DNA of 36,971 nucleotides, from the IMG/VR virus record IMGVR_UViG_3300048061_000126, positions 1 through 36,971 of that record, one strand, 5' to 3'. The notes beneath the pieces are model-generated. The model saw only the letters and a program-made list of their open reading frames with translations. It searched no databases and was not told where the DNA came from. Within the stretch, counting starts at the first letter, position 1, and every line of letters begins with the position of its first letter. The stretch is from a virus. Shown piece after piece: positions 1 to 36,971 of this stretch. The position numbers and the translations under genes were made by a program.

Positions 1-180
1 GGTCGTGTCTACGTCAAGGCTACTGCTAGCTTGGCTGACAATGATACCGAACTCGCTGTCTCCGCTACTGGATTCGCTCGTGAGGCTGAGACCAAGAAGG
101 GTATGGACGATGCACAGATTACTGGCTCCGCTAGTTCCTATGCACGTAAGTACGCCCTCAATGGCCTCTTCGCTATTGAC
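1..180. repeat. Left copy of the contig end overlap
   Basis: These 180 bases recur at 36792-36971 with four substitutions, at positions 24, 29, 45 and 171 of the repeat. Positions 24 and 171 are synonymous. Position 29 changes Ser to Ile and position 45 changes Asp to Glu. The overlap lies inside the erf coding frame and restores a continuous gene when the ends are joined. This indicates a circular map rather than a dedicated terminal repeat. Confidence 0.9.
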
Positions 181-294
181 GATACCAAGGATGCGGACGC
201 AACCAATGACCACGGCAAACGTGCGCCGAAGCCAAGCGAGGCGGCAATGGAGAAAGCCCAGCGTCAGCGTGATGCCCAACAAGCAGGATTCTAA
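1..294 (+). CDS. erf: ERF-family single-strand annealing protein, C-terminal part
   Basis: This is the 97-residue C-terminal portion of the recombinase whose start lies at the other end of the window (36606). The reading frame is open from base 1. Joined at the 180-bp end overlap, the protein would be 159 residues. The visible part includes KKGMDDAQITGSASSYARKY and NGLFAIDD, typical of ERF superfamily annealing proteins, which pair complementary single strands in phage recombination and in circularisation or repair. After about residue 125 of the joined protein the sequence becomes a charged, probably disordered tail (KRAPKPSEAAMEKAQRQRD). It precedes an unknown gene and an SSB-like gene, a usual recombination neighbourhood. 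The family call rests on motif recognition, not a database search. Confidence 0.85.
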   Translation, partial: GRVYVKATASLADNDTELAVSATGFAREAETKKGMDDAQITGSASSYARKYALNGLFAIDDTKDADATNDHGKRAPKPSEAAMEKAQRQRDAQQAGF

Positions 295-317
295 CCCCCT
301 AACCCAACAATATCATT

Positions 318-659
318 ATGTTTAATTCAACTAAAGAACTTCGCGATGAACTTGATTCAGCCCAATCCGTCATTATGGACATCGGGCATCAGCTTAATTT
401 ATTCAAGCGTGAGATGCGAGCCGAGGTTGCCCACCTTGAGTCAGCCCTTAAGAAAGCGCAGTGCGTACCACCGATTGTTTCGCGAGTCGAACTGGATACG
501 CAGATGTATGACGACATTAAGTACCTCAAGGACAGATACGAAATCCTCGACCAATGGGATTCCCGAACTCGCGATAAGTTCAGAGTCATAGAGAATCACC
601 TTGGCATTCGCATCGAGAACGGAATGCACGTAGTCGATGACCCAAGCGAAGAGGATTAA
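318..659 (+). CDS. Hypothetical protein, helical N-terminus
   Basis: The 113-residue protein is not recognised. Residues 1-48 are rich in charged and hydrophobic heptad-like residues and could form a helix or short coiled coil. The C-terminus is acidic (DDPSEED). The leader (CAACAATATCATT before ATG) has no Shine-Dalgarno site, as in most genes of this arm. It sits 23 bases after erf and 44 bases before the SSB-like gene. Co-transcription with recombination genes suggests an accessory role in DNA metabolism, but this is only positional. Confidence 0.7.
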   Translation: MFNSTKELRDELDSAQSVIMDIGHQLNLFKREMRAEVAHLESALKKAQCVPPIVSRVELDTQMYDDIKYLKDRYEILDQWDSRTRDKFRVIENHLGIRIENGMHVVDDPSEED

Positions 660-703
660 TTCTAACCCAACAATAACCAATAACCCAATAACCAAATAAT
701 AAT

Positions 704-952
704 ATGGCTGAATCCTACGATAACACAAACAGCGGTACATTCTTCATCAATGACCGCAAAGAAAAAGAAACACACCCTGACTACAATGGCAAAATCAATG
801 TAGAGGGTAAAGAGTATTACCTAAAGGGATGGAAGAAGACCGCAAAGAGCGGACTCAACTTCATGTCCCTTGCTGTTAACCCCGTTGACGGAGCGCGTTC
901 CAGTTCGCCGAAAGAGGCAACTGCCGCAGTCAATGACCCAGAACCGTTCTAA
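704..952 (+). CDS. Putative single-stranded DNA-binding-like protein
   Basis: This is a small protein of 82 residues. Its core (THPDYNGKINVEGKEYYLKG, then FMSLAV) resembles a small phage protein family often found beside annealing recombinases and likely to have an OB-like beta fold. The C-terminus ends in NDPEPF, an acidic tip with a terminal Pro-Phe, much like the protein-docking tail of bacterial SSB (DDIPF). Inference: it coats single-stranded DNA and recruits partners for the nearby ERF and DnaB proteins. The leader at 660-703 is almost G-free, with repeated AACCAAT or AACCCAAT. The stop overlaps the next start as TAATG. The family is only partly recognised and no structure was predicted. 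Confidence 0.55.
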   Translation: MAESYDNTNSGTFFINDRKEKETHPDYNGKINVEGKEYYLKGWKKTAKSGLNFMSLAVNPVDGARSSSPKEATAAVNDPEPF

Positions 953-1296
953 TGTCTGACGTATCTAGATTCGACAAGGATTGGTGGGAGCATTTCCGCA
1001 CTATGGAAATCCAGCACATACTGGAGCTTACCGCCAAGAAGAACTCCGATTACACTGGTGGCGATACCTGCGATAACCCCTTCGCTAACTTCGACAAAAG
1101 CACCGAGTTCGGCGTTCATCCCTTGACAGGAATCTGCATCAGAATGCAGGACAAATTCCAGAGAGCTAAGGCTTTCTGTGCGGACGGCTCGCTCTCGGTT
1201 ACGACCCAGGGCGACCAGTCCAAGGACATCTTCCGCGACCTGATTGGCTACTCCTTGATAGCCATAGGGATGCTGGAACGGGAAGATAACCCGTAA
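952..1296 (+). CDS. DUF1599 / nucleotide-modification-associated, MazG-like protein
   Basis: The 114-residue protein has the pattern KNSDYTGG..NPFANFDKS.EFG....TGICIRMQDKFQRAKAF....D.FRDLIGYSLIAIGMLE. This matches my knowledge of DUF1599 (nucleotide modification associated domain 1), an all-helical family related to MazG-type pyrophosphohydrolases. Conserved acidic and Asn residues are present in the N-terminal half and in the DLIGY segment. Inferred role: acting on (d)NTPs or modified nucleotides during replication. It starts inside the stop codon of the SSB-like gene (TAATG), so the two are probably translationally coupled. Catalytic activity cannot be judged from sequence alone. Confidence 0.65.
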   Translation: MSDVSRFDKDWWEHFRTMEIQHILELTAKKNSDYTGGDTCDNPFANFDKSTEFGVHPLTGICIRMQDKFQRAKAFCADGSLSVTTQGDQSKDIFRDLIGYSLIAIGMLEREDNP

Positions 1297-1360
1297 GTCC
1301 TAATGGTAGACTACTTGGCCCTTCGCAATTCGGCGGGGGGTTCAAGTAATCTCAACACAT

Positions 1361-1546
1361 ATGCAAATAAATATAATGAACTCACTACAAGACGCTACAA
1401 AGACAACCCTTTCAATCCACGAAGCGATTGATACCCGCCGACTTCCAGAGGAGGTTCGCATCAAACACAATGCGGTCAGTCAGTGCCTACGTTCATTAGT
1501 TGAAATACTTGACAATGAACTACGAGCATCCGAACCAACCCCATAG
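1361..1546 (+). CDS. Small hypothetical protein upstream of the helicase
   Basis: The 61-residue protein is not recognised. It is mostly helical in character (QDATKTTLSIHEAIDTRR, then CLRSLVEILDNEL). A second in-frame ATG at 1376 would give 56 residues, and either start is possible because neither has a clear ribosome site. The 3' end overlaps the helicase start by 32 bases, which supports a real coupled gene. The 64 bases before it (1297-1360) hold no gene that I can support. Confidence 0.5.
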   Translation: MQINIMNSLQDATKTTLSIHEAIDTRRLPEEVRIKHNAVSQCLRSLVEILDNELRASEPTP

Positions 1547-2855
1547 TGTAGAGGCCGAACGCCGACTACTTGCCACCTGTATTGATGATGGCATCCGCGA
1601 AGAAAATACTGTTCTGCTTGACGATGTAAGTGCTATCGTTGAGGCAGAGGATTTCTACGTGTACAAGCACAAGCTTCTGTTCGAGGCTTTGCAGTCCCTA
1701 GCCAATGACAGCCAGCCCCTCAATGAGGTCAGCATCTATGAGCGTTTAAAGACCTCTGGTGTAACTGATGAGGTCGGCGGTCTTCCTGGGTTACTCAACA
1801 TCATGGACGAGGTTTCCACGGGCCTACAAGCTCGGTTCTTCGCCAAGACGGTTGCTGAGAAGTCCAGGCTTCGCGCACTCATGCGCTCCTGCCGTACTGC
1901 GGCGGAGCAGGCTGAGAAGGAGACTACTGGCTACGATGAGATTCGTGCTGAACTGGAGGCTGACATCACAGCTAAACCTAAACTCGGCATTGATACCGCC
2001 AAGATTAGTACCAGCACAGAGGAACTCAAGAAGGAGATTCAACTGATGAAGGACGGGGAGTTCACCCCTGATGTCATTCGTACTCACATCGGTCGGCTGG
2101 ATTGGTTCCTTGGAAACGGCGGCATCGCTGCTGGCGAGGTACTGACACTGGCCGCACCAACGTCCTGCGGTAAGTCCGCATGGGCCTTGTTCGTTGCACT
2201 GAACGCAGTCAAGAAGGAAGAGAAGGCAACCGCCATCTTCTCTCTTGAGATGCCACAGAAGCAACTGACTAAGCGCATGACGCAGATTGTTTCAGGGGTC
2301 AACCTTCGGAACGTACAGGACAGAAACGTAACGGACATAGAGAGCAAGCGTGTCGATGATGCTATTGATGAACTCGGCGAGATGCCGATTTACTCATCGC
2401 ATAGTGTCAAGAGCGCGGATGACCTAGTAAGTCAGGCTCGCTCATTCGTTAACAACAACGGGGTCAAGCTGGTAATTGTTGATTACCTTCAGTTGATTCC
2501 GTTTAACTCAAATAAGATGGGTAAGTCCGAGGGCATCGCTAACATCTCTCACAAGATTAAGCAGATGGCTCTGGACCTTAACGTGGCTGTAATCCTATTG
2601 GCTCAGGTCAATCGGGAGGGCGCAAAGCGTGGCGGTCTAGAACTGTATGACCTCAAGGATTCAGGTGACATTGAGAATGATGCCGATGTGGTATTGCTCA
2701 TGTGGCCTTCTAACGGGGACGTTGAGTCCTCCAAGGACAGTGACCACTCAGGACACTACACTAACCTCTTATACAAACTAGCAAAGAATCGTGAGGGCGA
2801 GCGAGGAATCGGTTGCTTCTTTAAATTCTATCACGGAACAGGGAGATTCAAATAA
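1515..2855 (+). CDS. dnaB: DnaB-type replicative helicase
   Basis: The 446-residue protein has the two-domain DnaB layout. The N-terminal helical domain (HSVEAERRLLATCI, about residues 10-110) is followed by a linker and a RecA-like ATPase. Walker A is APTSCGKSA near residue 214. Walker B is LVIVDYLQLI near residue 318. A later AQVNRE segment and a DLKDSGDIENDAD segment match DnaB motifs. It would unwind the phage replication fork as a hexamer. ATG at 1515 is chosen over the in-frame TTG at 1500 because the DnaB N-terminal helix begins there. No primase domain or separate primase gene is visible, so host DnaG is the likely partner. An HNH gene follows three bases downstream. Confidence 0.92.
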   Translation: MNYEHPNQPHSVEAERRLLATCIDDGIREENTVLLDDVSAIVEAEDFYVYKHKLLFEALQSLANDSQPLNEVSIYERLKTSGVTDEVGGLPGLLNIMDEVSTGLQARFFAKTVAEKSRLRALMRSCRTAAEQAEKETTGYDEIRAELEADITAKPKLGIDTAKISTSTEELKKEIQLMKDGEFTPDVIRTHIGRLDWFLGNGGIAAGEVLTLAAPTSCGKSAWALFVALNAVKKEEKATAIFSLEMPQKQLTKRMTQIVSGVNLRNVQDRNVTDIESKRVDDAIDELGEMPIYSSHSVKSADDLVSQARSFVNNNGVKLVIVDYLQLIPFNSNKMGKSEGIANISHKIKQMALDLNVAVILLAQVNREGAKRGGLELYDLKDSGDIENDADVVLLMWPSNGDVESSKDSDHSGHYTNLLYKLAKNREGERGIGCFFKFYHGTGRFK

Positions 2856-2857
2856 TT

Positions 2858-3559
2858 ATGATACAAGCAAAAACAAAATCAAAGACAATCCAGGTACACG
2901 GGGTTCCCGTTACCTGTCACTCGGACGGCAGCGTTACCCTCGTCGACAATCGCACGGGGAAACCTCGGCGTTCATTCGGCGCAAACGTCAAGGGATACAG
3001 GATGAGGATGGTTAGGGAAAAGATGAGACCTGTTCATCGCTTGATTGCTATAGCCTTCCACGGAAAGCCCCAGGATGGGATGGAAGCTGACCACATTAAT
3101 GGGAACAGGGCCGACAATAGACCAGAAAATCTGCGATGGGCTAGTCAATCACAGAACCTTCGGGGCGCAAGGCGTGTTCATGGCGCACTAAAGTACAGAG
3201 GGGTTGACTCGAACAAGAGGAGATATAGGGCCAGAGTGCTTGGCAAGCACATTGGTTCATTCGGTACTGAAATCGAAGCCGCTGAACGCTTTGATGATGT
3301 CGCTTTCTACCAGCATGACTTCCCGCTTGAGGGGCTGAATTTTCCTCAGCGAATACTTGACAAGATGGCTCAGGATGATACAGATAATAGCATGATTGAT
3401 TCATCAGAAAATGCCGAACGCATCCAGACTCAAATCGAAATGATTCGCCAAGAGAGCCGTATTCTTTCGTACCGCATTGAGCGTATGATGGAGCAGCGCA
3501 AGGCACTCTCCGAAGAGAAGCGTAAACTCAAGACACAGCTTGAAATGCTTAGTGTATAA
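2858..3559 (+). CDS. HNH endonuclease with AP2-like DNA-binding domain and coiled-coil tail
   Basis: The 233-residue protein has three parts. Residues 58-100 form an HNH_3-type nuclease with VHRLIAIAF, DHINGN at 78-83 and DNRPENLRW. Residues 112-150 (KYRGVDSNKRRYRARV...GSFGTEIEAAERFD) form an AP2-like DNA-binding domain. Residues 185-230 form a long charged coiled coil. HNH-AP2 proteins are often free-standing homing endonucleases. The coiled-coil extension is unusual and suggests dimerisation or a domesticated role. It sits directly after dnaB and is the last gene before the + strand terminator. The surrounding genes look intact, so nothing shows that it interrupts one. Confidence 0.85.
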   Translation: MIQAKTKSKTIQVHGVPVTCHSDGSVTLVDNRTGKPRRSFGANVKGYRMRMVREKMRPVHRLIAIAFHGKPQDGMEADHINGNRADNRPENLRWASQSQNLRGARRVHGALKYRGVDSNKRRYRARVLGKHIGSFGTEIEAAERFDDVAFYQHDFPLEGLNFPQRILDKMAQDDTDNSMIDSSENAERIQTQIEMIRQESRILSYRIERMMEQRKALSEEKRKLKTQLEMLSV

Positions 3560-3632
3560 TATTTCCGAGGTAAGCCCTGTGAGTAATCCTGGGCAAGGGG
3601 GTTAGTATTTCCTCCTATTTAACTCCTCGTTT

Positions 3633-3660
3633 TCATGTAGTGTATATCATGTAGTGTATA
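3633..3660 (+). repeat. 14-nt direct tandem repeat, two copies
   Basis: TCATGTAGTGTATA occurs at 3633-3646 and again at 3647-3660 with no mismatch, immediately before the terminator hairpin. It lies in the 138-base gap between the converging arms (3560-3697). No function is evident; it could be polymerase slippage or a protein-binding site. Confidence 0.85.
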
Positions 3661-3663
3661 GTA

Positions 3664-3696
3664 GCCTCGTCCTCCGTTTGGGGGGCGGGGCTTTTT
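3664..3696 (+). terminator. Rho-independent terminator ending the early arm
   Basis: A 12-bp stem is formed by 3664-3675 and 3680-3691 with a GTTT loop, followed by TTTTT at 3692-3696. Three of the pairs are G-U wobbles when read from the + strand. On the - strand these become A-C mismatches, so the hairpin should act mainly on + strand transcripts. It sits exactly where the two arms converge, one base from the stop codon of the - strand gene. Confidence 0.85.
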
Positions 3697-3697
3697 A

Positions 3698-6600
3698 CTA
3701 GTAACCCCTTTGCTTGATAGCAATAGCCTCAAGGACGGACTTCGTAGCAATACCCTTGCGTTGGTATTCTCGCATCAAGGCACGGTTCTTATCAGCACCA
3801 ACAGACAGAAGATAATCAACGCGCTTATCAACATCAAGACCAGCAATCAATTTTTCACGACCACTCAGGTTGCGACTCTCGATTGATTTGAGGCGTTTGT
3901 GATGCTGAACAAGTCGCTTATAAAGGCCTGGGTCGGACTTGCGGATACCTTTCATTGCGTCCAGCTTTTCCTTGGTTGTAGTCCCAGGAATCTCGTCATA
4001 TATCTCCGAGGTTCTCAGCTTCTTGGTTCGGGGCATATCCGTGTAAGTACCGTCAACCACATCTAGTATATCGGAACCCGACATTCCAGCATCCTTCATC
4101 ATCTGGATGCGTTCGTCCTCGGTGTACTTCCATGTACCACCACCAAGGTTCTCGTAGTGCTGACGGATAACATCGAACTGACTGCGGCGAGCAGCGTTCA
4201 TTTCCTCATAAACAGCCTCCAGTTGGCTGGGGGTCAGGTCCTTGTAGTCACGGGCTGATGAGAATCGACCCGAAGCGTCACGCATCGCATTATTAGCGGA
4301 GCGCATCTTCAGTTTTCCACTACGTTCAGCGTCCCAAGCATTATAACGGAAACCCATCAAGCGCATCAATAGCTGTTGCTCATCTACGTCACCGACATCT
4401 TGTAATGCACGTTCCCACTTGTCGATTTCGCGCATACCGCCTGGCTCAAGAACGTCCTCCCAGAATACCTTAGCCTTGTCCTTGAGTTGCTGGAGCTTAT
4501 CTGCGCTAAGGCTGACTTCTTTGCCGTTCTCATCGAACCCAAGAACAATCTTTGCAGCCGCTTGGAACACAAACGTACCTTCTCCCATTAGCTCTTCGGT
4601 GAGATATTCTATGACTGAACCGAAGTCCTTGTTGCGTAACCCAGCATAGAAGGCATTGGTCCCTGTTAATTCTGGTACAAGGTAACTTGGGTTGAAGTAA
4701 ACGCCCTTGCGACCACTGGCATCAGGGATGATTACTAGTTGTTTCTTGGAATCCCAATTCGGCGCAATAGTCTCACCGAACTCCTTCTGGGCTTCCATAC
4801 CAAGTCCTTGGGATTGGTTTATTTCATTGAAGACGTAAGCACTACCACCAGCCACAGCAGCTAGGGACGCCGCCCTCTTGCCACCTTGTAGTCGCATTGC
4901 TGCTATGTCAGCCGTTGATGGGTCCAGGCCGATGTCACGCCCGAATGTGCCATTAAGCATCTTGGTGGCGTACCGACCCTGGTTGTACATATTCCTTAGT
5001 TTCTCGGCGGTGAAGGTAACGAACGGATTAGCTAGACCAACGCGGGAAAGATACTTGACCGCTCCCGAAACCTTGTCGTATTGCTGGTACGTATCATTGG
5101 TAAGTCGAGCAGCGGCAGCTTCAATTTGTTCTTGTGTAGCATCGGGATACATCTTCCGTAACTGCTTCTGGTTTCCCTTCCATACCACGTATCGGAACGC
5201 AATATCGGGGGCTGAGTACAATTTGCTAGGAACTTCAAGAAATAAGTCACTTCCCTTTTGTGATATGCTGCGCTTGAAACTGTCACGAACATCGGACGCA
5301 AGGACGCCCTGAGTGTTCAGTCCGTACTGCGCCATCTTCTCAATGTCATCAAGGAAGGCTCTAGATGATGCGGTATCCTTGCCACCCAATATATCGCGCA
5401 AAGGCCCGAACTCCGACAATGCTAGCTTAATGCCTCGAATTACATCGCCAGTTGGCATAATGCCCGACGAGAGGGCCGCAGCAATATTACCATATACCTG
5501 CACTGGATACGCAATGGGACTAAGGACAACCTTGGTTGCCTTGGAGAAACCAACCAATGAATTATATAACTCACCAAGAACACGGGCCACGGGTTGATTG
5601 CTTTTCTCGACAGTATCGCCCATACGCAAGCGGGTTACTGCGCTAACAATCTCTGGCTCCGCGTAAATACCAGATGCCCCCTTAGTGGTTGATAGAGGTA
5701 CTTCTACCTGCGTAGGTGTCCTACGACCACGGCTAGCCAGTCCAGTTTCGAGCATAGTTCGGTTAATAGCTATGTCCTGATTCTGTGCGGCTACTAAGCG
5801 TGACACCCTGGAGAGTGTTCCAAATATCTTTTCTCCTGGCTCGACAATCTCACCAAGGTATTTGCGTTCCTCTGGACCAATCTTGCGCTTACTCTTAAGG
5901 ACACCATCAAATGCACGAGGTACGTGTCCACCCGACCTTGCGAGTCTAACACGGGCTGACTTGCTTTCGAGGTCATCAAGTTGATTCTTGGCCATCTCCA
6001 ATGCTCGGTCCATAGTCATGGTTCCAGCCTCGGACGACATCATAATACCCGTAGCGATTTCCTGCTCGGCTTTTGCTCGTTGTGCAACAGATGGTTGGTA
6101 CTTCCTGTCCGTGAACATTCTGTACTCACGGCTGACGTAGCTCTTCTCTTCGATGGAGTTCTTAATCGTGCTAATCAAGTCTTCCCGTGTAGCCTGCGGC
6201 AAGGATTGAATGGTTTCGTCATCAAGATTCTCAATCAGTAACTTCTGTAAAGGCTCCAACGTATCACGGAACTTCTCAAGCTCATTGCGAATAGGTTCCA
6301 GCGATGGGTCCATCTCGCCGCCATCGAGAAATGCGTTGACCTTCTTCTCGGTATCGGGGTCCTTCTTTATGAGCTTGTCCACCTTTCGGCGAACGATTGC
6401 TCCAGTCTTCTCAGCCGCACGAACCATATTACGGGCGTCATCAATATTGAAGACAATATCCTTCCCTGCAATGGTCGATGGCGACAGGGCAGAGATGAGG
6501 TTAATGGTAGCACGCATGATTGGGTTCGTGCTTGTTTTGTAAGTCTCAATGCGCTTGGATGCGTTAGCTGTGTCAATGGCCTTACGCTGAACTATCTTAT

Positions 6601-7681
6601 CAGCAACCTCAGCCTTGGCTGCATTGAACTCAACCGTCTCCTTGACGATTCCTGGCGTGGGTGTCTTAGGGGCGGGGGTAGCTTCTGGGGCTTCCTTAAT
6701 CATCGGCATCCATTGGAGTTCCTGGTACTCAATCGTACCATCGGATACCATCTCAAGGACTTCGGTAGCCGTCTTACCTTCGGTCTTCTTCAGTAAGGAT
6801 TTAGGTACATTGGATAAACCAGCACCGCCGAATCCTCCAACGATACCTGATAATAGTTCGGTAGCAAAGCGACCACCTGGGCTTAGGTCATATACCTCGC
6901 CAACCGCACGACCAGCCCCAGCACCAACGGCAGCACCAGCCTCAATAGCCAGTAACCGTCCAGTATTCTGAGCCGCTTCATTAACGAATTGCTCCGAAAC
7001 CTCACGAAGGAGTTTTGTTCCCTTGCTTCCTAGTCTAGCGGCTGACAAGGCCTGTGTTCCACGGAGTAGTTTTGTACCCCTGGCTCCTGCTTGAGTAGCA
7101 GCCAGAATTTGTGCGCCTTTGATTTGCGGGATGAGGAATGTAGCGGCCTCCGCACCAGTTTGCCCAACGTAGCCGTAAGGAGTTCGTGGTTCTTCATCCA
7201 GGACTACCTGACCTGGAAGTAAATTCATAGTATCCCGAAAGGTTTCTTTCCAGTCCTCCGTGTACTCGTAATCCTTTCCAGTAATCTTACTAGCCACTTT
7301 TGTTATACCCGCCCCAAGGGCATTGAGAGCAGAACCAGCCATGTTGGCCATCTGGTTGTTGAACTGGTTGGCGATATCAAAAGCAGCTTGGTCCACGTTC
7401 TGGACAAAGGTTAAGTCCTCGTCATAGAGCTTGAGTTTACGCTCCGCTTGTTCGGGGTACGGGACTTCTGTAATGTAAGGCTCGCGCTCAACGCCACCCG
7501 CTTGCGTATAGAGTTCATCTACGTCAACCTGCTCTACCCCGTCAGCATCAGCAGCCAGGGATTCCCTGTACTCAGGGTATTTATCAAGAACCTTTGATAT
7601 TAGTTCCGAATTATCGACACCCTGGTATTGAGGATACTTCTCCTTAATACGAAGGGCAAGCTCCTCTTCCGTATATGCCAT
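3698..7681 (-). CDS. Large internal virion / DNA-ejection protein (T7 gp16-like position)
   Basis: At 1327 residues this is the largest protein in the window. The N-terminus carries a pair of KYPQYQ/KYPEYRE modules (residues about 14-39), a start seen in large phage ejection proteins. Residues about 240-290 are Gly/Ala-rich and could contact or cross membranes. Much of the rest is charged and helical. No lysozyme or transglycosylase signature was spotted. Its size and its place after two smaller virion genes match T7 gp16, which helps build the trans-periplasmic DNA conduit. It is the last late gene. A perfect TATAAT lies five bases before its ATG, so it may have its own promoter. Function is inferred from synteny and size. 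Confidence 0.75.
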   Translation of the reverse strand: MAYTEEELALRIKEKYPQYQGVDNSELISKVLDKYPEYRESLAADADGVEQVDVDELYTQAGGVEREPYITEVPYPEQAERKLKLYDEDLTFVQNVDQAAFDIANQFNNQMANMAGSALNALGAGITKVASKITGKDYEYTEDWKETFRDTMNLLPGQVVLDEEPRTPYGYVGQTGAEAATFLIPQIKGAQILAATQAGARGTKLLRGTQALSAARLGSKGTKLLREVSEQFVNEAAQNTGRLLAIEAGAAVGAGAGRAVGEVYDLSPGGRFATELLSGIVGGFGGAGLSNVPKSLLKKTEGKTATEVLEMVSDGTIEYQELQWMPMIKEAPEATPAPKTPTPGIVKETVEFNAAKAEVADKIVQRKAIDTANASKRIETYKTSTNPIMRATINLISALSPSTIAGKDIVFNIDDARNMVRAAEKTGAIVRRKVDKLIKKDPDTEKKVNAFLDGGEMDPSLEPIRNELEKFRDTLEPLQKLLIENLDDETIQSLPQATREDLISTIKNSIEEKSYVSREYRMFTDRKYQPSVAQRAKAEQEIATGIMMSSEAGTMTMDRALEMAKNQLDDLESKSARVRLARSGGHVPRAFDGVLKSKRKIGPEERKYLGEIVEPGEKIFGTLSRVSRLVAAQNQDIAINRTMLETGLASRGRRTPTQVEVPLSTTKGASGIYAEPEIVSAVTRLRMGDTVEKSNQPVARVLGELYNSLVGFSKATKVVLSPIAYPVQVYGNIAAALSSGIMPTGDVIRGIKLALSEFGPLRDILGGKDTASSRAFLDDIEKMAQYGLNTQGVLASDVRDSFKRSISQKGSDLFLEVPSKLYSAPDIAFRYVVWKGNQKQLRKMYPDATQEQIEAAAARLTNDTYQQYDKVSGAVKYLSRVGLANPFVTFTAEKLRNMYNQGRYATKMLNGTFGRDIGLDPSTADIAAMRLQGGKRAASLAAVAGGSAYVFNEINQSQGLGMEAQKEFGETIAPNWDSKKQLVIIPDASGRKGVYFNPSYLVPELTGTNAFYAGLRNKDFGSVIEYLTEELMGEGTFVFQAAAKIVLGFDENGKEVSLSADKLQQLKDKAKVFWEDVLEPGGMREIDKWERALQDVGDVDEQQLLMRLMGFRYNAWDAERSGKLKMRSANNAMRDASGRFSSARDYKDLTPSQLEAVYEEMNAARRSQFDVIRQHYENLGGGTWKYTEDERIQMMKDAGMSGSDILDVVDGTYTDMPRTKKLRTSEIYDEIPGTTTKEKLDAMKGIRKSDPGLYKRLVQHHKRLKSIESRNLSGREKLIAGLDVDKRVDYLLSVGADKNRALMREYQRKGIATKSVLEAIAIKQRGY

Positions 7682-7707
7682 GAGTCATTATACCCCAGGG
7701 GGTAACA
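7682..7707 (-). promoter_or_regulatory. TATAAT box five bases before ATG; candidate leaderless promoter
   Basis: On the - strand TATAAT (7687-7692) is followed by GACTC and then ATG. Just upstream is ACCCCCTGGGG, nearly the same as the sequence before the TATAAT at 18729-18734 (ACCCCCTGTGA). No -35 TTGACA-like box is found at 16-18 bp. A second TATAAT overlaps the stop codon of the upstream gene. A start site six or seven bases after the box would fall on the initiation codon. Confidence 0.5.
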
Positions 7708-8484
7708 TTATAAGCCCAAATTAAGCGGGTCAGGGGTAGGTGCTGGGTCGGCTGGCTTTTTGTCTGGTATCGGTTCAGCACCCTCAAAGAGTTCTGAGGC
7801 GGGGATGGGCTGGCCAGTTATTTTGTCAATCATTCCAAGTGAGGTTGTAATGTTCTGGGCCTCCCTCGTCTTACCTTGTCGGAATAAATCCTGAGCCTTT
7901 TCATACTGCTCCAGGAAATTTTGTTGTTCCAGAACCTTAGTAGGGACACGTTCAGTCACCTGGCGAGGTATCTGACCTTTGAATAATCCATCTTGTGAAA
8001 TGATACCCTCTGGGCTAATCTTAATCTCACCTGGTCCAGACATCTCATCAATTAACCGAAGTGTGCCAGCAAGGTTTTGACCACCTAGTTCGGTATAGGC
8101 TTGCATGAAGTCCTGCTTATTCACCTTTCCTGTACCAGCTTCCGTACTGACACCTACTGCTTGATTTACAATGTTACGTTCACGCTCAATTCCAGCGTAA
8201 TTCATAATCAAAGCCGCCGTATTCGGGTCCTTGGCAAAAGATTTAGCCATCTTTTCGCCTTCTTCCGCGCCGAACTGCCCCGTAGTAAATGGCAGGATGG
8301 CTTCGTATCGAAGCTTTCTATCCTCTGCATTCTGCTTGTCAACCTGGTACTTGGTCACTGCTTTACCAATGTCCTCACCCAGGCTAGCCAATGCTTGACC
8401 AGTAATCATACCAGCCTTAGCGAATCCGCTTACGTCTGCTCTGCCCAGTTCTGGGCGTACTTGTGTTCCTACTTGAAATGCCAT
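7708..8484 (-). CDS. Internal virion protein (T7 gp15-like position)
   Basis: The 258-residue protein is not recognised by motif. The N-terminus (MAFQVGTQVRPELGRADVSG) and the segment MITGQALASLGEDIGKAVTKYQ look like virion proteins of podoviruses. The middle is helical and Gln-rich. The C-terminus is a Pro/Asp-rich tail (DKKPADPAPTPDPLN). It lies one base after the 440-residue virion gene and just before the 1327-residue protein, matching the gp14-gp15-gp16 order of T7. A role in the ejection apparatus is an inference from synteny. Confidence 0.65.
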   Translation of the reverse strand: MAFQVGTQVRPELGRADVSGFAKAGMITGQALASLGEDIGKAVTKYQVDKQNAEDRKLRYEAILPFTTGQFGAEEGEKMAKSFAKDPNTAALIMNYAGIERERNIVNQAVGVSTEAGTGKVNKQDFMQAYTELGGQNLAGTLRLIDEMSGPGEIKISPEGIISQDGLFKGQIPRQVTERVPTKVLEQQNFLEQYEKAQDLFRQGKTREAQNITTSLGMIDKITGQPIPASELFEGAEPIPDKKPADPAPTPDPLNLGL

Positions 8485-8485
8485 G

Positions 8486-9808
8486 TTACTTAATTTTGGT
8501 ATCCATCCATTTGCGGATGATTGATTTGAGTCCAGGTTTGTTGGAAATGAACTTAGCGAAGCGTTCCCCGAATTTTAGATACAGATTACGGAACCATGCG
8601 GGTGCATCATTCAGCATCCACTCACGGAACTGTAACCACTTCGGATTCTCTACGCCGTAGACCTCACGGGCTACCCAGCAAGCCAACATGACTGGAGCCG
8701 CAGCAGCACCTATTTTACCAATAGCGCCCATTAATCCAGCACTACGCGCAGCACTAGCTTGTGCCTGTGCGCCCTGGAACTCAATGTCCTGTGCGCGTTG
8801 TTGCATTGCCATATTGATACCCACGTTGGGGTCAAAGAGCTGAGGTCCCATTGGCTGTCCAGCGAGTCCAGTTGCCTGTCCAAGGGTCTGTCCACCTAGT
8901 CCAATAGCGGAAGAGGGGCGACCCAAGAGGGTCATACCAATGTCCCCAGCGATTGCTCGCTGTTGGCCGAATGCACCAGCACCAGCCTGACGAGCCTCCT
9001 GACGGAGACCAGCACGGAATTGTTCACGACCAAGGACCTCAGCCGCGGCGGCACTTTCATCGCCAATACGACCACTGGCCAGGCTTGCCTGTCTAGCGGC
9101 CTGCTGTGCGATTCTACGGCGTTCTGGGGATAGTTCACCCTCAGCCTCGCCAAAGAGACGAAGGGCCTGCTGCTGGGCAGCGTCAGCCAATGCTGTGCTG
9201 TATGGGTCCGCTTCACGGTAAGCCTCAACAATACGAGGGGCAAAGCCTTCGATTGCCCGAACATCCGCTTCACGCTGAATACCTAGCTGTTCGCGTTGCA
9301 GTTCGCCTGCTCGCATTGCCTGTTCCTCAAGCAAATCAAACACACCAGGAGTAGCCTCCTGGGTTCGCGTTGGGGAAAGTTGGGAAAGCCCCCTTGTAGC
9401 AGCATCAAGCTCGGCCTGTATTTTTTTGTATTCAGGGTTTTCCACCTCGTAGGGAGCGCGGTAAAGCCCACGTCTATGGCCCTGTTTGCCTGACTTATAC
9501 TTGACTAGTTGCGCTGGAGTGCTTTGTAGCTTTTGCTCTAGCTCCTGAACTTTTGCTGCCTGAGCAGCGTATTCGGGGTCCCCGTATTCACCCGCGGGTA
9601 GACCACGAGCAAAGGTAGCAATGTCCTGTAACTCCAGTGCTGCATAGCGAGGACGGTATTGTTCCTCCGCGCCAATGAGTCGCTCCTGTAATCGGGGGTC
9701 AGTGACACCCTGGTAGCCAGAGAACCCTTGGCCGAATAAATATTCACCCATTGACTTTCCTGGGTCAATCGGTGGTGGTGCTGCTGGTGCGCGTCCTTTG
9801 CCTCCCAT
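8486..9808 (-). CDS. Internal virion protein with conserved C-terminal helical domain (T7 gp14-like)
   Basis: The 440-residue protein starts with a Gly/Pro/Ala-rich segment (GGKGRAPAAPPPIDPGKS). It continues as long Ala/Gln/Arg-rich helices at about residues 40-350, including ERRRIAQQAARQASLASGRI. A hydrophobic stretch (GAIGKIGAAAAPVMLACWVA) follows. The last 70 residues contain AREVYG, KWLQFREWML and APAWFRNLYLKFGE, a domain I recognise from the ends of many phage virion and tail proteins. The hydrophobic segment would suit an ejection protein entering the cell envelope, as T7 gp14 does. AAGGA six bases before the ATG is one of the few good Shine-Dalgarno sites here. Confidence 0.75.
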   Translation of the reverse strand: MGGKGRAPAAPPPIDPGKSMGEYLFGQGFSGYQGVTDPRLQERLIGAEEQYRPRYAALELQDIATFARGLPAGEYGDPEYAAQAAKVQELEQKLQSTPAQLVKYKSGKQGHRRGLYRAPYEVENPEYKKIQAELDAATRGLSQLSPTRTQEATPGVFDLLEEQAMRAGELQREQLGIQREADVRAIEGFAPRIVEAYREADPYSTALADAAQQQALRLFGEAEGELSPERRRIAQQAARQASLASGRIGDESAAAAEVLGREQFRAGLRQEARQAGAGAFGQQRAIAGDIGMTLLGRPSSAIGLGGQTLGQATGLAGQPMGPQLFDPNVGINMAMQQRAQDIEFQGAQAQASAARSAGLMGAIGKIGAAAAPVMLACWVAREVYGVENPKWLQFREWMLNDAPAWFRNLYLKFGERFAKFISNKPGLKSIIRKWMDTKIK

Positions 9809-9817
9809 AATAATTCC

Positions 9818-10312
9818 TTATTTTGCTTTTAAGATTTTTGAAAATAGTTTAGTAGTGTATTCAACACGAGTCGGATTACCTTGGCGATAGCGAACTCCAA
9901 GGAGTTTCTTCGTAAGGCAATCAGGTTCGCGTTCAATAAATTTCAATAGCATTTGTTTCCACGCCGATGTGCTGGATGCGTACAAGAACGCCATGAATAT
10001 AGCGTCACCGTCAGGGGCATCCTCATTCCAGTTATATACAAAGCTCCACCCGTCATCAGCATCGCAATTATACCACATGAAAACCCCCTGAATGTCGGCC
10101 TCATCATCGGACATAACAACAAGCGTTCCCTTGGCTTGGTGATACGCAATGAGACTACGCAGGGCTTCATCCTCCCAGCCGTCAAGCACCTTGCCGTTTT
10201 CGTGTTCCTTGCAGTAAGCTACTACCTTATCCACGAACGAAACAAAGTGTGGCTGATTCCCTGAGTGAAGGGCAGCTACGGCTGAGTTAAGGACTGGATT
10301 ATCGACTTCCAT
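9818..10312 (-). CDS. GNAT-like small protein at the T7 gp13 position
   Basis: The 164-residue protein has alternating beta and helical segments: GTLVVMSDDEADIQGVFMWY, then FVYNW, then a helix with LYASSTSAWKQMLLKF, then VRYRQGNPTRVEYTTKLFSK. This is reminiscent of the GNAT fold. T7 gp13, which also precedes the gp14-gp15-gp16 block, has a comparable size and a GNAT-like look. I see no clear acetyl-CoA-binding motif, so an enzymatic role is not claimed. It starts within the stop codon of the fibre gene (TAATG at 10310-10314) and ends nine bases before the 440-residue virion gene. Confidence 0.55.
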   Translation of the reverse strand: MEVDNPVLNSAVAALHSGNQPHFVSFVDKVVAYCKEHENGKVLDGWEDEALRSLIAYHQAKGTLVVMSDDEADIQGVFMWYNCDADDGWSFVYNWNEDAPDGDAIFMAFLYASSTSAWKQMLLKFIEREPDCLTKKLLGVRYRQGNPTRVEYTTKLFSKILKAK

Positions 10313-10974
10313 TAGTATCCGATGGCTTGCCAGTGGTAAACAGCATTACTAGCAGGGTTACAAGCTATTTGTGTTGTGCTAAAAGAAGTGACCCCTAAAT
10401 TTGCAGTGTAATCCGCACCCACAGCACCCCCCTGAATATTTATAACAGCATTCGGAAAAGGTGTTGCAAAAGTAATTGTGCCTCCCGCTGCACTCAGGGA
10501 CGCTATACCCCATTTCATAATCAATCCATTAGGAAAGGTTACACTTTCTCCACCAGCATACGTGCTTGGCGTAAAGTTAGGTGCGGAATCCACATAAGCC
10601 TTAATGCTTTGCTGGGTAGCGAGAGCGGTCGCGCTGTCCGATACCATATCGTCCTCGTCCAGAACGCTGACTTCTTGTGGGGAAGTAGCCGAACCAGAGG
10701 TATTGCCAAGCACTTTCATGTCATCGACATCTTCAATCTTGGCTTTGGTTACATTGCTGTCCGAAATTTTGGCGGTAGTTACTGATGTATCAGCAAGTTT
10801 AGAGGTGGTCACGCCACCGTCCTTGACCACGATTGCTCCGTTACTGTCAACAAATGTGCTGGTTAAATCAACGGCATCGTTGCTGAAGGTTGCATTATCG
10901 AGCATGAGGTTCAGCTTGTCGGCTGAAAGCTGCTCGCCATTTGCGAAATTTTTTCCTGTTGTAATTACTGACAT
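10312..10974 (-). CDS. Tail fibre protein
   Basis: The 220-residue protein has an N-terminal section with short repeats (GVTTSKLADTSVTTAKISDS, then NVTKAKIED), which are typical beta-solenoid or trimeric fibre repeats. The C-terminal domain (FPNGLIMKWGI, TFATPFPNAV, AVYHWQAIGY) resembles the receptor-binding tip of gp53/gp37-type tail fibres. It follows another fibre gene by four bases. It probably forms part of a trimeric host-recognition appendage. The short length suggests it is a distal piece attached to another fibre or to the nozzle. Confidence 0.8.
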   Translation of the reverse strand: MSVITTGKNFANGEQLSADKLNLMLDNATFSNDAVDLTSTFVDSNGAIVVKDGGVTTSKLADTSVTTAKISDSNVTKAKIEDVDDMKVLGNTSGSATSPQEVSVLDEDDMVSDSATALATQQSIKAYVDSAPNFTPSTYAGGESVTFPNGLIMKWGIASLSAAGGTITFATPFPNAVINIQGGAVGADYTANLGVTSFSTTQIACNPASNAVYHWQAIGY

Positions 10975-10978
10975 GATA

Positions 10979-11590
10979 TTAAGCTGTTCGTTTCCACATG
11001 TGAACTACGATGTATGGCTGAAGATTGTTGTGAGCTTGTGTTGTACCAGCTGATGTTAATGTGCCATTTTCATCAGAGCCAGCCCCACCCGCATATTTTG
11101 TAAACTTTTGAAAAGCATCGGTGTCAGCACCATTAGCGGGGTTATCTACATCAAAGCCATTTGAATTTCCACCTGTGGTTCCAGAGGGCTGTATGCCTCC
11201 GTGCCTATGGCTAGGCATCTCAGTAATATCAAGCGTATGCGTCTTAGCCCCGCCAGTTTCTTCTGCTGTTTCGAAGTCAGTGTCCCCTGAATCAATACCA
11301 ACGAGTACACGACCAGCACCAAAGGCTACCCATGTCCCGAACCCTAACAGTGTAGCAGGGTTGGTTGCATCGCTGGCATTCATGTAAATGGAGCCAACGG
11401 GATATGCCGCAGCAAGAGCATCGCTAGCTAACTTACTACCAGCAATATCAGCGGATGCCGATATGTCTGCATTCACGATAGTTCCAGTATCAATGGCGGC
11501 TGTTGGGCTACCAAGGTCATTCAGGTCAGTAGATGTGACCTCATCAGTAGGGCCATAAACCTGGCCTGGTGTTACTGTTATTGTTGCCAT
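10979..11590 (-). CDS. Tail-collar-domain fibre protein
   Basis: The 203-residue protein contains a tail collar-like domain. YPVGSIYMNASDATNPATLL and GTWVAFGAGRVLVGID span about residues 63-100. MPSHRH follows at about 124-129, and NLQPYIVVHMWKRT closes the C-terminus. This pattern is shared with T4 gp12-type and other short fibre tips, where His residues bind metal in the trimer. The N-terminus (TVTPGQVYGPTDEVTSTDLN, then NADISASADIAGSKL) resembles fibre attachment repeats. Together with the adjacent 220-residue fibre it gives two separate candidates for adsorption specificity. Its ATG overlaps the stop of the nozzle gene. Confidence 0.85.
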   Translation of the reverse strand: MATITVTPGQVYGPTDEVTSTDLNDLGSPTAAIDTGTIVNADISASADIAGSKLASDALAAAYPVGSIYMNASDATNPATLLGFGTWVAFGAGRVLVGIDSGDTDFETAEETGGAKTHTLDITEMPSHRHGGIQPSGTTGGNSNGFDVDNPANGADTDAFQKFTKYAGGAGSDENGTLTSAGTTQAHNNLQPYIVVHMWKRTA

Positions 11591-14445
11591 TAGATTGCTT
11601 TCTGTGTTGAACGCATTGCGGTACTTCCCTCAGTCTCGATTGCTCGAATACGGGGTCGTCCGCTGGTGTTGTTGATTGTAAATTGTAAGCCGTATCCACG
11701 GCGGTTCCCTATTCTACCACGTATAGAAACATCTTCCCCAATAGGGAGTACGGTGGGTTCGTTCGATACTGAATCAACCGATGAGCCAGAAACAGGACTG
11801 GAGAACAAGGTAGTAAAGTTGTTGGATGCAAGCGTACTTGATATGGATTGATATACTGGAAAGAACGTGGATGTTTTGAACACGTAGATGATGGAGCCGT
11901 TGAATGAAACCGCTGGCAGGCTTCCAGCACCAGGACCATTAAGGCGGTAAACATCAAACCCATTGACTACTGAATCAAATACATATGTCCCGTTAAGGTC
12001 GGAATCCGAAAATCCAGACATCTGAACCACGCGCTGTTCAGTTTTATTGTAGTCCGACAATGAACCCAAGGATTCAACCGTATCGGGATTCTCTGTCTCA
12101 ATGTCAATATCAAAATCAGAGGTATTGTCCTCACTGGATTGAACATGAATATCGAAGTTCTTCCAGCGTTTGCGGTCCATGCTCCCGATAGTGTACTGAC
12201 GGGTCGTAAGGGCAGCGGGTATATCAATACCTTGAGCCTCGCCACCAATAAAGGTAACAATGCGGTCCTCTCCGTCCACGCGCTCATCCAGTTTATGAAT
12301 ACCGCCGAATCGGTTAATTGCATATACGCCACGCTGTTCACCGTCACCAGCTACCAAAAGGTTTTCAATATCCCAATCCGTACTACCAGTCGTATCAATG
12401 GACTCCCATTGTTTGTTCAGGAAATTAAATACCAGGATTGCGTTGTTACGAACAGCATTGTCCAGCGGGACAGCAATAAAGTAACGGTTATCAAAGTAAG
12501 TCGCAACTGATTGTTCCCATGCGTCCTTGTTGATACGCTGAATGGTTTCGTTGATTGGTTCACTTAGCGGTGTTTCAGTACCGCGAAGATTGTATTCATC
12601 AAGGAATTGGGTTCCGTACACGCCGTTATCCGAAAGGAATATAACTTGATTGCCAACCTGCCTAATGGACTTACGAGCTACGCACCCAACCTCGTTAGTA
12701 AGAAGCCGAGTACTTGCGCCCTGTAAGTTAGTGGTATTCTCGACAAGATGAATGCTGTTACGGTTAAACACCAGCAAACGGTCCTCGGCGAATGAGTGCA
12801 GTCCAACAACGAAGTCAGCCGTACCTGCATTAAAGCGGTACTGTGCGTAAATCTGGTCATAGGTATTACTGTCCAATATATCGGATGCAATTATTTCATC
12901 AAGGGCATCCTTGGATGTAAAGCTGTTAAGTGCATCATTGACAGTGAATCTGTACGGCATTACCAACCTTCGCTGGTGATATACCGCAAAAGGCGGTGCT
13001 GGCATGTGGATAAATCCTAGACCTACGGATACCTTGCGAGTAAATACTGGAGTAGATGTTAAACTTGCCCCATCGGTAATGTGCAAGTCAGTTTTGTTAG
13101 CGTCCACATAGAACTCGAAACCATGAGCCAGGGCTACTGTTTCATCGCCACTAATTGCAATACTTGGATTTTGCGGTACGTAGAAAACAATGTCATCACC
13201 TGATACATCAGAAACAAATCGGCTTCCGTCAATCTTGGTATCACCGAATCCCGCAATATCAATCGGGTCCCCTATGCTCCTGCCGTGACCCGCAGCAGTA
13301 ATTGTAACCTCGTAAAGAGTATCGTACTCCCCGCCAGAAATTAACTGCTTGACCGCCGCCGTGATTGAAGTAGTAGGTCCACCCTCAAATAGTTTCGCGA
13401 CAGTGAACTCCGAGCCAATAATCAGACCAGAGCTTTGGTCCGCATCCAATGTTTTGTCACCTACTACAGTAACAATGCTACCAACAGAAACACCATCTTC
13501 CTGATGCACAACGCCACGGTTCTCGATTAATGCGAACTCGCCTGACGCGCACACAATTTGTACTGGCTGAGTGTACTCACCACTAGCTACCCTAGTGAAC
13601 TCAGGTGTCCCAGAAAGGTCCCCGTCCCATTCAAGGGCAGTCTGACCGTTGCGGAAAATAAATACCTTGTTAAAGGCTTGAATCATATCTGACGCCACGG
13701 GAACGGTTTCGCCTACTGGATAAATAATGTCGGTAGTCTCCCCCGTTTTGAGGTTCTTGGCTACTACTTTTAAATTGGATGCAATCAAGAGGTACTGACT
13801 AGCATTGGAAGCTGGGTCACTGTACTCCGTGCTTGCGTAAACCTCGGTGACATTACCTTGGTCCAGGACCATGTTGAATCCAACAACGGCCTGGGTTGTA
13901 ATATCGTTCAAATCAAAAGGAAGTGTTTCGGGCAGGACAATGGCGGTTGTATATACTTCATCAGCACCAGTCAAGGCGTACGTAATCGTGCTAGTAGCAC
14001 CCGCATCAGTAATGCCAGTAATTGTATGTGTGCCATTCGGGTCAGTGCCAGTAAACTGAATACCCTCTACGGTAATCTCATCGCCAACCTGGAAGTCATA
14101 ACCTGGCTCCACTGCTGGCTCATTAAGAACAAGCGATACTACATTGCTCGTCAGGCTAGCGGACTCAATGGTAGTGGGCAGCATAGAAGTCACTCCATCG
14201 CCAATCTCGGCAGTAGTCGGAAGACGTTGTACGTCACCACCGACCGCAAACGGAGCCTCGATAAGCTCGATGCCCTTACGTACCTGCGCTTCACCGTTAC
14301 GGTCCAAGCGGATATTTTGGGCATCAGAAAGCATCCCCGCCTTAAGCTGGTCAGGGCGAAGGCGATTATTGAAACCAATAAAACCGACATCACCATCCTT
14401 GGCAACGCGGTCATCTCTTGCTCCGTATGAACGATATTCAGGCAT
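11590..14445 (-). CDS. Nozzle-like tail tubular protein (T7 gp12-like)
   Basis: The 951-residue beta-rich protein begins with a recognisable block: GFIGFNNRLRPDQLKAGMLS, then DAQNIRLDRNGEAQVRKG (residues about 22-60). This block is found in gp12-type tail tubular B/nozzle proteins and related large podovirus tail proteins. Later segments (VFRNGQTALEWDGD, VLVFNFLNKQWESIDTTG) are blade- or lectin-like beta sheets. In the virion it would form the distal tail tube that contacts fibres. Its neighbours fit: basic small proteins before it, two fibre genes after it. The assignment rests on the N-terminal block and synteny. Confidence 0.75.
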   Translation of the reverse strand: MPEYRSYGARDDRVAKDGDVGFIGFNNRLRPDQLKAGMLSDAQNIRLDRNGEAQVRKGIELIEAPFAVGGDVQRLPTTAEIGDGVTSMLPTTIESASLTSNVVSLVLNEPAVEPGYDFQVGDEITVEGIQFTGTDPNGTHTITGITDAGATSTITYALTGADEVYTTAIVLPETLPFDLNDITTQAVVGFNMVLDQGNVTEVYASTEYSDPASNASQYLLIASNLKVVAKNLKTGETTDIIYPVGETVPVASDMIQAFNKVFIFRNGQTALEWDGDLSGTPEFTRVASGEYTQPVQIVCASGEFALIENRGVVHQEDGVSVGSIVTVVGDKTLDADQSSGLIIGSEFTVAKLFEGGPTTSITAAVKQLISGGEYDTLYEVTITAAGHGRSIGDPIDIAGFGDTKIDGSRFVSDVSGDDIVFYVPQNPSIAISGDETVALAHGFEFYVDANKTDLHITDGASLTSTPVFTRKVSVGLGFIHMPAPPFAVYHQRRLVMPYRFTVNDALNSFTSKDALDEIIASDILDSNTYDQIYAQYRFNAGTADFVVGLHSFAEDRLLVFNRNSIHLVENTTNLQGASTRLLTNEVGCVARKSIRQVGNQVIFLSDNGVYGTQFLDEYNLRGTETPLSEPINETIQRINKDAWEQSVATYFDNRYFIAVPLDNAVRNNAILVFNFLNKQWESIDTTGSTDWDIENLLVAGDGEQRGVYAINRFGGIHKLDERVDGEDRIVTFIGGEAQGIDIPAALTTRQYTIGSMDRKRWKNFDIHVQSSEDNTSDFDIDIETENPDTVESLGSLSDYNKTEQRVVQMSGFSDSDLNGTYVFDSVVNGFDVYRLNGPGAGSLPAVSFNGSIIYVFKTSTFFPVYQSISSTLASNNFTTLFSSPVSGSSVDSVSNEPTVLPIGEDVSIRGRIGNRRGYGLQFTINNTSGRPRIRAIETEGSTAMRSTQKAI

Positions 14446-14690
14446 TAGCAGTTCCAGGCTCGGCGGCTCCAGTAGTTAGCAGATAGTTTGTTTGACTTGC
14501 CCTTGATGCCACCGCTACGAGCGCAGTAGCTTTTCTTACGGGCAGGGCGGTCCTTCTTGATTGTCATGTTAGCATCGCCGAAACGGATAAGCTTTTCCTT
14601 ACCACCCTCGCAGGCCTTCACGACAAATTTCTTCCCGCCCTGGACTTCACGGCGTGGCACGTTGCACTTCATCTTGGATTTATCAGCCAT
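14445..14690 (-). CDS. Small basic Cys-containing protein
   Basis: The 81-residue, strongly basic protein has four cysteines. The second half (KKDRPARKKSYCARSGGIKG, then LSANYWSRRAWNC) resembles small proteins I know from marine phage genomes, often annotated only as DUFs. It is the last of four tiny basic genes joined by TAATG overlaps or a short gap. The function is unknown. Nucleic acid binding or virion packing is plausible from charge alone. It starts in the stop codon of the preceding gene and ends in the start codon of the nozzle gene. Confidence 0.7.
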   Translation of the reverse strand: MADKSKMKCNVPRREVQGGKKFVVKACEGGKEKLIRFGDANMTIKKDRPARKKSYCARSGGIKGKSNKLSANYWSRRAWNC

Positions 14691-14962
14691 TATTTTTTGC
14701 GTACTGGTTTTACTCTTCGGGGTTTGCCCGCTGGTTGTCCGAGACTTTTCTTCTCAGCTACTTTCTTTTTCTTCTGCGATGGGGTCAGTTCACCCGCAGT
14801 CACAGGGGTTCTTGAGCTTACACGCTTCGATGGTCTGCAGTATGGCGTACCTCGCTTTTCTCCCGCTTGTCGTCCGCAGGGCTTTCCTGAGCGGACATCC
14901 ACCCAGTCCTCCTTGAACCACCGCCTGAGGGCTGCTCCTTCTTTTGTTTTTCGTGCAGCCAT
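14690..14962 (-). CDS. Small basic protein, DUF5872-like
   Basis: The 90-residue protein contains RRWFKEDWVDVRSGKPCGRQ and TPYCRPSKRVSSRTPVTAGE followed by LTPSQKKKKVAEKK. I associate this pattern with DUF5872, a family of unknown role in phages and algae. ATG at 14962 is preferred over an in-frame GTG at 15013. The GTG start would overlap the preceding gene extensively, while the ATG forms a TAATG junction and begins where conservation would be expected. The C-terminus is Lys/Arg-rich (PAGKPRRVKPVRKK) and probably disordered. Two Cys (PCGR, YCRPS) could bind metal. Confidence 0.65.
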   Translation of the reverse strand: MAARKTKEGAALRRWFKEDWVDVRSGKPCGRQAGEKRGTPYCRPSKRVSSRTPVTAGELTPSQKKKKVAEKKSLGQPAGKPRRVKPVRKK

Positions 14963-15096
14963 TACTTTGCATTCTTTCGTTTGCCCCAGTTGGCGGCTCC
15001 TACCTTTCGGCACTTAGCGATTGCCCCACTTGCATAAGCAGATGGGAAGACCTTGTAACGGGCCTTGACCTTTTTGTAGCAAGCGTCCTTGGGCAT
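14962..15096 (-). CDS. 44-residue basic microprotein
   Basis: The 44-residue protein has the core KDACYKKVKARYKVFPSAYA followed by SGAIAKCRKVGAANWGKRK. This sequence is familiar from many uncultured marine phages, always without an assigned function. It has two Cys, high positive charge and a compact aromatic core, so a small folded nucleic-acid or virion-binding domain is possible. Both ends are TAATG overlaps with neighbouring genes, strong support for translation despite its size. Confidence 0.75.
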   Translation of the reverse strand: MPKDACYKKVKARYKVFPSAYASGAIAKCRKVGAANWGKRKNAK

Positions 15097-15182
15097 TACT
15101 TACCTTTTACTTTGCAGCCACAACCCTTGCGCTCGCCGCATGAACCCTTACTTGCTTTACTTGCTGGTTTTCTTCCGTACAT
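15096..15182 (-). CDS. 28-residue Cys-rich microprotein
   Basis: The 28-codon protein reads MYGRKPASKASKGSCGERKG followed by CGCKVKGK. It is easily missed by length cut-offs. Support comes from AAGGA five bases before the ATG, a TAATG overlap with the 44-residue gene, and its place in a chain of basic microproteins. Three Cys within ten residues suggest metal binding. The function is unknown. Confidence 0.6.
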   Translation of the reverse strand: MYGRKPASKASKGSCGERKGCGCKVKGK

Positions 15183-15190
15183 ATTATTCC

Positions 15191-15586
15191 TTATTTTACT
15201 TGTGATGAACCAAAGTAGAATCCTACGATGGCGAGTGCAGTCTGGCGCACTTCAGGGAGTATCAGATAACCCTGCGTATGCACCCATTTTGAGCCTTTGA
15301 ATAGCCCTAGAAAGCCGTTTGATTCCTCCTGAAGGGTAACTGCTATGTCAGTGAATGCAAAGACAGCAGGGAGGGCTATAATAGCCAACAGGACGCTTAC
15401 GGTAATAATCCTACGCATCCATACTCCACCACGCTCAGAAGCCTTATCAGCAGATATGTCAGCTACCTCCTGCTTCTGGAGCATTTGCTCGAAGAGTCTA
15501 GTCTGGCTCTGGGCTTGGGCAGCAATCATCTTCATTACGAAGCCTGATACGCCACCTCCAAGCATTGCTATAAGTTCAGGTGTCAT
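15191..15586 (-). CDS. Holin-like membrane protein
   Basis: The 131-residue protein has likely transmembrane segments at about residues 59-78 (RIITVSVLLAIIALPAVFAF) and 113-127 (VRQTALAIVGFYFGS), and a weaker hydrophobic N-terminal stretch at 3-20. The charged middle (QTRLFEQMLQKQEVADISAD) is helical. The arrangement recalls phage 3-TM holin-like proteins that form the inner-membrane lesion for lysis. AAGGA lies nine bases before ATG. It overlaps the 53-residue membrane gene by four bases, and a pair of overlapping membrane genes fits a holin system. The endolysin, however, is 7.4 kb away in the operon. Confidence 0.6.
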   Translation of the reverse strand: MTPELIAMLGGGVSGFVMKMIAAQAQSQTRLFEQMLQKQEVADISADKASERGGVWMRRIITVSVLLAIIALPAVFAFTDIAVTLQEESNGFLGLFKGSKWVHTQGYLILPEVRQTALAIVGFYFGSSQVK

Positions 15587-15744
15587 TTACGTAGTTCCTT
15601 GATTACCTTTACGGCTGATGCCGTCATGTAGACAAAGGTAGCTAGACCTACACAGAAGCCCAATATCTCATTGACAGGGGTAAGCTCGATGGTGGCAAAG
15701 AAACCAGCCACGCCTACTACGCTTCTGTATATGATGTCGTCCAT
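15583..15744 (-). CDS. 53-residue two-TM protein, putative holin
   Basis: The 53-residue protein begins MDDIIYRSVV and ends VKVIKELRK. Between them are two hydrophobic stretches, VVGVAGFFATIEL (about residues 9-21) and EILGFCVGLATFVYMTASAV (about 26-45), separated by TPVN, with a short basic C-terminus. This is the layout of a small class II holin. It starts in the stop codon of the preceding gene (TAATG) and its TGA overlaps the next start (ATGA). The overlap suggests paired expression with the 131-residue membrane protein, perhaps as holin and antiholin. Confidence 0.6.
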   Translation of the reverse strand: MDDIIYRSVVGVAGFFATIELTPVNEILGFCVGLATFVYMTASAVKVIKELRK

Positions 15745-15989
15745 TAGATAGCCTCTGGGTCAGGGAATTTTACTTCTTCGACAGCATCTGCTTGCTCGAC
15801 TTCTGTGAGATTATATGTGTCAACAGGCAATGCCCACTTGGCTGCACCTACCAATGGTTTCTTGGTAAGGCGAGGGCGGGTAACGTAGCGTGAACCTTTA
15901 CCTACCTTGTGGTAAGCAAGCCCACGAGCGATGCCCTCCTGTTCGGAGCGGTCAATGCCTTCTTGTTCGGTTTCAAATAATAGATACAT
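15744..15989 (-). CDS. Small hypothetical protein
   Basis: The 81-residue protein is not recognised. It has an acidic N-terminal third (LLFETEQEGIDRSEQEGIAR), a basic middle (KVGKGSRYVTRPRLTKKP) and an acidic tail (VEEVKFPDPEAI). No membrane segment or signal is visible. It begins two bases after the adhesin gene ends and finishes in the start codon of the 53-residue holin candidate, so it belongs to the tail/lysis operon. Role unknown. Confidence 0.65.
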   Translation of the reverse strand: MYLLFETEQEGIDRSEQEGIARGLAYHKVGKGSRYVTRPRLTKKPLVGAAKWALPVDTYNLTEVEQADAVEEVKFPDPEAI

Positions 15990-15991
15990 GA

Positions 15992-18463
15992 TTAAGATAA
16001 GGTTATGCCGTATTCATCGGCGATGTTAGATTCAATGTCTGGGCGGTTAGCGGATTGGTCAGAGGTGTAAACCACGAACTCCTGCAAGGTTCCGTCCAGC
16101 CACGTATAGCCAGCAACTTCTCCACCTAGAACAATTCCACCATCTAATGAATTTTGGTTGGTTGCAGAACCTCCTAAACCAGACGCTACAATTTGCTGGT
16201 TTACGGGTATTGTCGTGATGGTAACAGGGGAGCCGTTGGCGAAATAGGTATTATGCCAAGTATAACCAGAAGCTCGTCCAAAAGCACCTCTATCAAGAGA
16301 GGATGCTGGCGTTCGTGCTACTGAGTCAGAATCGCGTCCACGATTAAAGACCGCAAAAGTAGCCAGAGGAAAGTCCGATGATGTGCCAACTGCGCCAGTT
16401 TCTAGGTAGGTATCAACCCCATTGAACTCAATAGCGATATTGGAACCTTCGGTGATTATGTTACCATTGGACACAATCTTGGGCTGGTATCCCTCTACTG
16501 CACTCTGCGAAGCATGGTTGCCGTTACCTGACTGGTCGTACCAAGTCTCAACGAATCCGTCCTCAGCAGGTGTATAGATGCCGTAGTGGTTGTTGATGTT
16601 GGACTCAATCTTGAAACGGTTGTCGGATTGGTCGGAGGAATAAAGAATAACTTCAGAAATTCCACCCTCGAAAAACCTAGTGACAGTTGGAGTGACACCA
16701 GTCTCCGAACCACCAAGTGTCAGCGTTCTGTTTGGAGTAATAGCACCTTGAGCATTTGCCCCGCTGGTTTCATTGCCACCATTGTAAAAGGAAGTAATGG
16801 TGCTTGCCGTCATAAAGGCAGTCGTGAGACTATTCACACCACCAACAGTCGTTGCAGTATTATCGACATTAGAAGACACACTAGGTATTCGTACCTGAGT
16901 CCTGAATGTATTGCTTGGGTCATTATAAAACAATCCGTAGCCTTGGCTAGAACCGTCCAAAACACCATTACCGATGAATGGTCTAAATCCAGTCAGGGTT
17001 GAATCAAACCGATTTACGCAAAAGAACGAAACTGGTATCTGCTCCTGCAAAGAAGTGGTTTGCAAATATTTTGAACCAGCAAAATCAATATCATCCAGCA
17101 AGCTACCCGCCTCAGCAATCTTGGGCTGGTCGCCAGCAGTATCCTGCGTTGCGTCATAGCCATTGACTGATTGGTCATACCATGTGACTACGTATGCGTC
17201 ATGGTTATACGGAACATTGACGGAAAAATTGCTGACCACATAATCTGCCGAAGCCGTAATAAATAGCATCGCCTTGAAGTCAGCGGTTGAAGTAAGCGTA
17301 AATGACTTGCTTCCGCTTGTAGTAATAGTTTCATCGTTAGAAACGTCTGACCCTGTTTCAAAATCGGGTCTTAGTTTTATTGATACCGTACCGCTATTAA
17401 GAGTAATATCAAAGGACACTTGTACCGCAGTTCCGCTCGTTCCCGCTATGTCAAAACCACAAGCGGCAATATTATTCGTAACAGCAGTAAATCCCGTTGT
17501 TCCGTCTGGAGTAAGGGTATCATACCTAGCTGAACCAGTTCTGTTTCGTGCTGGCGTAGCCTCAGTCAAGAACCCACCCAGCGTGGTCGCTGTGGTGTCG
17601 CCAGCGTCCTGCTGTTTACCATAGGAGCCGTTTGCAATAGCAAATACGTCACCAGTGGTAAGACCAGAACTATCGGCTGCGATAAAAGTTAATGCCGTTG
17701 GCGTATTAGATGTAACAGTGAACTGACCAGAAAATGTGTACCATGAATCCTCAGAAGGCATAGGCACATCACTGTGACCAATAGTAGTATTTCCTGAGCG
17801 AATACGCAAATCTGGCAACCCGCCTGTATTAGTAGATGCCCAATACACATCAAAGCTGTACGTAACAACATCACCAATTGCTACATCGCTTGTTGAAAAA
17901 TTCAAACCCAAAAGTCCAGAACCATCAAACGTGGCAAACAAAACATTATCCTTGCCATCCAATGTGTTGCCGAATGTAAAGGTAGCCCCCGAAATGCTGG
18001 ATGCAAACCCACCTGTGTCAGTAGCAAATCCTGACTCGCTGACTAATTCAATATCCTCAACATTGCTAATCGCAGAACTAGCACTTACCTCGTTATTGGC
18101 ATCGAACGCCACGTTGACCTCAACATTGTCAGAGGGTCTACGGATTTGTACAGCGTTACCTGTGTAGGCATCACGTACCTTACGAAGGCTGTAAGCAGCA
18201 GCAGCGGTAGCTACGTCAGCAGGAAGGGTATCCTCAAGTTTGCCGTTTACCCAATCCTCAAGCTCAAAGGAAACACCCTCGGCAGTGAAGTCCAACTCGG
18301 CATCATCACCGTCACGCCGTACACGAGCAACATTGTTCGCATCGCCATTCAAGGCACGAAGCGAATACGCAGCAGCCGCTCCTGGGAATGTTGGTAGGAG
18401 CTTGTCGCCAACCGTGCTAAGTAACGGTTGCCGTTGCAGAGCAGCGTCAAGGCTAATGTGCAT
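15992..18463 (-). CDS. Large modular LamG/concanavalin-like adhesin
   Basis: The 823-residue protein is built from repeats. Two AAAAYSLR modules lie at about residues 31-70 and 86-125. A beta-sandwich region follows at about 150-420. Two LamG-like lectin modules each open with WYDQS (about residues 425 and 640) followed by a QPKI segment. Each closes with a SDQS.NR..IESNI..YGI block, near 610-630 and at the C-terminus. LamG/ConA-type folds bind glycans or peptides, so the protein is probably a receptor-binding tail or head appendage. It lies between connector-type genes and the lysis genes. The duplicated modules suggest growth by internal duplication. Confidence 0.75.
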   Translation of the reverse strand: MHISLDAALQRQPLLSTVGDKLLPTFPGAAAAYSLRALNGDANNVARVRRDGDDAELDFTAEGVSFELEDWVNGKLEDTLPADVATAAAAYSLRKVRDAYTGNAVQIRRPSDNVEVNVAFDANNEVSASSAISNVEDIELVSESGFATDTGGFASSISGATFTFGNTLDGKDNVLFATFDGSGLLGLNFSTSDVAIGDVVTYSFDVYWASTNTGGLPDLRIRSGNTTIGHSDVPMPSEDSWYTFSGQFTVTSNTPTALTFIAADSSGLTTGDVFAIANGSYGKQQDAGDTTATTLGGFLTEATPARNRTGSARYDTLTPDGTTGFTAVTNNIAACGFDIAGTSGTAVQVSFDITLNSGTVSIKLRPDFETGSDVSNDETITTSGSKSFTLTSTADFKAMLFITASADYVVSNFSVNVPYNHDAYVVTWYDQSVNGYDATQDTAGDQPKIAEAGSLLDDIDFAGSKYLQTTSLQEQIPVSFFCVNRFDSTLTGFRPFIGNGVLDGSSQGYGLFYNDPSNTFRTQVRIPSVSSNVDNTATTVGGVNSLTTAFMTASTITSFYNGGNETSGANAQGAITPNRTLTLGGSETGVTPTVTRFFEGGISEVILYSSDQSDNRFKIESNINNHYGIYTPAEDGFVETWYDQSGNGNHASQSAVEGYQPKIVSNGNIITEGSNIAIEFNGVDTYLETGAVGTSSDFPLATFAVFNRGRDSDSVARTPASSLDRGAFGRASGYTWHNTYFANGSPVTITTIPVNQQIVASGLGGSATNQNSLDGGIVLGGEVAGYTWLDGTLQEFVVYTSDQSANRPDIESNIADEYGITLS

Positions 18464-18464
18464 C

Positions 18465-18722
18465 TTAGACCCTGTGCAGTGCTACTAGACCAGAGGAGAT
18501 TGTTACGCTGCTGAACGTACCATAAAGGATGGTTCCAGCGGCGAAGGTATCAACCAATTTGTCGGAGTTCTGTACGGAACTGGACGATGTAAGTGCAGAT
18601 ATAGTGGAATCCTTGAGGAACTGAATCGCTCCAAAAGAACCAGTAGTAGCACCAGCAGCGGCATCAATAATTACAGAACCAGCGGAGGAAAACTCCAGAG
18701 CATTATTTCGAGATTTAGCCAT
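18465..18722 (-). CDS. Small virion-associated protein
   Basis: The 85-residue, Ser/Ala/Thr-rich protein is predicted mainly beta: FGAIQFLKDSTISALTSS, then GTILYGTFSSVTISSGLVAL. Similar small proteins (QFL.D.TISALT ... GTFSSVT.SSGL) occur next to tail or adhesin genes in uncultured phages and may be decoration or fibre-base proteins. The gene is one base upstream of the adhesin gene and is led by a TATAAT box six bases before the ATG, so it opens a possible transcription unit with the adhesin. Confidence 0.6.
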   Translation of the reverse strand: MAKSRNNALEFSSAGSVIIDAAAGATTGSFGAIQFLKDSTISALTSSSSVQNSDKLVDTFAAGTILYGTFSSVTISSGLVALHRV

Positions 18723-18750
18723 GTCGGTATTATATCACAGGGGGTTTAAG
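18723..18750 (-). promoter_or_regulatory. TATAAT box six bases before ATG; candidate leaderless promoter
   Basis: On the - strand ACCCCCTGTGATATAAT is followed by ACCGAC and then ATG (TATAAT at 18729-18734). The first 17 bases differ from the site upstream of the 1327-residue gene at only two positions. The distance from TATAAT to ATG would put a normal start site on the initiation codon. No -35 box is apparent. Confidence 0.55.
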
Positions 18751-19371
18751 TTATCGGGATTGCCGATTACCATGAGTTGAAAATTTCTTATTGACGGTGT
18801 TGTTGTTTGCCTGTTTATCTAGACGTAACAATTCCCGACCAAGCATTATCTCAGCTTGCTGGGACGCCAGAACAGCCTTTTCAGTTTGACCATCGCCAGT
18901 ATAAAAATCAGCAAGGGCGGTATATATAATGTAATCCACGAACTCGCTTGGGATGTCAGTACTGTCAGGAGTATAACTAGGGTTGAACTCCTTCTTGTAA
19001 GTTACGAATGCAGATGAAGCATCCGCAGTCGTGAGGTTCAGTACGTGCGCCCCAGTTGAATCAACATAGAACTCAAACTCCAAGGCTGAGTTCCGCAGAA
19101 ACGGTTCAGTCCGATGGATTCTGAGAAACTCACCAATGGTATCCTTGCCACCTTCAGCATAAGGAATCGTCTGGGCAGGGGAGGACGAAATGGTTCTCTC
19201 CTCACCTATGACCAAGTATCGGGGCCACGCATCTGATTCATTGTATGCTCTTACCGAAGCACGATTAGTCGAGCTTTGCAGAAAGAACTCATCAGCCGAA
19301 GTCAATGTTTCAAGACCAGCAATGGCCTGGAAAGCATTCTTTACATCAGTAAATGTTACGTCAGACGGCAT
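18751..19371 (-). CDS. Connector / tail-adaptor protein, paralogue 2
   Basis: The 206-residue protein is clearly homologous to the preceding 251-residue protein. Both have an N-terminal F..IAGLETL...D.FFL..S.NR block, a WP....GE segment, a beta-rich middle and a helix with GDGQTEKA followed by QQAEIML. Proteins of this build resemble head-completion or adaptor proteins such as T7 gp11 or P22 gp4, which seal the portal and bind the tail. The two genes share a TAATG junction. A heteromeric ring or sequential rings are possible. Confidence 0.6.
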   Translation of the reverse strand: MPSDVTFTDVKNAFQAIAGLETLTSADEFFLQSSTNRASVRAYNESDAWPRYLVIGEERTISSSPAQTIPYAEGGKDTIGEFLRIHRTEPFLRNSALEFEFYVDSTGAHVLNLTTADASSAFVTYKKEFNPSYTPDSTDIPSEFVDYIIYTALADFYTGDGQTEKAVLASQQAEIMLGRELLRLDKQANNNTVNKKFSTHGNRQSR

Positions 19372-20126
19372 TATTGTACGTTGTTACCGAGAACTGTTTC
19401 TGCTTGATTCAATGGTGTGCCACCAGCCTGAAGGTTGTGACGGCGGAATTGGGTCTGCGGACGGTACTGAAGGACATCGTGACGGAACTGACGGCTCTGG
19501 TTACGAACCTTATCAATCTCCATACGTAAAAGCAGTTCAGCATTCTGGTCCTCTACCTGAGCCTTGTCAGTCTGGCCGTCTCCGCGAAGGAAATCGGCGT
19601 AAGCACCAAAGGCGCAGTACTCAAAGAAGGCATAAGGAATATTCGGGTTATCGCCTGACTCATCCCCAAAGAATCCACTTGTGTAAGTTCCGCCATCGGC
19701 AATTACTGCATCAAGGTCCTTACGATAAGTAACGAAGACATCAATTGAATCAAGAACCGAAGGGCTTACGATTTTGACTGCGGGATACCCTGATGCGTTC
19801 GTCAATGAAACAAAGGTGTACTCCTCTGGATAACGTGTATCCGTTGGGTCCGTTTTGTGAATACGAAATACCACGTTAGCATCATTAGCTAAATCCACAC
19901 CAGTTCCATACGTCTGAATAGTATTGTCATCAGACGTTACAAGCGAAACAGATTCTCCAACAAGCGTAAAGTCAGGCCAGGGGTAACGCTCAAATGCGTT
20001 ACGCATACGGCGATTAACGGACTGCCGAAGAAAAGCGGCATCAGTAGTTTCGAGGGTTGCTAGACCTGCAATGGACTTGAAGCGTTCTTCAAGGTTATCG
20101 TACGTTGAGGTTGGGTAATTTGCCAT
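19371..20126 (-). CDS. Connector / tail-adaptor protein, paralogue 1
   Basis: The 251-residue protein carries the same pattern as the next gene: FKSIAGLATLETTDAAFLRQ followed by SVNRRMRNAFERYPWPDF near the N-terminus, then GDGQTDKAQVEDQNAELLLR near residue 190. It has an extra C-terminal tail of about 45 residues rich in Arg and Gln (RNQSRQFRHDVLQYRPQTQF). Position after the capsid genes fits a portal-tail connector. A TATAAT box lies six bases before its ATG at 20133-20138. Function is inferred from position and general fold pattern, not from a specific motif. Confidence 0.6.
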   Translation of the reverse strand: MANYPTSTYDNLEERFKSIAGLATLETTDAAFLRQSVNRRMRNAFERYPWPDFTLVGESVSLVTSDDNTIQTYGTGVDLANDANVVFRIHKTDPTDTRYPEEYTFVSLTNASGYPAVKIVSPSVLDSIDVFVTYRKDLDAVIADGGTYTSGFFGDESGDNPNIPYAFFEYCAFGAYADFLRGDGQTDKAQVEDQNAELLLRMEIDKVRNQSRQFRHDVLQYRPQTQFRRHNLQAGGTPLNQAETVLGNNVQ

Positions 20127-20146
20127 GGCGTGATTATATCAGATGG
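20127..20146 (-). promoter_or_regulatory. TATAAT box six bases before ATG; candidate leaderless promoter
   Basis: The whole 20-base gap reads, on the - strand, CATCTGATATAATCACGCC and then ATG. TATAAT is at 20133-20138 and the spacer to ATG is six bases, as in the gap at 18723-18750. The upstream part is a weaker version of the CCCCTGTGA block found there. Confidence 0.5.
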
Positions 20147-20455
20147 TTATGCTTTGTTCGGGCTTAGTTCGGGGTACTTCTTGTTGTAGTACTGTAGAAA
20201 TTTTTTGGAATGAACTTCTTCATGTCCGTATTTTTGTGTCAGCCTGAAGAACTCACGGGCTGGCATAGTGGCGACAGGTTTTCCAAGCGTAGGGTGTTCA
20301 GTTCCTTTTAATGCTGTGGCTTCCTTGACGGCCTGATTGAATCTCTTTTGTTCGGTAGCTCGCTCCAGTGCGAAACCATTCTTGATTTCACGCATGAATG
20401 CGCGGTCAATCTCGCCATCCGAATACTTCTTTATATTGGGTACAATAATGTCCAT
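20147..20455 (-). CDS. Hypothetical protein after the capsid gene
   Basis: The 102-residue, basic, mostly helical protein is not recognised: DGEIDRAFMREIKNGFALER, then MPAREFFRLTQKYGHEEVHS and KKFLQYYNKKYPEL. It is separated from the major capsid gene by a terminator hairpin, so it may be expressed at a lower level than the capsid. Location between capsid and connector genes suggests a minor head protein. This is only positional. Confidence 0.6.
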   Translation of the reverse strand: MDIIVPNIKKYSDGEIDRAFMREIKNGFALERATEQKRFNQAVKEATALKGTEHPTLGKPVATMPAREFFRLTQKYGHEEVHSKKFLQYYNKKYPELSPNKA

Positions 20456-20459
20456 ATAG

Positions 20460-20490
20460 AAAAAGGGCGGGGGGAATATCCCCCCAACCC
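20460..20490 (-). terminator. Terminator hairpin downstream of the major capsid gene
   Basis: Read on the - strand, GGGGGG (20480-20485) and CCCCCC (20469-20474) form a stem closed by an A-T pair with a three-base loop. It is extended by outer GGG/CCC pairs across a small internal loop and followed by TTTTT (20460-20464). It lies in the 48-base gap after the capsid stop codon. Partial termination here would raise capsid expression relative to downstream genes. Confidence 0.8.
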
Positions 20491-20503
20491 AGATTCAATG
20501 CAA

Positions 20504-21535
20504 TTAGGCAGTTGCGACAATCTTGCCGTGCGCTCCTGGGTGGTAAACACCGAGGGTCAAGGCGCAATCAACGTAACCACGCTCACCGCCACCTTGGTTA
20601 GGCAGACGGGTGCTTCCCATTGGGATAAGCTCATGGATACCAACGTACTCAGGGTTGACCAAGTAACCAGACATTCCTGCTTGACCAGCTTGGGTCGGTG
20701 CACAGTCAGGGTTAGCATTTACAACCGAAACAACACCGTGGTCGCTTTGGTAGAGGTCAACGCTCAGCTTGATGCTTCCGCTTTCACCGTTGTAGTTCAC
20801 GTTACGAACGCTGTTGTCCGAGGAACCAGAGATGCGAGCGAAGTCGCTGATGTCATTACGAAGAGCGGTGTCAGCAACCAACATAAGGTTGTTGGAAGTA
20901 CCAGTTACACCGAAGATAGAAGTAATGATGGTGTTAAGCTCGGACTCAGCGAACTCGTCATCAGTTACGTCAGCAATCGAAGCAGCGGGGGCTTTGAAAG
21001 CATCGGGGATGTCGGCAGATGCTCCAGCACCACCAGTGTCAGCAGCGGACTCAATCCACTTGCCAAGTCCACGAAGGGCATAGGCAGTGTTAGTTCCGTT
21101 TTCAACAGCGCGGTCTTGTGCGCCAGAGATGGTAGCTTCAATGTCGCGTTTGAGTTCGCGGATGGACTTAGCTTCGGCTTGTGCAATCTTAGCGGGGCCA
21201 ACGGAATCAACAGCTTCCTGAAGGTCCGATACCATGTAGTCACGGCGGAACTTCTGGATGTAGTTTCCAAGGCGAGCGCGAGCAGCGAACTTGTCGTCAA
21301 AAGAACCTCCACCGTCAGTGACGTCAAAACCTTCACGAACACCAGCAGTGCTGGGGGTAGCGAGGCTGTCAACGGTCCACTCTACGAAAGTAGCGGATGC
21401 TTTTTGCTTGTTGGCACTCGAAAGAATAGGGGTTTCTTCAGGTGCAAGGATAGTAAGAACATCGGTGAGGTCCTCGCGGTTAGACGCGGCTGAACCACCC
21501 AATGCGGATGTGTCATATGTGTTTGAGAATGCCAT
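20504..21535 (-). CDS. Major capsid protein, SU10/DUF5309 type (HK97 fold)
   Basis: The 343-residue protein begins with the stretch NREDLTDVLTILAPEETPIL (about residues 19-38), a hallmark of SU10-type major capsid proteins. It continues with FVEWTVDSL, YMVSDLQEAVDSVG and IRELKRDIEATISGAQ, matching the long spine helix region of the HK97 fold. Length fits the family. It forms the icosahedral shell, assembled on the scaffold encoded just upstream. It has a TATAAT box 11 bases before ATG and is followed by a strong terminator, consistent with high, separately controlled expression. Confidence 0.88.
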   Translation of the reverse strand: MAFSNTYDTSALGGSAASNREDLTDVLTILAPEETPILSSANKQKASATFVEWTVDSLATPSTAGVREGFDVTDGGGSFDDKFAARARLGNYIQKFRRDYMVSDLQEAVDSVGPAKIAQAEAKSIRELKRDIEATISGAQDRAVENGTNTAYALRGLGKWIESAADTGGAGASADIPDAFKAPAASIADVTDDEFAESELNTIITSIFGVTGTSNNLMLVADTALRNDISDFARISGSSDNSVRNVNYNGESGSIKLSVDLYQSDHGVVSVVNANPDCAPTQAGQAGMSGYLVNPEYVGIHELIPMGSTRLPNQGGGERGYVDCALTLGVYHPGAHGKIVATA

Positions 21536-21567
21536 TTTAAATAATGATTATAAGTGAATGATTGTAA
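21536..21567 (-). promoter_or_regulatory. TATAAT box upstream of the capsid gene
   Basis: In the 32-base gap, TATAAT at 21547-21552 (- strand) is followed by an 11-base AT-rich spacer (CATTATTTAAA) and the capsid ATG. No -35 box is obvious. The spacer is longer than at the three candidate leaderless sites, so a short leader would be made. Confidence 0.45.
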
Positions 21568-22683
21568 TTAGCGGCGTGATGCCATTTTAAGTTTTCTAAG
21601 TTCGGCGAAATCGCGGGGGTTACCCGATGTTTTAAACCTGGCCTCTAATTCCTTAAGGGCCTTGGCGGTTCTTCCAGCCTGTTTTTCGGGCTGAGCAGCG
21701 GATGGATTTCCTGTCTTAGGTGGGCTAAGCGATGGGCTTGTCTTCTTTGTCTCAACGGGCTTGCGTCCATAGATACTGTTTACGCCATGAGCGAACCAGT
21801 AATCCAACTGAGATGCGATGTCAGGGGCCTCCTTCATCAGAACCTTTTTCAGGTCCTTGAATCGTTTGTCCCCAACGACTGCCTCGTATTGCTTGCGGGT
21901 GTCGTTGTCCTCACCTTGTAGCCATGCTAGTTCTTCTTGCGCTTGAGCCTCGAATGCTTGAGCCATTTGCTCAGATTGGGCTTGCGATTGAAGGACTTGC
22001 AATTGGGCTGGTAGGAATGTCTTCTGTGCCTTACGTGCTTGAAGCAATGCTTTCCGCACTTCGGCCTTCGTCATTTCTTTACCTTCTACTTCGGTTACTA
22101 CATCGTCCGCAGCATAGGCATCACTTTCAAAAAGGACATCCTCTGCCCACTCCACAATATTGCTGACTTCTTCCGCTTTCTCTTGCAAGCCTTCGATATT
22201 CTCGATGTTGCTGAAAGGGTTGTTCTCAACCTTCTTGGGTGCGTCCAATGGATTTTCCTTTTCCTTGAGCGAAGCCTCCAAGCGAGCTAACCGTTCTTCG
22301 GCTGACTTTCGTTTAGCTGTAAGCTCACCATAGCGAGCAACTGCACGACTGCCTAGCTTCTCGGCTAGTTCCCTTAACTCCTCCTCGGACATATCGTCCA
22401 GGTCCAACTGTGAAAGAACGTCTTCGGACTGTTCCTCGGTTGTCTCCTCGGTCTCCTCTTGAGTTTCCTCTTCGGTTTCCTCGATTACTTCCTCGGCTGC
22501 TTCCTCTTCGACTTCTTCGGATGCTTCCTCTACTTCCTCCACTTGGGGTTCAGCCTGAGCCTGCATCTGTCCGAGCCTGCGATTAGCAAGGTCCGCAACG
22601 GATATATTAGTATTGTCCACTGAATTTGTATCTGCCTCAGCGTTAGCAGTTGCGATTTCGTCTGTCATAATTAATCCACTCAT
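21568..22683 (-). CDS. Capsid scaffolding protein candidate
   Basis: The 371-residue, strongly acidic protein has a Glu-rich stretch at about residues 45-92 (for example VEEASEEVEEEAAEEVIEET). It continues into helical, coiled-coil-prone regions (KRKSAEERLARLEASLKEKE and a long Gln/Ala-rich helix near 215-260). The C-terminus is basic (RDFAELRKLKMASRR), as expected for capsid-shell binding by scaffolds. It lies immediately upstream of the major capsid gene, the standard place. A second in-frame ATG at 22668 would remove five residues, and neither start has a clear ribosome site. Confidence 0.75.
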   Translation of the reverse strand: MSGLIMTDEIATANAEADTNSVDNTNISVADLANRRLGQMQAQAEPQVEEVEEASEEVEEEAAEEVIEETEEETQEETEETTEEQSEDVLSQLDLDDMSEEELRELAEKLGSRAVARYGELTAKRKSAEERLARLEASLKEKENPLDAPKKVENNPFSNIENIEGLQEKAEEVSNIVEWAEDVLFESDAYAADDVVTEVEGKEMTKAEVRKALLQARKAQKTFLPAQLQVLQSQAQSEQMAQAFEAQAQEELAWLQGEDNDTRKQYEAVVGDKRFKDLKKVLMKEAPDIASQLDYWFAHGVNSIYGRKPVETKKTSPSLSPPKTGNPSAAQPEKQAGRTAKALKELEARFKTSGNPRDFAELRKLKMASRR

Positions 22684-22768
22684 TAACGCCGAGCGATGGC
22701 GATGGGCGCATTATAACACCCCTGTTTACAAATATGCGGAAACATATTTGCGGAAGTGATTTATCACC
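22684..22768 (-). promoter_or_regulatory. Regulatory gap with TATAAT and two inverted repeats
   Basis: This 85-base gap precedes the scaffold gene. It contains TATAAT (- strand, 22710-22715). It also contains a perfect inverted repeat with 8-base arms CAAATATG and CATATTTG (22729-22736 and 22743-22750), and a second one, GTGATTTATCAC (22756-22767). The two inverted repeats lie upstream of the TATAAT, where an activator or repressor would bind. They could also form RNA hairpins after the 72-residue gene. No T-run follows, so termination is less likely. Confidence 0.5.
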
Positions 22769-22987
22769 TTACAAACTGTCTTGAAAACGCTGACGCAACT
22801 TTTCCCACCCAGCGAACTGAAGGATTTGGTCATAGGTAATGATTCTACCTGACACCTGCTGAATGGTTTCCGTTGGTGCTTCGTGAAGCTCGGCAATAGC
22901 CTCTTCACGTAGGTTGTGAATAACCTGCATGAACCGAGCGAAATGCTCATGGTTGTGCAGGGATTGTAGGTCCTGTTCTATGCTCAT
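22769..22987 (-). CDS. Small hypothetical protein between endolysin and scaffold
   Basis: The 72-residue, all-helical protein reads SIEQDLQSLHNHEHFARFMQ, then VIHNLREEAIAELHEAPTET and ITYDQILQFAGWEKLRQRF. The combination is familiar from podovirus head gene clusters but has no known function. It starts three bases after the endolysin stop. An overlapping frame at 22726-22950 is judged a shadow because this one has the conserved-looking pattern and the tight junction. Confidence 0.65.
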   Translation of the reverse strand: MSIEQDLQSLHNHEHFARFMQVIHNLREEAIAELHEAPTETIQQVSGRIITYDQILQFAGWEKLRQRFQDSL

Positions 22988-22990
22988 AAA

Positions 22991-23518
22991 TTATCGTGAC
23001 GCTGAAGCCATCAGCTCTACGGTGCGTGGTCCGCGTGTCTTTACATCCTTGTACCACTTACTGTCCACCATTTCATCGGCGGCTGTCTTGTAATCATTTT
23101 GACCCAAGGCAGCATTCATACGCTCGAACTTGTTCAGCTTTGTAAGGCCGAGGTTAAACGCCATATCAACGATTGCTTTCTTGACTGGCTCAGGTCGTTT
23201 GTTGAACTGCGGGTCAAACTTTTTCGCGTCCCCGAAAGCCTGTGTAAGGCTGTGGTTGTAAAGTGTACGTATCTCCTCGTCATTAAGTTCACGACCAGCA
23301 AATAGTTCATTTACATCAATACCAATCTTCTTAAGGAACTTGCGGTTCCCGCCATCCTCAAGGTTGAATCCTATACCGATGGTACGCTTTCCTTTGGTGT
23401 CCTTGTAAACCTTGGTTTTGTAACCCTCGTTCTCCTTGAACATATCAAAGTAATCCTGCGCTCGCTTCTCACGTGCGCGTTGCATTGCGTACTCCTGTGC
23501 TGTCTTGTTATCAGGCAT
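22991..23518 (-). CDS. Endolysin, T4-lysozyme type (GH24 muramidase)
   Basis: The 175-residue protein has the GH24 catalytic triad with exact T4 lysozyme spacing. Glu31 lies in KENEGYKTKVYKDTKGKR, Asp40 is nine residues later, and Thr46 lies in TIGIGFN. The middle (VKKAIVDMAFNLGLTKLNKF) matches the family's Asn-rich core helix. It hydrolyses the MurNAc-GlcNAc bond of peptidoglycan. An N-terminal 26-residue basic helix precedes the domain and no signal peptide is visible, so export would depend on a holin. It sits between portal and scaffold, far from the holin candidates. A virion-associated role is possible. Its start overlaps the portal stop (TAATG). Confidence 0.9.
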   Translation of the reverse strand: MPDNKTAQEYAMQRAREKRAQDYFDMFKENEGYKTKVYKDTKGKRTIGIGFNLEDGGNRKFLKKIGIDVNELFAGRELNDEEIRTLYNHSLTQAFGDAKKFDPQFNKRPEPVKKAIVDMAFNLGLTKLNKFERMNAALGQNDYKTAADEMVDSKWYKDVKTRGPRTVELMASASR

Positions 23519-25605
23519 TACTGCATTCCCTGTGTCTGAACTGAACCCATCTGTGCGGGGGCTGTACCCACTCGACCAATCTGAGCGTTCTGTGCTTGTT
23601 GCATCTGGAATGTGTACTGACCAGCGTACTTCTCAAGGCGAGCAGCAAAGGCTTCGTCCTGTTCTATACGCTGTGCCACATCGGGCTGCTGTGCGTACTG
23701 CTGGATAACCTGCATAGCAATCTGCGCTCCCGCAGGACGGGCTGGCATCTCGATGCCTGAGAATATCTTCGTGAGGTCATCGGTAACATCCTTGACGACT
23801 TGCTGTTGAGCGGACTCAACTGGCTCAAGGACTGCATCAGCCATGATGGGGTCAATGCTTGCAGCTGCAATGTCGAGGAGGTTGTCCACGTTCATGCGAC
23901 CATTAGCATTTAACTGATTCAGGGCAACGAACTGCTGGAGCTTGGCCTGTACAGTTTCGGGGTCAGTGTTCTGGACATCGAAGTTAATCAGGATGTCGAA
24001 GTTCTCGTCAGGGTTCCCCTTGTTAAGAACCTGCGGGTCAGGGATACCTGTTACGCGGAAGAATACTTCATCGGGTCCAAAGCGTTGGAAGCACTTGTAG
24101 GCCATACGCAGAACCTCAGCCGTGTGGCTAAGGAACTTGTCCACGAGGAACTGCTTGCGTACTTGGCTAATGCTTGATGTTTCATCCAGTCCAACCAGGC
24201 GGTCAGCCAGTTGAAGCTGTGTCTGCTCCATCTCAAGTGAACCGCTATTGTAGGCAGGGGTAGGAGCGAAGTCCAGGTCACCTTTACGGCGATAAGGAAT
24301 CATGCGTCCAGGTCCCCAATCAGAAGGGGCTTGTCCCACGGGGTGCAGAATAGGCGGTAATGTTGCCAGGCTGTTTCTGTCAATGCGTGAATCCCGCTCA
24401 ACCTTGACCTGATTCTGAATGCCCCGCAGGACAGAAGGAATAGTAGTAGCGTCATAGAGACGCTTGCTGTCCTCGGATAGACGAGTAACGACTACTGGAT
24501 AATCTTCGTATCCGTTCAGTAATTCAAATTTTGCGTACCCCTGGGTGAACTCGTCACCGCTGAACTCCTTGTGGAATACAGTACAATAAATGCCCTCAGC
24601 GTTATCCTCTGGGTCAACTAGGCGTTGGTATCCGTAGCAGATTTCAATAAGCTCCTCGGCCTCGTAAGCATTATCAGTAAGGCTGATAGAGCGGCGACCT
24701 TCTTGCTCGCGCTCAATGCTATCAATGTTGACGCCTCTGTACTTATCAATAACGTGTTCAACGAATCCTTCATCCCATCCATCGGTTACAACCTTGTTCT
24801 CCAGTTCTTGTGGTGTGTAGTAAGTACGCCAGAAACAGTAAGGCGCACGTTGCGGGTCAGTAACATAGGGGGGGAAGAAGAAGTCCCCATCGGGTGCGAG
24901 TGTCTTGACATCGGGTGCATTGACCTGACGGCGTACAACAGGCAGTTCAGCAACTCCAGTCTTGCGGAGTTCCTTGATAGCCTTCTTTGCTCGCTTAGGA
25001 GTAGTACCAGGGAAAATGTTTTGAATCAAAAGCACAAGCTCATCATCCATCTCGCCTGAGTTCACAGCGTCCGCAATCTCAGGGGACATCTGTGAAATCT
25101 GGTTCAGGTCCAATTCCTGGATGAATCGGCGGTCCTCGCGCTGCCATCCTACGTAACTAATAAGAATACCACGCTCAAGCAGATAGTTAGCACCGAGTTC
25201 CATCTCACGATAAAAACGGGGAATGTATCCGCTGGATACCATCCACTTCAAGAAACCCGATACCACCTTACTGCGAGCAATGTCACCGCTCTCCACAGGG
25301 AAGGCACGGACATTAGCACGATTCAAGGATGCCATGAACAACGATACCAGCCGTGTAATGCGTTCGTCAATGACGTGGCACTCCACATCGGATGCACCCT
25401 CCCAGGGGAAGGCATCAGCACCATGCTTGCGGTGGTCACGGCTCTTGCCAGGCCACCAGTTGCGGCGGTCATCATAAGATGTGCGGCATAGGTCAAAGTA
25501 CCCTTCCAGTTCCGTTACGGTCTGGTCATAGGCGTACTTAAGGGTTTTAATATCAGGCTCGTCACTTACATATGTAAGGGACTCAGAAACGGATTCATTC
25601 TGCAT
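23518..25605 (-). CDS. Portal protein
   Basis: The 695-residue protein sits between the terminase and the head genes. Recognisable portions include AFPWEGASDVECHVIDERIT near residue 70, a core beta/helical region, and the stem/clip-like section RGIQNQVKVERDSRIDRNSL. The C-terminus is Gln/Ala-rich (VIQQYAQQPDVAQRIEQDEA, then FQMQQAQNAQ), typical of podovirus portal barrels. The dodecameric ring is the DNA entry channel and packaging motor dock. Its length is in the range of P22-type portals. ATG is preceded by an 11-base overlap with the HTH gene, so the two are likely translationally coupled. Confidence 0.85.
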   Translation of the reverse strand: MQNESVSESLTYVSDEPDIKTLKYAYDQTVTELEGYFDLCRTSYDDRRNWWPGKSRDHRKHGADAFPWEGASDVECHVIDERITRLVSLFMASLNRANVRAFPVESGDIARSKVVSGFLKWMVSSGYIPRFYREMELGANYLLERGILISYVGWQREDRRFIQELDLNQISQMSPEIADAVNSGEMDDELVLLIQNIFPGTTPKRAKKAIKELRKTGVAELPVVRRQVNAPDVKTLAPDGDFFFPPYVTDPQRAPYCFWRTYYTPQELENKVVTDGWDEGFVEHVIDKYRGVNIDSIEREQEGRRSISLTDNAYEAEELIEICYGYQRLVDPEDNAEGIYCTVFHKEFSGDEFTQGYAKFELLNGYEDYPVVVTRLSEDSKRLYDATTIPSVLRGIQNQVKVERDSRIDRNSLATLPPILHPVGQAPSDWGPGRMIPYRRKGDLDFAPTPAYNSGSLEMEQTQLQLADRLVGLDETSSISQVRKQFLVDKFLSHTAEVLRMAYKCFQRFGPDEVFFRVTGIPDPQVLNKGNPDENFDILINFDVQNTDPETVQAKLQQFVALNQLNANGRMNVDNLLDIAAASIDPIMADAVLEPVESAQQQVVKDVTDDLTKIFSGIEMPARPAGAQIAMQVIQQYAQQPDVAQRIEQDEAFAARLEKYAGQYTFQMQQAQNAQIGRVGTAPAQMGSVQTQGMQ

Positions 25606-25813
25606 CGTCAGGATTGATTCTCTTTTGTATTGATTTCAGCAACCGAATAGTATAGGTCGAGGATACGCCTATTGTATCACATAGCTCTGCATTGGTCATG
25701 GGAAGTTCCGTCAGGTGTAAAACGTGCCTGCGGAGTACCTCCCATGAAGCCAATCGGTCAGCCTGTTCCCTGCACCATTTACGGTCCAGGGTAATATCCT
25801 GATTACTTAACAT
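25595..25813 (-). CDS. Small helix-turn-helix protein
   Basis: In this 72-residue protein, residues 38-64 (PMTNAELCDTIGVSSTYTIR) form a probable helix-turn-helix, followed by LLKSIQKRIN. The N-terminal half is helical and basic (RKWCREQADRLASWEVLRRH). Embedded between a 123-residue unknown and the portal with overlaps at both ends, it could be a late-gene regulator or a packaging accessory that binds DNA. A larger HTH protein at the head of the operon is the better small terminase candidate. Confidence 0.6.
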   Translation of the reverse strand: MLSNQDITLDRKWCREQADRLASWEVLRRHVLHLTELPMTNAELCDTIGVSSTYTIRLLKSIQKRINPDDAE

Positions 25814-26174
25814 GGCGATAGGTTACGCCGCTTACATCCTCAATAGCCTCGAAGGTAATCTCCTTGCCCAGGAGCCTGCCTTGCCAGCGGCGATGAATCA
25901 ATACGGGTACACGCTTCTTAGTTACGGGGTGCTTGACGTAGTTCCACTTGGGGTTCGGTGCTTCCTGGAGGACAACCCCCTTGAAGTGCTTGGGGATAAT
26001 CTCCTCAATGCAAAAGGAGGTCTCGAGTATCTTGGTTCCCTCCTCAGTTACCCATGTGTTCTTTCCCTTACCAGTAAGGCTACCTTCGGGCAGCTTGTCC
26101 TGTGCTAGTGCTAGAGCCTCATTGAACTCAAGCTCTTGTTCCTCTGCTATCTTGGTTAGTTTCTTCTTAGGCAT
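25803..26174 (-). CDS. Hypothetical protein after the large terminase
   Basis: The 123-residue protein is not recognised. The N-terminus is Lys/Glu-rich and helical (PKKKLTKIAEEQELEFNEAL). The C-terminal half is beta-rich and basic (NYVKHPVTKKRVPVLIHRRW). A strong Shine-Dalgarno site, GGAGG six bases before ATG, lies inside the terminase 3' end, and the junction is TAATG. It overlaps the HTH gene by 11 bases. Its place between terminase and portal suggests a packaging or head role, without further evidence. Confidence 0.65.
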   Translation of the reverse strand: MPKKKLTKIAEEQELEFNEALALAQDKLPEGSLTGKGKNTWVTEEGTKILETSFCIEEIIPKHFKGVVLQEAPNPKWNYVKHPVTKKRVPVLIHRRWQGRLLGKEITFEAIEDVSGVTYRHVK

Positions 26175-27820
26175 TAGTATCCTCCTCTTCCTGTTGTGGT
26201 GGCTTGCATATTTTTGGATGCGAAGTAATCAGGTCCGTAGCCACCGTTGGACATTCGCAAGTAACGGAGAATATCGAAGAAGTCCTTGAGGGCTTCATCA
26301 TTCTTACCGTTGGAATTGTAATTAATCACGGATTCAATCAGATTCCCGCAGTCCTCGTGTATGTAACAACGAGGGCGGTTAGCCTCATCAATATCGTAAT
26401 TAGGGTTATAGGTAAACCATTCGTCCAGCGCAGTGCAGCCAATCTGCTCCTGCTGGCCGTCCGATGGCACAAAGCTCATACCGTAGTCATAGAATTTAGT
26501 AAACAGGTCCACGTTGTTCTCATTCTCCTTGGCAAAGAAACGGGAGTCACCTATGCGCTCCATGACATCAATGCCTAGTTCGTCCTCAATCTCTTTGAAG
26601 AGTTCAACGTATCGTTCAACATCATATCCGAACTTCTTAGCGGCTGGGCCGTATCTCCACTTCGGGTCCCCGAACAATGCCCACTCGCCATAGCTACCAC
26701 GGTCAGGCCATTCTCTGCGGATATATACCTCGTCCTCCTCGGATACCCCAGCCCACAACGCCACGTAGTTCCTTGCAAATGCGGGGTCAACTACCTGATA
26801 CCATGTGAGTTGTTTGGTATTCTCTGGGAACACCATGTTGTACTTATTGGGCTTATCGCTGAGAACATTAATCTCAGGGCTAAAGTTCGGTAGCAATGAG
26901 GTCATGGACTTAGTTGGTAAGCCATAGGCACGTACCATTATCTTGTCCTCGCTCTCATTGCGGAGGTCCTTGGCTATTCGGTCATAGCCCCCGAAAGGAT
27001 TCTCGTCCGAGTGCAGGTACACAATCCCAGCATCCCGCTCAGGACTGTACTGCTCCACTGGTACATCGCGGCCAAGCAGTTCTGCGTGTCGCGTCTTCAG
27101 GGTTTCTGAACCCTTCAGATACTCATTTACAAAAGGGGTGTATCCATCTATGGGTGTAAAGCCGAGAAGCATCTTGCTGTTCCGCGTGGCTAGACGGAAG
27201 CGGAGGGTGTTGACCAAAGCGGCATCGCCCAGGTACTCATCAAGCCATGCACCTATGTTCAGGCCCTTGGGGTTCCTGAAGCCGAACTCGAAGCCCTCAA
27301 GGATAGTCTGGTTATTGCTGAACTGCGTATATGTCTTGAAGTCCACACGTGTCCGTGTATCGGGGAAGATGAAGCTACTCCCCGTGAACCCGTTCTGCAT
27401 ACTGAAGTTGATGTACCCGTCAATGCTCTTAGTTTTGCGCCTGAACTCCTTGGGCATCATTTCCCATACCGCAGCCTGCTGGACCTTTACGGAGGTGTCA
27501 GCGTTCTGTGAGAAGCATACAACGTAACCGTCCATCTCGCTGGTTACAGCCTCCATTAACATTTTGGCGCATCCTGTGGTTTTACCTGAGCGGTTACCTC
27601 CGAACGTAATTACCTCATCGTATTTGCTGAGGGCGTTTCTCATCCTGGACCATCCCGCCAAATCGAACCCATGTCGAAGTGGGTCCTCCTCAGCCGCACG
27701 GATGCGTCCCTCGTGCGCCTCATGGAGGTTTCGCAGAAGTTTAGGGTCCAACTCCCCCAGGGCTATTATCTCCTCGTCAGAGGGAGCCTGGAGGACTGGA
27801 TGCTGGGTGAACTCAATCAT
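26174..27820 (-). CDS. terL: Large terminase subunit
   Basis: The 548-residue protein has an N-terminal ATPase with Walker A GGNRSGKTT at residues 74-82 and Walker B-like IGAWLDE at about 189-195 with the adjacent acidic pair. The C-terminal RNase H-like nuclease has candidate metal ligands in QVVDPAFARNY (about 345), MERIGDSRFF (about 430) and the late DFFDILRYL block. It cuts and pumps phage DNA through the portal. Upstream are a small terminase candidate and tiny genes; downstream are portal and head genes. The end overlap within a coding gene suggests circular permutation and headful packaging. Confidence 0.92.
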   Translation of the reverse strand: MIEFTQHPVLQAPSDEEIIALGELDPKLLRNLHEAHEGRIRAAEEDPLRHGFDLAGWSRMRNALSKYDEVITFGGNRSGKTTGCAKMLMEAVTSEMDGYVVCFSQNADTSVKVQQAAVWEMMPKEFRRKTKSIDGYINFSMQNGFTGSSFIFPDTRTRVDFKTYTQFSNNQTILEGFEFGFRNPKGLNIGAWLDEYLGDAALVNTLRFRLATRNSKMLLGFTPIDGYTPFVNEYLKGSETLKTRHAELLGRDVPVEQYSPERDAGIVYLHSDENPFGGYDRIAKDLRNESEDKIMVRAYGLPTKSMTSLLPNFSPEINVLSDKPNKYNMVFPENTKQLTWYQVVDPAFARNYVALWAGVSEEDEVYIRREWPDRGSYGEWALFGDPKWRYGPAAKKFGYDVERYVELFKEIEDELGIDVMERIGDSRFFAKENENNVDLFTKFYDYGMSFVPSDGQQEQIGCTALDEWFTYNPNYDIDEANRPRCYIHEDCGNLIESVINYNSNGKNDEALKDFFDILRYLRMSNGGYGPDYFASKNMQATTTGRGGY

Positions 27821-27948
27821 ACAGCTTTGCCGTTAACACGCACGTTAACTTTGCGGTCCGTTGGCTTCTTGCTCCAGTCAATGTCATCGTGGTTCTTGCT
27901 TTGCTTCTCCTGGTTATGTCCCTTTCGGGGAGCGCATCCTTTTCCCAT
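27817..27948 (-). CDS. 43-residue basic microprotein before terL
   Basis: The 43-residue protein begins MGKGCAPRKGHNQEKQSKNH and includes DIDWSKKP and KVNVRVNGKAV. Similar MGKG.APRKGH starts are familiar from phage genomes directly upstream of terminase or packaging genes, without assigned roles. Its TGA overlaps the terL ATG (ATGA), which supports translation and coupling. It overlaps the upstream membrane-protein gene by 35 bases in another frame. Confidence 0.6.
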   Translation of the reverse strand: MGKGCAPRKGHNQEKQSKNHDDIDWSKKPTDRKVNVRVNGKAV

Positions 27949-28201
27949 AATCTACCTCCGTATATGCTCCGTTTAATTTTTGAATGTTATTGATTAAAAT
28001 GTCAATGATGCGGGCTTGCTTCAGGATGACCTGGTACTGTGCATCAATTCGGCGTTGCTGGCTGTCGAGCTTTATCTCAACTGTATCGAGTTCCTCCCAA
28101 ATATAATTAACTGAGAAGGATAATGAAACAACGAGGGCTACAAGCAGGACACGCAGGGCATTGGTAATTTTGCGGTTCAAATTACTCTTCCTTCCATTCA
28201 T
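27914..28201 (-). CDS. Membrane-anchored coiled-coil protein
   Basis: The 95-residue protein starts MNGRKSNLNRKITNAL. It has one transmembrane segment at about residues 16-36 (RVLLVALVVSLSFSVNYIW) and then an amphipathic coiled coil (ELDTVEIKLDSQQRRIDAQY, then QVILKQARIIDILINNIQKL). A signal-anchored helix with an external coiled coil is the build of an inner-membrane spanin (Rz). No lipoprotein partner is seen, so that is only a possibility. The start at 28201 is chosen because longer in-frame starts would overlap the upstream acidic gene almost throughout. It overlaps the next gene by 35 bases. Confidence 0.5.
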   Translation of the reverse strand: MNGRKSNLNRKITNALRVLLVALVVSLSFSVNYIWEELDTVEIKLDSQQRRIDAQYQVILKQARIIDILINNIQKLNGAYTEVDYGKRMRSPKGT

Positions 28202-28436
28202 CCCCGTCATCCTCGGTTTCCTCGAACTCATAGTCCCAATCCACATCAATCTCCTCTGTGCCAGCGTCCTCCATCATCTCCCTAGCCAGCATCTTGCCGA
28301 CTGGCAGGTTGGTGTAATCATAATAAATGTCACCCTCGTCATCCATTACCACGAACATAAAGTTCGAGAAGTGTTCAGCCATTAACGCCCGTATGTCGGC
28401 GTAAAGGTTGTCGTATTGCTCATCAGTTAGTCTCAT
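28182..28436 (-). CDS. Small acidic hypothetical protein
   Basis: The 84-residue protein is very acidic at its C-terminus (EEIDVDWDYEFEETEDDGDE). The N-terminal half is mixed (MRLTDEQYDNLYADIRALMA, then FVVMDDEGDIYYDYTNLPVG) and could be a small folded domain. DNA mimicry is imaginable from the acidity but there is no direct evidence. It overlaps the small terminase candidate by 14 bases and the coiled-coil gene by 20. Confidence 0.6.
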   Translation of the reverse strand: MRLTDEQYDNLYADIRALMAEHFSNFMFVVMDDEGDIYYDYTNLPVGKMLAREMMEDAGTEEIDVDWDYEFEETEDDGDEWKEE

Positions 28437-28986
28437 CTTCTATTTCTCCTGTTTCTGCGTTAATAATCCTGGCCTTCTCAATGCGGTCCTTCGCCGCCTT
28501 GATGGTTGCCTCGTAGTCCTCCTGGGTATATACCTTTCGGTCCTCTGTTATCTGCGTAGCCTCACCACGCGCCGTCAAAGCCTCCCTTGCTGAGTTAGCC
28601 TTTGCTATTGAGAGTTCCTTGAGGTCCTTGAAGGATACCTCCATTTTTGGGTCCGTCTCCATGCGCTCGCGCACCTTCTCAATAAGGTCCTCCTCCAAAC
28701 TACTAAGGTTCAGGTACGCTTTCGCGGCTATGCGCCCCGATAGGTCCTTGAACTTGCCGAGGTGGTCGGCGTAGTCCGCTAGGACGGATATAACAGTCTC
28801 CCTGTCATAACCGTATTTGCGAACGAGCCTAGTCTGGGAGGAACCAGTGCTGTACAGATACAATAGCTTCGCTACCTTTTCGGGGTCATATACGCTGAGG
28901 CTCTTGATTTTCAGGCACTCCTTCTCAGCAGCTACCTCGCGGATACTGTCCACGATGTCCTGCATTAGTTCTTCTTTCTCCTCCAT
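28423..28986 (-). CDS. Small terminase subunit candidate (HTH protein)
   Basis: The 187-residue protein opens the late arm. Residues about 38-75 (KLLYLYSTGSSQTRLVRKYG, then YDRETVISVLADY) form a helix-turn-helix. A long helical section follows (GRIAAKAYLNLSSLEEDLIE, then FKDLKELSIAKANSAREALT) suited to oligomerisation. First position in the packaging gene cluster, size and architecture match small terminases, which recognise the packaging site and load terL. A late transcription regulator is the alternative. The candidate promoter lies directly before it, with a start site predicted within a few bases of ATG. Confidence 0.65.
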   Translation of the reverse strand: MEEKEELMQDIVDSIREVAAEKECLKIKSLSVYDPEKVAKLLYLYSTGSSQTRLVRKYGYDRETVISVLADYADHLGKFKDLSGRIAAKAYLNLSSLEEDLIEKVRERMETDPKMEVSFKDLKELSIAKANSAREALTARGEATQITEDRKVYTQEDYEATIKAAKDRIEKARIINAETGEIEDETN

Positions 28987-28994
28987 TGTCCTAG

Positions 28995-29022
28995 ATTAGC
29001 ATTGCTAATAACATAATGTCAA
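28995..29022 (-). promoter_or_regulatory. Late promoter candidate with palindromic operator
   Basis: On the - strand, TTGACA (29017-29022) and GCTAAT (28995-29000) are 16 bp apart. The -10 box is one arm of the perfect inverted repeat ATTAGCATTGCTAAT (28995-29009). The expected start site falls within a few bases of the ATG at 28986, so the message would be almost leaderless. A repressor bound to the palindrome would block this promoter until late infection. The -10 matches consensus at four of six bases. Confidence 0.55.
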
Positions 29023-29046
29023 GGGTATTAATGCACTATTTTCTAC

Positions 29047-29074
29047 TTGACGTTGTTAGCACCCATGATACAAT
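29047..29074 (+). promoter_or_regulatory. Strong sigma70-like promoter facing the early arm
   Basis: TTGACG (29047-29052) and TACAAT (29069-29074) are separated by 16 bp, each matching the consensus at five of six bases. The predicted start is near 29081. The first gene lies about 540 bases downstream, so the transcript would begin with a long untranslated region containing the CCATAAGG repeats. The spacer contains TTAGC, the half-site of the palindrome in the opposing promoter. Confidence 0.6.
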
Positions 29075-29083
29075 CAAAGCCTA

Positions 29084-29205
29084 CCATAAGGCAGCAACAT
29101 CATACGGCTTCTACTTCATAAGAATAAATACAAAGTAAGAGCCATAGGACTTGACTGACCATGTGAAGGGCTACCTTAAGGAAGGGCAGCCATAAGGTAG
29201 GGCAA
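29084..29205 (-). repeat. Degenerate 16-nt repeat element, inverted relative to the array at 30.8 kb
   Basis: Read on the - strand, successive 16-base units start with GCCCTACCTTATGGCT, then GCCCTTCCTTAAGGTA, GCCCTTCACATGGTCA and GTCAAGTCCTATGGCT. A further CCTTATGG core appears at 29084-29091. The segment 29133-29155 matches the reverse complement of 30874-30896 at 21 of 23 bases. This is a diverged, oppositely oriented copy of the element at 30805-31004. Confidence 0.7.
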
Positions 29206-29508
29206 TCAGCGGTACGCCGAACTAGGGCCAGTCCAGCCCCATGAGCCAGCTATTTTTTTGAGGCCCGTTTGTTATATATACTCTACACCGACGCGCCGAA
29301 AACTCGACCCCCTCCCCCCCCGTGCTCAAATGTTCAGTATATAAGTTTTCCTAATGCCAAGGCTTCCCAGTATTACGGCTTCTTGCATGAGGGTTTTTTT
29401 CTTTTTGTGAAAGGTGGATGTATCGTGCCACAAGGTTGACGCATCAAACTCTACTCTTTGACTACTCAAATTTAGGGGGCGGAATAGAAAGGGCAAGCGC
29501 AAGGCGCG

Positions 29509-29577
29509 TTTCAATTATTTGGATTTTTGCGGGATAGGCGGTTCAAAACTAGTGATTGTGCTGCGACCGCCTTTATG
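29509..29577 (+). promoter_or_regulatory. Early promoter block, copy 1
   Basis: Boxes TTTCAAT (29509), GGATT (29521), TTCAAAACTAGTGAT (29542-29556) and TTTATG (29572-29577) occur with the same spacing as in a second copy at 31024-31092. TATGAT (29574-29579) would serve as -10. AGTGAT, 17 bp upstream, takes the -35 place but does not resemble TTGACA. The first gene of the microprotein module starts 41 bases after the last box. Confidence 0.55.
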
Positions 29578-29618
29578 ATAAATTGTAGTCCTAACTTAAT
29601 TATTAACCAATAAATAAA

Positions 29619-29798
29619 ATGATTAAAGCAATTATCAATGAATCCAGCACAAAAGTAACGGTAACCTATGATTACATCGGTCACAATTATCCCGGCACAA
29701 ATTACACAAAGGTGTTTGGCTCCTCCTCAGAGTTTTATGAATGGCAAAACGAAAACGGAGACGTATTTATCTGGCACGTTGCCGGACTGTACCGCTAA
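29619..29798 (+). CDS. 59-residue early protein, unknown
   Basis: The 59-residue protein begins MIKAIINESSTKVTVTYDYI, continues with GHNYPGTNYTKVF, and ends ENGDVFIWHVAGLYR. It looks like a small beta-rich domain with many aromatics and no membrane segment. It is the first gene after the early promoter block, and its leader is AACCAATAAATAAAATG, with no Shine-Dalgarno site. First early genes often act on the host, but nothing in the sequence shows a target. Confidence 0.6.
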   Translation: MIKAIINESSTKVTVTYDYIGHNYPGTNYTKVFGSSSEFYEWQNENGDVFIWHVAGLYR

Positions 29799-29843
29799 AA
29801 TTAAGCTTTAACCTATAAATTAACCTATAAATAAATAAACATC

Positions 29844-29987
29844 ATGAAAAAATCCTACACAAAGACATTCGCGAATGAGGAACACCTTAAAATCTGGTGG
29901 AATACTTTCAAGGGCGACCTTGCATTTTGCTATGAGGTCGGAAGTCCCGGGGAATTCAAAGTCCGCTTTTCTCTCAAGAATCAATAA
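29844..29987 (+). CDS. 47-residue early protein, unknown
   Basis: The 47-residue protein begins MKKSYTKTFANEEHLKIWWN, continues with TFKGDLAFCYEVGS and ends PGEFKVRFSLKNQ. It is small, basic and mixed alpha/beta. The leader (ACCTATAAATAAATAAACATCATG) belongs to the A-rich family seen before its neighbours, and the gap to the previous gene is 45 bases. Coding status rests on this regular gene-leader-gene layout. No homologue is recognised. Confidence 0.55.
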   Translation: MKKSYTKTFANEEHLKIWWNTFKGDLAFCYEVGSPGEFKVRFSLKNQ

Positions 29988-30023
29988 CAACCAACCTATA
30001 ACATAAATAAATAAATACATATC

Positions 30024-30317
30024 ATGAAAAAAATTACTGAAACAATCGCAAACGCCTTTGCACAAGGGCGCAACAAATCACTTGGCAACACCGCAACACG
30101 TGACAACGCTTTCTATTTGCACGGTAACAAGATTGCTGAAAAGCGGGGAGACGGCGTTCATATGTCCCTTGCTGGGTGGAACACCGTTACAACCAGGGAA
30201 CGTTTAAACGGCATTGCCCAGGTGCTTGGCTTAGATGCAAGCTTTACGCAAAAAGCATTTGAGCCTTACTTGAACGGTAAACGCATTGAAGCTTGCGCTT
30301 GGCATAAAGTTTCCTAA
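30024..30317 (+). CDS. Conserved-looking hypothetical early protein
   Basis: The 97-residue protein has a core DNAFYLHGNKIAEKRGDGVH, then MSLAGWNTVTTRERLNGIAQ. I have seen related SLAGWNT.TTRERLN proteins in phage genomes, without an assigned function. The N-terminus (KKITETIANAFAQGRNKSLG) is helical. It is the longest gene of the four-gene module bounded by promoter block 1 and the terminator at 30508. Its leader repeats ATAAATAAATAAAT. Confidence 0.65.
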   Translation: MKKITETIANAFAQGRNKSLGNTATRDNAFYLHGNKIAEKRGDGVHMSLAGWNTVTTRERLNGIAQVLGLDASFTQKAFEPYLNGKRIEACAWHKVS

Positions 30318-30343
30318 ACATTAACCTTAACCTAAATAAATAC

Positions 30344-30481
30344 ATGAAACATTACAAGACAGAGCAAGGAAACACTTATATAATTGACGGCATTTTCGCC
30401 TTTATCAAATTTGGAGGCGAAAGGCTTACTTACTGGGAAAGCCTTGAGGAATTGGAAACGTGGGTTGATTGCCAATATTAA
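30344..30481 (+). CDS. 45-residue early protein, unknown
   Basis: The 45-residue protein begins MKHYKTEQGNTYIIDGIFAF, continues with IKFGGERLTYWE and ends SLEELETWVDCQY. The helical, acidic C-terminus follows a beta-like start. Its leader, AACCTAAATAAATACATG, is of the standard early type. It ends 26 bases before a strong terminator, closing the module. No homologue is recognised. Confidence 0.55.
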   Translation: MKHYKTEQGNTYIIDGIFAFIKFGGERLTYWESLEELETWVDCQY

Positions 30482-30507
30482 CCCGCAAACCTAGCAAACC
30501 TAACAAG

Positions 30508-30530
30508 CCCGCTTTCGAGCGGGTTTTTTT
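30508..30530 (+). terminator. Rho-independent terminator with TTCG loop
   Basis: CCCGCT (30508-30513) and AGCGGG (30518-30523) form a perfect 6-bp stem closed by the very stable TTCG tetraloop, followed by seven T (30524-30530). It ends transcription of the four-gene microprotein module, so genes from 31144 onward need their own promoter, which is present at 31024-31092. Confidence 0.92.
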
Positions 30531-30708
30531 ATGCAAGCAGCAAGGGGCAATGGCAATATTTCCCTGCGTATGCGCAGCTTTTACGCTCAAATTTGCGATA
30601 CAAGGCGTTTTGATTTGCCGCCAGGGGTAATACCAGGGTAAAGGGGCAAAGGCAATCCTAGGGGCATTTACGTGCAAGCAATAGGCAATACGCAAAAATG
30701 GAAGCCCT

Positions 30709-30752
30709 TAACCCAAGGATAACCCAAGCATAACCCAAGGCTAACCCAAGCA
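30709..30752 (+). repeat. Four 11-nt direct iterons
   Basis: Four head-to-tail units follow TAACCCAAG plus two variable bases: TAACCCAAGGA, TAACCCAAGCA, TAACCCAAGGC and TAACCCAAGCA. One unit is about one helical turn, so a bound protein array would sit on one DNA face. Such iterons are typical of replication origins or multi-site operators. No dedicated initiator gene is recognised. Confidence 0.85.
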
Positions 30753-30771
30753 AGCCCTTGGGGTAACCTAT

Positions 30772-30804
30772 GGAAGCCCTTGGGAAGCCCTTGGGAAGCC
30801 CTTG
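30772..30804 (+). repeat. Three 11-nt direct repeats
   Basis: GGAAGCCCTTG occurs three times without a gap (30772-30782, 30783-30793, 30794-30804). The fourth unit diverges into the 16-nt repeat that follows, which shares its first nine bases. The reverse complement contains CCCAAGGGC, related to the iteron word CCCAAGG. Confidence 0.88.
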
Positions 30805-30868
30805 GGAAGCCCTACCTTATGGAAGCCCTACCTTATGGAAGCCCTACCTTATGGAAGCCCTACCTTAT
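30805..30868 (+). repeat. Four exact 16-nt tandem repeats
   Basis: GGAAGCCCTACCTTAT is repeated four times without mismatch. Each junction creates the near-palindromic core CCTTATGG. The same core recurs at 30880-30887 and 30939-30946, and in the opposite orientation at 29084-29197. There are no spacers, so this is not a CRISPR array. Confidence 0.92.
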
Positions 30869-30873
30869 GGCTA

Positions 30874-31004
30874 GTCAAGCCTTATGGCTCTTACTTATTT
30901 AAATATAAAACAAAGGAAAAACCATAAGTAATAACTGACCTTATGGCTTGGCAGTCTTATGACTGGGTTGCCTTAAGTAAGGGCAATGAAAAAACCCCTG
31001 TCAA
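30874..31004 (-). repeat. Inverted copy of the 29.1-kb element, with CCTTATGG boxes
   Basis: Segment 30874-30896 is the reverse complement of 29133-29155 with two mismatches. Read on the - strand, the stretch has TTGACA (30999-31004), then several CCATAAG boxes, then the shared segment and the 16-nt array. This is the same order as TTGACG, boxes, shared segment and array on the + strand at 29047-29205. A CAGTC-TTAT-GACTG hairpin lies at 30952-30965. A -10 box for the TTGACA is not convincing. Confidence 0.6.
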
Positions 31005-31023
31005 GCTTAAACTGCAAAATAGG

Positions 31024-31092
31024 TTTCAATACTTTGGATTAATGACAATTAAAAGTTTCAAAAGTAGTGATAGACGTAGGCGCAAATTTATG
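31024..31092 (+). promoter_or_regulatory. Early promoter block, copy 2
   Basis: TTTCAAT (31024), GGATT (31036), TTCAAAAGTAGTGAT (31057-31071) and TTTATG (31087-31092) keep exactly the spacing of the copy at 29509-29577, while the DNA between boxes differs. The candidate -10 is TATGGT (31089-31094). The first gene starts at 31144. Conservation of boxes but not of intervening DNA argues for a functional site. Confidence 0.55.
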
Positions 31093-31143
31093 GTTTAATG
31101 CAATCGTTCAATAGAAACAATTAATCAATAACCAATAAATAAA

Positions 31144-31335
31144 ATGCAAAACCAATTCATTCACCGCACAGGCTTCACGCCCTACAAGTTAGGGTTCAGC
31201 GATGGCTTGAATGCTAGACCTAAAAGCAAACCTATCAGTCAAAGCAATCATTCAAAGGATTACCTTGACGGATACAAAGATGGCGACTGGACAGCATACT
31301 GCCAGACTCAAAACCTCAACCTAACCAATAAATAA
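31144..31335 (+). CDS. 63-residue early protein, unknown
   Basis: The 63-residue protein contains FTPYKLGFSDGLNARPKSKP and KDYLDGYKDGDWTAYCQTQN. The two GF/GY..G segments (LGFSDGLNA, DGYKDGDW) look like a short repeated helix-turn motif. It is the first gene after promoter block 2. Its last codons (LTNK-stop) are part of the ACCAATAAATAA boundary sequence that leads into the next gene. No function is recognised. Confidence 0.6.
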   Translation: MQNQFIHRTGFTPYKLGFSDGLNARPKSKPISQSNHSKDYLDGYKDGDWTAYCQTQNLNLTNK

Positions 31336-31340
31336 ACACT

Positions 31341-31574
31341 ATGAAAAAAACCGATTACTTCCGAGAAGCATCTAATTTCTATCTGTGCAATCCATTACCA
31401 GAGGACTACATGGACATGACGCCTGAGCAATTACACACATTCCTTGAGGAGAACGCATGGGAACCCTTTGAGTATTGGCTTGGCGAAAAATTGGAGGGCG
31501 AAATATACAGCTTAGAGTGCGCCATGGAGCGCATCGCCAAGGATGCCATAGCATCAGTAACAACTAACCAATAA
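31341..31574 (+). CDS. Early protein, paralogue of the 31712 gene
   Basis: The 77-residue, acidic protein has DYFREASNFYLCNPLPEDYM, then TFLEENAWEPFE. The gene at 31712 encodes DYYRLAAGFYQSDELPENYL, then YLEEYAWQPFE, aligned without gaps. Both then continue into a similar helix with a MERIAKDAI or MENIARETR segment. The pair arose by duplication and could form a heterodimer or act on two targets. The leader ATAAATAAACACTATG is identical to that of the next gene. No known family is recognised. Confidence 0.65.
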   Translation: MKKTDYFREASNFYLCNPLPEDYMDMTPEQLHTFLEENAWEPFEYWLGEKLEGEIYSLECAMERIAKDAIASVTTNQ

Positions 31575-31583
31575 ATAAACACT

Positions 31584-31712
31584 ATGAAAAACGACATCAA
31601 TAACCTAGTAAAGGGCGGGGAGCGTATCTACGAATCCGCGCTTGCAGTCCTAGCCTGTGCCCTGGGCGCAAGCATTATAACAATCCTAGCAATCCTTATT
31701 GCACAAATCTAA
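31584..31712 (+). CDS. 42-residue single-TM microprotein
   Basis: The 42-residue protein has a short polar N-terminus (MKNDINNLVKGGERIYESAL) and then one hydrophobic helix (AVLACALGASIITILAILIA). It probably spans the inner membrane with a very short C-terminal end. It lies between the two paralogous acidic proteins, starts after the standard ACCAATAAATAAACACT leader, and its stop overlaps the next start (TAATG). It could anchor or regulate the paralogues. Confidence 0.6.
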   Translation: MKNDINNLVKGGERIYESALAVLACALGASIITILAILIAQI

Positions 31713-31975
31713 TGAAACATGAAATAACAAACGATTACTACCGCTTGGCGGCTGGCTTCTACCAGTCCGATGAGCTGCCCGAAAACTACCTAGCAATGGA
31801 GGATGAGGACTTCTATGGGTATCTTGAGGAATACGCATGGCAACCCTTTGAGGGACACAGGGGCGAGAACATTGCCCTTTTCATAGAGAACCTTTCTGTT
31901 GCAATGGAAAACATCGCACGGGAAACGCGCAAAAAAACCCTTGACGAAGTAAAGGACAAACTCAATATCAAATAA
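31712..31975 (+). CDS. Early protein, paralogue of the 31341 gene
   Basis: The 87-residue protein shares the DY(F/Y)R.A..FY....LPE(D/N)Y motif, the LEE.AW.PFE motif and the C-terminal helix with the gene at 31341, and has an additional charged tail (KKTLDEVKDKLNIK). It is coupled to the TM microprotein by TAATG. No known family. Divergence of the two copies is substantial at the protein level, so the duplication is not recent. Confidence 0.65.
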   Translation: MKHEITNDYYRLAAGFYQSDELPENYLAMEDEDFYGYLEEYAWQPFEGHRGENIALFIENLSVAMENIARETRKKTLDEVKDKLNIK

Positions 31976-31991
31976 ACTACCAATACATACC

Positions 31992-32336
31992 ATGACTAAA
32001 ATTGATAAAACAGAAATACGAAAGTTACTCATTGAGTTCGATGGGGACATTGAGAACGAGGACGTTGACCTCGGAGGCGTTCACTTCCAGAACAACGGCA
32101 GGGAATACTCCCTTGATACCGCAAAGGTAACTCGATACGACAATGTAATTGAGGCAACCCTTGAGCGGGATGATGAAGTGTTCCCCGATTCAAGATATGA
32201 CTTGACCTCCGATGACTTGTTGCATGGGGTAAACATCGAAGCCTACATCGAGAGCGATTCACCCATTAAAGACATTCATGTCATTGTGCGATACGGTGAC
32301 TTAACAATGGCAATCCAAGCAAACAAAGAACAATAG
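31992..32336 (+). CDS. Hypothetical early protein
   Basis: The 114-residue, acidic protein is not recognised. Alternating strands (GGVHFQNNGREYSLDTAKVT, then VIEATLERDDEVF and DIHVIVRYGDLTMAIQANKE) suggest a compact beta-rich domain. It begins 16 bases after the paralogue and ends four bases before the next gene. Acidic beta proteins in early phage arms can be host inhibitors, but there is no specific evidence here. Confidence 0.6.
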   Translation: MTKIDKTEIRKLLIEFDGDIENEDVDLGGVHFQNNGREYSLDTAKVTRYDNVIEATLERDDEVFPDSRYDLTSDDLLHGVNIEAYIESDSPIKDIHVIVRYGDLTMAIQANKEQ

Positions 32337-32340
32337 AATT

Positions 32341-32706
32341 ATGGAACAGATACAAACATACACATACCCGCAAGGGCAACAGCTTTCCGATGGGGAGCTT
32401 ATCCAAGTCCGAGTCACTGAAGGCTCACGGCTTGTTTTCAAGGACGCTTACTTCCACGAACTACAGGAGGGTGATGTCTATATCATACCTACACAGTTGG
32501 AGCTACCACCCGCAACCGACACAGAGATTCTGGACTACCTGCTTGACGAGTCAATCGGTTGGACGGTGTTAGATAATTGGTTCAAGATTTGGGATAAGAA
32601 CACTATGGAGGATTTGCTCCAGAGAGATTATGACCCCAAAGTTACCGACCTGCGCGGCGCGTTCCGCGAAGCAGTCACCGAGTTAATCCATAACTGCGAA
32701 CTATAA
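32341..32706 (+). CDS. Hypothetical protein coupled to the nuclease
   Basis: The 121-residue protein has a beta-rich N-terminal half (GELIQVRVTEGSRLVFKDAY, then GDVYIIPTQLEL) followed by a helical part (DTEILDYLLDESIGWTVLDN, then LRGAFREAVTELIHNCEL). It is not recognised. Its stop overlaps the start of the RecB-like nuclease (TAATG), so the two proteins are probably made together and may interact. Confidence 0.6.
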   Translation: MEQIQTYTYPQGQQLSDGELIQVRVTEGSRLVFKDAYFHELQEGDVYIIPTQLELPPATDTEILDYLLDESIGWTVLDNWFKIWDKNTMEDLLQRDYDPKVTDLRGAFREAVTELIHNCEL

Positions 32707-33482
32707 TGGCTCACTTCTATAACTGCGAAGACGTAGCATCTCCGTCCTTTGAGGCGGAGGTGACTACACCGCCACAAGCACGCAAGGCGGGAGCGAGGGT
32801 TTACCCCTCCGTCACTACTGTACTAGGGATTGTGAAGGATGACTTCATTGACTCCATCTGGAAGCCTTCAAAGCTGGTTGAACTGGCTCGCCAGTATGAA
32901 GACCTGCACTGGCGGGACATTGAGCAGCTGACCTACGGGACACGGGAACATCCCATGTCAGGCGAGGTCATCTCATCCTCCGAGTTCGGCACGACCGTTC
33001 ACCACTGCATTGAGCAATGGGTCAACCATCTCTGGCTTGGCGAGGACGCTCCCGAAGAAACACCTTGGGACGATTGGGCAATGCCATTCATTGACTGGAT
33101 TGAAACCAATGACGTTAAGCCAATAGCCTGCGAGCGACTGGTCGCCTGTAACCGCATCAAGATTGCGGGGAGCGTGGACTTCATCGGACACGATGCCGAG
33201 GGCAAGCTGTTCCTTGCGGACTACAAGTGCAGGGCTAACACCAAGGGCAAGGCTAAGACCTATCCAAAGGACTGCGAGCAACTAGCGATTGAAGCCTTCA
33301 TGCTTATGAAGGAACACAAGCTGGACTACCTGCCAGCCTGTATCAGTATCGTGGTTGATTGCGATACAAAAGAACACCATCACCGCGAGTGGACACCTGA
33401 GCAAATGAAGTGGGGCATTGATAACGCCAAACTCTGCGCCAAAATCTACTGGCAGAAACGCATGAACCCCGTAATCAAATGA
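32706..33482 (+). CDS. RecB/Cas4-like PD-(D/E)XK nuclease
   Basis: The 258-residue protein carries the motif series of RecB-family exonucleases: RVYPSVTTVLGIV near residue 31, GTTVHHCIEQW with His99/His100, AGSVDFIG with Asp158, LADYKCR with Asp172 and Lys174, and CEQLAIEAF with Gln192. Such proteins resect DNA 5' ends and often partner with phage annealing proteins, here ERF, to repair or recombine genomes. It has no four-Cys iron-sulfur cluster of true Cas4. It is coupled to genes on both sides (TAATG before, ATGA after). Confidence 0.88.
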   Translation: MAHFYNCEDVASPSFEAEVTTPPQARKAGARVYPSVTTVLGIVKDDFIDSIWKPSKLVELARQYEDLHWRDIEQLTYGTREHPMSGEVISSSEFGTTVHHCIEQWVNHLWLGEDAPEETPWDDWAMPFIDWIETNDVKPIACERLVACNRIKIAGSVDFIGHDAEGKLFLADYKCRANTKGKAKTYPKDCEQLAIEAFMLMKEHKLDYLPACISIVVDCDTKEHHHREWTPEQMKWGIDNAKLCAKIYWQKRMNPVIK

Positions 33483-33709
33483 ATGACATTGATGAATACT
33501 TGAACTGGGTAAACGATGATGCCATCCGATTTACTGGACTGGACGAAGCCGTAGTTGGCTACGACCACCGAGGGCTACTCGTCTATGACTACCACAAGAT
33601 GCTGTCCATCTTCAAGCGGGACATGACCGAGGATGAGGCAATTGAATGGATTGACTTCAACGTCCTTGGCACGAACGCTGGCATGGGCTTCACCGTCATT
33701 TACCAATGA
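33479..33709 (+). CDS. Conserved-looking phage hypothetical protein
   Basis: The 76-residue protein contains FTGLDEAVVGYDHRGLLVYD, then EDEAIEWIDFNVLG and AGMGFTVIYQ. The pattern EAIEWI(D/E)(F/Y)N(V/I).G is common in small phage proteins of unknown role. ATGA overlaps join it to the nuclease before it and to the gene after it, so it belongs to the DNA metabolism operon. Confidence 0.7.
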   Translation: MNDIDEYLNWVNDDAIRFTGLDEAVVGYDHRGLLVYDYHKMLSIFKRDMTEDEAIEWIDFNVLGTNAGMGFTVIYQ

Positions 33710-33900
33710 GGGAATACGAGATAACCTTTACCCATGACGAGATGGGGGACATGGAGTTCCGCGCTTCCAAGTGGGCGCAGGACGACAAGAAAGCCGTCCG
33801 TCTCATGCTTCAGAGTAACCCTGACAAGAACGGCAAGTGCCTGTTCAAGCGGGGCGGGACTGGTCGTATCATCGCAGTAAAGGACATAACCAATACATAA
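33706..33900 (+). CDS. Small hypothetical protein
   Basis: The 64-residue, basic protein reads REYEITFTHDEMGDMEFRAS followed by KWAQDDKKAVRLMLQSNP and GGTGRIIAVKDI. This looks like a beta-alpha-beta mini-domain. Its last codons (ITNT-stop) lie in an AACCAATACATAACATG boundary sequence. No function is recognised. Confidence 0.6.
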   Translation: MREYEITFTHDEMGDMEFRASKWAQDDKKAVRLMLQSNPDKNGKCLFKRGGTGRIIAVKDITNT

Positions 33901-33901
33901 C

Positions 33902-34258
33902 ATGGAATACAACGCTGACTTCGCATACGACCTAGCGGTCGGGCAGATGTCCGAGCTAGCCCTCGGTGACATATTCCAGAACAGAACCATCGAGGTCAAG
34001 GCTGACCTCAAAGCCAAGGATACTGGCAACCTGTTCATCGAATACGAATCCAGAGGCAAGCCATCGGGCATCGCCACAAGCCAAGCGGATTACTGGTGCT
34101 TCCACATCAGCAATCTTTTTATCATCATTGATACAGAAACATTAAAGAACATCGTCCGTCCACTCCTTGGCACAAGTGCTGACAAGCGGGGCGGGGATGA
34201 GAACTCATCAAAGGGAGTCCTGCTCCCGCTAACCGAACTATTAAATCAAGTAAAGTAA
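33902..34258 (+). CDS. (D/E)XK-type nuclease or resolvase-like protein
   Basis: The 118-residue protein has an ordered set of candidate catalytic residues: Asp23 (LGDIF), Glu31 and Lys33 in IEVKADLK, Glu47 in NLFIEYESRG, and SGIATSQADYWCF. This series is found in small phage nucleases of the PD-(D/E)XK superfamily, close to Holliday-junction resolvase folds. It may cleave branched intermediates or host DNA. It is the second nuclease of this superfamily in the operon and is coupled to the next gene by TAATG. Confidence 0.75.
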   Translation: MEYNADFAYDLAVGQMSELALGDIFQNRTIEVKADLKAKDTGNLFIEYESRGKPSGIATSQADYWCFHISNLFIIIDTETLKNIVRPLLGTSADKRGGDENSSKGVLLPLTELLNQVK

Positions 34259-34578
34259 TGACACAACATCCACTATCAAGTTCCGAACCCTTGGACTCCT
34301 ACGCTACAACCATTAGCCGCTTCATGAATTGGGCGGCTGAGAGAATCGCAAAGGAGGTCGAGGACAACGAACGCATCGAGGAGAAGGCTGGGACAAGGGA
34401 GTTCATCCCTGGCTCAGGCTACGAGAAGCAACGCATATATACCGAGGAGCAAAAGTCCGAACTCATATTGGGCATTGACAAGCTCAGGGCTGAGGGTCTG
34501 ACTGCTCGTAATGCCGCAAGAGAACTAGGAATCTATGACGCAACTTATTACAAATGGAAAAGAGAACTGAACAAATAG
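34258..34578 (+). CDS. HTH protein, possible transcription regulator
   Basis: In this 106-residue protein the C-terminal 40 residues form a transposase-like helix-turn-helix (LRAEGLTARNAARELGIYDA, then TYYKWKRELNK). The N-terminal helix is acidic (AAERIAKEVEDNERIEEKAG). Candidate roles are regulation of the early or late promoters, whose palindromes need a binder, or recognition of the iterons. The start lies in the stop of the nuclease gene and the end overlaps the next gene by 25 bases. Confidence 0.7.
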   Translation: MTQHPLSSSEPLDSYATTISRFMNWAAERIAKEVEDNERIEEKAGTREFIPGSGYEKQRIYTEEQKSELILGIDKLRAEGLTARNAARELGIYDATYYKWKRELNK

Positions 34579-34796
34579 AGGAGACGATTAGCTACGACCG
34601 CCTAGTGCAGTCCGAACTCAAGAGGCTCAAGAAATACGAGGAACTAACTAAGTTTCTTTTTGAATGCCCCGAAATCAATCTAATGATTAAGGAGACCGAA
34701 TACATCATGGACGCTGAGGAAGCGTTCAACCTGATGGACGAATACAACCGCACGGGGGAGCTTCCCTTGTGCCAGCACACATACGATTATGAATAA
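34554..34796 (+). CDS. Small acidic helical protein
   Basis: The 80-residue protein reads MEKRTEQIEETISYDRLVQS, then ELKRLKKYEELTKFLFECPE and ETEYIMDAEEAFNLMDEYNR. It is helical, probably oligomeric and not recognised. It overlaps the HTH gene by 25 bases and the next gene by eight, consistent with translational coupling in a dense operon. Confidence 0.6.
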   Translation: MEKRTEQIEETISYDRLVQSELKRLKKYEELTKFLFECPEINLMIKETEYIMDAEEAFNLMDEYNRTGELPLCQHTYDYE

Positions 34797-35046
34797 CAAT
34801 AAAGATACTGACAAAATAGAAGGTAACAATTGGTACATCTGCGATGCGGGTGTCAATTACCACGACCGCCTTGAGCAGGAGGTGACTCGCCTCAAGCGGG
34901 ACATCATTCTGTTGGAGTCCAAGAATACTGAACTGGACTACCACCTAAAGCGTTCTCATGCAGAGATAGCTGGGCTACGTCTGGATAACCAACAGCTACG
35001 CCAAGCGATTGCTGTCCTTAACGATGAACCCACGAACTCGCTATAA
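34789..35046 (+). CDS. Coiled-coil hypothetical protein
   Basis: The 85-residue protein has a central coiled coil at about residues 26-75 (RLEQEVTRLKRDIILLESKN, then TELDYHLKRSHAEIAGLRLD and NQQLRQAIAVL). The N-terminus is polar. Its pattern resembles the coiled-coil stretches of the 257-residue protein at 35380. No enzymatic motif is seen. Confidence 0.65.
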   Translation: MNNNKDTDKIEGNNWYICDAGVNYHDRLEQEVTRLKRDIILLESKNTELDYHLKRSHAEIAGLRLDNQQLRQAIAVLNDEPTNSL

Positions 35047-35050
35047 CACT

Positions 35051-35158
35051 ATGGATAAATACGACAAACTATTCGTCACCGCTATGGCGGTCATTTTAAG
35101 TAGCTTTATATTTTTTGCGTTCGTTGGGGTGTACTTGTTTAAATTCGTAACACAATAA
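35051..35158 (+). CDS. 35-residue single-TM microprotein
   Basis: The 35-residue protein begins MDKYDKLFVT. One hydrophobic helix follows (AMAVILSSFIFFAFVGVYLF), then KFVTQ. The leader TATAACACTATG and the terminal VTQ-stop (from CACAATAA) belong to the boundary repeat shared with the neighbouring genes. It is likely an inner-membrane peptide of unknown role. Confidence 0.55.
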   Translation: MDKYDKLFVTAMAVILSSFIFFAFVGVYLFKFVTQ

Positions 35159-35162
35159 CACT

Positions 35163-35375
35163 ATGAAAAAATCAGTAAGTAACCTATGGGCAATCACCAC
35201 ACCAGAGGGTGATGTAGTATGGAGTCGAGGAGGTTCGAGCCGTAAGCCTCGCCTCATGGTTTACTCAAACCAGAGGGGTGCTGAGATAGCACTCAGAAAT
35301 CCATGGACAAAACAAGTACACGAAACCACAAAGCTGGAGATTCGTGAGATATACAACAACCAACCAACACAATAA
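35163..35375 (+). CDS. Small basic hypothetical protein
   Basis: The 70-residue protein contains NLWAITTPEGDVVWSRGGSS, then YSNQRGAEIALRNP, and ends in NNQPTQ. The N-terminal part could be a beta-hairpin domain. The C-terminal NQPTQ-stop is shared with the next gene because both end in the same CAACCAACACAATAA boundary sequence. No homologue is recognised. Confidence 0.6.
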   Translation: MKKSVSNLWAITTPEGDVVWSRGGSSRKPRLMVYSNQRGAEIALRNPWTKQVHETTKLEIREIYNNQPTQ

Positions 35376-35379
35376 CACT

Positions 35380-36153
35380 ATGAGCAAAGGAACATACAGC
35401 CACAGCAACCGCCATCGGATGCACAAGAAAGTATCGAAATTCAATTTCCTAGGTAACGAACTACAGGTCACGAACTCCGATGAGCTAGCTGTCCATATTT
35501 GCAGGGAGTCAGCCAAGAGCATGTTCAAGGATATGATTAGACTCGAAGATGAGAACCATGAACTCCGCAAGATGCTCGACAAAGCGTTTGACGCAGGATT
35601 TGAATTTGACGAATCCACGTTCTTAGACGACTGGCTCGGAAAGCCTGAACCCTTTGAAACACATACTGCACCACAAGTCACGAACTCCGATGAGACAGCC
35701 CTCCATATTGCTAGGGAGTTAGCCAAGAGCAGGTTCGAGGATATTATTAAACTCGAAAATGAGAACCACGAACAACGAGGACAAATGGCACTCCTACGTG
35801 AGGAGATTAAAGAACTCAACGAAGCGATGGGTGGGCTCTTGGAAACCTCTGATTACTGGCGGGATGAATGTTTAAAACTAAAGGGCTTATCCCACAAGCT
35901 CGAAAACGAGAAACATGAACTCCAAAAGCAAGTTGATGAACTCACTCATATGCACCAAGCCATATCAATGGTAGCTGGCTTGCCGAGGAAGGACGAGATG
36001 GAAACTCTCATCAAGGACGGCAAGCGTCTGGACTGGTTGCAATCCTCTGACCTATCCCTGCATTGCCCGAATGAAGGCGATGTTTGGATGAAAGAGGGGG
36101 TCTATAGAATTAGACAATACATCGACAAAGCCATGAACCAACCAACACAATAA
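35380..36153 (+). CDS. Coiled-coil protein with internal duplication
   Basis: The 257-residue protein contains a segment duplicated at about residues 29-66 and 99-136. Both copies begin QVTNSDE, continue with HI.RE.AKS.F.D.I.LE.ENHE, and are still very similar at the DNA level (about 35464-35567 and 35672-35775). A coiled coil follows (about 140-195), then a globular end with GKRLDWLQSSDLSLH near residues 220-235. The ATG at 35380 has the standard AATAACACT leader and is preferred to an in-frame GTG at 35344. Function is unknown; the repeats suggest a multivalent scaffold. Confidence 0.7.
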   Translation: MSKGTYSHSNRHRMHKKVSKFNFLGNELQVTNSDELAVHICRESAKSMFKDMIRLEDENHELRKMLDKAFDAGFEFDESTFLDDWLGKPEPFETHTAPQVTNSDETALHIARELAKSRFEDIIKLENENHEQRGQMALLREEIKELNEAMGGLLETSDYWRDECLKLKGLSHKLENEKHELQKQVDELTHMHQAISMVAGLPRKDEMETLIKDGKRLDWLQSSDLSLHCPNEGDVWMKEGVYRIRQYIDKAMNQPTQ

Positions 36154-36157
36154 CACC

Positions 36158-36616
36158 ATGACCTACCTTCCGCAAAATCAGATAGCCTCCTATCGGGAGA
36201 AAAACAAACCCACCTGCTGTCCCATCCTCAGCACCAAGACTGACGATTGGGTACTTGACCATGACCACCAGACGGGTATGGTTCGCGGGGTTATATCCCG
36301 ACAAGCCAACAGTCTCCTGGGGAAGGTCGAGAACTTCTACCTCAAGATGTGCAAGGGCGAGAAGGAGTTCCTGCCAGTAACACTTGAGGCAATGGCGAGC
36401 TACCTTGAGAATGCGCGGACGGATGTGCTGCATCCAGTAGGTCTTACACAACTTACAAAAAAGTTCAGTAATAGCTTGACAGCCGCACAACAAATCTCCA
36501 CGTTGGAGGACATGGGGGCGAGTAAAGAAGAACTCGATGCTTGCTCCAATCAGAAACAACGGGCGGAACTATTCCGTTCATTAACAAAACAAAAACATAA
36601 TAACCATGAGTCATAA
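36158..36616 (+). CDS. Endonuclease VII-like recombination nuclease
   Basis: The 152-residue protein carries the His-Me finger motif VLDHDHQTGMVRG (Asp34, His35, His37) and the following Asn51 in NSLLGKVENFY, matching T4 gp49 endonuclease VII, which resolves branched DNA before packaging. In the T4 enzyme four Cys bind zinc. Here only a CC pair (Cys20-Cys21) is in the first position, and the second pair is replaced by Ser47 and Ala50 (GVISRQANS). Zinc binding may therefore be lost. It overlaps the start of the ERF gene by 11 bases, linking resolvase and annealing protein. Confidence 0.85.
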   Translation: MTYLPQNQIASYREKNKPTCCPILSTKTDDWVLDHDHQTGMVRGVISRQANSLLGKVENFYLKMCKGEKEFLPVTLEAMASYLENARTDVLHPVGLTQLTKKFSNSLTAAQQISTLEDMGASKEELDACSNQKQRAELFRSLTKQKHNNHES

Positions 36617-36971
36617 CATACGACAAAAGTTACAAGGGATTCAGTCATCCCTCAAAGCCCCCAAGGGTCAGACCAATCAGTTCGGAGGGTACAAGTACCG
36701 CTCCTGTGAGGACATCCTCACTTCCGTTAAACCTTTACTTGCTGAGTGGGGTTGCAGTCTAGTCATCCAGGATGACATCGTTGAGGTCGGCGGTCGTGTC
36801 TACGTCAAGGCTACCGCTATCTTGGCTGACAATGAAACCGAACTCGCTGTCTCCGCTACTGGATTCGCTCGTGAGGCTGAGACCAAGAAGGGTATGGACG
36901 ATGCACAGATTACTGGCTCCGCTAGTTCCTATGCACGTAAGTACGCCCTCAATGGCCTCTTTGCTATTGAC
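36606..36971 (+). CDS. erf: ERF-family single-strand annealing protein, N-terminal part
   Basis: These 122 codons run off the window end and continue in frame at position 63 of the joined protein in the left-end fragment (1-294). The N-terminal core includes KLQGIQSSLKAPKGQTNQFG and YKYRSCEDILTSVKPLLAEW, the classic ERF start, then the GFA.E..TKKGMDDAQITGS block. ERF proteins anneal single strands in RecA-independent recombination. Partners in the same arm are the RecB-like nuclease, the endonuclease VII-like resolvase and the SSB-like protein. Ile72 and Glu77 in this copy are Ser and Asp in the left-end copy. Confidence 0.9.
   Translation, partial: MSHNIRQKLQGIQSSLKAPKGQTNQFGGYKYRSCEDILTSVKPLLAEWGCSLVIQDDIVEVGGRVYVKATAILADNETELAVSATGFAREAETKKGMDDAQITGSASSYARKYALNGLFAID
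36792..36971. repeat. Right copy of the contig end overlap
   Basis: This matches 1-180 at 176 of 180 bases. Because the overlap continues one open frame and differs at scattered codon positions, it looks like two population variants of the same locus at the ends of a circularly permuted genome assembly. Confidence 0.9.

Follow-up and report, generated by a model that had tools for sequence, protein, structure and literature searches.

Do the late messages of this phage begin at their own start codons? The window analyzed here, a stretch of 36,971 nucleotides (IMG/VR virus record IMGVR_UViG_3300048061_000126), has a nearly gapless late arm. An initial annotation placed TATAAT boxes in most of its gaps, three of them 5 to 6 nt before an ATG, and proposed leaderless late messages. 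Start-abutting late virion promoters are, as detailed below, a feature of a family of marine phages; no direct DNA neighbors of the window were found in the phage collection. All late-arm promoters, genes and RNA elements described are on the minus strand.

TATAAT boxes in the late-arm gaps

All five proposed sites (7687, 18729, 20133, 21547 and 22710) are present, and five of the six gaps do carry a sense-strand TATAAT, whereas after dinucleotide shuffling an average of 0.6 gaps do so and only 2 of 5,000 shuffles reach five. Across the whole window the hexamer is not enriched (19 observed versus 15.1 expected). The first gap holds a second TATAAT (7707-7712) that the initial annotation had missed, and a further apparent gap at 15014-15190, read by eye, contains two small open reading frames. 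The sixth gap (20456-20503) had been assigned a terminator, and the GC hairpin and T run are there; this conserved intrinsic terminator (20456-20490), between the capsid gene and a 102-aa gene, keeps both elements in 110 of 121 distinct orthologous gaps. Three boxes lie at the proposed distance from a start codon (TATAAT-GACTC-ATG at 7681, TATAAT-ACCGAC-ATG at 18722 and TATAAT-CACGCC-ATG at 20126), the 7687 and 18729 sites have ACCCCCTG.G.TATAAT in common, and none of the five sites has a -35 box. The suggestion of an extended promoter class is borne out and can be made more specific, as the complete extended -10 sequence, TGnTATAAT, is present at three of the five (18729, 20133 and 22710); the TGn is missing at 7687 and 21547.

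It could be argued that AT-rich gaps, acting as unstructured ribosome landing sites, give rise to such boxes by chance. For one site this is correct. The major capsid protein gene (20504-21535; PHROG 1328, E=2e-55; 66% identical to the protein of Phage C75C1, the nearest sequenced record) has an AT-rich leader that contains the TATAAT at 21547-21552, 11 nt from the start and without TGn, and so outside the start-abutting geometry. Of 80 relatives, most have lost or altered this box, while their leader remains AT-rich and their capsid protein is still >70% identical; since the box is not conserved, a leaderless reading at 21547 is not supported. Similarly, TATAAT exactly 3 nt before an ATG is common in relatives, and we rejected it as a promoter of that AUG because these boxes belong to Shine-Dalgarno (SD) or AT-rich leaders and cannot serve as its -10. 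As a general account, however, chance is very improbable: it sits poorly with the shuffles of the gaps and is contradicted by the TGn, TATAAT and C-rich block at 18729 and the TGnTATAAT at 22710, which are kept across deep divergence. The five sites are real but are of more than one class.

Promoters that abut a start codon

Promoter A (CCCCTGTGATATAAT, 18729-18743, with TATAAT at 18729-18734) is an extended -10 promoter without a -35 box and precedes an 85-aa gene (18465-18722). Its core, AnCCCCTGTGATATAATAC, is deeply conserved: TGnTATAAT occurs 6 to 9 nt 5' of the ATG in 63 of 84 distinct orthologous upstream regions, which are kin sequences and not independent counts, and the distance is 6 nt in 22, 7 nt in 7, 8 nt in 33 and 9 nt in 1. 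There is a sharp conserved block from -23 to -5, while -38 to -24 is poorly conserved and no -35 conservation is seen. A C-rich block, ACCCC, is conserved beside the -10 box, a T directly precedes the ATG in 58 of the 63 regions, and the exact 17-mer CCCCTGTGATATAATAC is found in 59 viral contigs, with one copy in each. The N-terminus of the encoded protein, M[AS][KS]SRNNALEF, is conserved from residue 1; hence, the start codon is fixed and a later start is ruled out. This small, beta-rich phage protein (AlphaFold pLDDT, 88.8) matches uncharacterized phage proteins only, and a fold search of the PDB returned nothing significant. In many relatives, ATGTGGTATAAT is repeated ∼7 to 11 kb downstream from promoter A; it was considered as a second late promoter and rejected because it lies inside a 164-aa gene (window copy at 10067) and reads M-W-Y-N in frame.

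RNA polymerase starts ∼7 to 9 nt past a -10 box, usually at the 7th base, and a box ∼6 to 8 nt from an ATG would therefore yield a message that begins at or near the AUG. For promoter A, the predicted start is the A of the ATG (18722) or a base no more than 2 nt upstream; an 8-nt spacing combined with the usual start would give a 2-nt leader, hence a message that is not strictly leaderless. No SD sequence is present in the 5 to 9 nt between box and ATG at 7681, 18722 and 20126 or in the relatives of promoter A. A start-abutting message would have no room for one, and its 5'-terminal AUG would be recognized directly. The geometry of TA-led leaderless genes is found at 18729 (6 to 9 nt, 63 distinct relatives) and 20133 (6 nt) and is marginal at 7687 (5 nt).

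Promoter C (TGATATAAT, 20133-20141) lies 6 nt before the ATG of a 251-aa gene (19371-20126). It is kept in relatives L083 and L127, and L109 has AACCCTATGCTATAAT with the same 6-nt spacing; among the relatives of this gene whose sequences were inspected, no others have it. Candidate promoter D (CCCCTGGGGTATAAT, 7687-7701), 5 nt before the ATG of a 1327-aa gene (3698-7681), lacks TGn and has two mismatches relative to promoter A. No DNA relative was found in 15 records searched, and the five proteins matching the gene product cover only ∼40 residues, which is uninformative on the promoter. The same class is represented by AACCCC/T-TTATGATATAATAC, 6 to 7 nt before the ATG of distal tail-region genes in L012, L019 and L250. 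Among 721 genes of 17 genomes, TGnTATAAT occurs 5 to 9 nt before a start in 18 cases versus 0.06 in shuffles, although these are related sequences and not independent counts. Five of the 18 are at non-orthologous genes (20126, a gene of G018, a 492-aa gene of G002, a 639-aa gene of G016 and the C75C1 portal gene), all with 6 to 8 nt. Promoter C, together with copies of the motif that other phages have at different genes, indicates that start-abutting spacing has recurred independently.

The first late-arm gene (28423-28986) appears to have reached a similar arrangement by way of a -35 box. Promoter E (28993-29022) consists of TTGACA (29017-29022), an 18-nt spacer and TAATCT (28993-28998), 6 nt before the ATG. 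TTGAC is present in 52 of 52 distinct relatives, 28 to 32 nt before the likely start codon, a distance counted after taking an upstream ATG as the start; the -10 hexamer is poorly conserved. The comparison makes a good case for another near-leaderless geometry, set by the TTGACA box. Predicted start-abutting initiation is thus strong at 18722, good at 20126 and 28986, and weak at 7681. The original proposal of leaderless or near-leaderless late messages is well supported at 18722, reasonably so at 20126 and weakly at 7681; it fails at 21547 and, as described below, at 22710.

A promoter need not serve the gene that it abuts. The sites at 18729, 20133 and 7687 may be real promoters whose transcripts are for genes further downstream only, the adjoining gene being translated mainly from a longer read-through mRNA. 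The close packing of the genes allows coupled translation, and 16 of the 84 promoter A regions are without the box and keep the gene, so that promoter A is dispensable in some lineages; read-through mRNA could be another template for the 85-aa protein. We nevertheless consider this explanation unlikely, as a distance of 6 to 9 nt is maintained across 63 sequences despite spacer indels, and 6 to 8 nt recurs at unrelated genes, whereas a downstream-only promoter has no reason to keep its distance from the ATG. Transcription solely from the top of the operon is also unlikely, because the internal promoters and the terminator are conserved.

A predicted leadered promoter for the probable scaffold gene and the capsid gene

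Promoter B (TGTTATAAT, 22710-22718) is again an extended -10 promoter without a -35 box, and TGnTATAAT is present within 70 nt before the gene in 48 of 76 distinct upstream regions. Here, the conserved transcript block mostly begins at the 7th base after TATAAT (22703), where a variable 6-nt discriminator ends. The promoter is therefore predicted to be conserved but leadered, with a start at 22703 and a 35-nt leader (22669-22703), and this conserved leader downstream of the box argues against a leaderless reading at 22710. The gene that follows (21568-22668) probably starts at 22668 (MTDEI...), a revised position, because an upstream in-frame ATGAGTGG start gives MSG-stop in many relatives. 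Its product is probably the scaffold protein, judging only from its position upstream of the capsid gene. We also considered as an operator CAAATATG/CATATTTG, an inverted repeat located upstream of 22710, but only the closest relatives keep it.

The leader can form an H-type pseudoknot of two interleaved stems, S1 (22698-22701 with 22687-22690) and S2 (22691-22695 with 22677-22681), with compensatory changes in both. In an unbiased MAFFT alignment, five of the nine pairs change on both sides (two in S1 and three in S2), a result reached in 0 of 500 shuffles. The full 9/9 parse was obtained for 21 of 46 leaders versus 6% of shuffles; a loose parser passed 90% of shuffles, and hence only fixed-column covariation and the 9/9 parse were used. 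The leader occurs once per phage genome. Plain folding prefers S2 alone, with a stability no higher than that of shuffles. The window has no Rfam match at the gathering cut-offs, and the leader region has none even at E≤5. We rejected a coding reading (open frame SLGVNEW), since the leader varies in length by single bases and its pairs are compensatory. The pseudoknot probably affects the stability of the mRNA or controls how the head genes are translated. Phage T4 gene 32 likewise has an H-type pseudoknot in the mRNA leader of an abundant phage protein; unlike that of T4, the pseudoknot described here starts at the first base predicted for the transcript, lies ahead of the scaffold-capsid genes and is without a known ligand.

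Polymerase, host and organization of the late arm

The initial annotation had also considered a phage-modified promoter class. This is not needed, because the boxes match the TGn/TRTGn extended -10 of the housekeeping sigma factor (PMC2613000) and no RNA polymerase, sigma factor or co-activator was recognized in the phage. Comparison with these promoters points to an ordinary extended -10 (TRTGn) sigma70 type, presumably served by the host sigma factor. A phage factor with affinity for the C-rich block would explain why ACCCC is conserved beside the -10 box and has a single occurrence among 44 genomes from the family of the candidate host, and a helix-turn-helix protein is encoded at 34258-34578 (weak match). 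This appears improbable, however, given that the TGnTATAAT core is already a full sigma70 extended -10, that promoter B is mostly without the block and that no phage transcription factor of the kinds named was found.

The host clue is one Opitutae MAG only, through one binned contig. SD-like words precede 8.9% of its genes versus 6.3% in a control zone, and no clear TANNNT peak was found before its genes; a leaderless start is therefore not supported as a general host habit. Members of the Verrucomicrobiota have been listed as SD-scarce (PMC10783764).

We would put at about three in four the probability of a model in which host RNA polymerase with the housekeeping sigma factor reads the late arm as successive sub-operons, from promoters of two designs. 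In one design, a -10 box ending ∼6 to 8 nt before the ATG would direct RNA synthesis from the A of the AUG or up to 3 bases earlier. In the other, transcription from 22710 would start at 22703 and the 5' end of the 35-nt leader would fold into the pseudoknot. The terminator after the capsid gene would separate the capsid message, and promoter A would restart transcription for the downstream virion genes. The motifs, spacing, conservation, covariation and terminator come from sequence comparison, from which we infer the transcription starts, leaderless translation and host sigma use. In phage T4, AsiA is an anti-sigma factor that shuts off -35-dependent promoters. It is possible, if doubtful, that in a similar way the late TGn promoters without a -35 remain active when a phage anti-sigma factor silences -35-dependent ones (TTGACA at 29017 and those of the plus arm), and that the leader made from 22710 represents a new family of cis-regulatory RNA, in which the pseudoknot at the 5' end is bound by a phage or host factor and tunes scaffold and capsid synthesis. 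If so, a leaderless start would suit late infection in an SD-poor host.

Start-abutting -10 boxes yield leaderless mRNA elsewhere. In the bacterial TA-led genes of Zheng et al. 2011 (PMC3160421) and the "-10 region adjacent to ORF" of Deinococcus-Thermus (PMC12340547), the -10 lies a few bases before the start, as it does here; no -35 is needed there and the AUG is at or near the 5' end, as would be expected for our promoters. Those systems are chromosomal with a loose TANNNT, whereas ours involves phage virion genes in a different presumed host phylum, with a perfect TGnTATAAT and a C-rich upstream block. The TRTGnTATAAT core without a -35 resembles extended -10 sigma70 promoters (TGn, or TRTGn in Gram-positive bacteria; PMC2613000) but differs in the conserved ACCCC just upstream and the start codon at the predicted transcription start. 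The lambda cI mRNA, cited as leaderless in PMC9031893 (lambda leaderless initiation is also described in PMC3160421), is a phage message beginning at AUG, as predicted here. However, cI is a single regulator, while here the arrangement concerns virion genes and has been retained in dozens of distinct phages.

Leaderless genes adjoined by a -10 have been described before; what is new is that such an arrangement is fixed in the late arm of a phage, together with the pseudoknot leader. In the same genomes, the scaffold-capsid message has a different solution, a leader with a pseudoknot absent from Rfam, and each design predicts a 5' end to the base: 18722, or no more than 2 nt upstream of it, in one case and 22703 in the other. 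Discussion of leaderless messages has mostly centered on cellular genes, along with a few regulators of phages, but here a start-abutting promoter of a virion gene is found in dozens of distinct marine phages. As this promoter is fixed and the candidate host group barely uses SD sequences, these phages are a natural setting in which to test initiation without SD sequences at high expression.

Predicted start-abutting promoters in the late arm

The five TATAAT boxes reported by the initial annotation in gaps of the late arm (28986 to 3698, minus strand) were all found as described, spacings included, on re-reading of the sequence. Boxes in five of six late-arm gaps were equalled in 2 of 5,000 dinucleotide shuffles. 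Each site was tested by what relatives keep (up to 80 loci per site plus 18 longer relatives), a body of comparative evidence in which related sequences are not independent. A search of the phage collection yielded no DNA-level relative of the IMG/VR record examined (36,971 bases). Judged by capsid, its nearest sequenced relative is Phage C75C1 (66%), and IMG/VR contains hundreds of capsid relatives.

The box at 18729 precedes an 85-aa gene whose product is conserved from residue 1, so the start codon at 18722 is correct. Among 84 distinct orthologous upstream regions, TGnTATAAT was kept in 63, a one-mismatch -10 box in 4 and TATAAT without TG in 1, while 16 had none. Conservation anchored on the box spans -23 to -5 (AnCCCCTGTGATATAATAC), with little around -35; the exact 17-mer occurs in 59 viral contigs, once in each. 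The distance from box to ATG is 6 nt in 22 regions, 7 nt in 7, 8 nt in 33 and 9 nt in 1. Because RNA polymerase initiates about 7 to 9 nt past the -10 hexamer, the message is predicted to begin at the AUG or within about 2 nt of it. As these distance counts contain much shared ancestry, the strongest evidence is the motif's recurrence at unrelated genes. TGnTATAAT lies 5 to 9 nt before a start codon in 18 cases among 721 genes (0.06 in shuffles), 13 of them orthologues of site 18729. The remaining five, all at 6 to 8 nt, precede different genes: the window's 251-aa gene (ATG 20126, box at 20133), the portal gene of C75C1 and genes of three other relatives (G018; G002, 492 aa; G016, 639 aa).

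Start-abutting -10 boxes that yield leaderless mRNA are documented across many bacteria (PMC3160421), with tests in Deinococcus (PMC12340547), and lambda cI is a known leaderless phage mRNA (PMC9031893). Sites 18729 and 20133 share the sequence features of such bacterial genes and are candidate members of this class, whose defining trait is a mapped 5' end. The core boxes are extended -10 elements, including the TRTG form described in Gram-positive promoters (PMC2613000). This agrees with the extended class, one of two alternatives first proposed; the other, a phage-modified class, is not required, and neither a phage polymerase nor a phage sigma factor could be recognised. Immediately 5' of the extended box, at 18738-18744, the phages conserve an ACCCC block; promoters of the candidate host's family do not share this feature (one match in 44 genomes).

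At the last late-arm genes of three relatives (L012, L019, L250), AACCC(C/T)TTATGATATAATAC stands 6 to 7 nt before the ATG. Site 7687, likewise thought to mark a leaderless start (7681), is comparable in place; given its 5-nt spacing, the missing TGn and the lack of an informative relative, we retain it as a candidate promoter. A promoter at 21547 is not supported: TATAAT is missing ahead of the capsid gene in most relatives, where the leader is AT-rich and variable, and its presence here is probably due to chance. TGGTATAAT at 10067-10075, conserved across relatives, was rejected as a promoter; it is coding (M-W-Y-N) within a 164-aa gene and a decoy in promoter scans. The 206-aa and 251-aa genes (18751-20126) are apparent tandem paralogues with a common start, F..IAGL.TL....D..FL..S.NR; in most relatives there is just one copy, of a different size, and the promoter at 20133 accompanies the extra one.

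A probable pseudoknot leader at 22710

Of 76 distinct regions, 48 retain the full TGnTATAAT at 22710, and most others differ by one or two changes. Downstream of the box a variable 6 to 7 nt is followed by a strongly conserved block, ATCGCCATCGCTCGGCGTTAATGAGTGG, and because this block begins where transcription should start, we read it as the mRNA 5' end (22703), giving a 35-nt leader ahead of the likely start codon at 22668. The block is predicted to form an H-type pseudoknot with interleaved stems CGCC/GGCG and CGCUC/GAGUG. Folded as a single hairpin the leader is unremarkable, and the pseudoknot claim therefore rests on covariation. When 18 leaders were aligned without bias, 94% of pairs could form and 5 of 9 changed on both sides, a result reached by 0 of 500 shuffles; sliding the partner strand abolishes the signal. 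Covariation in a set of 12 sequences was likewise reached by 0 of 500 shuffles. Divergent leaders swap whole stems (CAUCC/GGAUG, CGCCG/CGGCG, CGUG/CACG). The architecture is like that of other leader pseudoknots, and Rfam gave no match for the element. Each phage genome has one copy; in the candidate host's family, no copy was seen outside the phage-like contig.

Candidate host and translation

That contig (L246, CAKZOI010000043.1) is 10 kb long and was assigned to an Opitutae MAG; portal, scaffold leader pseudoknot and capsid are all present on it as in the phages. It was the only match among 84,980 GTDB species genomes and may be misbinned; an Opitutae phage, P8625, is known (PMC4642752). 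SD-like words precede 8.9% of the MAG's genes (6.3% in the control zone) and 17.6% of phage genes (9.2% in the control zone), and members of the Verrucomicrobiota are listed as SD-scarce (PMC10783764). No TANNNT peak was present before the MAG's own genes. Leaderless initiation is plausible in an SD-poor host, though this falls short of proof.

Organisation of the late arm

Ahead of the first late-arm gene, TTGAC lies 28 to 32 nt from the likely ATG in 52 of 52 distinct relatives, and -10 hexamers are weak; from the distance of this -35 box, transcription is predicted to start at or just before the AUG. Between the divergent arms lie some 600 mostly non-coding nt (28990-29620) with, on the plus strand, TTGACG (29047-29052), a 16-nt spacer and TGA-TACAAT (29069-29074). 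Its GC-rich segments and runs of T point to a possible structured early leader or RNA; Rfam gave no match in this region. An apparent gap at 15014-15190 is filled by two unlisted small ORFs, one (MYGRKPASK...) of 28 aa by reading, the other extending the 14690-15013 gene to an ATG start. At 70,525 bases, the contig of one relative (L050, IMGVR_UViG_3300025876_000019) is roughly double the usual genome length and may represent a concatemer or a pair of genomes joined together.

An intrinsic terminator separates the major capsid gene (20504-21535; PHROG 1328, E=2e-55) from the 102-aa gene in 110 of 121 relatives. From 5' to 3', the late arm would thus comprise a start-abutting promoter, packaging genes, a promoter with a pseudoknot leader, the probable scaffold and capsid genes, a terminator, small genes, another start-abutting promoter and the downstream virion genes.
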